A stretch of 64,000 nucleotides of DNA from Cephalotus follicularis (Eukaryota > Streptophyta > Magnoliopsida > Oxalidales > Cephalotaceae): the NCBI GenBank assembly GCA_001972305.1, contig BDDD01000042.1, positions 69,880 to 133,879 on the forward strand, read 5' to 3'. Of this stretch, positions 1 to 64,000 are shown in pieces. The notes under the pieces are model-generated. The model saw nothing but the letters and a program-made list of their open reading frames with translations, did no database searches and was not told where the DNA came from. Position 1 is the stretch's first letter, and each line of letters starts with the position of its first letter. The translations under genes were made by a program, and so were the position numbers.

Positions 1-1152
1 ATGTTTGCCCTGCATTTGAACTGCTACTGTACTGTGAATTGCATTATGGTTGATTTCTAAATGTGTTAACCATTTTGAAAAGCTTGCATCATTATTTCAA
101 TCATTATCGTACGAAAATGTATATTTGCCAACATATGACTTTATATATTTTCAAAATAACGTGGGAAAGTATTTCCAAAGACGAAGAAATGTTTTAAAGG
201 ATTGGTTACACAATCAGATGTATTGTTTTAAGTTTTATAACTTATCACAACTTGTGAACGGAGTAATATATTTTGAACAAATATATTTGATCAAGTAATT
301 ATATTTTATTGCTTGACTTGTACTGTGCAATGTTTGTGCCTGTTGATTATTAGCTGCTGTGCTAATAACCTGTTCATTACTTAGCCACTGTGCTAGTAAC
401 CTGCTGTTGGTTTAGCCGCCGTGCTAAAGAACATACGGAGGACTTGCTCCAAACCGTTCGCAAACGGGGATGGGGTAACAGTGCATAACGTTGGGGCCAG
501 GAGGTGGCAACAGTCATGACGTCTGGCTTGTCTGGTTCCTTTTGGAACATTTTACTGCCTGTGTTGATATAGCCTTATGAGGTTATACCTGTATTTTGAG
601 CATGCATATATTTTTATATGTACATACGGGGATGAAATTACTGTGAAAATTACATGTCATGCTGCATCATAATGCATTCATCCATGATACTCATTATCTT
701 ATGACTCGAACTATATTTATAAGTTTATTCACTTAGCCGAGTGAGGACACAGGCTAACCCCTACTGTAACAGATTGATGGAGTGGATTTGACACGGAGCA
801 TGCACGGAGACTTAGAGAGAAGTCCGTGTAGTTTCTCTTATTTCTTGTACTGGGTTAATGAACTTTGGTCATGTTGTTGGATTATTGTAACAAAGGTTAT
901 TTTGTTATTTTGTACTGTATCATCACGCTCCGTTTTTGGGCGATCGACTATGATGTTGGGTTTTATTATGAACTTGTTGGGTATCACGTAGTATGGGATG
1001 CGTGATACATGTTTTGATTCAGCTTATATCATGTATTTGATTCCGCTACTGAAGATTTTGTTTATAAGTCTTATCGCATGAGCTGAATTGTGTTGTGTTG
1101 GTTGCCTTACCACTTTATATGTTGTCCTAATGTGGAAACGGGGGGCGTGACA
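1..1152 (+). repeat. Tekay-1 5' LTR, 3' portion
   Basis: Matches 7451-8590 of the 3' LTR almost base for base. It ends GGGCGTGACA, three bases before the primer binding site. It carries TTAGC..GCTAA hairpin units (about 341-432) and the conserved segment beginning TAACGTTGGGGCCAGG (487). ORFs inside it (50-298, 782-991) have no recognisable domain and are LTR sequence. Confidence 0.93.
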
Positions 1153-1155
1153 ACG

Positions 1156-1169
1156 TGGTATCAGAGCAT
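1156..1169 (+). other. Primer binding site, initiator-Met tRNA
   Basis: TGGTATCAGAGCAT, three bases after the LTR end, is the classical complement of the 3' end of plant initiator methionine tRNA used to prime minus-strand synthesis. Confidence 0.93.
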
Positions 1170-1263
1170 ATTCCATATATGCTTAGCTAGGATACTTTCC
1201 TTGGCAATCAATAAGTTGTTTTCCTAACGTCGTGACTAACCGTCGTCCTTCTTATAGGAACAA

Positions 1264-2091
1264 ATGGACCGAAGGAGAACACGTGGTAGGGCTAGAGCTG
1301 TTGGAGCCAATGCCCCTGAGGCAGCAAATATGCCGCAAGGAGTGAATGTTCCTCAAGACGATAGGGACCCGATGACCCGGATTGCGGATTACTACCAGCA
1401 ACAGATGGCCTTTAATATGGCTAATGCAGAGGAGATACGCCAGTACTACGCGCAAGCTCGACCGCAACATAGAGCTCCCAATCACTGCCCGGGAGAGGAT
1501 AGTAGTCAGTTTGGAAGGGACATCGAAAGGTTTATGAGAGAGAATCCACCTAGCTTCCATGGAGAACTTGATGCTACGATTGCTGAAATATGGCTTCAAG
1601 ACTTGGAGAAGATTTTTGAAGTGATGGACTGTACCGATACTCAGAAGCTGAAGTTTGCTGTGTATCGTCTATGGGGAGAGGCCACTCACTGGTGGGAGAT
1701 GGTCAAAGCAAGATGGGAGTCAGCTGGACTCGATGCTACATGGGAGAGGTTCCAGACAGAGTTCCTTGATTCCTATGTACCCCGGATTGAGCAAGAACGG
1801 AGGGAGACAGATCTTCTTGAGTTACGACAAGGGGAGATGACTGTGGCCGAGTACCAGGCCAGGTTTATGGAGCTAGCCAGACATTCACCCTATCTGGTAG
1901 CCGATGACGTGAAAAAGATACGGAGATTTTTAAAGGGTTTGCGACCAGATCTTCGGTCGAGGATTAGGGCTATGGAGCTGGGTACTTTTTCGGAGGTCGC
2001 TCAAAAAGCGAGGCTGCTGGAAAGCATATCCAGTGAGGACCGAGTGGAGAGGGCCCTGGCACAACAAAATAAACAGAGCCCAACAAACTAG
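1264..2091 (+). pseudogene. gag: Tekay-1 gag, frameshifted at the C-terminus
   Basis: Capsid-type gag of a Ty3/gypsy element: an N-terminal basic stretch (MDRRRTRGRARA), then the retrotransposon gag domain at about residues 85-230, with the characteristic WLQDLEKIF, WWEMVKARW and EFLDSYVP-type segments. ATG at 1264 lies about 95 bases after the primer site, the normal place. The 275-residue frame ends at TAG 2089-2091. Comparison with Tekay-2 (34300-34400) shows that the next gag segment continues in another frame, so a single-base indel near 2080 broke what was one gag-pol frame. The zinc knuckle lies downstream in the next ORF. Gag normally assembles the cytoplasmic particle in which reverse transcription occurs. 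Confidence 0.9.
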
Positions 2092-2252
2092 CTTCTTCAA
2101 AATGGCAATGCGGTGGTTCTCCGACTAAATCATCAAAGAACATATCTGGACAGACTGCCACACAGGGTAGTCCTAGTCAGGGGAGTAATGCGGGAACTGG
2201 AGCTTGTTATCACTTTGGTCGTAAGGGCCATTTACAGATAGACTGCTAGAGG

Positions 2253-4391
2253 ATGAATGGACTGTGTTTGAGGTGTGGGGAATCTGGCCATTCCGTGAGA
2301 GATTGCCTGAAGAGTCAGGCTACAGCACCTACTGGACTAGCTAGTAGCAGCGGTGCCGCAGCGGGGCCTTCGCAGCGAAGGGACACCAGCAAGGGCATTG
2401 CGAAAGGTAGAGTTTTTACCTTTTCACAGACAGAGGTTCTGGAGTCTACCTCGGTCGTCGGAGGTACACTGTATATTTATGGTTTTTCTGCTAGAGTGTT
2501 GATGGACCCTGGAGCATCACATTCTTTCATATCATCGCATTTTGCATCATGCTTAGATATAACACCAGGCAGTATGCCATATACTTTGGATGTGAGCACA
2601 CCTGCCGGAGTTTCCATGTACATAAATACCGTATTTAGGAGTTGTGAGATGTCTATGGCAGGCATTTCCTTGTATGCGGATTTGATAGTATTGCCTATCC
2701 GTGACTTTGATGTTATTTTGGGAATGGATTGGCTGTCAGCACATCATGCTTACATGGACTGCTACAGCAAGACGGTCGATTTTTGTCTGTCCAATGGTAC
2801 TACTTTCCAGTTTAAGGGAGACAAGGGGTTTTATACACCGATTATATCCTTCATCCGTGCGTCGAGGTATCTCGAGAAAGGATGCAAAGGATATCTTGCT
2901 TATGTAATTGACCGGAGGAAAGAGAAGGGTTTGAGCCTGGAGGAGATCCCAGTGGTGTGTGAATTTCTGGATGTATTTCCTGACGACTTAGGATCTTTGC
3001 CACCGAAGAGGAATATGGAGTTTGTTATCGATCTTATACCAGGTACAACTCCTATTTCTAAAGCACCATACAGAATGGCTCCTGCAGAATTGAGAGAGCT
3101 GAAATTGCAGTTACAGGACCTGATCGATAAGGGTTTCATCCGACCTAGTGTTTCACCGTGGGGTGCACCTGTACCATTTGTCAAAAAGAAGGATGGGTCG
3201 ATGAGGCTCTGCATCGACTACAAAATGTTGAATAAGGCAACTATCAAGAACAAGTATCCTTTACCCCATATCGAGGATTTGTTTGACCAGTTGCAAGGAG
3301 CGAGAGTATTCTCGAAGCTTGATTTGAGGTCAGGTTATCACCAGTTGAGGGTGAGGGAAGGAGATATTGAGAAGACTGCCTTCCGAACAAGATACGGTCA
3401 CTATGAGTTCCTTGTGATGCCTTTTGGTGTTACTAATGCACCGGCTGCGTTCATGTCATTGATGAACGATGTGTTCCGACCATACCTGGACCAGTTTGTC
3501 GTTGTGTTTATTGACGACGTACTAGTATACTCAAGGCGTGAGGAAGAGCATGCTTGCCACCTGAGGTTGGCTTTGCAGATTCTCCGAGAGCAGCAGCTGT
3601 ATGCCAAATTCAGTAAGTGTGAATTTTGGCTTGACCGTGTGATCTTTCTTGGTCACATTGTGTCTGGAGAAGGTTTGGCGGTGGATCCGTCAAAGATAGA
3701 GGTGGTACGAGATTGGCCACAGCCAAAGAATGTGACGGAGGTACGCAGTTTTCTTGGCTTGGCGGGGTATTACAAGAGGTTTATCCAGAACTTCTCAAGG
3801 ATAGCCGAGCCCTTGATTAGACTGACTCAAAAGAAGACCTTGTTTGTCTGGGACGATGATTGCGAAGCTAGTTTCTGTGAACTGAAGGATCGGTTGGTTT
3901 CCGCTCCTATCTTGGCATTACCTGAAGGAAATGAGGGCTTTGTAATCTATAGTGATGCATCGGGTAAGGGCTTGGGCTGCGTGCTAATGCAGCGAGGAAA
4001 GGTGATTTCTTATGCTTCTCGGAAGCTGAAGCCTTATGAAGAAAACTACCCAACTCATGACCTTGAACTTGCAGCTATTATCTTCGCCCTCCAGAAGTGG
4101 AGACACTATATTTATGGGGCGCAGTTTGAGATCTTTACTGATCATAAGAGTTTGTGGTACCTGTTTTGTCAGGACACACTGAACATGAGACATCGCAGGT
4201 GGGTAGAGTTCTTTAATGATTATGACTGCAGTATCCAGTACCACCCGGGGAAAGCGAATGTAGTCGCTGATGCCTTCAGCCGCAAGGCGATGGTTGCCAG
4301 TACAATGGTGTCGCAATGGAAGATGTTAGAAGACTTCCAAGAATGGTCTCCGTTCAATCAGTCACCGGGGATCTTTCCAGCTGACATGTGA
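2253..4391 (+). pseudogene. pol: Tekay-1 pol: zinc knuckle, protease, reverse transcriptase, RNase H
   Basis: 712-residue open segment of the polyprotein. Order: CCHC knuckle [14 protein letters not shown] (residues 4-17); aspartic protease with [10 protein letters not shown] near residue 88, then GMDWL; RT with the FIDD catalytic motif (about 3508-3520, intact); RNase H with [19 protein letters not shown] and ADAFSR. The apparent ATG at 2253 is an artefact: the upstream TAG at 2247-2249 is TGG in Tekay-2, so the frame originally continued from gag. The preceding knuckle has lost a cysteine (CYHFG where Tekay-2 has CYHCG). The protease reads D-P-G where the family has D-S/T-G (Pro codon 2518-2520), probably inactivating. 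The segment ends at TGA 4389-4391, where Tekay-2 has CGG. Confidence 0.93.
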
Positions 4392-4765
4392 GTATAGCCT
4401 GTGTTACTGCCTCACATCAGGGATGTACAACCACACGATCCTGAGTTGCAACAAATTTGGGCGAACCTGGACTCAGAATCCGATTTTCGAGTACATGCTG
4501 ATGGTATTCTGAGATATCGGGGACGAGTGTGTCTTCGAATGAACCAGGATTGAAGAATGAGTTACTTCGCGGGGCTCATAAATCCTTGTACAGTATTCAT
4601 CCTGGTAGTACCACGATATACCAAGATTTGAAAAAGACTTACTGGTGGCCCGGCATGAAACGCGAGATTGCTGAATATGTCGCGAAGTGTTTGACTTGCC
4701 AGAGGGTCAAGGCCGAACACCAGAGACCTGCGGGATTGTTGCAGCCTTTACCAGTGGCAGAGTAG
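4392..4765 (+). pseudogene. pol: Tekay-1 RT-integrase linker and integrase zinc-binding (HHCC) segment
   Basis: Open from 4529 to TAG 4763-4765 and alignable to Tekay-2 36140-36525. It contains the integrase zinc region: H..H in [12 protein letters not shown] followed by CLTCQRVK. Tekay-2 has an extra C at the site near 4535 (CTTCCGAATG against CTTCGAATG), so a one-base deletion shifts the frame here. The terminal TAG is TGG in Tekay-2, a tryptophan-to-stop transition. The two integrase parts were originally one protein. Confidence 0.88.
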
Positions 4766-4783
4766 AAATGGGAACACATCACG

Positions 4784-5824
4784 ATGGACTTCGTTTCTGG
4801 ATTTCCACTGACTAGGCATCGTCATAATGCCGTGTGGGTTATTTTTGATAGACTCACAAAATCAGCACACTTCTTGCCTACACATGTCACTGATTCTGCG
4901 AGCAAGCTGGCTCGATTATATGTGAAGGAGATTATGAGACTGCACGGTGTTTCGGTGAGCATCATTTGCGATAGGGATTCGATCTTCACTTCCAACTTCT
5001 GGAAGAGATTCCAGACAGCCTTCGGAACAAGATTGAATCTCATCACTGCTTTCCACCCTCAGACAGACGGACAGTCAGAGCGTACCATTCAAACCTTGGA
5101 GGATATGCTTCGGGCTTGCGTGATCGATTTTGGCGGAACATGGGAAGACCATATCCCTCTAATAGAGTTTTCTTATAACAACAACTATCACGCGAGTATT
5201 GGTATGGCTTCCTATGAGGCACTGTATGGGAGAAAGTGTAGGTCACCCGTCTGTTGGGACGAGGTTGGTGAACGACCATTGCTTGGGTCGGAGTTGGTGG
5301 AGGAGACTTCAGAGAAAGTCAAGTTCATCAGAGAGAAGTTGCTAGCAGCACAGAGTCGGCAGAAGAGCTATGCCGACAGTGTGAAGAGAAGACCTTTAAC
5401 CTTCAATGTTGGAGATTACGTGTTTTTGAAGGTATCTCCGTGGAAGGGGGTGCAAAGATTAGGGAAGAAGGGCAAGCTAGCGCCACGCCATATTGGTCCT
5501 TTTGAGATTCTGGAGAGAGTTGGGGAGGTAGCTTATCAGCTAGCCTTGCCTCCGACCTTGTCAGGTATACATGATGTCTTCCATGTATCAATGCTACGAG
5601 GTTATATCCGAGACCCATCACATGTCCTGGATTATGACTCGATTACGGTGAAGGATGATCTTTCTTGCGAGGAGTCACCCATGAGAATCTTGGATTGGAA
5701 GACACAAGTATTGAGGAACCGGACCATTCCGATGGTAAAGGTTCAGTGGCAATTTCATCGACTGGATGAAGCAACTTGGGAACGTGAGGATGACATCCGA
5801 GAGCGTTACCCGCATTTGTTTTAG
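4784..5824 (+). pseudogene. pol: Tekay-1 integrase core and chromodomain-like C-terminus
   Basis: 346 residues open to the natural stop TAG (5822-5824). The DDE catalytic triad is complete: Asp in MDFVSG at the start, Asp in CDRDSIF, Glu in QSERTIQ 36 residues later (D35E spacing). The integrase C-terminal domain follows (VGDYVFLKVSPWKG, then HDVFHVSML), and then a chromodomain-like tail with VKVQW, EATWERE and YPHLF. In chromoviruses this tail is thought to direct integration to modified chromatin. The product cannot be made as part of a polyprotein because of the stop 19 bases upstream. Confidence 0.92.
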
Positions 5825-5855
5825 CATTGTGTAAATTTCGAGGACGAAATTTCTT

Positions 5856-5869
5856 GAAGGAGGGGTGGA
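5856..5869 (+). other. Polypurine tract of Tekay-1
   Basis: GAAGGAGGGGTGGA directly before the 3' LTR start TGTAACGACC. The same tract precedes the 3' LTR of Tekay-2 (37622-37635). It primes plus-strand synthesis. Confidence 0.9.
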
Positions 5870-6042
5870 TGTAACGACCGGTATTTTCCTTGTTGTAATA
5901 TTTCATTTTAAGATGTAATCTTAAACTGGAATTAATGAGAATGATTGAGATTTCAACCTCAAAGATGCTTACAAACCCTAAATATTGTTTGGGGAAAGAA
6001 ATGTGTGTGGTAAACTAGAAAACGGCGTTGTTTGAAGGTAAA

Positions 6043-6197
6043 CGCGTCGATGTCTTTGGAAAGACGTCGACGCCTATGGTAACCATGGTACACATGAATG
6101 CATGTACATGCACATCGATGTAAGGTAAAGACATCGACACCTTCTGGTAAAAGAGGAAAAGACATCGACGTCTAAGGAAAGACGTGGACGTCTTTGT
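6043..6197. repeat. GTCGAC palindrome cluster 1 (Tekay-1 LTR, upstream block)
   Basis: Several copies of the AAAGAC-RTCGAC-GTCTTT type: GCGTCGATGTCTTT, AAAGACGTCGACGCC, ACATCGATG, GACATCGACACC, AAAGACATCGACGTCT, AAAGACGTGGACGTCTTT. Copies differ mainly by G/A at the CpG position. Confidence 0.85.
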
Positions 6198-6940
6198 AAA
6201 GAACATCTGTCACGATTAACACTGACAGAGTAACATGCAATGGACAATTTTTGAGGCAGCATCCAGACGCCTTGACATGCTCAATGCGACGTGTTGATCA
6301 TGCTGGTGTGTTGCCAGGCATGCTCAAAACGTGCCCCTCACCTGGTGCATGCAAGAGAATATACCAACTTACACCTGCAACCTGCAGAAGGGAAGGAAAT
6401 TGGCCAAAACCAGAGAGGGAGAAGGGTGAGCATGAGAATGTGTGGTTATCTGTGAAGCAAGAGAGAAGGGGAGGGTTCCTGCCATGATAAAACACCTCTT
6501 CCTTCCTCTCTCTCTCAGCTAAAAGCAGTGAGAAAGAGAAACAGTGAGTAGAAGAAAGTGAGAGCCACCATTGTTGAGCTTGAGTGGAGCTAGAGACTTG
6601 GAGCTCGTGGGTAGCAGTTGCTAAGAGGATCTTGGAGCTGCTGTGGCCAGAACCTGGGAACTCAAAGAGGTGGACTTTCAAGTTCCTAACTTGGAACAAC
6701 AAGGTAGGGGAAAGTGATAATCTTATACATGCATTTTAGGTTTTAAGTTAGTGAATACCATGATGAATTACATGTTAATGGATGAATTGTGATTCTGGAC
6801 TTGTTGTGATGACTAATGTGGTGTACGGAGTTAACATGCATGTGTAAATTACATGAATGTGTGAACTGGTTTATGTAAAGGGAGATTTTGATGATGGCCT
6901 GCTGTGTTTAACTATGGAGAAAAAGTTCTAGGTTGGATAA

Positions 6941-7345
6941 ACGTCGACGTCTACAAGAAGACATCGATGTCTTCGTGTGTGGATGAAAAAGACATAGATG
7001 TTTGAGTAAAAGCATCGACGCCTTTTCTGGGAAATCATGGGACTGAAATGTTTACTGCAGATGGCGAATTAGCCACTTGGGATTACCTGTTTAATTACGG
7101 ATTCATGTTCTGGTTACATATCCCGATAACCAGTAACATTTCTTACGCCTTGAGAGGTTAAGTTTTGCCTATATGAAGATTTAGGAGCTGGATTCTTCCC
7201 TCCAGAATCCAGACTCGCGAACTGATACCTCATGGTATCATAAAGAAATCGATATCTATGGAAAGGCATCGACGTCTTTGGTCCAGAAATGCCTGGGAAT
7301 AACTGTACATGGGATCAACACCTTAGGGTAAAGACGTCGACGCCT
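6941..7345. repeat. GTCGAC palindrome cluster 2 (Tekay-1 LTR, downstream block)
   Basis: ACGTCGACGTCT, AAGACATCGATGTCTT, GCATCGACGCC, then from 7247 AAATCGATATCT, GGCATCGACGTCTTT and AAAGACGTCGACGCCTT. It is positionally equivalent to 39020-39430 in the Tekay-2 LTR. Confidence 0.82.
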
Positions 7346-8590
7346 TAGGGATAGACATCAAAGCCTATCCCCCTGTTTGATGGAATTTCACTTGAATGGG
7401 ACCCGTTAGATCCAAAACGAACCTAGGAACGATCCTAGATGCATTCTGAGCATATGTTTGCATTATTACTATGATTTGCATTATGGATGATTTCTAAAAA
7501 GTGTTAACCAATTTGAAAAGGTTGTATGATTATTATAATCATTTTGTACGAAAATGTATATTTGTCAACATATGAATATATATATTTTCGAAATGAATGG
7601 GGAAAGTATTTTCCAATGACGGAGAATTGTTTTAAAGGATTGGTTACACAATCAGATGTATTGTTTTAAGTTTTATAACTTATCACAACTTGTGAACGGA
7701 GTAATATATTTTGAACAAATATATTTGATCAAGTAATTATATTTTATTGCTTGACTTGTACTGTGCAATGATTGTGCCTGTTGATTATTAGCAGATGTGC
7801 TAATAACCTGTTAATTACTTAGCCACTGTGCTAGTAACCTGCTGTTGGTTTAGCAGCCATGCTAAAAAACATACGGAGGACTTGCTCCAAACCGTTCGCA
7901 AACAGGGATGGGGTAAAAGTGCATAACGTTGGGGCCAGGAGGTGGCAACAGTCATGACAACTGGCTTGTCTGGTTCCTTTTGGAACATTTTACTGCCTGT
8001 GTTGATATAGCCTTATGAGGTTATACCTGTATTATGAGCATGCATATATTTTTATATGTACATACGGGGATGAAATTACTGTGAAAATTACATGTCATGC
8101 TGCATCATAATGCATTCATCCATGATACTCATTATCATATGACTCGAACTATATTTATAAGTTTATTCACTTAACCGAGTGAGGACAAAGGCTAACCCCT
8201 ACTGTAACAGATTGATGGAGTGGATTTGACACGGAGCATGCACGGAGACTTAGAGAGAAGACAGTGTAGTTTCTCTTATTTCTTGTACTGGGTTAATGAA
8301 CTTTGGTCATGTTGTTGGATTATTGTAACAAAGGTTATTTTGTTATTTTGTACTGTATCATCACGCTCCGTTTTTGGGCGATCGACTATGATGTTGGGTT
8401 TTATTATGAACTTGTTGGGTATCACGTAGTATGGGATGCGTGATACATGTTTTGATTCAACTTATATCATGTATTTGCTTCCGCTACTGAAGATTTTGTT
8501 TATAAGTTTTATCGCATGATCTGAATTGTGTTCTGTTGGTTGCCTTACCACTTTATATGTTGTCCTAATGTGGAAACAGGGGGCGCGACA

Positions 8591-9036
8591 CTATCATTCA
8601 GGCACCGATTTGGACTGAGCCTTTTGAGATCATGTGTGACACGTCAGATAGTGCAATAGGAGCTGTTTTCGGTCAAAGATTAAATAAATTAACTCACGTC
8701 ATTTACTATGCAAGTAGGACCATTTCCGATGCACAATTAAATTACACGACCACTGAGAAGGAGTTTTTTGCTGTGGTCTTTGCCCTGGAAAAATTCAGAT
8801 CGTACCTTTTAGGATCACAAGTCATTGTTTATACTTATCATGCTGCGATTCGTTATCTAGTGGGTAAAAAGGATGCAAAAGCGCGTCTCATCCGTTGGGT
8901 TTTTCTACTTCAAGAATTTTACGTGGAAATTAGAGATAAGAAAGGGACTGAAAATTTTGTTGCCGATCACTTGTCCCGCTTCTCCAATGTACCCGAGTTC
9001 AAGTGTCCGATTAGCGAGAATTTTCCTGATGAGTAG
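8591..9036 (+). pseudogene. pol: Athila-like RNase H, truncated by Tekay-1
   Basis: Homology begins immediately at the Tekay-1 LTR edge, in mid-domain. It reads through [11 protein letters not shown] (catalytic Asp), [11 protein letters not shown] (Glu), a [10 protein letters not shown] segment where Ty3-type enzymes usually have an Asp before the His (FTDH), so that Asp is replaced by Tyr, and VADHLSRF (final Asp). The sequence [16 protein letters not shown] is typical of Athila-lineage elements. It ends at TAG 9034-9036, one transition from CAG. Confidence 0.88.
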
Positions 9037-9900
9037 TTTATGTGTATCGAGTGTGAACCATGGTATGCGGACATAGTTAATTATCTCGTTACGGGAAGTG
9101 TACCATCCAAGTGGTCTGTTCAAGATAATCGTAGGTTTTTCTCGCAAGTCAAACACTTTTTCTAGGATGATCCTTATCTTTTCAAAGCATATGCTAACCA
9201 AAAAAGGCGAAGGTGCGTTCCTGATCATGAGGATCGTTCAATTATTTATTTTTGTCATGATCGGGCGTGTGGTGGTGATTTCGGCCAAACAAAGACTGCG
9301 GCCAAGGTTTTGCAATGTGGTTTTTATTGGCCGACTCTTTTCAAAGGTGCTTTTTAGTACTGCCGAGCTTGTGCGTCTTGTCAATCTCTCTACCGTGTAA
9401 CTAAGATTAATATGATGCCCTTAACGCCCATTTTGACCGTAGAGATATTTGATGTTTGGGGTATTGGTTTCATGGGCTCGTTTCCCAGCTCATCTGGGAA
9501 TTTACATATCATTTTGGCTGTTGATTATGTCTCGAAGTGGATTGAGGCGATACCCTGTCGAGCCAATGACAACTCCGTGGTTGTCAAGTTTCTCAAGGAA
9601 CATATCTTTTCTCGGTTTGGCACCCCACGTGCCATTATTAGTGATAGGGGTACCCACTTTTTCAATCATTCTTTTGAAGCCCTTATGAAAAGGTATGGGA
9701 TCACTCACAAACTTGCCACGCCTTACCATCCACAAACTAGTGGGCAAGTTGAAGTGTCCAATCGCCAAATCAAGAAAATCTTAGAGAAAACAGTCAACCC
9801 TAGCCGAAAGGATTGGTCAACCCGACTTATGGACGCTTTATGGGCTTATCGGACTGCTTTTAAAACTGACCTTGGTCAATCCCCTTACCGGCTTGTGTAG
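9037..9900 (+). pseudogene. pol: Athila-like integrase, zinc domain and catalytic core, with stops
   Basis: Homology continues in frame after the 9034 stop (PWYADIVNYL). A zinc-binding region follows with HDRACGG and CRACASCQ, then the core with the DDE residues in place: Asp in [10 protein letters not shown], Asp in ISDRGTHF, Glu in GQVEVSNRQ. Internal stops include TAG 9163-9165 (FF*DDPYL, a tryptophan position in relatives) and one near 9358. The frame breaks at 9898 where one base is missing. The catalytic residues survive but the gene does not. Confidence 0.88.
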
Positions 9901-10274
9901 GCAAACCTTGTCACCTTCCGGTAGAATTAGAACATTGAGCCTTTTGGGCCATTAAGCAATTTAATTTTGATCGTTCCACTGCGGGTAGTCATCGTGCTCT
10001 CCAATTATCTGAGTTGGAGGAGATCCACATTGATGCTTATGAAAATGCGAAGATTTCCAAAGAAAAGACCAAGGCCTTTCATGATGCACGGATTTTGCGG
10101 AAAAATTTCGAAGTTGGAGACAAAGTGATTTTATATAATTCACGATTACATATGTTTCCAGGAAAATTGAGATCTCGTTGGGATGGTTCCTATGCTGTTA
10201 AAACTGTTTTCTCACATGGTGTTTTTGAGATTTGTAAGCCAGGTACTGAAGATGCTTTCAAGGTGAACGGGTAG
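9901..10274 (+). pseudogene. pol: Athila-like integrase C-terminal segment
   Basis: In the frame shifted by one base from the core: GKPCHLPVELEH, TGA at 9936-9938, then AIKQFNFD. From 10014 an 86-codon open part contains EEIHIDAYENAKISKEKTK, FEVGDKVILYNSRL and GKLRSRWDG, ending FKVNG, the usual end of Athila-lineage pol before the noncoding spacer. Confidence 0.85.
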
Positions 10275-11456
10275 TGATTGAAGAAATTTTTAGAGTTTCC
10301 GGTTGCACGGATGAAGGAGGCCATGGACCTTTATGAGCCTCTTTATTTCGAGCCTCCATGATCATATTCGGTAAATCATACCCCTTTTGTTCGTTATTTT
10401 ATTGCATTATTTCTTATATTTTCTTGATCATGCATGGTTATTTCTATAGTTGAGTTTTTATTGTATTGAGGATAATAGAAAACCCCATATGAGAAATAAT
10501 AAATTTTTTGTTTTCAAGGAAAAGAAAAAAAGAATGCATCTCAAGGTAGGAGTTTGTGTGTGAAAATAATGAAAAGAATGAATACAAAGATTAATCTTGT
10601 GTGTGTTCAATAGTTTCATAAATTTTAATAAGGAGAAAGACAATGAATTAATGTTCTTTTATATATTAAAAAAAAAGGAGAAGAAAAGAAGAAAAATCAT
10701 GTTTATTTTACCTATTTGAATTCAGTCTTGGTCTGTAGCCTATTTGATTCGAGTAGTTAAACCTTAGGGGTGTTTTTACACCTAGTTCCTTAAAGCCATC
10801 TGGTTTGAGAGTAACTGGTCGAAAGCTCGCTACATGGGTTTTATAGAAAGCTTAAGAGGTTAAGACATTGCACGAATTTAAGTTGGTAAAATTCGAAGCT
10901 ACTTAGGAATTTGGGTGTTTGGTGTTTGCTCCATCCATGTCATTCAAACCAACGGTAGTGGAGGAATGAGCTTAATGAAAAAAAGTAAAAAGTAAAAAGA
11001 AAGAAAAAAAAATGTGTAAGTGCTAAAGTTCTTTGTCCGACTCAAAAATAGGATTTTATGTTGCTAAGAATGCATATCTTGATTGGTATATATTGTGGAA
11101 AAACAGAAGATTTTGGTTAAGCTCCTTAATTGAGATGTGTTTTGATTCTAGAACTTGGAACGAGATAATAAAATTCAAGTATAGGGGTTGCCTATGAATT
11201 TTTACGTAGAGATACATTTAGCCTATTGTCAAAGTTTTAATGAACTGAATTTTGTGTGTTTATTCGCTGGAAAACACTCATGGGACAAAACTCGTCCACT
11301 AGGGCCACCTAGGAGTTTAACGGCTTGTTGCATATGCTAAATGCAATCGTGATTCCTACGAAAGTGAGTTAGGTTTGTTTACATTTTCTGTTTTTGTTTT
11401 CTTGTTGTGCTTTCCATTTTGTTTGCTTGAGGACAAGCAAAGTCTACGTATGTGGG
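10275..11456 (+). other. Athila noncoding spacer and polypurine-type end
   Basis: AT-rich, with A-rich runs (about 10500-10530, 10670-10700, 10980-11012). No ORF with a recognisable domain, in particular no env-like frame. Near the end is GCTTGAGGACAAGCAA (11425-11440), a landmark that precedes the polypurine tract in Athila-type elements; the usual G-rich tract is reduced to TATGTGGGTA. Confidence 0.7.
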
Positions 11457-11671
11457 TATTTGTTTAGCATAAAAATATGTTGTTTTTAATGATTTATTTG
11501 TGATATTTTTATGCTTTGAATAGACTACTTTGTTTGTTCTTAATTGGTTTTTAAGTACAAGAGCAAGAAGATTAAAGTGAAGAAAAACCAGTTGAAATTG
11601 GCGCAAATTGAAGAGAAAAAGATTAAAGGTTGAAGACTTGTAAATTAGCAATTTTCTGCAGAAAAACAGAG

Positions 11672-11962
11672 CAAATCGTCGACGCTTAAGAGGAAAGCAC
11701 CAAAAGTTAAGCTAGAGGCATCAACGCCCTAGCTCAGAAGTTTAAAAATCAAATGAGACATGTAAAGTGTCGACGCATTGCTTCTAAGCGTCGGCCCTCA
11801 GCTCACATATTCTTAAGCGCTGACGCTTGATAAAATACCATCGACGCTTAACACTGCAATTCAACTATTCACGTCAATGCTCAACACTTAAAATTGCGCA
11901 TCTCAGTTTATGAAAAACACCAAAGCGTCGACGTGCAAGACGAAAGCCTCGACGCTTACGAC
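11672..11962. repeat. GTCGAC palindrome cluster 3 (Athila-like LTR, GCTT arms)
   Basis: Copies of the AAGCGTCGACGCTT type: TCGTCGACGCTTAAG, GTGTCGACGCATTG, AAGCGCTGACGCTT, CCATCGACGCTTAA, AAGCGTCGACGTGC, CCTCGACGCTTACG. They end about 85 bases before the TATA box, i.e. in the probable U3. Confidence 0.8.
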
Positions 11963-12046
11963 TAGTAGCAGAATATGGAAAGTTTGGATTTTTTCCTAGT
12001 TTTGTAACTAGGTTATTTTATTTTCATTTTTTAGCAACTTTGTAAG

Positions 12047-12055
12047 TATAAATAC
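12047..12055 (+). promoter_or_regulatory. TATA box of the Athila-like LTR
   Basis: TATAAATAC followed by a C-rich leader (CCACCCTCTTGCTCTC) about 40 bases later, a usual LTR promoter layout. Inferred from position only. Confidence 0.5.
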
Positions 12056-12289
12056 ATTAGAGGCCGACCATAAACAATGTGTAGCCACCCTCTTGCTCTC
12101 TTTTCTTCTTTAATTCAGTTTTTAGTTTATTTACAATATTCAGTAGCTAAACTCTGAAGGTTTTTGGGTTAGAACAAAGCCTATATTGTACTTTGAACTT
12201 ATGAAATCCTTGGCCAAGGTCGAGGTAGACAGGAAATTGGATTCCCGGAGAGTCTACCAAAGGTCCTAGTAATAATCATATATTTTAGC

Positions 12290-13700
12290 CATTGATGTAT
12301 TATCTAGGTTTGGCACGTATACTTACCCTAGACCTCAATCGGGGCCAAATATGACGAGAGATTATAGTACACGTGAACCGACGACTCAAAAAGTCTCGCG
12401 TTATGGTGGTGTGTAATAAATTATGAGAAAATTAATTAGATTAATTTTTCATTTGGATAATATTGCATATTAGTCATGAAGAATTTTAAATAGGTTTGTG
12501 ACTATTTAGAATGACTTAACCGAATCCTAGGGGTATTTCAGTAATTTATGAATACCACCAATTTTAACCAGGATTTTAAAGGGTCTCTACCCGATAATGA
12601 TTTCTTCATAAATATGTTGAACATATTTAGTCTTGGTGACAATTATAAAATCAAATATTTGTTAGGTGGATTTTGCGAATTGCGTCATCGTGAAATGGTG
12701 ACATATTCGCTTAATCTTATTTAATTAATATTCGAAGGGATATGTAGCATCACTTAAATGGGTAGGAATTATTTATATGATGTAATGGCTAAATTATTGG
12801 AGAATTGAAATGTGGCTTTGTTGCTTATTAGTTTTGTAACATTTGGTATATGAATAATACTAAATTGGACATGTGTCATAAGAGAATTATGAGTAGGACT
12901 CATAATTACTCTTATCTAGCAGGCCATAACACGAACGTGTTCAGCTTGTCTAAGCATCGACGCCTTTTGCGAAGGCGTCGACGCTTAGTGCCACAATTCC
13001 ACAACGCCACGACGCCACAGAAACGTGGGCATTCCATTTTCTCCCACTCTAGCCATTTTCTCCTTCATAGAGAATAAAGGGGAGCACATCGGCAGTATGC
13101 TGAGTGGTTTTCTTAGAGAAAACTGCATGAAAGAATGTGAGGTGGTGTCATGTGCGAGTGTATGACAATTACGTCAAAACAGGGAACAAAAGCGCTGGAG
13201 CTTAGACTTAGCGTTTTCACTCTGCAATCCCTTCACCGATTTTGTTCACCAAGCTTGAAGCTAACCTAGGGTGGATTGTAATTGACAACTCTTGTCAATT
13301 TCAATGCTCCATTTGTGAGCATAGTGAGTATATAGAAAAATAGAGTCTGTTTTTGAACAACAACGGCCATTGACATTTTGGAGCGTGGTGCTTGGAGCAG
13401 CAAGTTCTTGATCATTTGGAGAGATTAAAAGCTTGGAGATTCAGAGGCAATCTACCCAAGCTTGTACCGGCAAAGAAGAATGAGCCATTACGATTTGGTA
13501 TGTCCTGCTATCCTTCTCTTTGTTCTTAGTGCATCACAATTGCATGATTGTGTGATGCCAATTCAAGTATGAAATGATGTGGGTGTTCCTTGGACTTCTT
13601 CTTGCTGAAATCGGAACTATTATAGTAGTGGTGTAAAGGGTTTTAGCTTTCGCTGCCCAAACCAAAAAAATTAAAATTTGTCCCCTTAACACCCTGTGTC
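12290..13700 (+). repeat. LTR-like fragment F1 (forward)
   Basis: No ORF of note. Landmarks: GACGAGAGATTATAGTACACG (20-base part 12353-12372), the segment around 12495-12605 with AATGACTTAACCGAATCC and CTAGGGGTATTTCAGTAATT, a GTCGAC hairpin at 12951-12988, and a leader-like stretch to about 13500 ending in a donor-like TTTGGTATGT. About 300 bases are repeated in reverse at 14840-15130 (F2). Probably part of a Ty3-type LTR; lineage unknown. Confidence 0.55.
12951..12988. repeat. GTCGAC hairpin in F1
   Basis: TAAGCATCGACGCCTT and AAGGCGTCGACGCTTA face each other across five bases (TTGCG), giving a 16-bp stem with one mismatch. This is a hairpin made of two GCTT-arm palindromes. Confidence 0.85.
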
Positions 13701-13999
13701 CGTTTTCAGCTCTGGGAATGGATTAGCATTCACGACACTTTTGACCATGTGTGTTGAAGAAGATGAGAGACTTAAGCATGAAAAAAATTAAAAGTGCTCA
13801 TATGGTTACTCATGCAAAAAGAAACGCTAGAAATGGTAAAGGTGTTAGAAAATCGTTAGGGTTTCCGTCGATTTTGGACATAGGATGCTAGTGTGTATAA
13901 TTTTGATTTTTAAAACATCCAAGACTCCAATTCAAGAAACAACTAACATCCAAATACCAAAATCAATGTCCCAAAATCTCTGATTAATATTCAATTGAA

Positions 14000-15130
14000 C
14001 CAATTAACTAGTCAAGCATGTTAAGATTAAAACCGAATCCAATTCGGTTAGATCACAATGAATGGAATTCATACCATCGTTTAAAGGCTCCATCATCTTT
14101 GGCCACCTCCTTCACATGGCATGAACAACTCCTTAGCTCCAAGCTTTGCCGCCTCCAAGCTCATCCAAAATGCTTGGAAAGGTTTCATTTTGTTCCAAAC
14201 CGTGCGCCATATACAAGCTCTCGAGTGCACAAAAATTGCCATCAAGAAAGCTCACTTTTGCTATCGTTTTTGCACCACTAAAATTGCCATATTTGTGCAC
14301 AACACACATCCATAATTTTTTGCATAAAGGGCGCATAAAACCTACCCTATTTGTGTGCAACAACCAGCCACCAAAATGACTCCATTGCTCTTGGTTTTGC
14401 ACACCAAAATGCTTCCATCACTTTGCTCCAAAACTAAGACTTCTAAACCTAATATAGAAGTGAAAATAGGTCAAGCAAATTATCAATTCAATAACTTTCT
14501 CCACCCAAAATCACCAAAGGCTAATGGCAATACTAAACGAAGAGAAAGATGATAAAATATGAGGGAAAACTCCAAGTTTTCATCTCCTAGCTTCATGGCC
14601 GAACTTGGTATGTTCTTCTCTTCATTTTTTTCTTTCATGGCTGAAAAGCTTCAAAGGAGAAAGTGTTTTCTCTTCACTTCACATTTTTGGCTGAACCTTG
14701 TGTTAGGTTTTTCTCTTCATCTTCTTTACAAATTCGGCAACCATGAATCAATTGAATGAAGAGAATTCCAAATTAACTTGCTTCTCATCATCTTTCTTCA
14801 TGTGACATGTGTATGACACATGTCACTTGTCGATAATCGGGTGGGACTCGAAAGTCCGGATCAAAATAGGTAACAATGATAAATTATCGAAACGCCCCTA
14901 GAGCTCGGTGAAGTCATTTTAAATAGTCCTTGGACTATTTTAATTACCCAGGAATAATATCCAATATTATTTGGGTGTGAAAACCTAATTTTAAATTACT
15001 TTTCACATAAATGTCCATTTCTGATTCACTCGGTACTTTATCCTGTTGACGGTTACCGTGTACTATAATCCCTCGTCATCGTCGGCTTCGACCTTGGCTT
15101 AGGTGTGTCAAACCTAGTTTTTCCCAGTGA
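14000..15130 (-). repeat. LTR-like fragment F2 (reverse), inverted relative of F1
   Basis: The reverse complement of 14840-15130 aligns with 12300-12605 in the same order of blocks: the GACGAG..ATTATAGTACACG block, the AATGACTT..ACCGA block and the CTAGGGG..TTTC block, with moderate divergence. The rest (14000-14840) is gene-leader-like in reverse. Several small ORFs overlap here in all frames and none has a domain. Confidence 0.55.
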
Positions 15131-15989
15131 TTTTAAATCCGTAAACTCATTACAACTATCGATGGACTTTTCCTGGAAACCTAGTTTCCAGTCCCCGTAA
15201 CCTATGTGGGTATTTTTCAGTATGTAATGAATACAGATAGCATAAAGCCTATCACCATCACTACAAGTGTGACAATTCCATCTTATGTACTCTCTTACAT
15301 TCATACAAATTCAGTAAGGCCCAAATACCTCCTGTTTGTCAGCCTCGCGAGAGGACTGGGTAGGGCAGAGATCAAAGCCAAACCTCTTTTACATAATGTA
15401 GAGCAGTAGTTTAGGTCTAATGATTAGACATGTCCTCTAAGGTCTTGCTAGGCACTAAGTGCCTATACACTACCGCCACAGATAGGAATCGTTACTGATA
15501 CGGGATTATCGACCATCCAAATAGAATTCCTACAATGGGTCAAGGTCAGTGTACATGCTCCCAGCACGTACCCCGCATCAGCTTTAGGGTTCCTCCCAAG
15601 TGGCAATGAGATACTCCACCCTCCAACCCGCGGGAGCAAGCATAAAGCGAAAAGTCTAACCGGTTCACTTATGTCCTATATAAGTGAACCTTCGACTTGG
15701 AATGGTTTAGTCACAGGGAGTAAGGGAGTTGTTCTCATAGCCCCCAAGCTCGACATCCAACCCTTGATGTGACTGGACACCATATGTGTATGCAGACAAT
15801 AAATATAAACTGCTTCGATGATGTGATAAAACACATATGGCTTGCTAGTATAAAACAAAAGTATGCACATATGTCACATAAATGGAATAAGACTGTTTTA
15901 ACCCAAAGATAATAACGACTACATCCCGGCACCTAGTGGCTTGACGGGTCACCATCTCTAATGAAAGTTACTTGGATTTATCTTGAGTG
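15131..15989. other. Noncoding stretch between F2 and copia-A
   Basis: No ORF above 85 codons and no domain in either strand. It is AT-rich and resembles a retrotransposon untranslated region read in reverse. No LTR edges or target duplications seen. Confidence 0.35.
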
Positions 15990-17563
15990 TCATTGATCAT
16001 TTTATATAAATATTCCTAATAATACATGACAGCTTGACTCTGGTACTATCATTCATGTTGCAAATACCATGCAGGGTTTTATCAACCTAAGGAAACCGTT
16101 GGGAAGTGAACATAGCATCTACTATGGAAACTAGATACGTTCACAAGTTGAAGGAGTGGGAACTTTTCTTTTGGTTTTGAAAAGTGGATTTTCATTATAC
16201 CTTGAAAACACTTTTTATGTTCTATCGTTATCAAAAAATTTGGTATCTATTTCCAAATTGACTAGCTATGGTTTCAAATTTACTTTTGAGGATTGTGTTT
16301 TTAATGTTTTCAATAATAATTCCATTGTTGGCAATGAATCTTTGGTTGATAGTTTATACAAATTCCATTTAGACCCCATTTATGAATGTAGTCTTTCAAC
16401 TACAGAAACTGATGTTGGCACAAAGCATTGTATTATCAATGAACACTTCTCTAAATTGTGGCATAAGAGATTAAGACATACCTCTATTGACAAAATTGAA
16501 AGATTTTGTAAATGAGAGAGCCCTAAAAACTTTTGTTTTAATGATTTTGGCACTTGTACAAACTGCATTAAGGGTAAGCAGACTAATAAGTCCACTAAAG
16601 GTGACAAAAGGAGTTTAGAAATACTTGAGATCATACACACTGAGATCTGTGGACCATTTAATCCTCCTTGTCTGAATGGTCAGAGATATTTAATCTCATT
16701 CATTGATGATCATACTATATTCATGTATCTCTATCTTCTGTTTGATAAAGCAAAGTCACTAGATGCCTTTAAAAATTTTAAGACAGAGGTAGAAAGACAA
16801 AAGGAAACAATAATAAAAATCGTAAGATCAAAAAGATGTGGTGAATATTATGGAAGGTACGTAGAAAAGGGATAACTAAAGAGTCTATTTGCTACATTCC
16901 TTCAAAAATAAGACATTATTGGGAAATATACAATGCCAGGCACGCCACAACAAAATGGTGTAATTGAAAGAACGATCCGTACACTTATGGACATGATGAG
17001 GACCATGATTAGTAATTCTAATTGCCCTATAAGTTTATGGAGTGAAGCATTAAAAACTGCAGTGTATGTATTAAATGAGGTTCCATCCAAGGCTATCCCA
17101 AAGACACCTTTTGAATTATGGAATGGATGAAAAGCAAGTTTAATGCATTTACACATGTGGGGTTGTATGGGGTTGTCCAGTTGAATTTAGGGTTTATAAT
17201 CCTAACTTTAAGAAACTGGACTCAAGGAAAGTCAGTGAATATTTCTTTGGCTATGCAGTTAACTCAAGGGATTTAGATTTTACAGTCATTCGCATACTTC
17301 TAAAATTTTTGAAGCTAGAAATGCAAAATTTCTTGAGGATTTTGAATTCAATAGAAGTGACTTTTCTTGTAAAGTTGTATTTGAGGAAATTAAGGTTCCT
17401 ACTAAACAAGTTACAGATGGAAAGGGAAATGATTGCTTTTCAAAGAAACTTACCAAATTCAATGAAGAGCAACTAGTTGAAGTACATCCACCCCTTGAGG
17501 AATATGTCAATGTGGAGCCAGTTGCTCAAAATCCACAAGATGACATAGTTCCATTAAGAAGAT
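15990..17563 (+). pseudogene. pol: copia-A pol, protease to integrase
   Basis: Recognisable from LDSGTIIHVAN (protease catalytic D-S-G, about 16033-16066), through a gag-pre-integrase region (ENTFYVLSLSKNLVSISKL; LWHKRLRHTS, with the HHCC zinc histidines; NCIKGKQT), into the integrase core (HTEICGPF, ISFIDDHTIF) and the D35E Glu region TPQQNGVIERTI. Stops are frequent: TGA 16027-16029 at a tryptophan position, 16513, about 16873, 17128. The reading frame is lost near 16900 and again after 17130. The block ends at the X target duplication AAGAT (17559-17563). Confidence 0.88.
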
Positions 17564-17725
17564 TGTAACACCCCCGATCGGAGGCCAGGATGTCACACTA
17601 AACTAACTTACAGATTCATATAAAAATGTCTTAACTTTTTTAATTCATCAGTACATGGTGGTTCAAAAATTAAATCATCAAATCACTATGATACTCTTCA
17701 AAAAAAATAAAAAATATGTTTCTGT

Positions 17726-18785
17726 ATATATGCAATCAAAGGCAAATAAATAAAATAATTAAAGAGAGAGAGTAAGAGAGTTGCAAACACGGTTTTAGAG
17801 TGGTTCGGCTTAACTCTTGCCTACGTCCACTTTTCCCAAGGATCTCCTTGAGTTTTCACTAGTCTCCGAATAAATTTGCAGGCGCTATTCGGTGCACCGT
17901 TACACTTTGTTCGTGATTGACCTCAATCACTTACAATCTTTGGGTTCACTCCCCTATTACAATAAAGGTTTACAATAAAAGATTTGTGTTTGAAACTTAA
18001 CCTCTCAAAGGTTGGATTTTACAAAATAATAGCTCTCAAACTAATATGAACAAAGATAGGCTAAGGCACAAAAAGAACTTTGATATGAAGCTTTGATGAT
18101 CTTGGTTGCTCTTGTTGTGATTTGAATTGATTGATCTTTTGTATATTTGTTCTCTTGTATTCTTGTTGTGTTGTTATTCTTGTTCTCTTTTGAAATGTTG
18201 TGTTTATAGACGTTTTTGTCTTGAAAGATCCGTTGGTTGTGTCTTGGGGCTTGTTGCTTCAAAGACGGCGCATTAAAAAACTGCCAGAAATTGTCTCCAG
18301 TGCGCAAAGCGTCGACGGAGTTCTTCAAAGCATCGACGCTTATATGACCGTTGGAAGTTTGAATTTGAATCTTTGCTCTAAGTGCTGACGGTCTTGAATT
18401 TTGGGGTCGACGGTTTCCCTCAAAGCGCTGATGGTTTGTGTTGAGCATCGACGCTTTGGGCAATTTTGATTGGCCCAAAAGTTTCTGTTTTTAACCGCTG
18501 ATGTAGCCCTCTTAAGCGCTGGCACTTAGCCTCAAAGCGCTGACGCTTTCCTCAAAGAGTCGACGGCTTGGACAATTTCTCCTTTACTTGAAATGCTCCA
18601 TTTGTTGGCGCTTTGTACCCAGCTTTCGACGGTTTCCCAAAGCGTTGACGCTTACTTCCAAAGCGCTGTATCTGCAATTTTCTGGTTTGTTTTGCAACAT
18701 TCTTTCTTTACTTGCACAAAAAGAAACATTGTTAAAATATAATTATGTTATCATCAAAACTAGGGTTGAGACATAAATGTCAACA
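17726..18785 (-). repeat. Reverse SIRE-like solo LTR inside X
   Basis: The reverse complement begins TGTTGACATTTATGTCTCAA at 18785 and follows the SIRE-like LTR at 20800-22077 in block order: the TTTTGATGATAACAT start, then a TCAATCACGAAC block, then GGACGTAGGCAAGAGTTAA and AACCACTCTAAAACC. The flanks ACTGT (18786-18790) and TCTGT (17721-17725) may be the target duplication. The left edge is uncertain because the final LTR bases are diverged. Its palindromes have GCTT arms, unlike those of the full SIRE-like element. Confidence 0.75.
18305..18670. repeat. GTCGAC palindrome cluster 4 (SIRE-like solo LTR, GCTT arms)
   Basis: AAGCGTCGACGGAG, AAGCATCGACGCTT, AAGTGCTGACGG, GGGGTCGACGG, GAGCATCGACGCTTTGG, AAGCGCTGACGCTTTCC, GAGTCGACGGCTTGG and AAGCGTTGACGCTT. 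Many copies have TCGAC changed to CTGAC or TTGAC. Confidence 0.8.
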
Positions 18786-18973
18786 ACTGTTCATAACACC
18801 GGTCAACATATGATTAAAAAAACAACTTATTCAATTGACAGAATCAAACTCCTAAGTGATCCTCTGATATAGGGTAACTCTCTCATCACACTTGCCCCAG
18901 ATGCTCCTGATAACCTACAGCATGGAAAACAAAAATGCGGCTGAGCAAACCTCAGTGCAGATATAGTATAATA

Positions 18974-19100
18974 AAATAGTTTTTGAACAAAACAGTTTAT
19001 GAAATAGAACAGTTTACAAAACAGTTTACGAAGCAGAACAGTTTACAAAACAGAATAGTTTACGAAACAAAACAGTTTACGAAACAAAACAATACGAATC
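18974..19100. repeat. Short tandem array in X
   Basis: About seven degenerate copies of a 14-17 base unit, AGAACAGTTTAC / AAAACAGTTTACGA. The homologous part of Z (about 52980-53130) holds a similar array in reverse (TTTTGAAAATYG units), so array formation is a family trait. Confidence 0.7.
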
Positions 19101-20918
19101 TTTTACGAAAACAGAACAATTTATAAATAAACTAAATTTATGCAATTCAAATGGTGTTCATGTCAAACATATATATATATCGGTTCACAAACATTTATAA
19201 AGCATATATATGTTTTAGTTCATATCCGATTCAAAAATTTTCCAAACCAGTGTTTCATATTGAGCTATGCAATATGGTTTAAATACACACACATATATAT
19301 ATATATATGCAAGGGATCCTGCAGAATCCACATGCTCGACGGAACGACGTGTACGGCACTACAATCAATTCCAAAAATCCGAATCCGATCATAATTTATC
19401 ATAGGGCCGACCCATACGCCTCTATCCGAAATATCACACTCAGGTTAACAGGACATGTTCCCAAAACACCCGGGGACACGAGCTCTGCCGGGGATGACAC
19501 ACCAGCCAACAACCCTCCAAACCAAAACCGCCTAAGAAAAGCGTCGAGCACTAGGCTCCAAGCGTCTAAAACCCAAAAGCCCGACCTGAAACGCCAGGGC
19601 AGAGGACACGCGATACAACACAGTTTCCAAGGAAAGGGCTGAGGACTCAAAGAAAACTACTAGGAACCCAAAACGCCCTGTTTCACTTAAGCTTGGGGAA
19701 CCCACATGCGCCTCGTACGTGCTCACCCAAGCACCAAGTCCTACAAAAAGCCCGAGGAGCCAAACACTACAACTCCTCACCTCGGCTATAACAACAAAGC
19801 ACTTGGGCCTCAACATGAACTAGGCATCCGTGGATATCCAAGGAACCAAAATGCCCGAGGACACCAATGTCCGAGGACACACACACACCATGGTTCTAGG
19901 CAAACCTCACGTCCAAGGACTTCCATCTAACCTAATGGTCGGGCTTCTATTTCCTAGGACCAGGGTCATGCTCGACAATGACCATGATGGTCTGGCCTCC
20001 CGTCGGGGAAGCCTTTCGTGCACCTAGGTGACATTTAAGGTCAACAGAGCCCAACCACTATCTCCAAACGTATCATACATCCATGTCTTATCACGGGAGC
20101 TCGGGACTAAGGTCTAAACAACCTAAAACCACAAGCATCAACAAGGATAAAGATAAACAAATCGCCATATCATAAAAGAATAAACCTTATACACCAAAAT
20201 TCATCCAAGGGTTCATATACAAGATTGTTACAAAAGATTTCAACAACCCAAAAGCAAAACCCAAAAGATGTCCCAAATGCATGAAGGGAACTAGCTGAGA
20301 AGGCCAGGGGAGAAGTAAACTCCTCGGTCTACCTTGTAACGAGTCCTTAATGTGGTCCGACACGAGGAAGACTTCACCTGCTTCCTCAACTGCAAAACAA
20401 CAACCTGGGAGGGGATTAGTCCATAGACTAGTGGGAAAGGAAAGAAAGCATTCCTCAGTGCCAGGGGAGAACAAAGCCCTGAACAACAACGGCCATGCCC
20501 CAGCTGGGCTCACAAATCTAGCACAGCTCATCACCCGAGCATACTCAACAAGAATCAAAAGAATATTGGAGTATATAACTAAACAAAAGATAATAAAATC
20601 GATAATGTTGAGAACAATAAGGAGAGAAAAGTAAAGCAACTATCCAGACCAAATATCCCGAGGACCCAAATAAAGGATCTAGATTCCAAGGATCAAATTG
20701 ATCAGAGGAATACTGGTACCTGTCACCTTGCCCAAACCACGTTGACCTTTCACCTCAGCCATAAACCATACATCTACTGGCGCCGGATTTCATGGCAACT
20801 GTTGACGATTTAGTCTCAATCTTAGTTTTGATGATAACATATTTGCATTTGACAAGTTTACTTAATGTGCAAGAAATTACAAGTTCAAATACCAAAGCAA
20901 AATGCCATCTGCAGAAGA

Positions 20919-21443
20919 AGACATCGACTCTCAAGAATTGACATCGACGTCCGTACAAGAAGACATCGATCCCTTCCACAAAGACATCGACGTCTTTAGT
21001 GCAAGATCAAAATACAATGAAGACATCGTCCTTCCAGTTATGACATCGACGTCCGTACCGAAAGACATCGACTACTTTCAAAATGACATCGACGTCTTTA
21101 GTCCCAGAAGCTACTGTACGAAATTGCAATTGAAGACATCGATCCTATATACAAAGACATCGACGTCAGTACAAAAGACATCGACGCCTTTCAATAGACA
21201 TCGACGCCTTTCTAGAGCTACCTGCATTTTCCCAGAAAATACATCGACTCCCACAGAAGAAGTCGATGTGATGTTCAAAGAGTCAAATGCTGGAGATTTC
21301 CCAGAAAAGACATCGACTCCTTTAAAAAGATATCGACGTCTTTTTAAATGAACAAGACCCGGGAAACCTGGAACGGCTAGTACACGCACTACAACGGCTA
21401 TCAACTACAAAGACATCGACGCCTATTCTAAAGAAGCCGACGT
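20919..21443. repeat. GTCGAC palindrome cluster 5 (SIRE-like 5' LTR, densest block)
   Basis: More than fifteen copies of GACATCGAC/GTCGAC units in about 520 bases, e.g. AAAGACATCGACGTCTTT at about 20980-20998 and 21400-21430. Direct repeats and half-palindromes alternate. The cluster ends about 95 bases before the TATA-like sequence, within the probable U3. Confidence 0.9.
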
Positions 21444-21538
21444 CTTTATGTCAGCAGAAGACAAATTCAAAGATTGCAACTACACATTATTAAATCAAAA
21501 GCTTCCATGAATTTATGCAACGGCTACAAATCTATTGT

Positions 21539-21550
21539 GGCTATAAAAGG
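21539..21550 (+). promoter_or_regulatory. TATA-like box of the SIRE-like 5' LTR
   Basis: GGCTATAAAAGG downstream of the palindrome block; also present in the 3' LTR (about 26541-26552). Plausible LTR promoter from position and sequence only. Confidence 0.6.
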
Positions 21551-22079
21551 AAGATTGAAACCTCAGAAGAAGAACAACAATTTAGAATTATTCACATCAA
21601 TCACACAACATCAAGAAATTTCATATTCAAGTATTCTAGTGTGCAAAAAGCTCAAAGTGCTCCATAGTGTTCTAACAAGCTTCTAAGCTTTACTCTTTGA
21701 GAATATCTGAGTGTTTCATATTGAGAGCTGTATTTTTCATACCTACCTATTTGAGAGGTCATCTTGTAAACACTTTTATCAATACTTGTAAAAGAGGAGA
21801 ATCCTCTAAAGGCTTTGAGGTCAAGGTCTTGTGATTGAGGTCAATCACGAAGTTGTAAGGTGTAACGAATTGCTGCCTTAATCAATTCGAGATAGTGGAA
21901 ACTCAAGGAGCTCCCTTGGGAAAAGTGGACGTAGGCAAGAGTTAGATGAACCACTCTAAATTTTGGGGAAGGTTTTCTTTCCTTGACTCTTTATATTTAA
22001 AGTTTTTAAATTTCCGATATTTACTTCAATATTCAATTCACCCCCCCTCTTGTATATTGCACAAGTGTTTTATTTCAAT

Positions 22080-22090
22080 TGGTATCAGAG
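22080..22090 (+). other. Primer binding site of the SIRE-like element
   Basis: TGGTATCAGAG starts two bases after the LTR end, complementary to the initiator-Met tRNA 3' end. Confidence 0.9.
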
Positions 22091-22134
22091 AGGTTAATCT
22101 TATTTCTTAATTGTTAGAGATTACAAAGATCCTT

Positions 22135-22998
22135 ATGGAATTGAATATGTCAAACAAGGAAAGCATATCCATCTCAAAGCCTCCATTTTTTGATGGAAAC
22201 AACTATAGTCATTGGAAGGCAAAGATGACTATATTCATTCAAGCTCTTGACTTCAACCTTTGGGACATCATCATTGACGGCCCAGAACTTCCTCACATCA
22301 TCTCGCAAGAAGGTATCAAAACCCTCAAACCGAGAAGCTCATACACGGATGATGATCGAAAGAAGGTACAATTGAATGCCAAAGCTAAACATGTAATTAT
22401 ATGTGCTTTAAATTCAAATGAATTCAATAGAGTATCAACTTGTGTTGCCGCAAAAGAGATGTGGGATAGATTAGAGGTTACCTATGAAGGTACCAATCAA
22501 GTCAAGGACGTAAAAATAAACATGCTTGTAAGAGAATACGAAATGTTCTCCATGAAGGAAAACGAAAACATTTCCGGTATGTTTGTTAGATTTACAAATA
22601 TCATTAATTCCTTACAATCTTTGAATAAATGCTATACTAATAGTGAAATGGTGAGAAAGATACTTAGATGTCTACCGAAAAGTTGGATGCCCAAAGTTAC
22701 GGCCATAGAGGAAGCTAAAGACCTCAACACCTTGCCGCTTGAAGAACTTCTTGGATCACTCATGACACACGAAATGACCATAAAAAATCATGAGGATGAT
22801 GAAGAACAAGATAAAAAGAAGAAGAAAGTCAATGCATTTAAGTCCTCTACACCGGACTCAAGTGATGAAGAAAGTGACGATGAAATGGCTTTAATCACAA
22901 GAAGATTCAAGAAGTATCTAGCTAAGAAAAAGTTTGGGAACAAACATTTCAAAAAGACATTCCCATCAAAATCCGAAACAAAGAAGGAAGAATGTTAA
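22135..22998 (+). CDS. gag: SIRE-like gag
   Basis: 287 residues from ATG 22135; a second ATG at 22147 (MSNKES) is also possible. It is a Ty1/copia gag of the UBN2 type: PPFFDGNNYSHWKAKM near the N-terminus, CALNSNEFNRVSTC, KEMWDRLEVTYEGT, then LVREYEMF and an acidic, lysine-rich C-terminal third (DDEEQDKKKKKVNAFKSST). The expected zinc knuckle is absent because the frame stops at TAA 22996-22998, where the pol deletion joins RNase H sequence in another frame. If translated it could still form or join particles built by intact relatives. No internal stop. Confidence 0.88.
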   Translation: MELNMSNKESISISKPPFFDGNNYSHWKAKMTIFIQALDFNLWDIIIDGPELPHIISQEGIKTLKPRSSYTDDDRKKVQLNAKAKHVIICALNSNEFNRVSTCVAAKEMWDRLEVTYEGTNQVKDVKINMLVREYEMFSMKENENISGMFVRFTNIINSLQSLNKCYTNSEMVRKILRCLPKSWMPKVTAIEEAKDLNTLPLEELLGSLMTHEMTIKNHEDDEEQDKKKKKVNAFKSSTPDSSDEESDDEMALITRRFKKYLAKKKFGNKHFKKTFPSKSETKKEEC

Positions 22999-23242
22999 GG
23001 ATGTATCTATTAAGTGTGATAATACTAGTAGTATATGCCTTGCTAAGAACCCAGTCCATCATTCTAGGACAAAGCATATTGACATTAGATACCATTTCTT
23101 AAGAGAACACATAGAATGTGGTGACATCGTTTTAGAGTATATTCCCACCGAAAAACAAGTGGCGGATATTTTCACCAAACCCCTAGATGAGAATTCTTTT
23201 TCTAAGTTTAGAAGAGAATTAGATTTGTGTGAGCTTGAATGA
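22999..23242 (+). pseudogene. pol: SIRE-like RNase H C-terminal remnant
   Basis: The last approximately 80 residues of Ty1/copia pol: CDNTSSICLAKNP, HSRTKHIDIRYHFLRE, YIPTEKQVADIFTKPL, ending at TGA 23240-23242. It follows the gag stop directly in a different frame. This marks the right edge of a deletion that removed protease, integrase, RT and most of RNase H, several kilobases in intact relatives. Confidence 0.92.
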
Positions 23243-23344
23243 TGTTTGAATGATATGTTTGATCGAATGCATATTTGATATGATGATTGTTTTTTGGCTA
23301 TTGTTTTGTTTTTGCTTGATTTTTTTCAGTACTGTTTTATAAAA

Positions 23345-23614
23345 GAGTCGACTTCTTTTCTGGAAATTCTATGCTTTACAAAATAACGTCGACTTCTTTT
23401 CTGCAAAAAAAACTTATGGCTTCTGAAAATCACGTCGATCTTCTTTGAAAAACATCGATCTCTTTGAAACACGTCGACTTCTTTTTAAACACGTTGATGC
23501 TTTTCAAAACGCAGGGTTTTCTGTATCGATTTCTTCCGTTCATTTAAAGAACGTATCGACTTCTTTTGAATCACGTCGACGTCTTTTACTCAGAAATCGA
23601 CTACTTCATAAAAT
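23345..23614. repeat. GTCGAC repeat cluster 6 (SIRE-like internal region)
   Basis: Between pol and ORF3: AGAGTCGACTTCTTTTCT, AACGTCGACTTCTTTTCT, CACGTCGATCTTC, CACGTCGACTTC, CACGTCGACGTCTTT, AATCGTCGACC. Here the unit is a GTCGACTTCTTTT direct repeat rather than a full palindrome. It is the only cluster I see outside an LTR. Confidence 0.8.
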
Positions 23615-23827
23615 CGTCGACCTCATATTCATTTCTCATTTTAACCCTACTTCTGTGTTTTCGAAAATTTTCTTCTCTTTTTGTTTTCTGTCAAAAATCG
23701 TTCTATTTAGTCGTAAACATCCTCTGAATCCTTCTCCACCTACAAAAACCTTTTTTCGTCTACTCCAATCCATCTATTTGTGTCATTCTCAGTGACTTCT
23801 CCTTGTGCTCACCAACTGTTTGTGAAA

Positions 23828-25141
23828 ATGCCTAGGACAAAACAACCTGCCAAAAAGAAGGGTGCTTCATCCTCTCAGCCACCGAAATCTGCTAAAAAGC
23901 AGAGGCTTGAGATTAGAGAACCTTCTCCTGACCCTTCTCTTTCGGATTCCGCATCCGAAGAGCAAGTTCCTCTTAGGAATGTAGTTTTTGTTGAAAAAAG
24001 AGTGCTGGGAGGCAGAAATATCGACTTGGATTTCTGTTCCTCCGAGTTTTCTTTCGTTTCCTGGTTAGATGATCTACATCTTCTCCCTCTTGTACAAATT
24101 TCTGACCCCTTTTACATTAAATTGGTCAAGAAATTCTATTCTAACCTTAGGATTGTTTCTAGCCCAAATGAGGAATTTTCACTCTCCTCATCTGTTAAAG
24201 GGCAGAGAATTTTCCTAGATTTTAGAATTCTAGCTTCTATTTTACACATTCCACATACTGGTTTATATGTCTTTGAACACAAGAAATGGCCGGAGGTTGA
24301 GGGTTTTCACCCTAACCAAATTTTGTCTATTCTCTACCCTAATGATCCAAATATCCATCCCAATATGGCATTGACCACCAATAGATTATCTGTGGATCAT
24401 AGGTTACTCCACCATCTTATTGTTCATCAAATTCTACCCACTGGTGGAGGGTATGCAAAGTTGTCAAGGATGCAAGTCTTTCTCATGTGGTGCATCCTTT
24501 CTAAAATTGAGTTTTGTTTTCCTCTCCTCATGCTCAAGACTATGGTTAGAGCTTTCTCACAAAAGAAATCAGTTCTACCTTTTGGCTCTATTCTTACCAA
24601 AGTCTTCCAACATTGTCATATTCGGCTAGAAGGAGAGATAGCAACCAAATTGAAGAAAGAAGACACGTACAACAAGAGTACTTTGAATCGGATGGGGTGG
24701 AAGAAACAGGAAGGGATTTGGACCTATTGCCCCAAAGTGGATCAAGGGCCAAGGATTGCTATTGAAGAACAAGAAGAGAACCCTCCTTGGGAAGCTCAAG
24801 GAGAAGCTGCACCTGCTCAGCCTCAAGCTCAAAGCTCCTCATCCACCACTGATTATGACAGGGTGATGGAGTTCATGCGTTCTCAATTTGTTTCCATGCA
24901 AACCTCGCTTGATGATAAATTTCAACAAGTCAACACGCGGCTCACTAGATTGGAGAACGATCATAAAATACTTCATTCCGACTACGAAAATGTTGATGAC
25001 ACCATCTTCTACGATCTAAAAGTCGTTAAGAGGCGTCTAAAAAGAATGGAACGAAAACTTGCCGACTCCAAGACTATTGATCGTTGCGAAGAGACTTCAG
25101 GCGATGAATCCGAATCCGATGCCCCTCTTGCTGCCTCTTGA
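23828..25141 (+). CDS. SIRE-like ORF3 (plant-transposon-protein-like, coiled-coil end)
   Basis: 437 residues from ATG 23828 (MPRTKQPAKKKG), without stops, between pol and the polypurine tract, where SIRE-lineage elements carry an extra ORF sometimes called env-like. The N-terminus (1-60) is basic then acidic and looks disordered. Residues about 70-300 resemble the 'putative plant transposon protein' domain: FVSWLDDLHLLPLVQISDPFY, GQRIFLDFRILASIL, LDMALTTN-type segment at about 24365, MWCILSKIEFCFP. Residues 330-437 are a Gln/Ser linker and a heptad-like stretch (MQTSLDDKFQQVNTRLTRLE), probably a coiled coil. I see no signal peptide or clear membrane segment, so 'envelope' is not supported. 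Function unknown. It is preserved although pol was lost. Confidence 0.82.
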   Translation: MPRTKQPAKKKGASSSQPPKSAKKQRLEIREPSPDPSLSDSASEEQVPLRNVVFVEKRVLGGRNIDLDFCSSEFSFVSWLDDLHLLPLVQISDPFYIKLVKKFYSNLRIVSSPNEEFSLSSSVKGQRIFLDFRILASILHIPHTGLYVFEHKKWPEVEGFHPNQILSILYPNDPNIHPNMALTTNRLSVDHRLLHHLIVHQILPTGGGYAKLSRMQVFLMWCILSKIEFCFPLLMLKTMVRAFSQKKSVLPFGSILTKVFQHCHIRLEGEIATKLKKEDTYNKSTLNRMGWKKQEGIWTYCPKVDQGPRIAIEEQEENPPWEAQGEAAPAQPQAQSSSSTTDYDRVMEFMRSQFVSMQTSLDDKFQQVNTRLTRLENDHKILHSDYENVDDTIFYDLKVVKRRLKRMERKLADSKTIDRCEETSGDESESDAPLAAS

Positions 25142-25787
25142 TTGCTTGTTGCTGCTGTTTTCTATTTGTTGTTGTTATGTTTCTTGTTGCTAATTTTTGT
25201 TTTTAGTTGTGTTGTAATGAAAACTAAGTGTTTATTTATAATTTTTGTAAGAACAAGTTTGAATTTATGATATTAATGAAATGTTTATGTGTTTATGAAA
25301 TTGTGTTTATGCGATGATGTTTATACAGTTTTATGAATTGTGTTGTATGAATATATATATTTGGTTTATGATATAATTGTGTTGTATAATTGTGTTTTCT
25401 CAATTATTGCCGATATTTTGATTCTAATGCTTATGTTCATATTTTTTCACCCTTGCTTTTATTAAGGGGGAGCTAATGATTTCTGCCTTTTGTAGATCTT
25501 TTTGATGCTATACAAAAAAGGGGGAGAAATGCTAATGGCTCAAAAGAAATATGTTATGTTTTGGGAAAATTATGTTTGGGGAGAAATGCTAATGCTTGAG
25601 TTTATGAATTTTGGGAGAAAAGGCTCAATATGAGAAATTAAGACTAAGTCTCATAACTCATTGCTTATTTGATATTGCATGAACTTATAGTTGCTTACAT
25701 TATAATTTGTCTCTATTGATATTCACTTATATTTTTAAATTGGTATTACTTTAATTTATACCTTTTGAGCAAATTTTTGTCATCATC
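25142..25787 (+). other. SIRE-like 3' untranslated region
   Basis: Noncoding and T-rich, with repeated AAGGGGGAG tracts (about 25465, 25518) that resemble extra polypurine tracts. No ORF with a domain. Confidence 0.75.
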
Positions 25788-25801
25788 AAAAAGGGGGAGA
25801 T
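25788..25801 (+). other. Polypurine tract of the SIRE-like element
   Basis: AAAAAGGGGGAGAT immediately before the 3' LTR start TGTTGACG. Confidence 0.9.
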
Positions 25802-27080
25802 TGTTGACGATTTAGTCTCAATCTTAGTTTTGATGATAACATATTTGCATTTGACAAGTTTACTTAATGTGCAAGAAATTACAAGTTCAAATACCAAAGC
25901 AAAATGCCATCTAAAGAAGAAGACATCGACTCTCAAGAAATGACATCGACGTCCGTACAAGAAGACATCGATCCCTTCTACAAAGACATCGACGTCTTTA
26001 GTGCAAGATCAAAATACAAAGAAGACATCGTCCTTCCAGTTATGACATCGACGTCCGTACCGAAAGACATCGACTACTTTCAAAATGACATCGACGTCTT
26101 TAGTCCCAGAAGCTACTGTACGAAATTGCAATTGAAGACATCGATTCTCTATACAAAGACATCGACGTCAGTACAAAAGACATCGACGCCTTTTAATAGA
26201 CATCGACGCCTTTCTAGAGCTACCTGCATTTTCCTAGAAAATACATCGACTCCCACAGAAGAAGTCGATGTGATGTTCAAAGAGTCAAATGCGGGAGATT
26301 TCCCAGAAAAGACATCGACTCCTTTAAAAAGACATCGACGTCTTTTTAAATGAACAAGACCCGGGAAACCTGGAACGGCTAGTACACGCACTACAAAGGC
26401 TATCAACTACAAAGACATCGACGCCTATTCTAAAGAAGACGACGTCTTTATGTCAGCAGAAGACAAATTCAAAGATTGCAACTACACATTATTAAATCAA
26501 AAGCTTCCATGAATTTATGCAACGGCTACAAATCTATTGTGGCTATAAAAGGAAGATTGAAACCTCAGAAGAAGAACAACAATTTAGAATTATTCACATC
26601 AATCACACAACATCAAGAAATTTCATATTCAAGTATTCTAGTGTGCAAAAAGCTCAAAGTGCTCCATAGTGTTCTAAGAAGCTTCTAAGCTTTACTCTTT
26701 GAGAATATCTGAGTGTTTCATATTGAGAGCTGTATTTTTCATACCTACCTATTTGAGAGGTCATCTTGTAAACACTTTTATCATTACTTGTAAAAGAGGA
26801 GAATCCTCTAAAGGCTTTGAGGTCAAGGTCTTGTGATTGAGGTCAATCACGAAGTTGTAAGGTATAACGAATTGCTGCCTTAATCAATTCGAGATAGTGG
26901 AAACTCAAGGAGCTCCCTTGGGAAAAGTGGACGTAGGCAAGAGTTAGCCGAACCACTCTAAATTTCGGAGAAGTTTTTCTTTCCTTGACTCTTTATATTT
27001 AAAGTTTTTAAATTTTCGATATTTACTTCAATATTCAATTCACCCCCCCCTCTTGTATATTGCAAGAGTGTTTTATTTCA
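25802..27080 (+). repeat. SIRE-like 3' LTR
   Basis: Same edges as the 5' LTR, ending TTTTATTTCA before the GCAAC duplication. The palindrome block is repeated at 25920-26450, and the 149-codon frame is again open (25904-26353). Confidence 0.95.
25920..26450. repeat. GTCGAC palindrome cluster 7 (SIRE-like 3' LTR)
   Basis: Counterpart of cluster 5 with a handful of base differences; most leave the GTCGAC or ATCGAC cores unchanged. Confidence 0.9.
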
Positions 27081-29181
27081 GCAACAATATCCCAACAGTC
27101 CCTGACCGGAGAAGAAGATCATAGGCTTGCAGGGAGTGCACCACCTGCCATGTATTGATACAGAGAACCACAAGTCTTGGGCTTCCACCAGAGGTGTCGA
27201 CTGATCAGTGTCGAACCCAACCCCTGGGAGGCAAGCAGATCACGAACATCAACTGAGGGGCCAGTGAATCACCATAAGGCACCACCCTCGTCGGCAATCG
27301 TGTATGATAACTTCGACGGGAAGGTCAGCGAATCACCACCAGGACCATCTCGCTAGGAATCCCATAGAACATACCATCGTTCACCACGGTCCTCAGTATC
27401 TAGTATCCGTACTCAACATCACATGGTATCAAGCAAAAGTTATGACATACATATAAACAGGATAAACAAGGGGAAATAACACCCAGTACCTCAAGCTCAC
27501 CAGCTCAGAAATCAATATCAACTGAAACGAATATGTCATACAGGGAAGAAAATGACGCCCAGAACAAGACACCACGGAAGGAATAGCATAAAAACAGAGG
27601 ACAGACATACAGCTTAAGACTCTCTACTATTTCAAGAATAGAGAAAGGAATGTCTCACTTACCACTTATCCGCACCTCTTCCTATGGCTCAAGATCAACG
27701 TTCGGCTCCTCAGCTACAAGAAGAAAGAACACAGACTTAGCACAGTCTATAACAAAAACAGAGGGAAAACATGCATGTAACCTTCAATGCATGATCGCCT
27801 CCCCGGATCATCATCCTGACCATCCGCAACGCTCAACATTCCACCATGGAGCATCACGATCACCACCGCCATCTCTGACTCCACCGTAAAAGGGAGGGTT
27901 GTACGCACGTTGTCAAACAAACAGAGGAAGGAAGACGAAGAAGGAAGAGCTTACCTTAACGGGCTCAAGGCTCTCGTTCTTCAAGCAAAACTCATCTTCG
28001 CCAAAGGAAAACTTCAAAAGGAAAGAAGAAGAAAGAAGAAAGCATAGAGAACTTACACCTCTCTCAACTATCACTTCTTCTGGCACAACAACGGCTCTTC
28101 CAACTGCCTATACTGTCTTGATGTGGGGTGGTTGTGTACTTGACAAGACAGAACACTGAAATCCCTTACACAACCTGCCACACCCACGTGCAAACAACCT
28201 CACACACATTGTCGCCAAAACGCATATGGCACCAGCCAAAACCGAAGCCAAACAACACCAAGCCAAACCAAGCCAAGGCCCAAACTCTTCTTATCCAAAA
28301 GAAAAATTCTAAGTCCCAAACAACAAAGTACAATACCCAAAATTGGACCTGGGTCGTTACACATGTGATCAAAAATTGGATCCATAAAACAGTGAGAGAC
28401 GTCGTAGACTGATCACACCGCTACAGATAGTGTCATGTCCCCATCCCAGGCCTGCGACATGCCTATGGTACCCCCATAGGTGGTTCAGATCTATTCTCAG
28501 TATTTCAAAAATAATGACTTTATCAAAAACCATTTCAAATATTGATTTACTCCAAAATCATTTCAAAACATATACTTTTCCGAACATATCCAAAATCTTT
28601 ATCATATCCGTAAAAATATCAACATACTTTCAAAATTGAAAGTCATGCTCATTTAATTCCACAAATAATTAAAAAGTTGACACTAATAAAATCTGAATTT
28701 ATTTAAATAAATCCGAAAAAGATATCCGAGAACAAAAATATATCCATACTAAAAAACAAAAATGAATTCATTTAGATAAAAATAAGAGGGAGATAACTGA
28801 AATTATTCATACTGTATTCATAAACCAAAGCTGATTTTATTCCAATAAAACCGAAGTAAGGTAATCAAAGACGAAGAATCCGTAACTTATTCATAAAATA
28901 ACTTTTTACACTAATAAAATAAATATGAGGGTATCAAGGAACAAAACATCCGTATTTCATTCACTAAAAGCATAACCAAATTTATTTAAATAAACCCGAT
29001 GGAGAAATCCAAGAAAGAAGAATTCGTACTGTAGCCGCTCAAAACTAAGCAATCACAAGAACGAACCAACAATTACGTACAGAATCACCTTAACCTTCAC
29101 CACATATGTTTTGAAACCCTAAACATACAAACCCAATTCGTATTACAACTCAACAGACATTGATAACAAAAATCCAGGAGA

Positions 29182-29450
29182 AAGCGTCGAAGTTGGTAAA
29201 AGTGTCAACTCTACTCAGCCTAAGCGTCGACGTTTTTCAAGAAACCGGCTACGTTTTCATGAGTTAAAACTAACATTTTGGGGGAACAGGCGTCGACAGT
29301 TTACTATAACAAAGGACATGGCGTCGATGCTTAACATTAACAAAATAAAACAAATACCTCAAAGCGTCGACAAAAGCGTAACAAAACACGACAAAAGCAT
29401 CGACGGTAAGGACATAAGCGTCGATAGGAAATGAAAAAAGTCGACGCTTA
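29182..29450. repeat. GTCGAC palindrome cluster 8 (X LTR, GCTT arms)
   Basis: AAAGCGTCGAAG, TAAGCGTCGACGTTTTTC, GGCGTCGACAG, GGCGTCGATGCTTAA, AAAGCGTCGAC, AAGCATCGACGG, AAGCGTCGATAGG, AAGTCGACGCTTAAG. In the reverse orientation of X this is the middle of the LTR. Confidence 0.85.
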
Positions 29451-30039
29451 AGACGAACAAGACGATAAAAACAGTTGCAGAAATCCAGTTTTCTTAAACG
29501 TAAATCATAATGCAAGTTCTAAGACATGGCTTTTATGATTGAAAAATACTAGTATATCATTTCAATGCATAAACATACTAATTTACAGGTTGCATATATC
29601 AAGAACAACCTTTAAAAATAAGTTCTTTGGAATTGTATTGTATAAGACAGTTTCATGAACTAAAAATGGAGTTTTTAACAATATATAAACTTATATTCAG
29701 TAAAAACAGTAATATATGACAGTGGAGGAATCAGTAGCATGGCATACCTTCAAAAGATGAGAAAACAGTGGAGAGAACACTGGCCAAAATGATGACCGCT
29801 CTGGTTTTGAAAATGCAGGTGGTGTTGAAACAATGCAGTGATAGAGTTTAAAAAGAGATGATGAAATCTGAAGTTTAATGGTAAAACGTGTATTTTAATG
29901 ACAAAATTGGGTGGATGAGAACCTTCCTTATGAGCAGAAAACGCGTCAAACATTAAAGGAAAATCAGATAAACGGATATGGCAAAAAATCCCCTTTCCAA
30001 AACTAAGCCACCGTCCAAACACAAATAAGAAAAACTGTT

Positions 30040-30198
30040 AAAGCGTCGATGGTAAAGCGAAAGTGTCGGTGCTTAACCCTTTAATGCAAAAGCTTCGATA
30101 TCTAATGCACAAGCGTCGATGTGATACACCTCTATAGAAACGATAAAACCACAACGCTAAGGCGTCGACGCTTAAGACAAAGGCGTCGACGCTTAACG
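30040..30198. repeat. GTCGAC palindrome cluster 9 (X LTR, 5' block)
   Basis: AAGCGTCGATGG, AAGTGTCGGTGCTTAA, AAGCGTCGATGTG and two tandem near-perfect copies of AAGGCGTCGACGCTTAA at about 30169-30195. Confidence 0.87.
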
Positions 30199-30335
30199 CC
30201 CTGAACAGAAAATGGACATAGTTCTCAAAACAAAATCAAACGGTCCGAAAAAAATACATAACACATATAACAAGTGACATAAACATAACATATGACGATA
30301 AACACTTAGGCAACAAATCGGGATATTACAAATAT

Positions 30336-31730
30336 CCTCAAGATCTAAAAGACCAACAATTTCTAGTGATTATATTGTATATCTCCAAAAGTGTGACTTT
30401 GATGTTGGACCTAAGAATGATGTAGCTTTGTTTTCTAAAGCTACGAGCGGAGAACATTCCACATTATGGTATGATGCCATGAAGGAAAAGATGGAATCCA
30501 TGGCTAATAACCAAGTCTCGAATCTCATTGATTTACCAGAAGGAGCTAAGGTCATTGGCTATAAATGAGTCTACAAGACCAAAAGAGGTTCATCTGGTAA
30601 TATTGAACGATATAAGACTAGACTTGTAGCTAAGGGTTTCACTAAAAAAGAAGGCATCGATTACCATGAAACCTTTTCTTAGTTTCCAAGAAGGATTCAT
30701 TTAGAATTATCATGGCTTTGGTAGCTCACTTTGATTTTGAGCTACACCAAACGGATATGAAAACCACATTCTTAAATGGATCTCTTGAAGAAGAGGTATA
30801 CATGAATCAACCTGAAGGTTTCTCTTCTGATAATGGAAGTCACTTAGTGTGCAAGCTTAAGAAATCTATATATGGGCTAAAGCAAGGCTCCCATAAGTGG
30901 TATATGAAATTCAATGATGTTATAACTTCATGTGGTTTTACGGATAATATCGTTGATCAATGCATATACCTTAAATTCAGTGGGAGCAAATACATTATAT
31001 TGATCCCATATGTATATGACATTTTACTTGCAAATAATGACTTCAGTTTGCTACATGAGGCAAAGCGATTTCTCACACAAAACTTTGAAATGAAGGATTT
31101 GGGTTAAGCCTTTTATGTTATTGGCATAGAGATTCACAGAGACAGAAATCAAAAGACATTAGGACTGTCTCAAAAGGCCTACGTTGATAAAGTTTTGACG
31201 GAATTTAGGATGAGTAGTTGTTCTCCTTCTGTAGCACCTGTTGTCAAAGAGGATTTTTTCAATGATAATCAATGTCCCCAGAATTCATTGGAAAAAGGAA
31301 GGGGATGAAAGGGAAACCTTATGCTTCAGCACTATGTAGCCTTATGCATACAATGATTTGTACAAGACTAGACATTGCATTTATAGTAGGAGTTTCAAGC
31401 TGATACCAAGGCAATCTAGGCGGAGTACACTAGACAATTGCTAAAAGGGTTATGGGGTATTTGCAAGGAACTAAGAACTACATGCTTACATACAAGCATA
31501 CTGATCATTTGGAAGTGGTTGGATATTCAAATGCGGACCATGCTAGATGCACAGACATTAGAAGGTCTTCTTCAGGATACACTTTCCCTCTTGTTGGAGG
31601 TGCTGTATCTTGGAGAAGTGTCAAACAGTCCATTGTTTCTTCATCCACGATAGAGTCATAATTTAATGCTTGCCCTGAAGCAACGTCACAGGCTCTTTGG
31701 TTAAAGAAATTTTATCACAGGCCTTAGAGT
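30336..31730 (+). pseudogene. pol: copia-A pol, reverse transcriptase and RNase H
   Basis: Resumes immediately after the X target duplication with the linker before RT, then EHSTLWYDAMKEKMESM, the RT start ([18 protein letters not shown]-like segment), HFDFELHQTDMKTTFLNG (first catalytic Asp present) and SIYGLKQGSHKWY. The YVDD motif has become YVYD (TAT codon 31015-31017), losing a catalytic Asp. RNase H is recognisable (GYLQGTKNYM, GYSNADHAR, SSSGYTF, SWRSVKQ); the first catalytic Asp is Asn (YSN). Stops and frameshifts occur at about 30570, 30680, 31107 and repeatedly from 31310 to 31730. Not functional. Confidence 0.9.
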
Positions 31731-32364
31731 TGTTGACTCTATTTTAAAGCCATTGAGAATTTATTGTGATAATTTAGTTGCAATGTTCTATTCTAAGAAC
31801 AATTAAAGTGGAATCAAAAGCAAACATATTGGCATAAAGTATATGGTTGTTAGAGATCGTATGAAAGAGAGTGATATTTCTATTAAGCACATAAGTAGTG
31901 AGCTGATGGTTGTGGATCTTTTAATTTTAGGTTTATCGGTAAATTTATTTAAGTATCACGTGTAACGTATGAGACTTATTAGTTTATTTGATGTTTTATC
32001 TTCGCTTGTTATTCACTTATGTATCCATGTTCATGAACACATCTGGTTTTATTTAAGTAAGACAATATTTGTTTTGTCCACATGAATTGTTTGTCTTATA
32101 TGAAGTCCGTTGGGACCTATTTAGTGGACCCTGAATGACATACGGTAATGGTCAAATATTTAAAGTATTCAATAGAAACTATTGTGCATTATAATACATG
32201 GAAGCGAGTGTTCATAATATAAAGCATGATCGCCATGATTCATGAATTGAGAATTTCTATGTGAGTACAATGTATGCATAACTAGATGGTTTGAGTACTA
32301 TTATGTTTGGCCACCTACAGTACCAATCACCCTTAATTATTTCAGTTGCGTGTTGTGGGGCAAG
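31731..32364 (+). pseudogene. copia-A RNase H tail and 3' untranslated region
   Basis: 31740-31960 still shows the RNase H end (YCDNLVAMFYSKN, SKHIGIKY). From about 31966 it is noncoding, ending in TTGTGGGGCAAG (32353-32364), the probable polypurine tract. Confidence 0.75.
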
Positions 32365-32464
32365 TGTGAGAATGTAAGATATATAACATTAATGTAAGAT
32401 ATATAATATCCCTTTAATTATGGCCCAACACACTATCCATTTACTTAAATGCTAATTAAGTGGT
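32365..32464 (+). repeat. copia-A 3' LTR, first piece
   Basis: Begins TGTGAGAATG after the tract, with a duplicated TAAGATATATAA motif. It stops at the Tekay-2 target duplication GTGGT (32460-32464). The LTR continues at 40762-40969 and 53704-about 53906, about 510 bases in all. Confidence 0.75.
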
Positions 32465-33943
32465 TGTAACGCCCGGTATTTTCCTGAATGTAATAATTCC
32501 ATTTATGATGTAATCCTTAAACTTGATTTAATGAGAATGTCGAGTTTTGAACTCAAAAGATGCTTGCAAACCCTACTTATGACTTTGGTAATGGAATGTG
32601 TATGTTAAAGCTTGAAACGGTGTTGTTTTGGCAAAAAGACATCGACGTCTTTTCGAAAGACGTCGACGCCTATTGAAACCAGGGTACACGTGAATGAAGG
32701 GACATGTGCGTCGACATGGGGAGAAGGCATCGACACCTTCTTACGAAAGGAGAAAAGACATCGACGTCTAAGGAAAGACGTCGACGCCTTTGTAAGAATG
32801 GCCATCACGTTCTTCATCGGCAGAGTAACATGCAAAGGGGAATTGTTTAGAGGCTTTACCTAATGCCTTTTCAAGTGCGTTTCGACGTGTTGAGCATGCT
32901 AGTGTACTGACCAGGAGCACTAAAACCTACCCTCACATGGAACATGCAAGGAATTATGCCATCCTAACATGCAACCTGCAAAAGGGAAGAATAGAAAATA
33001 AAAAGAAATGCAGAAAACTTGGAAGTGGGAGAGATCTCGGGAGTGGCTGTTAAATGACAGAAGAAAGGTGTTAGGTGGGAGAAATCTGCATAAGAACGAC
33101 CCTCCCCACTTACCTCTCTCGTTTTGTAACACCAGAAGAGAGAGAAGGAATAAAACAGTGGGTGTGTGCCATTATTGAGCTTGGACCTTGGAACCACTGG
33201 TGCAGCTACGGGACGAACCTAGAGAGGCTGCTGTGACCTATTTGGATACTTAAAGAGGTGGACTTTCTGGTTCCTAAGAGTAAGAGTGCATGACGTTGGG
33301 GCCAGGAGGTGGCGACGGTCATGACGTTTGGCTTGTCTGGTTCCTTTTGGGAACATATTTCTTGTTTGTGCTGATGTAACCTATGAGTTATACTTGTACT
33401 GAGATCATACATATATTTTTATATATGAAAGTATATTTACTTGGAAACTACATGTCATACTGCATCATTATGCATTCATTCATGATACTCATTACCTTAT
33501 GACCTGAACTGTATTTATGAGTTTATTCACTTAGCCGAGTGAGGACAAAGGCTAACCCCTACTGTAACAGATTGATGGAGTGGTCTTGTCATGGAGCATG
33601 CAGGGAGATTTAAAGAGAAGACTTCTTATCTTCCTGTTTATGTATTTAGGTTATTGAACATTTATTATGTTATTCGGATTTTGTAACAAAATGGTATTTG
33701 TTCTCTCGCACTGTACTGTATTATTTCACGCTCCGTTTTGGGCAATCAACTGTTACGTCTGGATTATCGGGCATCACGTAGTATGGGATGCGTGATGTGT
33801 TTTTGTATTCGGCTCATTTATGTTGTTGTTGCTTCCGCCATCGAAAGTTTTAAATTATTGGTATTTTGCATGAGCTGGATTATGTTATGTTGGTTGCCTC
33901 ACCACTTTATATGTTGTCTTAATTTGGAAAACGGGGTGTGACA
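32465..33943 (+). repeat. Tekay-2 5' LTR with a 1.3-kb internal deletion
   Basis: TGTAACGCCCGG to GGGGTGTGACA. Compared with the 3' LTR, the sequence jumps at about 33272 from GGTTCCTAA (3' LTR about 38778) to GAGTAAGAGTGCATG (3' LTR about 40093). The second palindrome block and the hairpin array are lost. Confidence 0.92.
32636..32793. repeat. GTCGAC palindrome cluster 10 (Tekay-2 5' LTR)
   Basis: AAAGACATCGACGTCTTTTC, AAAGACGTCGACGCC, TGCGTCGACATGG, GGCATCGACACC, AAAGACATCGACGTCT, AAAGACGTCGACGCCTTTG. Full 18-base palindromes are better preserved than in Tekay-1. Confidence 0.9.
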
Positions 33944-33946
33944 ACG

Positions 33947-33960
33947 TGGTATCAGAGCAT
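33947..33960 (+). other. Primer binding site of Tekay-2
   Basis: TGGTATCAGAGCAT three bases after the LTR, same spacing as in Tekay-1. Confidence 0.92.
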
Positions 33961-34047
33961 ATTCCATATATGCTGAGCTGGGATAAGTTTCTCGGAAATT
34001 AAGTAAATTGTTTCCTAATGATTTTGTCATTCCATATAGGAAACAGA

Positions 34048-34881
34048 ATGGACGGAGGGGGAGGACATGTCAGGTCGCGAACCATTGCGGATAACATTCC
34101 CCAAGAAGTGAATGGAGGAAGGAATCCTGAGGACCGCATAAATGAATATTTCCAACGGCAGATAGCTGCTAGCACGATTCATCTGCAAGAGATGAAATGG
34201 TCATACACGGATCGTATTGCTGAATATTTCCAGCAACAGATAGCTGCTAATACAGCTCACTTAGAGGAAATGCGGCAGTTGTGTGTTCTAACTCAACAAG
34301 ATAAGCGGACTAGACCAGCTCCCTCAGAATGGCAAGAGGGTGGCTCCTTAACCAAGTCATCAAAGAACAGTTCTCAGCAAATGGCCGCTAAGGGAACTCC
34401 TAATCAAGTAGGTGATATAAGGCCTGGGGCTTGCTTCCATTGCGGTCGTGTAGGCCATCAAGTGAAAGACTGCTGGTTAAAGAATAAGTTATGCATGAGA
34501 TGTGGGGTGGCTGGTCACATGATGAAGAATTGTACTGGGGATCTATCTCAACAAACTGCTAACTGTGGAACTCATGGTCAGGGAAGTAATGCGGGAACAG
34601 GAGCTTGCTATCACTGTGGTCGTAAGGGCCACTTACAGAAGGATTGCTGGAGGAAGAATGGACGGTGTTTGAGGTGCGGGACACCTGGTCATGCAGTGAA
34701 GGACTGTCTGAAGAGTCCTCCTACGGGGCCTATGAGCATTAGCAAAGCCGCAACTGGACCTTCGCAGCGGGGAGACAAGGGCAAGGGCATCATAAGAGGT
34801 ACGATTTTTACTCTTACTTGCATCACACTTGGCCATAATGATGTAAACTGGGTTGACCTTATAATAGCCGTAATTAAGTGA
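34048..34881 (+). pseudogene. gag: Tekay-2 gag remnant with four zinc knuckles
   Basis: 277 codons. The start MDGGGG matches the Tekay-1 gag start in position, but the capsid domain is missing. Instead a 25-30 residue segment is duplicated (INEYFQRQIAAS... and IAEYFQQQIAAN...), and the nucleocapsid carries four CCHC knuckles: CFHCGRVGHQVKDC, CMRCGVAGHMMKNC, CYHCGRKGHLQKDC, CLRCGTPGHAVKDC. Tekay-1 has two positions. The knuckle pair has evidently been duplicated. All four keep their cysteines and histidine. After about 34813 the frame enters unrelated DNA and stops at 34881. Confidence 0.85.
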
Positions 34882-35060
34882 ATGTTAAGTTGGACGTTGG
34901 GGACAACTTATGAGTAAGATTCTCTGTACCATATTAAAGGATGGTTATACTCATGCGTAGGCTAGTATGGGATCACACACATACTTATTGGACTTCTAGG
35001 ATCCTGATAACATAATCAGAGAACATGAGTTGTATCGCTTGGGTAATGATTCACGATAAT
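34813..35060 (+). other. Unrelated filler replacing protease and the RT start in Tekay-2
   Basis: About 250 bases with no match to Tekay-1. It replaces roughly 0.9 kb (Tekay-1 about 2420-3310) that encodes protease and the N-terminal RT. Homology on the left ends within the GATTTTTAC segment and resumes at about 35060-35080. Origin not recognised. Confidence 0.75.
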
Positions 35061-36581
35061 GATTCGAGGATGTTTCCCCAAGCTCGACTTTAAATCAGCT
35101 ATCACCAGTTGAGGGTGAGGGAAGGAGATATTGAGAAAACTGCCTTCCGGACAAGATACGGTCACTATGAATTCCTAGTGATGCCTTTTAGTGTTACCAA
35201 TGCACCGGCTGCGTTCATGTCATTGATGAACGATGTGTTCCGACCATACTTGGATCAGTTCGTCGTTGTGTTTATTGACGACGTACTTGTATATTCAAGA
35301 AGTGAGGAAGAGCATGCTTCCCACCTGAGGTTGGCTTTACAGATTCTCCGAGAGCACCAGCTATATGCCAAATTCAGTAAAAGTGAATTTTGGCTTAACC
35401 ATGTGATCTTTCTTGGTCACATTGTATCTGGAGAAGGTTTGGCGGTGGATCCGTCAAAGACAGAGGTAGTACGAGATTGGCCACAGCCGAAGAATGTAAC
35501 GGAGGTACGCAGTTTTCTTGGCTTGGCGGGATATTACAGGAGGTTTATTCAGAATTTCTCAAGAATAGCTGAGCCTTTGACTAGACTGACCCAGAAGAAG
35601 ACTTTGTTTGTCTGGGATGATGATTGCGAAGCCAGTTTCTGTGAACTGAAGGACCGGTTGGTTTCCGCTCCTGTCCTGGCATTACCTGAAGGTAATAAGG
35701 GCTTTGCAGTCTACAGTGACGCATCGGGAAAGGGTTTGGGCTGTGTATTGATGCAGCGAGGCAGAGTGATTGCATATGCCTCAAGGAGGCTTAAACCGTA
35801 CGAGGAAAACTACCCGACCCATGACCTTGAGCTTGCAGCTATTATCTTTGCCCTTCAGAAATGGAGACACTATCTTTATGGGGCACAATTTGAGATCTTT
35901 ACCGATCATAAGAGTCTGAGGTACCTGTTCTGTCAGGACACACTGAACATGAGACAGCGCAGGTGGGTGGAATTCTTCAATGATTATGACTGCAGCATCC
36001 AGTACCACCCGGGGAAAGCGAACGTAGTCGCTGATGCCTTGAGCCGCAAGGCTATGGTTGCCAGTACAATGGTGTCGCAATGGAAGATGTTGGAAGACTT
36101 CCGGGAATGGTCCCCATTCAATCAGTCACCGGGGATCTTTCTGGCTCTCATACGGGTAGAACCAGTGTTGTTGCATCGCATCAAAGATGCACAACCGCAT
36201 GATCCTGAACTGCAGCGGATTCGAGAGAATCTGGACTCAGAGTCTGACTTTAGAGTACATGATGATGGTATTATGAGATATCGGGGACGTGTATGTCTTC
36301 CGAATGAGCCTAGAGTGAAGGATGAGCTACTCCACGGGGCTCATAAATCCCTGTACAGTATCCATCCTGGTAGCACTAAGATGTACCAAGATATGAAGAA
36401 GATCTACTGGTGGCCCGGCATGAAACGCGAGATTGCAGAATATGTCGCAAAGTGTTTAACTTTGCCAAAGGATCAAGGCCGAGCACCAGAGACCTGCGGG
36501 ACTGTTACAATCTTTACCAGTGGCAGAGTGGAAATGGGAACATATCACGATGGGCTTTGTTTATGGGTTTCCACTGACTAG
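35060..36581 (+). pseudogene. pol: Tekay-2 RT (partial), RNase H, integrase zinc region
   Basis: Open from 35109 to 36581. RT from the middle of the palm with FIDD intact, then RNase H ([32 protein letters not shown], all four acidic residues present) and the integrase HHCC region. One base is missing near 35098 (TCAGCTATCACC against TCAGGTTATCACC in Tekay-1), which breaks the frame at the RT entry. An extra T near 36462 shifts the frame within the zinc region, so the last 40 residues are out of frame. Confidence 0.9.
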
Positions 36582-37590
36582 GCATCGACATAATGCCATG
36601 TGGGTTATTATTGATAGACTCACCCAATCAGCACACTTCTTGCCCACACATGTCACTGATTCTGCGAACAAGTTGGCTCGGTTATATGTAAAGGAGATTG
36701 TGAGATTACATGGTGTTCTGGTGAGCATCGTTTGTGAGAGGGATTCGATCTTCACTTCCAACTTCTGGAAGAGATTCCAGACAGCCTTCAGAACGAGATT
36801 GAACCTCAGTACTGCTTTCCACCCTCAGACAGACGGGCAGTCGAAGCGTACCATCCAAACCTTGGAGGACATGCTTCGGGCTTGTGTGATCGATTTTGGC
36901 GGAACTTGGGAGGACCATATTCCTCTGATAGAATTTTCATATAACAACAGCTATCACTCGAGTATTTGTATGGCTCTGTATGAGGCACTGTATAGGAGAA
37001 AGTGTAGGTCACCTGTCTGTTGGGACGAGGTTGGGGAACGACCATTGCTTGGGTCGGATTTGGTGGAGGAGACTTCAGAGAAAGTCAAGTTCATCAAAGA
37101 GAAGTTGCTAGCAGCGCAAAGTCGGCAAAAGAGCTACGTCGACAGCGTGAAGAGAAGACCTCTGGTCTTTGACGTGGGTGATCACGTGTTCTTGAAGGTA
37201 TCACCGTGGAAGGGCGTGCAACGGTTTGGGAAGAAGGGCAAATTAGCTCCACGCTACATTGGTCCTTTTGAGATTCTAGAGAGAGTTGGGGAGGTAGCCT
37301 ATCAGCTTGCCCTACCTCCTGCACTGTCAAACGTGCATGACGTCTTCCACATATCTATGCTGAGGAGGTATATCCCGGACCCGTCACATGTCCTGGATTA
37401 TGATACTGTTCCTGTACAGGATGATCTATCTTATGAGGAGTTACCTGTGCGAATTCTCGATCGGAAGGCGCGGACCTTGAGGAACCGAACCATTTCCATG
37501 GTCAAGGTTCAATGGCAGTTTCACAAACCTGATGAGGCAACTTGGGAGCGTGAGAAGGACATCCGAGAACGCTACCCACACTTATTCTAG
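36520..37590 (+). pseudogene. pol: Tekay-2 integrase core and chromodomain-like tail, catalytic triad lost
   Basis: 356 codons, no stop before the natural TAG (37588-37590). The fold is recognisable throughout and alignable to Tekay-1 4784-5824, but all three catalytic positions differ: first Asp to Gly (GGC 36553-36555), second Asp to Glu (GAG 36736-36738), the Glu to Lys (AAG 36844-36846). The chromodomain-like tail (VKVQW, EATWERE, YPHLF) is intact. As a DNA-joining enzyme it should be dead. Confidence 0.92.
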
Positions 37591-37621
37591 TATCGTGTTA
37601 ATTTCGAGGACGAAATTTTTT

Positions 37622-37635
37622 GAAGGAGGGGTGGA
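37622..37635 (+). other. Polypurine tract of Tekay-2
   Basis: GAAGGAGGGGTGGA, identical to that of Tekay-1, directly before TGTAACGCCC. Confidence 0.9.
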
Positions 37636-37806
37636 TGTAACGCCCGGTATTTTCCTGAATGTAATAATTCCATTTATGATGTAATCCTTAAACTTGATTT
37701 AATGAGAATGTCGAGTTTTGAACTCAAAAGATGCTTGCAAACCCTACTTATGACTTTGGTAATGGAATATGTATGTTAAAGCTTGAAACGGTGCTGTTTT
37801 GGCAAA

Positions 37807-37965
37807 AAGACATCGACGTCTTTTCGAAAGACGTCGACGCCTATTGAAACCAGGGTACACGTGAATGAAGGGACATGCGCGTCGACATGGGGAGAAGGCA
37901 TCGACACCTTCTTACGAAAGGAGAAAAGACATCGACGTCTAAGGAAAGACGTCGACGCCTTTGTA
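37807..37965. repeat. GTCGAC palindrome cluster 11 (Tekay-2 3' LTR, upstream block)
   Basis: Almost identical to cluster 10; only scattered differences such as TGCGTCGAC against GCGCGTCGAC. Confidence 0.9.
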
Positions 37966-38080
37966 AGAATGGCCATCACGTTCTTCGTCGGCAGAGTAAC
38001 ATGCAAGGGGAATTGTTTAAGTCATGTGGTCGTACGAGTTGTGCAGTATTACGTGAACTTTTCCGTAGTCCATTTCGGAG

Positions 38081-38616
38081 NNNNNNNNNNNNNNNNNNNN
38101 NNNNNNNNNNNNNNNNNNNNNNNNNNNNNNNNNNNNNNNNNNNNNNNNNNNNNNNNNNNNNNNNNNNNNNNNNNNNNNNNNNNNNNNNNNNNNNNNNNNN
38201 NNNNNNNNNNNNNNNNNNNNNNNNNNNNNNNNNNNNNNNNNNNNNNNNNNNNNNNNNNNNNNNNNNNNNNNNNNNNNNNNNNNNNNNNNNNNNNNNNNNN
38301 NNNNNNNNNNNNNNNNNNNNNNNNNNNNNNNNNNNNNNNNNNNNNNNNNNNNNNNNNNNNNNNNNNNNNNNNNNNNNNNNNNNNNNNNNNNNNNNNNNNN
38401 NNNNNNNNNNNNNNNNNNNNNNNNNNNNNNNNNNNNNNNNNNNNNNNNNNNNNNNNNNNNNNNNNNNNNNNNNNNNNNNNNNNNNNNNNNNNNNNNNNNN
38501 NNNNNNNNNNNNNNNNNNNNNNNNNNNNNNNNNNNNNNNNNNNNNNNNNNNNNNNNNNNNNNNNNNNNNNNNNNNNNNNNNNNNNNNNNNNNNNNNNNNN
38601 NNNNNNNNNNNNNNNN
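38081..38616. other. Assembly gap (536 N)
   Basis: Run of N inside the Tekay-2 3' LTR. The matching part of the 5' LTR (about 32850-33117) is only about 270 bases, so the gap length or the flanking assembly is questionable. Confidence 0.99.
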
Positions 38617-39019
38617 TCGTTTTATAACACCAGAAGAGAGAGAGGGAATAAAACAGTGTGTGTGTGTGCCATTGTTGAGCTTGGAGCTGCTTGGAACCAC
38701 TGGTGCAGCTACGGGACGGACCTAGAGAGGCTGCTGTGACCTGTTTGGATACTTAAAGAGGTGGACTTTCCAGTTCCTAACTTGGAACAATAAGGTAGGG
38801 GAAAGTGATGGATTTATAATGCATGTTGAGTTCTAAGTTAATGAATAACATGGTGAATTGCATGTTAATGATTGAATTGAGATTATGGACTTGTTGTAGT
38901 GTTACTGTGATACACTGAGTTGATCATGCATGAACTTTTACATGAATGCGTGAATCTGTTGTGTAAAGGATGGATTTGTTAATGGCTTGGTGTGTTAAAA
39001 TCGTGGAAAACACGTTCTG

Positions 39020-39430
39020 TGTTGTAAAGACATCGACGTCTTTGTAAAAGACATCGACGCCTTCTCTGGGAAATTATAGAACTGAGATGTTCATTTCAGA
39101 TGGCTATTTAGCCACATGGAATCGCTTGTTTAGATTTGAATTGATGTTCTGGTTAAGCTAATGTTAACCAGTAGCATGCCTTACACTTTTAAAGTGGTGC
39201 ATTCGTTTATATGAGGGATTAAAAGGTTGGATTTTACCCTCTAGAACCAAGGCTTGCGAACTGATATGCTCGCGAACTGGTACTCTCTGGTATGAAAAAG
39301 ACATCGACGTCTTTGTAAAAGACATCGACGTCTTTGGTTCAGATACACCTGGGAATAATTGTACATATGATTGACGCTTTAGGCTAAAAGACATCGACGC
39401 CTTAAGGAATGACATCGACGTCTTTCCTCC
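39020..39430. repeat. GTCGAC palindrome cluster 12 (Tekay-2 3' LTR, downstream block)
   Basis: AAAGACATCGACGTCTTTG, AAAGACATCGACGCC (39025-39065), then 39298-39345 with two tandem AAAGACATCGACGTCTTTG, then AAAGACATCGACGCC and GACATCGACGTCTTTCC. Confidence 0.9.
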
Positions 39431-39913
39431 TGGACAGTAGAACTGCACCTCAATAGAACCAGTTAGACCTAAAACGACTCTAGGAACGAACCTAGATGCA
39501 TTCTGAGCATATGTTTGCATTGTTACTGTGATTTGCATTATGGTTGTCTTCCTAAAAGTGTTAACCATTTTGAAAAGCTTGCATGATCATTATGATCATT
39601 TGGGTACGAAAATGTATATTTGTCAACATATGAATTTATATATTTTCGAAATGTTTGGGAAGTATTTCCGATGACAGAAAAATGTTTTAAAGGTTTGATT
39701 ATGAAACTAAACGAAATTTGCGAAAATGTATAAATTATGAAGATATATATTTTCGAAATGTTTGGGGAAGTATTTCCAAAGACAAGAGAAATGTATTGTT
39801 TTAAGTTTATGACTTATTACAACTCGTGAACAGAATATATATTTTAAACAAATATATTTGATCAAGTAATTATATGTAGTAATTGCTTGACTTGTACTTG
39901 AATTGCTTGTGCT

Positions 39914-40066
39914 TGTTGATTATTAGCCGCCGCGCTAATAACTTGTTGATTATTAGCCGCCGCGCTAATAACTTGTTGATTATTAGCCACCGTGCTAATA
40001 ACTTGTTGATTACTTAGCCACTGTGCAAGTAACTTGTTATTGGTTTAAGCCGCCGTGCTAAACAAC
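39914..40066 (+). repeat. Hairpin tandem array in the Tekay-2 3' LTR
   Basis: Three 30-base units containing TTATTAGC-CGCCGC-GCTAATAA (8-bp perfect stem), then two degenerate units (CTTAGCCACTGTGCAAG and TTAAGCCGCCGTGCTAA). Tekay-1 LTRs have fewer units at the same place (341-432, 7780-7870). Confidence 0.88.
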
Positions 40067-40761
40067 TTATTGGACTTGCTCCCGGGGGTGGAGTAAGAGT
40101 GCATGACGTTGGGGCCAGGAGGTGGCGACGGTCATGACGTTTGGCTTGTCTGGTTCCTTTTGGGAACATATTTCTTGTTTGTGCTGATGTAACCTATGAG
40201 TTATACTTGTACTGAGATCATACATATATTTTTATATATGAAAGTATATTTACTTGGAAACTACATGTCATACTGCATCATTATGCATTCATTCATGATA
40301 CTCATTACCTTATGACCTGAACTGTATTTATGAGTTTATTCACTTAGCCGAGTGAGGACAAAGGCTAACCCCTACTGTAACAGATTGATGGAGTGGTCTT
40401 GTCATGGAGCATGCAGGGAGATTTAAAGAGAAGACTTCTTATCTTCCTGTTTATGTATTTCGGTTATTGAACATTTATTATGTTATTCGGATTTTGTAAC
40501 AAAATGGTACTTGTTCTCTCGCACTGTACTGTATTATTTCACGCTCCGTTTTGGGCAATCAACTGTTACGTCTGGATTATCGGGCATCACGTAGTATGGG
40601 ATGCGTGATGTGTTTTTGTATTCGGCTCATTTATGTTGTTGTTGCTTCCGCCATCGAAAGTTTTAAATTATTGGTATTTTGCATGAGCTGGATTATGTTA
40701 TGTTGGTTGCCTCACCACTTTATATGTTGTCTTAATTTGGAAAACGGGGTGTGACAGTGGT

Positions 40762-40969
40762 GATCTAGTAAAATTACCCATTCCCTAAATTATGGGATTG
40801 TGAATCTCTCTAATTATGGTAAGGATCATGATATGACTTCATTAATCTCTAAATATATCTAATTATAGGGTGTCATGATAAGAATAAATTATGATCATGA
40901 TGAATTGTTTCCTTGATGGAAGGAACAAATCATGATTTTGTGAATGATGATCAGATTCTGGATAAGGGT
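40762..40969 (+). repeat. copia-A 3' LTR, second piece
   Basis: Continuation of the LTR after the Tekay-2 duplication, up to the Z target duplication AGGGT (40965-40969). Noncoding. Confidence 0.7.
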
Positions 40970-43048
40970 TGTAATACCCCGTTTGTTCATGTGCATATTT
41001 TTGGGCTTTTAATTTGTTTTGTCATAAAGCTGGTCTATTTTAAATTTTTGGGCTTTTATGTTTTGGGCTAAATGATATCATCTTTGGGCATTTGGATATT
41101 GGTTAGAATATGTACATGGATAAGTAAAATTAATTGAATTATATTGTGTATTAATTTTAAATCAGTTTTTATTATAAGAAAATGTTAAAATTGTTTAATT
41201 TGGAAACAAATCTCTTATTTTGGTTAAAAACTTATTTCTCACACTCTCTCTCCCGTACGTTTCTTCTCTCTTTCTCCCAAATTCGATTCTCTTCCTTCTT
41301 TCTCTCCCTTGATCCCGTGAATCCCTCACTTTTTCCCTATCCTATCAGATTTTGTTCCCTCTTCCCTTATCCCTTCCGATTTTGTTTCTCTTTTTCTGTT
41401 TATGTATGCCAATTGCCATTGTTATACGTCATCATTGTTTCTCTTGCCTAGGACGCACAAAATTGCAAGTTTAGGAAAATTCTGGTGTTATTCTGGCAGC
41501 TTTGTCATTCCAATTAGGCTTGTTTTCCTCTGTTGTTATGGTTGGGCAATTAGTTTTGGTTTTAATGTTATCCAATCTTCTTGTATATAGGCTACTAGTG
41601 TGTTTTGGTTTTGTTTCCTGCCATGTATGCTCTGTTATCATTTCTGAGATTGTTAGCAAGTCCTGAGGTGTCTTGTAATGGTAGTAAACAGATTTTGAAA
41701 CTAGCAATTGGTATTTGACAGAAAATTGATCATATAGTTATGTATACAATGAATTGGAATTTGCTTCTCTTCAAAGTATGATCACCAATTACGTAAATTT
41801 CTTATTTCTTTATGCTCATATGCAACTGTTGTGTCACATAAGTCCTATTTAAATGATTATGAATGTAATGTCCCGAATATATATATATATATATTAAAAA
41901 TAGAAAAAGAAACCAGGCATATATATATATATAATAAATTTAAAAAAAAAGACACCAGGCGTTAAAATTCCTGGTGCGTCAAAAGAAGAAAAGAGAGACA
42001 AGAGAATGAGAGCGGAGACGACAGGGAGAGCGAGAGACAGAGGGACGGAGAGCGCGCCGGAGAAGACGACACCGGGCGAGGAGCTCAACAGCCGGAAGCG
42101 TGCGATGCAGGTCCAGGTAACCTCTCTCCTTTCTCCTCAATGCTTTGCATCGCTGTCACGTTTCCACCACCGGTTTCGTCACTGGTGAAGGGTCGGTCTT
42201 TGTCTAGAAGACTAGCTATTCATATTTTGGTGACTGTTGAGGTGCCATTCGATCGAAATCGGCCGGATTTGAGCTGCGGAGTCGACTCAGCGAACCCAAC
42301 TCGTTGCCGCCCATGACCGAACATTTAGTACCGAGTCACGGCTAGTCTCAGTCGCCAATGGACTGGTTAAAGGATTTTAAGGTCGGTTATGGCATTTTTG
42401 AGTGTTCACCGGAACTGTTGAAGTCTGGCGAGTTGACTCAGTGAGTCGAACTCACTGCCGGCCATGACAGCACGTTTCACGGTGAGTCACGGTAGTTCCT
42501 TGGCAGATATGAATTGATCGGCCAATTTGGAGTATGTTTATGGGTGTCGTCGGAGCTGGGTGAGTTGGCCGAAAACTGGCCGGAGTTTCGGTGACGGCAA
42601 TGTTGATTCTTGTGCTAGAGCGTAACGGGAATGTGTTGTATATGCAATGTGAATGAAGTGATCAAGGATAGAAGGTTCCTAAGCAATGGCGATTTGATAG
42701 CCGGTTCAGGCTTGGAGGAGCTGACGGTTCGTCGGTTCTGCTACAGAATCCCTTAAATAGCAAGCGCAACTGTTGTTACTGCTTTAACTGGTAGGTTATA
42801 CTATTTGCACTGCATTCATGCATTTCGATGAATTGTGTGAATTGTTACTGTGTTACTGTGACTGTGTGTTGATTGACTGTTGTTATACTGTTATCGAAAC
42901 TGATACTGTTCACTAGTTATCACACCGACTGGGAACTGGGTGTGGATCTATAAACTGTTTTCATTGAGATTGAAACTGATTTGATGGATTTTGGACTTAG
43001 TTCCATTGATTTGCGAACTGCTTTGTGAACTGTTCTTTTTTATGAAAC

Positions 43049-43213
43049 TGTCGACACTTTACTGCTTTCAAAAACTGACCCGTCGACGCTTTCATGCCTT
43101 TAAACTGAGTAGCCGATGTTTTATACTTATGCTTTCTAAAACCGTCGACTCTTTTGTGTGTTAAACTGAATAGTCGACACTTTACGCTTTTAAACTAAAC
43201 TAGTCGACGCTTA
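43049..43213. repeat. GTCGAC cluster 13 (Y LTR, GCTT/ACTTT arms)
   Basis: CTGTCGACACTTT, CCGTCGACGCTTTC, CCGTCGACTCTTTT, TAGTCGACACTTTA, TAGTCGACGCTTAG. Direct-repeat spacing is about 40 bases. Confidence 0.8.
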
Positions 43214-43880
43214 GTGCCCTGTTTTGCGAAATGGCACTGTTTCTCACTGTTTTCAAATTCAAACTGTTTCTTCTTTGAATTGATTCCATAGGAAGCCTCC
43301 CTAAGGCCTTGTATCCTATGTGAATCATCTTTTAACACTGTTAAAGTTTTGACTCAAGTTTTCTAAGTGATTCTTGAAGAAAGTGCAACAAAAGAGTTTT
43401 ATACAAATGATTTTCAAGAATGGTTAGGATAGCTCATTTGGGACCTCTAGACGCGGATGATCTCATTGGACTTCCTCTCCATTGTTTTACAAACTCGATA
43501 GGGACCAACAAACTGCCACTGTTACTGAACTGTTACTGAAACTGTACTGAAAACTGTTATATAACTGTTTTGACGGATGTGGATCTTACATTGATCCTTT
43601 AGGTCCCTATCATTTCTACTGTTTACTATTACTGTTACTGGGTGCGACTATTGTATAATTACTGTTATGATTGCTATTGTTTGAGACTGTACGGGATAAC
43701 CCATTCATAATCTTCATATCCGTCATGAAGTATTATGGGTGTTTGGCCACACATCACTGTCAATCCTCCTTTTTTTTGTGACCTATGGGAGTCACCGCCT
43801 GAGGGATGGATACAGTTACTGTTATTGTTACTGATACTGATACTGTTACTGTTACTGAGAGCTCTACTGTTACTGTTACT

Positions 43881-43978
43881 GGCTAGTACCCTTCGGGTCT
43901 AGCATTACTGTTACTGGCTGGTACCCTTCGGATTTAGCACCACTGTTACTGTTACTGGCTGGCACCTTCGGGTCTAGC
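43881..43978 (+). repeat. Three hairpin units in Y
   Basis: GGCTAGTACCCTTCGGGTCTAGC type units at 43881-43903, 43916-43938 and 43957-43978: short inverted repeats closed by a TTCG-like loop, separated by CTGTTACTG. Confidence 0.75.
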
Positions 43979-44159
43979 GCAACTGTACTGTTTTTGTGGC
44001 CAGTGTTATCCTATGCCCCACACGGCTATAACACGGGAGGGCTGTGTTTAGTCGATGGGGGTACTATCTCGGGCCGGAGTGGCAGAGAAGTACTTGGCCC
44101 TACAATTGTTTGTTCCCATGTGCTATTACTGACTGTTTACTGAGTGTCTACAGGCCTAT

Positions 44160-46311
44160 TGTAACACCCCGTGTCACTTTTACGAGGTCGACATGCAAAA
44201 CACGTAAGCGCGGAAATCTCGTGAGTGGCATTTTAGTAATTATTATAATAATAATATTATTTAAAAAAAAATGAGGTCTGGCGCGTCTAGAAGGCGCTAG
44301 ACGTGCCAGACCCTTTAAACAAATGGGTCTCGGGTGCATAGCGCCCGAGAATGAGAGAGGGCGAGAGAGAGTTGCAGAGAGAGAGAGACGCCGGGAGAGA
44401 GTCGGGCGAGGCGACGGAGGCCGGGGAAGACGGCGGACGGCGCGACCTCCACTGCCAGGTAACCTTCTCTCTCCTTCTTTCTCTTTCTTCTTTCTTCCTT
44501 CCCGGGCCAAACGGCCACTGCCGTTGCTTCCCCGCCGTCGATGGCGTCGCGGATGGGTGCGGTTTCGGTCTAGGAGACCCCCTCTTCCCATTTCGATGGC
44601 TATTGTGGCGTGATTTGGCCGAAAACGGCCGGATTTTGGCGGTTGAGTCGACTGAGTTGAGCCGACTCGCTGCCGCCTATGGCGCCACGTTTGGCGCCGA
44701 TTCCCGGCGTGTCTCGGCCACCAATGAGTAGACCGGAGCTTGTGGATGCCAGGGGTGGTGAGACCGGAGCAATGGCTTCTCGGCCGGAGCTCTGGCGCGG
44801 TGGCAGCCGCCGATTCTCGGCGAGTTGCGGGCGGGGATGTGTAGGGCTGGTGGTTTTGGGACTTTTTTTGTGAAGTGGCTATATTTGTTGGACAACCGGC
44901 GAGTTGACTCAGTGAGTCAACTCACTGCCGGCGGTGGCCACCCGTTCTCAGGCGAGTCACAGTGAAATTCGGTCTGTAATGTGTTGACCAGCAATTATGG
45001 ATGCTCGGTTTTGGGTGTCATCGGAACTTCGGCAGGTTGGCCGGAGTTCCGATTACGATAAATTATGTTTCCTATGAATACGTCGTAACGATACGTGCTA
45101 TGTTTATGCAGAGTGACGGATAATAGAGTTACGAGACGATGACGAGAAGCCGATAGTCGAATCAAAGCTTAAAGGGGTTAGTCCGTGGAAGTATCGGCTA
45201 TGATATTGTGAGTAGAACGTCTCCTTCCTTATTCTTATTTGACTTGAAATACGTTGATGAGTGATATGCATTTTTATGATCCTTAAATATCATTTGAGTT
45301 GTTGATGATCCGATTTGAAATTTATGTCTACGTTTGTTGATAATCTTCATTGTTTGATTCCATAATGTGATATGACTTGTTGTTTCTCCGATGTACAATT
45401 GAGTCCATAATCTTTACTTGGGAACCTTACTAGTATTTGGGATTGATTCTCATATTGATATGATACCTTGTCAATTGTATATTTATTCTGCCTTACTTTT
45501 ATCTCCGATTGGTTTCCGCGGATGGATATTGCTTCATTTGCTATTGTTATATTCATTCTATCTCTATATTGTCATATTGATTGTGACTATCCTTTTGGAT
45601 CTTGATTTTATTTATTGTTGTAGATTACATTGCATTCCACTTTGAGCTTATATTATTTCTCTTTTTATTCGGTATATAGTTATGGGAGATGTATTTCATT
45701 TCTACTCACTTAGTCATTTGGACTAACCCCCTCTCTTTTCTTTTCCTTCCAGATAAAGGCAAGATGGTAAGTGAGTGCTAGTTAGTCGCTGTTGATGAAT
45801 GACCACGGAGGCAGGGCATGCTACCAGGATTTTAAGACATGCATAACATACTACATCAGCATTTAAATTCATGCATTTACTTATGTTTTTATATAAAAGT
45901 TTTCTTTTATGGTTTTGCTTTTAAAAAGGGCTGAGCCCTATAGATTTACTTTAATGCTTGTTGAAATGGTTGAGGCTGAGCCCAACCTATGTATACTGCT
46001 TTAAATTGTTGTTTGTTGAGGGCTGAGCCCGATTATAAACTGTTGATTCCTCCTTCGGGAGTGTGAATATAAACTGTGTTTTCATTTACAGGGGGCATAG
46101 TCCTATAAACGAATACTACATGCCCGATTTTCGTAAAAATTTAAGAGTTAGAAAAATTTTCAAAGTTTTGGAAACGTTTTAACTTTTTGATTTCCAAGTT
46201 TAAAGTTAGTTTTATAAAAACCATGTGGTGACTTCCGAAAGGAAGTTGTCATGTGGAACGTCATATCCGTTCTCGGTAGGATATCGGTTGTTGTAGGGAA
46301 CGGGTGTGACA
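44160..46311 (+). repeat. N 5' LTR
   Basis: TGTAACACCCCGTG to GGGTGTGACA. GA-rich leader (44340-44450) followed by a donor-like CCAGGTAACC (44455-44464), as in Y (about 42113). GGGCTGAGCCC palindromes occur at about 45929-46030. A micro-exon-like segment lies at 45749-45772. Confidence 0.9.
45725..45775 (+). promoter_or_regulatory. Splice-site-like pair in the N LTR
   Basis: CCCCCTCTCTTTTC and CCTTCCAG form a strong acceptor-like tract, then 14 bases, then GATGGTAAGTGAG as donor. Identical in the 3' LTR (about 49691-49748). Inferred only; no transcript data. Confidence 0.4.
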
Positions 46312-46314
46312 TTT

Positions 46315-46326
46315 TGGTATCAGAGC
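46315..46326 (+). other. Primer binding site of N
   Basis: TGGTATCAGAGC three bases after the LTR end. Confidence 0.9.
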
Positions 46327-48451
46327 TTTTGGTTTTAGATTCTCTAGACTTTTAAAGTGAAATGTTTTCAAAAGGTTTTTAAACTCTTGCATATCATGCA
46401 TTGCATGTCATGTGTTCGGTAGCATGCCCCGTGGTCGGTAAGATGGTTCCGTTATGGATATAAATAGTAAGATATTTTATGGTTATCAGATAGACGTTTG
46501 ATGTAGAATTAGAGTAAGATATAAAAATTTTGAAACCGGAGATATTCTTGGATATCATCTTTTTGGCTAGTGGCCGAGTTAGTCGAGAGGACGTTATCTT
46601 TCCCCTAACACTTGATTAATTGATGTGTCCGAGCCAGAGTTCTAGCGGGCCATATCCGAGTTATTCTAGACTTTATGAGTTATCGGGCGCGATGTACGCG
46701 ACAGAACACCTTAAATGCATTGGAGAAACTACTCTATGGTTCTTGTATATGTTTCAAGATAGCATCATAGTGATGAATGGTTGACAGTGACGAATTATTC
46801 AAGAAGTTCAGGCAACCATTATAGTACGTTTTGTTTGAGTACTTAGTGAAATCGTTAACAGAGTACAACGAAGGATTTAGCCTATAAGGCTATGTCTAGA
46901 AGACATTATCTATTGTGGACGAATGTCGGCTATATGTAGATCCTTATCGACAGGGATTCGAGCCTCGAGCAGAGCTCGGTGGAGACGATTAAAGATTTCG
47001 ATTATGTTAACGAATACCCAAGGCAAACGTGATTATAGATGCTTTGAGCAAGAAGTTTTCTACTTCTCTTGCTATCTTCGGATGAGTTTTCCGATCATTG
47101 CACGTGATCCTATCAGCCTTACGCATGCGAGCTCTATCGTCTACTCTTCGGGAGAGATCGATATTGCAGGACCGGGTCAGCGATGCTCGGTGATAGAATT
47201 GTAACCGCATTGAATGCTCGTTTTGAGACAACGGAACGTTGATGTATGGGACAAGTTATGTTTGTCTCACGATGAAGCCGTCATACATAAGTTCTTGTGA
47301 AAGACATAAATCATTTTTCCGCAATACAACCTAATAGTACCAAGTGTGTCGTTGCTTGAGGGAGCACTTCTGGTAGAACAACATGAAGAGAAATATTGTA
47401 GTTTTGTTAACGAGATATTCAACATACCAGCAACTTAATGTGGAGCAATAACGAAACTTCAAGCAATTACAGCTGCTTTATAGTCTCTAGCGGAAGAGTG
47501 TGCTATGATTGCTGTGCCCTTATGCTGTTGATGCTAATTGTTGTGCGCTTGGCTGTTGCGTGTGCATCTTGATGTGCGCTCGTGTGCGTTTTATGCAGAC
47601 GATGCATTCGTTGTCCACACGATGAGTTGGTACGCATGCTGTTCTGTGCACTTTTTGCTGTTTGCTTGGTGATTGTGAACGCATAATGTGGTGCTTGCAC
47701 GAGGTTTATCTGCGAATTTATGTGCACGTTCTTCTGCCTGTGATTTACGTTTTGTACGCATGATGACGTGAGTATGTGCAACCTGCCTTCATGGTGCCTT
47801 GAGCTTGTGCATTTTGTACACGATGCTTCGATCGTCAGCCTTGATTATCCACACTAGGAGTTTTTACTCATTTTTACATCATGCCTAACGATGCTAGCAT
47901 GGGATTCTTTTGACGTTTCCACATATTTGACGTTGACTATTCATCGTTTTGAATTGTGGTTCGTCCAGATAACTTCTTGCTTGTATACGTACAGCGCTTG
48001 AGCGGGATTCTGATTGCGTGGCTCGGTTGGCTCCATATTGATTCATCGATCGATCGATACGCATGCCTTTTCAGGAGTGGCTGATCATGTAATAGTTGTG
48101 TGCTTCAAGCATACGTCGTTCATTCGATGTGTTGTGGGCTATTGGACATTTCTTGTGCAGTTGGATACGGAATATTAAATGGACATAGGACTTCGTTCCT
48201 TATTCGCTGTCCAAGTGTTGTCGCTTGACACGTATGATGTTCGTGTGCCTTGTTGACCCACAAACTTGCATGTTGGCTTCAATGCGTGGCTCATGTAGTT
48301 TTTAACATCATCTGAGAGCGTGTCGTGATGGACTTCATTATATGAACGACACGGACACAGCTAAGGTGCGATGCGATATAAGTCATACTGGGATGACCTA
48401 TCCAACGGCTCATTTCTGTCGATTCGACTCATGTATGATCTAGACTGTTTG

Positions 48452-48561
48452 GGGGTGCGATCATTTCAGCACTAATGCATCGGATTCCATCGAAACTTCG
48501 AAGTTAAGCGCTTGGGCGAGAATAGTTCTAAGATGAGCTTAGTTATGTGGAAACTGCCCCC
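48452..48561 (+). pseudogene. 5S rRNA-derived sequence inside N
   Basis: Starts GGGGTGCGATCATTTCAGC and continues CACTAATGCATCGGATTCC, AAGTTAAGCGCTTGGGCGAG and AATAGTTCTAAGATGAGC, then loses similarity before GCCCCC. These follow plant 5S rRNA in order over roughly its whole length, including the internal promoter A-box region with a small deletion. The C-box part (GGATGGGTGACC in plants) is altered to AGATGAGCTTAG. Unlikely to be a functional gene. Confidence 0.8.
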
Positions 48562-48858
48562 GGGTTCCATACCTGGATCTGCGGCATACTATTGTCTATG
48601 ATGGTATGCTGAGTGTGAGTGCAGCAGAGCTGCTCCATTACCCTCCTATTGGACCGTATTCGGTTGCCGATTTATATATATTGCACACGGTCCCTCGGAT
48701 GAAGTTGAGTGTGCGTGCGGGTTTTTCGGACGATGGTTGGGTCCGTGCACTGATCATGCCGGCCCCTCGTTCGAGGCAGAGGTAGGCACTCTACACCGGT
48801 GTATGATGGATGATGATCACATCCTGTAGCCTTACCTAGTATTATTGCTGCAGCGGTT

Positions 48859-48951
48859 ATGATATGACGCCATGTGATTTGGCGGGGGTATGATATGACG
48901 CCATGTGATTTGGCGGGGGTATGATATGACGCCATGTGATTTGGCGGGGAT
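48859..48951 (+). repeat. 31-base tandem repeat, three copies
   Basis: Three almost identical units containing ATGACGCCATGTGATTTGG, in N. Confidence 0.92.
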
Positions 48952-49555
48952 ATGAGACAGTGAGATGATTGGTACCAGCATCCTCTTATATGTTTACGGT
49001 TCTTTGGGCACATTACATTTTTGATATTGATACTGTCATTGAGTTATGATCATATCGTTAAGCTTTGATATCCAGATATTTGTTATTGTTGTGACCTTCA
49101 TTTGTTTGATTATTGTTTTGAGTATGATATTTGTTCAGCGGACTTGTTGAGTCATTGGTTATTTTGCTGAAGTCTTGCTTTTGGGCTATTCATGATTGTT
49201 GATAACATCCGTGATTCTTGATATGTTTATGTACTCGGATTTCATTATACTTGGGGAGTCTTGAGCCTTGAATTTGTTCAACGGCACCTTCATCGTTGGG
49301 TTACGAGTTTCATTTATAAAGTTTATTACTGTCTATGTTCATATTATGGAGCCATTGTTGAGTATCAAGATTTTCTTCTCGGATTTCGTTTATACTTGCA
49401 TATCTTGATTCCTTTTACATTTGTGATTCTCATTTACATCGTGGACTTCATTTATATTGTGGATTTCGTTTACACATCGAGAACCTTGATAGCCCTTTGT
49501 GGTCTCGATATCCCTTGTAGATCATGGTTTGTTATGGATCTTGTTATCTTCGGTT

Positions 49556-50289
49556 GATTGTGACTATCCTTTTGGATCTTGATTTTATTTATTGATGTAG
49601 ATTACATTGCATTCCACTTTGAGATTATATTATTTCTCTTTTTATTCGGTATATAGTTATGGGAGATGTATTTCATTTCTACTCACTTAGTCATTTGGAC
49701 TAACCCCCTCTCTTTTCTTTTCCTTCCAGATAAAGGCAAGATGGTAAGTGAGTGCTAGTTAGTCGCTATTGATGAATGACCACGGAGGCAGGGCATGCTA
49801 CCAGGATTTTAACACATGCATAACATACTACATCAGCATTTAAATTCATGCATTTACTTATGTTTTTATATAAAAGTTTTCTTTTATGGTTTTGCTTTTA
49901 AAAAGGGAAGAGCCCTATAGATTTACTTTAATGCTTGTTGAAATGGTTGAGGCTGAGCCCAACCTATGTATACTGCTTTAAATTGTGGTTTGTTGAGGGC
50001 TGAGCCCAATTATAAACTGTTGATTCCTCCTTCGGGAGTGTGAATATAAACTGTGTTTTCATTTACAGGGGGCATAGTCCTATAAACGAATACTACATGC
50101 CCGATTTTCGTAAAAATTTAAGAGTTAGAAAAATTTTCAAAGTTTTGGAAACTCTTTTAACTTTTTGATTTCCAAGTTTAAAGTGAGTTTTATAAAAACC
50201 ATGTGGTGACTTCCGAAAGGAAGTTGTCATGTGGAACGTCATATCCGTTCTCGGTAGGATATCGGTTGTTGTAGGGAACGGGTGTGACA
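49556..50289 (+). repeat. N 3' LTR, left-truncated
   Basis: Matches 45579-46311 and ends GGGTGTGACA at the CCTAT duplication. About 1.4 kb of the LTR's left part is missing. Confidence 0.9.
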
Positions 50290-51523
50290 CCTATGGTATT
50301 GGATGTGATTTGGACTAGCTAGATATACCCCGCTTAGGGACGGTTGGTATATCGAAACTGTCCGCAACTATACACTGATATATTGTACTACACTGTTACT
50401 GTTACTGTTCACAGCACACTGATATACTGCACTGCACTGTTACTACCACTGTTACTGTTCACTGAGCACTGTACGGTACTGTTACTATATTGTTACTGCC
50501 ACTGTATTGTATTGTCAGAGTACCGTTATACTGTCACACTACTGTATTGATGCATACATTGCATACTGTTATAACTGTTGCATACATAGCACATAGTATA
50601 CCCTACACGACATTATGTCGCTGACCCATTCCCCCTAAGTACGGAATAGATCAGGCTCAGACCCAGGTGATGGATCACAGTGAAATGGATCGATATGGAT
50701 GGATATCTTCAGATGGATCTTGGATAGTAGTGGTGTTGGGATTGTGTTGTTATTGTATATGGTTTCGTTATGATCATGTTATGGATTTACTTATATGAAT
50801 TCTATTAAATGAGACATGCTGAGACGGATGGGTTCTCTGTAGCATATTTTGATTTTCCATATTGTATATGATCTTACTTATGGTAATGGATATGGGTTTA
50901 CTTATAAAGAACCGTATAAAAGGGGCCTTATGTTTATAGTTGAACTGTATCGATATATAAGACTTGTTATGTAAAGAGACAAATCTAAAGATGTATAAGA
51001 GATGTTTTATTTCAGCTATCGACCTACCGACATGTGGCAATGCTTATGATATATGTGTTGATGTATTAAACAGGGACAGACCCATCATTTGAGGCATTAG
51101 AATGATATGATACTGGTTTAGTTGTGGTTCTGAGGGCTGAGCCCATATATATACATAAACTGTTGATTCATCCTTCGGGAGTGTGAATATATAAATGTGT
51201 TTTTCTTTACAGGGGGTTAAGTTCGATAAACGAATACATCATGCCCGATTTTTGAGAGATTTTAAGAGTTAGTTTTTATTCCACTTGACTATTCCGCTGA
51301 TGTAATATGACTTTGATTTAAAGTTTATATATATGTATAGCACTTTTGGAATATGGTTTATATATGATTGAATGGACTAAACGGATGGTATCTCATGCGT
51401 CGGGTCGTGAGGGTTTTCTCTCGTGGTTCGAGGCGTGACAATGAACCTCTGGTAATGTGATATCCAAGTTTTGACAGAAAATTGGCATATGTTTGTTAGA
51501 TTTTTGCTGTTCTGTCGCCCAGA

Positions 51524-51732
51524 ACAGTCGGCTGTCTATGTAAGCAATCGACATTTAGGCTTTGTGTAGTTGGCTGCCTTGTGAAATAGTCAGCTATTTT
51601 TCCTTGCACAGTCGACTGGACCCCTGTCCTAGTCGACTAGCTGCAGCCCAGTTTGTGTAGTCGGCTGCCTATGCTGTATAATCAACTGCCACCCTTTGAA
51701 CAGTCGACTGGATTTTGTTACAGTCGGCTGGA
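51524..51732. repeat. GTCGAC cluster 14 (Z LTR, CAGTCGACTG arms)
   Basis: ACAGTCGGCTG, GCAATCGACATT, TAGTTGGCTGCC, ATAGTCAGCTATT, ACAGTCGACTGGA, CTAGTCGACTAGC, TAGTCGGCTGCC, ATAATCAACTGCC, ACAGTCGACTGGA, ACAGTCGGCTGGA. The core is retained with a CAG..CTG arm not used in the related LTR X. Confidence 0.85.
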
Positions 51733-52857
51733 TGTGTCCAGGAAATTTCTGGTTTCAAGTTTTGTTATTCATTTGTTCTTCTAATGAATCGGAATATGTT
51801 TTAAACACTGTTAAATTCTGTTTGATATTCGAAAGTGGTTTTCGAATCCTCATATGATTGTGCTACGAGGGGTAATTATAAATTGTTGATCAATTCATAA
51901 GTCATTTCGGTGATCGCTTAAGGTACGGATGTTTCGTTCCTTGATACCCTCCTATTGGTTTTATTATAGTAAAAAGATAGATGTACTTTGTGAATAATGT
52001 ACGAATACTTCGTTCTTTGACACCCTCTTCGATAAATTCAGTTTTGTTTTATGAATATGATTCCTTCGATTTTATGAACCATGTTATGATCTGTATTTTG
52101 ATATGTTTGGAAATAAAGTCAGTGTGATATGTTTGTGAAACTAAATATGGATTCTTCGTTTTGGTCATCATCCGGTTTTATTTGAATCGAATATGTTTTA
52201 ATGAGATGAACGGATATTTTGTTTTGATACTGCTTTTGGTTTATGAAAAGGTACGGATTTTGTTATTGGATGTTTGTTTCGGTTCTTTTTCTATAAAACC
52301 TATTTTATTACTGAAGTTAATATTACCAGTTTTATAAATAGAGTATGACTCTCACTTATGAAAGTATACTGATTTTTGATATGGAACATGACTTTCATTA
52401 TCGAAATATGTTAAACGAACATGACTTTCACATTAGGAAGTATGTTAATGATATGTTCAGAAAATGTTTAGAAAATCTGTTTATGATTTTGAATTGTTTT
52501 GGAATAAAACAATACTTTCGGAACAATGATATACATAGATATTTCCTACCTTTGGAGGTACCATAGGTATGTCGTAGGCCTGGCACGGGGACATGACACT
52601 TCCGTAGCGGTGTGATTAGTCCACGGCGTCTCTCTATGTTATGAATAAATCCCATAAGGTGGATTTATGGATCCATTATGTATGATAGAGGCGTATGAAT
52701 CGATTCTAGTATATGGCATACGTGATGAGATATGCAATATGTTAACGATTTGGATTTTGGGAATTGATTGTGTAGTGCCATATACGTCTTTCAGTTTGGC
52801 ATGTGGGTGTCATAAACCCCTTGCATTTATGCATATGTGTATGAACTTTGGATCTCT

Positions 52858-52955
52858 GGGATGAGATTATGGAATCGGATAAATCTCTGTTTTTGTTTTG
52901 GATATCTGGGATGAGATTATGGAATCGGATAAATCTTTATTTTTGTCTGGGATCT
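52858..52955 (+). repeat. About 50-base tandem duplication in Z
   Basis: CTGGGATGAGATTATGGAAT followed by CGGATAAATCT occurs twice in succession. Confidence 0.85.
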
Positions 52956-53703
52956 TTAACTCAGAAAATGTTAAAGAAATTTGGATATTGTTTCGGATAC
53001 TGTTTTGAAATTTAGATTTGGCTTTGAAACTTAGATTATGTTTTGAAAATTGAATATTGCTTTGAAAATCAGATTTTGTCTTCGGATATCGATTTGAAAA
53101 TTTGGAAACGTTTTGAAAATCGGATATTTGTTTTGAATTGATAGAATTGTTTATGTGACTACTTCCCTCTGCTTTATGAAATAATGTTAAATTATTTTGT
53201 ACATGAGATATATGATATTTAAAGGTTCGGGTATTTCTCTATCCTTTAAAGTATCGTTTTATGTTTTATGATTCTACATCCATATTGAGGTTTGTTCAGT
53301 CGCCTTTTTTTTTTCCATGGGGCAGGGATTCTGGGACAGCATCCAGGAAACGTGTGATGAGAGAGATGTCACCTATGTCTGAGGATCACCTAGGAGATTG
53401 ATCCATTTATGTTTTGCTGCCTTATGGTTATGTTAGGACCTGCATTTGAACAATGTTAAGCCTTTTAGTTTATGACTATGAATTAAGATTTTGGTTATTG
53501 TTTAAGCTTTCAGTTATGAATAAAGTTTCAGACTATGTTTTAGATTATGAATGTTATGTTTAGACCATCACGTACTTTGAATATATGATAAGTTAATATT
53601 TTGATAAAAAAGAATAAAATCGAGATTTGTTATATGATATGTTATGTTTAGTTTTGGTTTATGGACCGTAACGACTCCCACCGTTCGGTGGTGTTACAAG
53701 GAT

Positions 53704-53906
53704 CCTTAGCCTAGCCTATAAACAACATGTGATTCCATCATTTACAGAGTAATGCAAAAAAAAGCTTAGGTTAGAGAACTCTGTCTATCTCTCACAAAAT
53801 TCAAACACAGTGTTTGTGTGTTTAATTGCTTGGACAATCATGATTATATATGTTAATCCTGATTCTGCTGTATATTGTTTACTCTGATATTTGATTAATT
53901 CTAACA
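53704..53906 (+). repeat. copia-A 3' LTR, last piece (approximate end)
   Basis: Resumes after the Z duplication; probable end at TTCTAACACA. No target duplication can be read because the 5' end of copia-A is lost. Confidence 0.5.
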
Positions 53907-55081
53907 CAAATGATTTAATTCATTTGCAACCTTATAAATGTGGTAGTCGGCTGTACTTGAATTGAAAATAACAAGAGATGATAATTTGTACCCGTGTACT
54001 TGAATTAAATATAACTAGGGAGGTAGTTTGGATTTTAGACTAGTATTCTATTAGCGAGTTCACTTATAAAATATTGGTATTATGTTTTTAACTAGAATTT
54101 ATTAAGAATGAGTATTTATGGAATCGGTCTATAGTATCTGCGAGTAATACGACCAAATATGTGGGTATCCGTTAATCTTTCATATATCGTCCAATTTTAG
54201 AATTTGTCATTTTCACATGTGGTCCGATTCTACAAGTTAAATGATTATAAAATTAATTATATTAAAAGATTATATGTTTGAGTTTCAAAAATATAATTTT
54301 ATATTTTGATTATTTTTAATCCATAAAAAAAAACTTATTGTTTTTTAAAGAAAAATACACATGTGCATGTATGACCCGTGAAAAAATCTATGACATATAG
54401 TAGGAGCATTATGTGGTTTGTATCAATCTAAAACAAAATAAGATAGAGTATTTATAGTAATACGTTATTATATGGCAACATGTTATTTATTTAATATTTA
54501 AAATTACTATGTTTAAGTTTTCACATGTTATTGAGTGATACATGAAAATGGAAGTCACAATGCCTCGTTAGACAGACTATTTATTGCTTGGAGATATATC
54601 GTCGCTACATGTCACGTTAACTTCGATAAATGTGACGGATAAAGTTCCTGGTTTAGTGAATTGGGTGCCTCATAAATGCGAGTAATAAAACTGGGTATGC
54701 CTTGGGCATTGTCAAGCGAGAAGTAGGAGTACGCAATAGTTAGACAACTTTGAAAACTGACCTACCTATCTATTTCTTCAGTTTTTGTGAGGGTAGCCAG
54801 TGGTCAGTAGTATTCAATACTTAGGTAAATCAATACACACACATTATTGTTTTTGGGTCAGTATAATTATTTTCTCAACCAAGGTCACAAAATAAAAACA
54901 TAAATATAAATAAAATATAAAATATAAAAGAGAAGGTACGAAAAGTCCCTTGTGCCTTATAGGAAATAGATCCTCTTTCCGGTAAAAATAATTTCTCTTT
55001 CACAAGAAATTATAATGTTACGTGCATATAGAAAAAAATGAATTAGATAGTGGACTGAGCTCCTCTTAACTTAAAAGGAGC
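53907..55081. other. AT-rich noncoding stretch
   Basis: No ORF of 60 codons or more, no LTR edges, no domain. Likely the flank of copia-A or an old repeat. Confidence 0.4.
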
Positions 55082-55892
55082 ATGTGTGTAACACCCTGAA
55101 CCCCAAATCTCCCCGAGATGCGAGTTATTACGCTCTATACTATTTAATCAGTCCTTTAGATTAGCATAAACATATTAGAATTTAACAAGAATTTAAAACT
55201 TTATGACATAACGCAGAAATGTTGCAATCAAATCCATTCAGTAATCTTAGCAAATTAACAATTGACACTCATATCTATCATACACTTGAAACTATACTAA
55301 TTATGTTACTGAGTACAATAATTGTCAATACAATACTACGCCTGTTACTCATTAAAATTACAAATTGCAAATACCACAGTATCTCTCTTCAAGAATATCC
55401 AAACCTTTTTGTATCTCTGTCTCATTTGCTAACACTCATATCCTACAAATCTACTATCTGTCCGGCAAACAACCCATAAGTGGGTCAATAATTGAGGTTG
55501 ACAGAAAAACCTTATATCCAGTGATGTGTACAGTATGTAACAGGTATATGCATGACATGGTATATGCATGAATGCCAATATGATCAATATCCATATGACA
55601 ACCATCCTGTACCAGGTGCATATGTGATAAGACCTAAATAGTCCAATCCTATTCACACATCTATAGCAGACAAGTAATAAAGTCGTCTAACAAGAAGATG
55701 TGACAGTCAAGATGTGACACCCTGCTTAAGAGTGGGCAAGAAAACAGAGCTCTCCATGAGATGAAGCCGCCCTTGTGACATGAATGAACCGGATCCATCG
55801 AAATGGGGAAAAGTATGGTTGTGCTATATAAGAAATGATCATAAAACCTAATCATATGAGGCGTCTTTTGATGATTGGTTGAGGAGTTAGTG

Positions 55893-55957
55893 GAAACTCC
55901 AAGGTTAAACATGCTACGCTCAGGGCACCAGGATGGGTGACCTCCTGGGAAGTCTGA
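55893..55957 (+). ncRNA. 5S rRNA-derived segment in Cassandra 5' LTR
   Basis: AACTCCAAGGTTAAACATGC, then CACCAGGATGGGTGACCTCC and TGGGAAGTC: the 3' half of plant 5S rRNA with the C-box intact and the A-box part changed. A TATA-like TATATAAG lies upstream (55825-55832). In Cassandra this segment is thought to allow RNA polymerase III transcription. Confidence 0.85.
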
Positions 55958-56135
55958 CCAATCCATCAAGTAGGACAAAACTGTGATGTACCACGTACGT
56001 GGGACAGAAGTCGAAAATTTCTTATGTGATTAAGGATCGGGTCATTATAATTGGTATCAGAGATGGACCCCCTCTAGTAGATGTAGTTCGGGGATGAACC
56101 AGACGGAAGCTGGTGGGCCTGTGACACCACGCTTA

Positions 56136-58763
56136 TGTAACACCCCGCGCCCGCAGGGCGGACACGTGGCATTACACTCAATCCAATACACAATACAATG
56201 TTCGGAACTAGCAATATAAAAATGTGGAAAACTTTAAAACTTTGCAATATATCTCATATGCGGAAGTTACAATATCAATGATCCATCCATACAATGCAAT
56301 ACAAAACAATTCCTTTACAATACTCGTCTTTTACAATACACTTATCAATATTTCAATATAGCATTACAATACAATACATTCCAACCTTTTCACTATAATC
56401 TCATAACCAGTCCTGCGGTACCCAATCAGTCATGCAATCGGACGAGTCTTCAATCACTGCTACCTGCTGCCCTACCTATGCCGCACACAAAGTACAACAT
56501 AGCCCCAACCCGAAGGATGGGGTTAGCCACACTGGCTAAGCAGAAACCCCATGCAGCATGTATGCATGTACAATGTGCAATATCGGTGACAACTATACAA
56601 TATCAATGTGCGGTGTACAATATCAATGCATGACATGGCAAATGCATGTGTATAGTTGGCGATCAAACTACCCGTATGACAATGGCCCATCAGAGCATAC
56701 GGATAGGATCGATAACAATCAATCAATCCATCATTCAATCCATCAATCAATAGCAGACATTCGATGGTGGTGTACAAAACACCCAATCAATCAATTGATC
56801 GATCAATATCCTATAGAGCATGCGACCGGTGTCACTACAATATCAATAAGTTAGCAATGATCAATCCCACGGGAGGTAGTCCTTCAAAAAGGGTGGGAGA
56901 TCTATCTACGGTTCTCAGACTGATCAGGTCTAAAACTCATAGATCTTCCAGCCTATGGCTGGGTCAATACAATCTCGATGAGCTACAACCGAGGAAGCTA
57001 CTGATACCGTTAGGGAGCTACGGCCCTCAAGGGAGCATCAATCGACAATCAATCGGTATCGCTCGTCAGCGGGTCAATACAATACAATAAATAAAACGAT
57101 CGACGGAATAGGTGGACAGAGTCAACAACCTAACCTGCCGACACGAATCACAAGGTCTCTCTATAGGATCCATACAATACAATCAATCAATCAATCAATC
57201 GAGTCAATACAATATAAGTAAAGTCAATAAGTGGTGGTGTCTAATGGAGAAATGGGAACGTGCGTCCATCGTACCGACTTAGACTCACAACAACACTAGT
57301 GACTCAAGCAATTGATCAATGTATCAATACAACGTCGAAGCAAAGTCAATAAGCGATGGTGCGTAATGGAGGGATGGGAACATGCGTCCATTTTACCGAC
57401 TTAGACTCACAACAACACCTATGATACAAACAATCAATTAATCAATCAATCAGTAGCCGCTAGGCGGTGACATTCGAATCGACGAAATAGGAATGAACAT
57501 CTATTCGGTCAATGAGAGTCACTGAGTCGTCACCTATGGCTCAAGCTGTCACTCTATCAATCAATCAATTCAGTCTTTGAAAACCATTGAAAACTATGTT
57601 TTAAACGCTTGAATATCTCAAGTGAGGTTCCGGTCAAGCGGCAATATGAAAAGGGTTGAAAAACCAGCTTTAACAGTTAAAAATTCCACTCAACCCGAAA
57701 GGCGTCGATGTCTTTAACAAAAGACGTCGATGCGTATCAGGGCATGCTTTTGAAAACAGTAGAAAGACATCGATGTCTTTCAAAGACATCAATGTCTTTC
57801 AAAGACATCGATGTCTTTCTCAATTTGGCCGAAGACATCGATGTCATTAGACAAAGACGTCGACGCGTTTCAATGAAAATGGCCTGGGAATGCGCATCGA
57901 TGTCTCACGTCGATGCCTTCTCTGAGGAAAGGCATCTCAAGCAAAAGACGTCGACGTCTTTCAAAGACGTCGATGTCTTTGCTGTGAAAACAAGGAGGCT
58001 GCATCCCAAAGCGAAAGACATCGATGTCCATGGGCAAAGGGATCGATGTCTTTGCTGGAAATGGCCGATTTTTCTACAGAAAACCAGCAATTTTCAAGCC
58101 AAAATCCAATCAAATCTATTATTTAAGAAACCAAGGGTTAAAAATCATTCTTTAAGGTTAGTAAAACTAATTACAACCTTCAATTTAACATTACAATCAT
58201 TCTATTAATAATTGGGTCAATGATTTACTAAAAACCCTAAAAATTCCAATTTCACTCAATACATTCAATTCAATCATTCAATCACTCAATCAATCATGCA
58301 ATTTAGTCAATCAATCAATAAAGCAATAGGCAATTCAGTAAAGAAGTCCTACCTATCACTGAAGCTTCAAAAGTTGAGCTTCCAATCAAACGATCGGCAG
58401 AAATCGCCCAATAATCCGCTACTTTCTTGTTCAATCGGTAAGCCACCACATGTAATCGGTTTCCTTGTTGAAGGAGCTGCAAATCCGGCTGCAAGAGAGG
58501 AAGATGGAGGCTCCAGCTAGAGAGAGAGAGGGAGAAGGGTAGGGAGAGAAGAAGAATGAGAAATATGAGAGAAATAATTGACTTATATAGTCGATTCGAT
58601 CAACTCTCCGAAAATCGGCCCAAAATCCCGACTATACATGCATACAACCAAAACAATCACAATAGGTATAGAAATACCTTAATTCAATACAATACAGTAC
58701 GATACAGTACAATACGATACGATGTATGCATGAATAGTACAAAAGGGAATTCGGGTCGTCATA
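56136..58763 (-). mobile_element. W: reverse solo LTR in the Cassandra 3' LTR
   Basis: Plus-strand start TGTAACACCCCGCGCC and end TTCGGGTCGTCATA (terminal CA mutated to TA). Perfect duplication GCTTA (56131-56135 and 58764-58768); leaving out W and one copy restores a 338-base Cassandra LTR. 2.6 kb. CAATCAAT-type low-complexity DNA at 56720-56800 and 57178-57200. ORFs here have no domains. Confidence 0.92.
57700..58055. repeat. GTCGAC palindrome cluster 15 (W LTR, GTCTTT arms)
   Basis: GGCGTCGATGTCTTT, AAAGACGTCGATGCG, AAAGACATCGATGTCTTTC repeated in tandem, AAAGACGTCGACGCG, AAAGACGTCGACGTCTTTC, AAAGACGTCGATGTCTTTG. Nearly perfect palindromes, reading the same in both orientations. Confidence 0.9.
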
Positions 58764-58934
58764 GCTTAAGAGTGGGCAAGGAGACAGAGCTCTCCATGAG
58801 ATGAAGCCGCCCTTGTGACAGGAATGAACTAGATCCATCAAAATGGGGAAAATTATGGTTGTGCTATATAAGAAATGATCCTAAAACCTAATCATATGAA
58901 GCGTCTTTTGATGGATTGGCTGAGGAGTTAGTGG

Positions 58935-58998
58935 AAACTCCAAGGTTAAGCGTACTGCGCTTAGGACACCAGGATGGGTGACCTCCTGGGAAGTCTGA
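58935..58998 (+). ncRNA. 5S rRNA-derived segment in Cassandra 3' LTR
   Basis: AACTCCAAGGTTAAGCGTAC, GCGCTTAGGACACC, AGGATGGGTGACCTCCTGGG: closer to 5S rRNA in the A-box part (GTTAAGCGT) than the 5' LTR copy. Confidence 0.85.
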
Positions 58999-59095
58999 CC
59001 AATCCATCAAGTAGGACAAAACTGTGATGTACCACGTACGTAGGACAGAAGCAGACAATTTCTCATGTGGTTAAGGATCGGGTCATTACACAAGA

Positions 59096-59615
59096 CACTC
59101 TGAGAAGAAGTCTTACTCCATACGTCCATGGAGTATTCTGTTTTGCTCAGTTCTGTCTCAGTAAGTTATATCGGCCTATTCTGTCAGTCAGTTCTATCTA
59201 AGTCAGTTTTGTTGGTAATAACTCACCCGTAGTGTCCACATCAAGGTTAGAAGTCTAGTCACATGTGGTGTCCACAGATATGAACTAGGCTGCAGTGGTT
59301 AGAGTCACACGCAATGTCCACATAATGATACAATAATCTTTCTTATATGTAGTGTCCACATCATAAGGGTAGATTGACTAGCCACATGTAATGTCCATAT
59401 CATGTCTAGTCAAAGGATTAATATCACACGTAGTGTCCACGTCATGATCTAATCCAAAACAGTATGGTATATGGTCATCTGTACAGCTCCAAAAGTACTG
59501 AAGCTTAGTATAGTATCCACGAACCATCATGTCCGCCGACTAAACACAAGGTCACAATCAAGTAGACTTGCAAGTACAATAAAACTACACAATCTCAATC
59601 AAAGCAATCAAGATG
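59096..59615. repeat. V LTR with spaced GTGTCCACATCA repeats
   Basis: From about 59225 to 59460, six imperfect copies of CACACGTAGTGTCCACATCA, each 30-60 bases apart, several with nearby CTAG. A comparable array (GTAGTGCCCATAGGAG units) occurs at 63425-63540 in the next LTR. No coding. Confidence 0.7.
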
Positions 59616-60027
59616 TTGCAGCACTGGCGGCGCCACATGTATAGGAGTGGGTTCACTTGAACCCACTGAATTTTGTTTTTTAAAATTTATGTATATAATC
59701 TTATATGTACGTAAATCATAAATATGTATTATATTGAACCCACTAAATTTTTTATTTTGAACCCAACAATTTATTGATTTCAACTCCATTGAATTATATT
59801 TTAATTCTATAACCTTTATGTGAGATCATCATGTCTATTTCACTTCAATACGTGAATGGCATATGAGGATCATTTGTTTTGCTTTGATGTTATATTATTA
59901 CAATTTTTGGTTAAAAACAATATCATTTGTCTCTTTTAGCAACATACAATAGGAGCCACAACAACTAAAAAACAAATGGTAGAAAATATGTATATATATT
60001 ATATATCTCTTGGTTTACCTATTATAG

Positions 60028-60236
60028 AATTAACATTAATATTATCGATTGCATCTTAAAGTGTAGAAAGAGTTTTGTATGAGATGAAATCTTTGAATAA
60101 TCAATAACATAATTAAATTACTGATAGTTGAATTAAATAATTTATTTGTTACATATAATGAGAAAGATGTATTTCGTAATATTGATAATGCAATAGCGAT
60201 GCAATACTTTAAAAAAATATAATTCGTCAATTAAAA
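60028..60236 (+). pseudogene. hAT transposase dimerisation-domain remnant
   Basis: Reading with frameshifts and stops: an SVERVLYEMKSLNNQ segment (near 60060-60105), then NNLFVTYNEKDVFRNIDNAI and AMQYFKKI up to TAA. This is the order of the conserved C-terminal hAT dimerisation domain (SVER..S.MK, then a VTYIEKD-type stretch). The catalytic part of the transposase is absent. Only about 70 residues remain, all broken. Confidence 0.75.
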
Positions 60237-60595
60237 CTGTAATATATTTTTAATATGTATTGAGAGTTTTTTTTTTATAAAAACAAATATTAGTAAGCTT
60301 AAATTTATTTTATTTATGTAGCTTGTCATATTTAAATTTTTTTCGTATATTAAATTATATATATATATATATATATTATATGTTTCTTAATTACTAGTTA
60401 TGTAACGATCGACCTAAATCACAGCTTTATCCCAGATAGAACGTACATGGCCCATATACCTATATTTACGTGAGACTTATAGTTTTGCCCTTATTGATAA
60501 ATTAATAAACTTATATGGGTTACTCGAGTAATGTTATGGACAGCAAACAAAAAACACAATAACTATAGCAACCGCTGATATATCATAACAAAAGT

Positions 60596-60720
60596 AACTT
60601 CACGTGATTAGGATGTGATCATATTGGTTTTGTTGATAAAACAAGCTTAACCTTGAAATTTTTACTAATTCTTTAGTCAATCCACCACCAAAAGGAACTT
60701 CACGTGATTAGGATGTGATC
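60596..60720 (+). repeat. Direct repeat pair, 26 bases
   Basis: AACTTCACGTGATTAGGATG followed by TGATCA occurs at about 60596 and again at about 60695, identical, within the hAT relic. Confidence 0.85.
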
Positions 60721-61490
60721 AGTTCATGTATAGCCTAATAACATTCTCTCCCTTTCCAGTGTGAGAAGGGCAAGAGAGGTTGTAACTTACCCTCGATACT
60801 CGCTGGCGTCACTATATCATGATGACTTCAAGAGGAGATTTTCCAAGTTATATATTGACCCCGCTAATTAAAGTTCCGAGCTCCGCCACTAGCATACTCA
60901 AATAGGAAGAAAGTCCTTCATTAGTCATACAAAAGGAGTTACATATAGTGTGCTTGAGTAAAACAGTGTCTGTGAAAGATCGAGCCATCATCGATGTACG
61001 ATGGAATGCTCAAGACAGTTGTAAAACTAGTTTAAAGTCGATATACGACAAGACAGCTAAGATCTTTTACAAAAAGAGTCTTTAAAATCATTAGTGGTAA
61101 AATGGTTTAAACGGTGCCAAGAGAGTCATCTCTTTTTATAGCCAACCATGGAAAAACAGTTAAAAACAAGAGAGTAAAACTCTCTCATAGCTGACTCACA
61201 GCAAAACAATTTAAAACCATTTATAAAACTTACCTAAAAGTGTTCCACAAAGAAAATAGTGGAAATGTTTATAAAGATATTTATTGGGCCTAAAAAGGCT
61301 ACCAAAAAAGAATCAGTAAGTTAAAACTATTTAGTTGAGGAAACAACTCTTTTCAGAAGTCAAAGGTTCGAGATCAAATCGTGTAAAACAATGTTTGATA
61401 AGTCAAACAAGGGCCTAGGAAAGACGATGAAAACCAATTCAGTAAAAGTTATTTACAATTGAAACAGTTCAGCTTTAAAGAATTTGTGGA

Positions 61491-61732
61491 AAGATATCGA
61501 CGCTTTCAAGAAAAGTATCGATACTTTTCTCTTCACAATAGTTATAGAGGTATGAAAAGCGTCGACGTTTTCAAGAAAAAGTCGATGCTTTAATCCATTG
61601 AACTTAGGGAATTACCTTTGAATAACGGCTACGTTAATGGGGAAAAGCGTCGACGTTAGTTCGTTAAATTCCCAGAACTTCAAAGGACAAGGCGAAAAGC
61701 GTCAACGTTTTCATAAAAGCGTCGATGCTTTT
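61491..61732. repeat. GTCGAC palindrome cluster 16 (V LTR, GCTT/GTTTTC arms)
   Basis: AAGATATCGACGCTTTC, AAAGTATCGATACTTTTC, AAAGCGTCGACGTTTTC, AAAGTCGATGCTTTA, AAAGCGTCGACGTTAG, AAAGCGTCAACGTTTTC, AAAGCGTCGATGCTTTT. Confidence 0.87.
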
Positions 61733-62680
61733 GTTCTGTGCAACTCGAGTCCACAGTAAATTTAATTACAAAATCCTCATTTTCAATCTTTAAATTAGTT
61801 TTCCTTCAACCCAAGTTAGGAAATAACATTGGAGAAATGTAATAAACCTTTTCAAGCAACTTTGAATCAGTTAAAATCAGTAAACAATAAAAACCCAATA
61901 ATTTTTAGGTGTAAAGTAATTTTTCTAAAAACCAAAGCCCATAGGCTTAAACATTCAATCAATTCATATCCCAATCATCAGTATCAGTTCATAATGTCAT
62001 TATAAAGTATGCAATCCATTACAATTTATTTTCATTCAATTCCAATTTATAACCTAGAATTTCTAGGTTAAAAAGACAGTATGCAAGATTACTTAGAAAG
62101 TAAGTAAATGCATTAACAATCAACAAGTTTTGCATTCAATCCGTGTATATGCAATCAATCATTCAATAATGCATCAATCAATCATTTACAGTATGCAATC
62201 ATAGAATATAGAGGAAATCCTACCTCTATTTGGGGAAATCACTTTGAAGCATTTAAGTTCCAAGCTTTCCAAGCTTCAACCAATCTAAGGTACGCTTCAA
62301 TACAATTCAACAACCTTTAATCGATCCCAACCAGCCAAACTCAAGCTTCGATCTTGCAAACCAGTCAAAACCCAAGCTTTTCTCTTTTGTTCTCACTCAA
62401 AATCGGCTGCCAAGGCTAAACGAACCAAAATGAAAGAGTTGTGTCTTAATTCCAAAAGCCAAAGGCTATTTATAGCCATGACTCAAGCCCAAAACCGGTC
62501 CACGAGGACCAATAGGCCCATAATCCAATCCAAATGTGCTGAAGGTTCGTAAATAACTGAGATGATTCAAAACACTTACCCTTTATTATATATCATACTG
62601 TGTCTTCATTTTGGTATTATTCCGTCAATATCGGACAAAGGACGAAAATGCCCTTTTCCTAAGGTCGGGTTCTTACAAGG

Positions 62681-63770
62681 TGTCACGCCTCGAGTTTGAA
62701 GGACAAGTCCTCACGACCATTTGTTTATTTCAATTTAACAATTCACTTAACCAATAGTTGGCAGACTGGTTAAGAAAATAATTTGAATAATATAAAACAT
62801 TATGAAATTAATACTGTCATACTGACTTTTAGTGACAATCATGCTTATAATTCATATTGAAATACAATATGGATACAATTACTATTTACTAGAAGCAATA
62901 CAAATAAACCTTATACAAGCTAAAAACAATAAATATATGATACAAGTTGAATACAATACTATTATCTCAATCTCATTACAAATCATAAAATAAAGTAGTA
63001 AACATATATGCAATCTCTATCTCAACACCTACAGCTACACTAATCACTGAGCACTACTGCTTGCTCCTTAACCTATCAATATGAAACAAATGTCCATCCC
63101 GGAGGATGGGTCAGCCATAATACCCAGTAGATATATCCTTATGCACAATGGATTGAACATATATAAAAATAATATACATGTCATGTCATATGCATGAATG
63201 TCAATTATGGTCAATCATTCATATACAGTCGTCCTTAGTCAGTGTATATGCAATAGGACTTAACCATACAATCATATTTGTACATCTATCAAAAAATCCA
63301 TACAATGTGTGCGAACACACTCAACCATACCAAGAAGGCTTAATGACCTCCCATGCAACATCCATGAGTCTAAACCCCAGAGATAGAAACTCCAAGAGCT
63401 AGGTTTAGACATCTAGCCACCTATAGGTAGTGCCCATAGGAGCCCAACTAGATAGCCTAGTTGCCGGTGAGTAGTTCCCATATGAGCTCAACTAGGTCTA
63501 CTTGCCAGTGGGTAGTGCCCACAGGAGCTCAACTAGTGCACGTGATATCAACCCGTGTAGAAAATGTGTTAAACAAGGCAAGTAACTATACTAGTCATAA
63601 GGATTAGTTGAACAAGGTTCAATGCCTAGCATGTCTGAACTAAATGTCAATAACGAGTTCACCCTAATAGGTTCAAACAAACATATCAAGGCCATATCAT
63701 AAACAAATCCGCAATTATCCATGTAAAAAACCCATTCCATGGCGAAGATAGATCCATGATTGATTCACAT
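62681..63770 (-). repeat. U: reverse LTR piece of the Y family
   Basis: Starts TGTCACGCCTCGAG on the plus strand; the reverse complement of the Y end is TGTCACGCCTCGAACC. It carries GTAGTGCCCA repeats (63425-63540). The right edge is not visible; it gives way to gypsy coding sequence. Confidence 0.55.
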
Positions 63771-63782
63771 TAAAACAATGTT

Positions 63783-64000
63783 CAAAATAGTACACCTCTT
63801 GGTGAGTCAGCAACCACCGATAAAGTGTGTAGAGATTACATAGTGGAGATTGATGATCGTTGCTTGTGAGCTAATCTCAGTGTTCTTCCAATGGAGGATT
63901 TAGACGTGATCATGGGAATGGATTGGCTTTCCATGCGTTATGCTCCAGTGGATTTTTATCAGAAAGAGGTGAACTTCTGTCTACCAGGTCAGCTACCTTT
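63783..64000 (+). pseudogene. pol: Ty3/gypsy protease C-terminal fragment, cut by window end
   Basis: In one frame: STPLGESATTDKVCRDYIVE, TGA at 63867-63869, then ANLSVLPMEDLDVIMGMDWL and FCLPGQLPF. The GMDWL segment is the conserved end of Ty3/gypsy proteases and matches GMDWL in Tekay-1. It continues beyond the window. Confidence 0.85.

Follow-up and report, generated by a model that had tools for sequence, protein, structure and literature searches.

Why should a short palindrome with a GTCGAC core be clustered in the long terminal repeats (LTRs) of otherwise unrelated retrotransposons? This question is raised by a 64-kb stretch of the Cephalotus follicularis genome (the whole of which is hereafter called the window), for which the original prediction proposed that binding sites for a single host factor had been captured convergently, with recombination or gene conversion and host silencing as the other possibilities.

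Results

The palindrome is far more abundant than composition predicts

The GTCGAC hexamer occurs 44 times in the window compared with 6.5 expected from first-order composition, and the same calculation gave 64 versus 10.4 for ATCGAC, 23 versus 10.9 for GTCGAT, 36 versus 17.3 for ATCGAT and 14 versus 20.3 for TTCGAA. When up to two mismatches were allowed, AAAGACRTCGAYGYCTTT had 112 matches in the window (both strands counted), compared with 0.03 in shuffled sequence. A 20-bp palindromic profile identified 114 window sites above 10 bits, compared with 1.4, 1.9 and 5.1 sites at the same threshold in Markov sequence of first, second and third order; since this profile was trained on the window itself, the independent figure for abundance is the 161 profile sites found in a random sample of 198 kb. 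RTCGAY cores formed 51 clusters, including a few that are probably due to chance (the tally skips a run of three overlapping ATCGAT cores at 48045-48053), and each of 12 other palindromic hexamer classes formed 0-16, the highest being [AG]ACGT[CT], whose 16 clusters overlap sites of the alpha form described below. The window counts, shuffles, Markov controls and random sample together reject chance or composition as the origin of the sites.

In the genome of 1.58 Gb, the 18-bp palindrome AAAGACRTCGAYGTCTTT (alpha) is present in 51,413 copies, compared with 187 for the reversed pattern, and gamma sites number 14,615, compared with 45 for the control. The GTCGAC-core clusters, whose positions in the window had been given correctly, are thus real and far more numerous genome-wide. 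The exact 18-mer AAAGACRTCGACGYCTTT was found in 103 stretches of a 257-Gb prokaryote collection (80 listed, with one site apiece) and in 10 stretches of viral contigs, also with one site apiece; these matches are taken as chance. A full-text literature search for the motif letters returned no plant-LTR title among the matches listed, and a search for GTCGAC combined with retrotransposon found no paper, neither of which shows absence from print; an excerpt of PMC10794571 contained nothing bearing on TCGA palindrome arrays.

Arrays occur in both retrotransposon superfamilies and in three dialects

The original prediction of a short palindrome was correct as to the core, and the true units proved to be longer, with flanks that define three dialects around a common TCGA core: alpha (AAAGAC..GTCTTT), beta (AAAGC..GCTTT) and gamma (CCA..TGG). 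The alpha form is 18 bp (AAAGAC-RTCGAY-GTCTTT) and is found in some LTRs, the beta form is 16 bp (AAAGC-RTCGAY-GCTTT) and is found in others, and the gamma form is the CAGTCGACTG type near 51.6 kb. The elements and blocks that carry them in the window are as follows (+ and - denote strand; blocks with neither have no strand assigned).

1156, Tekay-1 PBS (TGGTATCAGAG), after the 5' LTR
5865..8592, +, Tekay-1 3' LTR (Ty3/gypsy), identified by LTR pairing and Ty3-type ORFs; alpha arrays 6039-6196, 6936-7026 and 7241-7348, with 11 profile sites >10 bits
11671..12989, putative Athila-like LTR (so named in the original prediction); beta-type block 11671-11960 and beta-like site pair 12949-12989 (just two cores, outside the cluster counts)
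17770..18787, -, F1 LTR with SIRE-type ends, boundaries approximate; beta array 18311-18656
20801..22077, +, SIRE-like 5' LTR (copia-type gag), from a 98% LTR pair with PBS TGGTATCAGAG at 22080; alpha array 20916-21448
23340..23628, +, array in the internal region, after the copia-type gag ORF and ahead of the PF20167 ORF (23717-25141)
25803..27079, +, SIRE-like 3' LTR; matching alpha array 25918-26450
29219..30197, beta-type blocks 29219-29452 and 30038-30197
32460..33945, +, Tekay-2 5' LTR, identified by its LTR pair, PBS TGGTATCAGAG at 33947 and profile sites; alpha array 32634-32792
37631..40760, +, Tekay-2 3' LTR, containing an N gap at 38081-38616; alpha arrays 37805-37963, 39025-39065 and 39296-39426
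43050..43215, block of five GTCGAC with flanks beta-like in part
51547..51708, gamma block of the CAGTCGACTG type, with flanks homologous to the gamma block L132:102-322
56133..58761, -, solo LTR, identified by homology to the L118 LTR ending at its PBS and lying inside a small LTR element (55724-59088); alpha array 57697-58054
61489..61733, beta-type block with 7 profile sites

Tekay-1, Tekay-2 and the SIRE-like element have the LTR pairs, PBS and domains of LTR retrotransposons (Retrotrans_gag, RVT_1, RNase H, Chromo and Retrotran_gag_2 across the three); gag was present and no pol was found in the SIRE-like element. The claim that the clusters lie in LTRs is borne out for these three elements, for F1 (with approximate ends) and for the 57.7-kb solo LTR, for all of which LTR status is established; the clusters at 11.7, 12.9, 29.2, 30.0, 43.0, 51.5 and 61.5 kb are in putative LTRs. 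The internal array at 23340..23628, which the original prediction had set apart from the LTR clusters, is a candidate second promoter. An LTR pair at 45577-46313/49554-50299 contained no site. The proposed spread over about ten distinct LTRs was an overestimate: F1 has SIRE-like ends and six blocks (6.0, 6.9, 7.2, 32.6, 37.8 and 39.0-39.3 kb) belong to a single Tekay lineage, giving about eight lineages, three of which (SIRE-type, Tekay and 57.7 kb) have established LTR status. The involvement of both superfamilies held, as the same alpha 18-mer is present in copia-type SIRE-like LTRs and in Ty3/gypsy Tekay LTRs, whose own ORFs differ.

The dialects hardly mix. None of the 51 clusters combined CG-flanked with CA-flanked sites, compared with 28.7 expected by permutation (the CG class requires one flank and the CA class both, and 32 of the 322 cluster cores fall in neither), and there were 11 alpha/beta minority half-sites, compared with 48.9 expected; in the consensus and spacing analysis, 11 of the 51 clusters were left without a dialect label. 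Dialect can differ at one position among related LTRs: L132 is gamma where Tekay-1, Tekay-2 and L125 are alpha. The alpha LTR arrays are also oriented, as judged from the ATCGAC form in about three independent lineages. Strand-biased CpG decay as the source of this orientation was unsupported (CG-to-CA versus CG-to-TG, 28:31 in flanks and 17:24 in sites).

Sites are mostly spaced by whole helical turns

GTCGAC pairs were counted genome-wide at three distances, yielding 105,145 at 21 bp (1,224 for the reversed control), 582 at 26 bp (110) and 44 at 10 bp (18). Spacings within arrays followed a 10.5-bp period (R=0.614, n=109, from 21 clusters in 20 of the 22 flank groups described below, the two omitted being window 3027-3218 and L130:3101), and the phasing persisted among spacings of at least 26 bp from the same 21 clusters (R=0.387, n=55, p=2.6e-4). 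Five later stretches gave R=0.55 (n=26); for spacings of at least 26 bp, phasing was not significant in these stretches (n=13, p=0.11) or in the gamma arrays alone (n=21, p=0.22).

Two other sources of a 21-bp period were considered. A codon-driven period of seven codons was rejected because spacings of 19, 20, 22 and 30-31 also occur and coding ORFs lack sites above 10 bits; at E 10, no relative was found for an ORF that spans the SIRE array. A nucleosome or DNA-bend signal alone leaves the fixed TCGA core unexplained, and gamma sites have the 21-bp spacing without A/T flanks.

Sites are conserved between elements

Between elements, sites were identical at 2076 of 2562 positions compared with 7023 of 9812 in flanks, CpGs were kept at 214 of 282 in sites compared with 77 of 182 in flanks, and sites were more conserved than flanks in 16 of 16 rows; the set consists of eight alignments from BLAST matches, with overlapping members and both directions counted. 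Between paired LTRs of one element there was no overall advantage of sites (1093/1160 versus 2418/2569 in flanks, with sites ahead in four of six rows), although this control has little power because overall identity is 94-98% in two of the three LTR pairs. That sites are conserved between elements but not, overall, within LTR pairs fits selection during element activity.

With sites masked and flanks limited to 250 bp, the 51 clusters fell into 22 groups, in which the SIRE-like arrays were apart from those of Tekay. Descent from one inserted repeat with shared flanks, which the original prediction had named as a refuting result, was therefore not found at 250 bp, whereas flanks of 1,500 bp chained 50 of the 51 clusters into one group, through other common sequence that includes coding parts and neighbouring elements.

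Arrays lie outside coding sequence and, in SIRE-type LTRs, upstream of TATA

None of the 114 window sites above 10 bits falls inside coding ORFs, which total 11.5 kb, so the motif was not as dense there as in LTRs. Inspection of three SIRE-type LTRs (window 20.8 kb, F1 and L123) confirmed the predicted location upstream of TATA in each. The TATA box of the SIRE-like 5' LTR, at 21542, is 94 bp downstream of the alpha array, and in F1 a CTATAAA lies downstream of the beta array, 582 bp along the oriented stretch. The relation is clear only in LTRs of this type: in the 57.7-kb LTR the sole TATA-like match found is upstream of the array, and L119 has A/T-run matches between two array blocks.

A weaker profile site (8.8 bits), at 22716, is inside a coding ORF.

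Discussion

Arrays as probable upstream activating sequences

Protein binding is consistent with the helical phasing, the conservation between elements and the occurrence in both superfamilies. We consider it probable, at roughly two chances in three on the sequence evidence, that the arrays are upstream activating sequences in U3, bound by dimeric DNA-binding proteins that belong to one family and are probably host transcription factors. Each palindrome would be a site for a dimer that reads the TCGA core and its flanks, and stacking of sites at about 21 bp (two helical turns) or other near whole-turn distances would put the bound dimers on one face of the DNA. Paralogues, or variants that differ in specificity, would probably read the alpha, beta and gamma dialects. 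Arrays may have grown by short tandem duplication and been kept by selection while elements were active. The idea of convergent capture is thereby retained, given the phasing, the between-element conservation and the two superfamilies, but not that of a single specificity, since three dialects that share one core and hardly mix are a poor fit to a single factor.

A broader version is possible, though we hold it with considerable doubt: a genome-wide code in which paralogous dimeric proteins, encoded by host or element, each read one dialect and control copia and gypsy elements in trans, and in which lineages escape or change their controller by rewriting the array. Under such a code, the gamma array of L132 at the position of alpha arrays in Tekay-1, Tekay-2 and L125 would be an instance of dialect rewriting.

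It is rather unlikely that the arrays are instead targets of a factor encoded by the transposable elements, which would activate or un-silence them in trans, as the anti-silencing VANC proteins, which lower DNA methylation, do for VANDAL elements, with dialects that reflect co-evolving element proteins. The PF20167 protein is one candidate, as an array lies directly before its ORF, and the dense arrays, oriented in alpha LTRs and unmixed in dialect, are in keeping with this reading; but Pfam (E 0.001) found nothing besides PF20167 in this ORF and no known DNA-binding domain, and the alpha site is present in copia-type and gypsy LTRs, whereas the VANC21 motif seldom occurs beyond its own family according to an excerpt of PMC5735166.

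Copying of one array module among LTR families by recombination or gene conversion, with no selected function, is improbable. The ends of F1 and the SIRE-like LTR are common (81% over 78 bp and 83% over 139 bp) and blastn found no match across the array region, so array regions appear to be replaceable, and the chaining of clusters at 1,500 bp is also what copying would produce. Nevertheless, SIRE-like and Tekay arrays fall in separate 250-bp flank groups, sites exceed their flanks in every between-element row, and function-free copying would not be expected to give phasing over three turns or more.

The remaining explanations are very improbable. A sequence-specific repressor or a DNA methylation guide could recognize CpG-rich sites in elements, making them targets of host silencing as had also been suggested, but elements would then benefit from losing sites, and they instead keep site CpGs preferentially between elements, multiply the sites in arrays and, in SIRE-type LTRs, place them upstream of TATA. 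The low-temperature consensus of the AP2-type CBF/DREB proteins is (G/a)(C/t)CGAC, and these proteins might use the CGAC half-core as a stress element, given that GTCGAC and ATCGAC match it and that 279 of 322 array cores have CGAC on at least one strand; this is countered by the 43 ATCGAT cores without CGAC, by a conserved alpha and beta unit that is a 16-18-bp palindrome rather than a hexamer, and by a dyad symmetry that monomer sites do not need. The ACGT core of bZIP sites is present in alpha copies with GTC beside C, and is absent from alpha ATCGAT copies and from the beta and gamma consensus.

If the activating-array reading is correct, unrelated retrotransposons of one plant depend on a common regulatory grammar with more than 100,000 GTCGAC pairs at one distance, and selfish DNA has converged on a single switch. 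It would provide a direct handle on what permits the amplification of so many elements in a 1.58-Gb genome, and the arrays, with evenly spaced sites in their tens of thousands, may divert the factor from host genes or bring it closer to them. Different dialects at one LTR position make it possible to test, with simple binding assays, whether promoters of elements and DNA-binding proteins are in an arms race.

Comparison with known systems

Viral and cellular promoters contain enhancer arrays in which sites for cooperatively acting proteins are phased by the 10.5-bp helical turn. The Cephalotus arrays resemble these in whole-turn spacing of sites, but differ in that the same rule holds for numerous retrotransposon lineages in a single genome.

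In the VANDAL elements of Arabidopsis, as described in an excerpt of PMC5735166, the elements targeted by VANC21 carry its short binding motif densely packed and in a single orientation in their non-coding parts; motifs of other types, likewise in tandem repeats, are found in VANC6 targets. The arrays described here are similarly dense in non-coding parts (LTRs and one internal non-coding stretch), associated with tandem repeats and varied in type from lineage to lineage. In VANDAL, the factor is self-encoded and the VANC21 motif is largely restricted to its family (excerpt of PMC5735166); here the dialects are common to LTR retrotransposons of both superfamilies, the alpha site occurring both in the SIRE-like element (copia gag and PF20167) and in Tekay (Ty3) rather than in one factor-encoding family.

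In Brassicaceae, COPIA LTRs (ONSEN/COPIA78, TERESTRA, ROMANIAT5 and COPIA37) contain clusters of heat-response elements, whose nGAAn units are bound by HSFA2, in what the title of PMC5059998 calls recurrent evolution of heat-responsiveness (details from an excerpt of that paper). The ONSEN-type clusters have at least three neighbouring nGAAn units no more than 5 bp apart; by inspection, none of the three dialect consensus sequences contains nGAAn units side by side. Judged against the same excerpt of PMC5059998, the Cephalotus arrays are like the ONSEN-type LTRs in that clusters of short sites occur in several retrotransposon families, and differ in being built of a TCGA palindrome, present in copia-type and gypsy elements, divided into three dialects and set at helical spacing.

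A shared palindrome in copia and gypsy LTRs

The predicted clustering of RTCGAY cores was borne out: these cores occur in the window at 2 to 7 times the expected frequency. Training a profile on the window gives a palindrome roughly 18 bp long, which has 114 sites above 10 bits, compared with 1.4 to 5.1 in Markov controls. Their predicted confinement to LTRs holds in part, since 78 of the 114 sites lie in delimited LTRs and nine in an internal non-coding stretch of the SIRE-like copia-type element (20801-27079), the remaining 27 falling in parts without established LTR boundaries. No profile site above 10 bits was found in the 11.5 kb of coding ORFs. Such arrays are not universal, because an LTR pair with 98% identity (45577-46313 and 49554-50299) has no site above 10 bits. 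The element bounded by this pair contains a 31-bp tandem repeat between its LTRs (48858-48955, 3.2 copies, 98% matches).

An identical 18-mer is present in both copia-type and Ty3/gypsy LTRs. Tekay-1 encodes Ty3-type gag, protease, reverse transcriptase and RNase H, with an SH3 domain downstream of the integrase region, and Tekay-2 encodes reverse transcriptase, an integrase zinc domain, SH3 and a chromo match. The inter-LTR ORFs of 150 aa or more in the SIRE-like element comprise a copia-type gag and a PF20167 protein; pol was not found among them, and the element therefore seems non-autonomous. Primer-binding sites directly follow the 5' LTRs of all three elements. A small LTR element (55724-59088; 325-bp LTRs, primer-binding site at 56052) is interrupted by an opposite-strand 2.6-kb solo LTR.

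Across the 1,577,397,061-base assembly (in which the window is G000:C42:69880-133879), the exact pattern AAAGACRTCGAYGTCTTT occurs 51,413 times and its reversal 187 times, and CCAGTCGACTGG occurs 14,615 times and its reversal 45 times; these reversed controls have the same base composition but, since CpG becomes GpC, a different CpG content. Of 20 10-kb stretches on contigs sampled by a seeded script, 13 contained one or more clusters of at least three cores, and the set as a whole had 161 profile sites in 198 kb. Five hand-picked further stretches yielded six clusters, in four of the five, none of them gamma (see below), so this set is no test of dialect mixing.

Flanks and dialects

Descent of all clusters from a single inserted repeat with shared flanks was assessed in 51 clusters (the window plus the 20 random stretches). 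With sites masked and 250-bp flanks (E 1e-3) the clusters fell into 22 groups, which speaks against one repeat, but with 1,500-bp flanks (E 1e-6) 50 of 51 were chained into one group, linked by shared sequence of other kinds, some of it coding or belonging to neighbouring elements. The LTR ends of F1, a minus-strand SIRE-type LTR, are common to the SIRE-like LTR, and the F1 array region has no match to the SIRE-like array.

Core flanks form three classes, or dialects: alpha (GAC..GTC), beta (AGC..GCT) and gamma (CA..TG). None of the 51 clusters mixed CG-flanked with CA-flanked sites, compared with 28.7 expected (minimum 22 in 1,000 permutations; 244 CG-flanked sites, 46 CA-flanked, 32 in neither class). 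Alpha and beta half-sites separate less strictly, the minority half-sites numbering 11 where 48.9 were expected. Part of this separation stems from descent of sites within an array, yet the dialects are common to LTRs without shared flanks. Dialects can also differ between related LTRs. A Tekay-type element elsewhere in the genome (L132), whose pol, integrase and gag matches are 79-84% identical to those of the window, has two gamma GTCGAC sites plus degenerate copies where the LTRs of Tekay-1, Tekay-2 and L125 carry alpha sites. Among SIRE-type LTRs, F1 carries beta sites, and alpha sites stand in the SIRE-like LTR of the window and in that of stretch L123. A block of beta type at 11678 shares a flank group with alpha blocks at L124:3779 and L129:2877. 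Alpha sites have an orientation: sense-strand ATCGAC outnumbers GTCGAT in all ten alpha LTR stretches counted, representing about three lineages.

Outside the arrays, in stretches that also bear gamma arrays, ATCGAT followed by YCATACGCCTCTAT recurs:
L126:5377, ATCGAT then YCATACGCCTCTAT
L127:4520, the same
L137:4624, the same
L137:8862, the same

Helical spacing

Of 271 adjacent core distances, 125 were 19-22 bp, one was 23-27 bp, 27 were 28-32 bp, eight were 33-39 bp and 25 were 40-44 bp. For 21 clusters covering 20 of the 22 flank groups (the SIRE-type group represented by two), distances of 15-75 bp were phased at 10.5 bp (R=0.614, n=109), as were those left after removal of the 21-bp peak (R=0.387, n=55, p=2.6e-4). 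Over all distances, phasing of about 10.5 bp is present in the alpha, beta and gamma sets alike. Above 26 bp it was significant for alpha (p=1.8e-6, in a sample where some LTRs are represented by several copies) and beta (p=0.028) and not for gamma (p=0.22, n=21). The five hand-picked stretches gave R=0.55 over all distances (n=26), with no significant phasing above 26 bp (p=0.11, n=13). Genome-wide, GTCGAC pairs number 105,145 at 21 bp (reversed control 1,224), 582 at 26 bp (110) and 44 at 10 bp (18), absolute numbers being inflated by copies of the same LTR family; the 26-bp count is informative, but the 10-bp count says little on phase because two 16-18-bp sites would overlap.

One LTR family provides an exception to the whole-turn rule, with overlapping sites:
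57889-57921, two cores exactly 13 bp apart; also in stretches L118, L125, L142 and L143

Conservation and promoter position

Between elements, all 16 rows showed higher conservation in sites than in flanks (2076/2562 versus 7023/9812; eight alignments in both directions, picked from BLAST matches with overlapping members, gaps counted as differences), and CpG was retained at 214 of 282 positions in sites versus 77 of 182 in flanks. Within elements, three pairs of LTRs or LTR-like direct repeats, a small and mostly young control, showed sites above flanks in four of six rows and no excess in total (1093/1160 versus 2418/2569; CpG 92/103 versus 46/49). Conservation between elements with no total difference within them fits sites that are kept along active lineages and decay after insertion like the remaining sequence.

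In the SIRE-like LTR the array lies upstream of a TATA box (GCTATAAAAGG, 21540-21550) and ends 94 bp before it, and the order is the same in L123 and F1. Exceptions are the 57.7-kb LTR (minus-strand solo LTR, 56133-58761), whose sole TATA-like match is upstream of its array, and L119, where TATA-like matches lie between two gamma blocks. In Tekay LTRs the TATA-like matches are downstream of the arrays, but these are A/T-rich runs of uncertain meaning.

The internal array of the SIRE-like element (23340-23628) directly precedes the PF20167 ORF (23717-25138, given also as 23828-25138), as if placed where a second promoter for this ORF would need it, and is a candidate for that role; no TATA box was seen at this array. 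The ORF has 332 relatives at E 0.001, and the 120 listed are all from Cephalotus follicularis (73-93% identity). It starts with MPRTKQPAKKKG, which is close to the histone H3 tail. RTKQ occurs in 14 of 121 sequences (the 120 listed relatives plus the window's own), and other full-length ones among those shown have RTK or RSK variants. The resemblance may be coincidental or may reflect mimicry of the H3 tail.

Interpretation and comparison with known systems

The two-fold symmetry of the 16-18-bp site suggests a dimer as the putative binder. Spacing close to whole turns, the near absence of 23-27-bp distances and the location upstream of TATA point to proteins that would sit side by side on one DNA face and act on the promoter. 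That sites are conserved between elements and not within them points to a role of the arrays in the active element, and the dialects suggest more than one binding specificity. From symmetry, phasing, TATA placement, conservation pattern and dialects together, we infer that these are putative activating arrays in U3, on which a family of dimeric proteins would act; host transcription factors are the simplest candidates.

The main rival is an element-encoded activator or anti-silencer on the VANC model, which would gain from the likeness that VANC targets are likewise dense, oriented motif arrays grown in tandem (PMC5735166). No earlier description of the present arrays was found among the literature matches listed. 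Heat elements in Brassicaceae COPIA elements are a known case of factor sites clustering in the LTRs of several families (PMC5059998). The features that appear new are a core common to both superfamilies, its three non-mixing dialects, the helical spacing, the occurrence of different dialects at one position, and the scale of the arrays.
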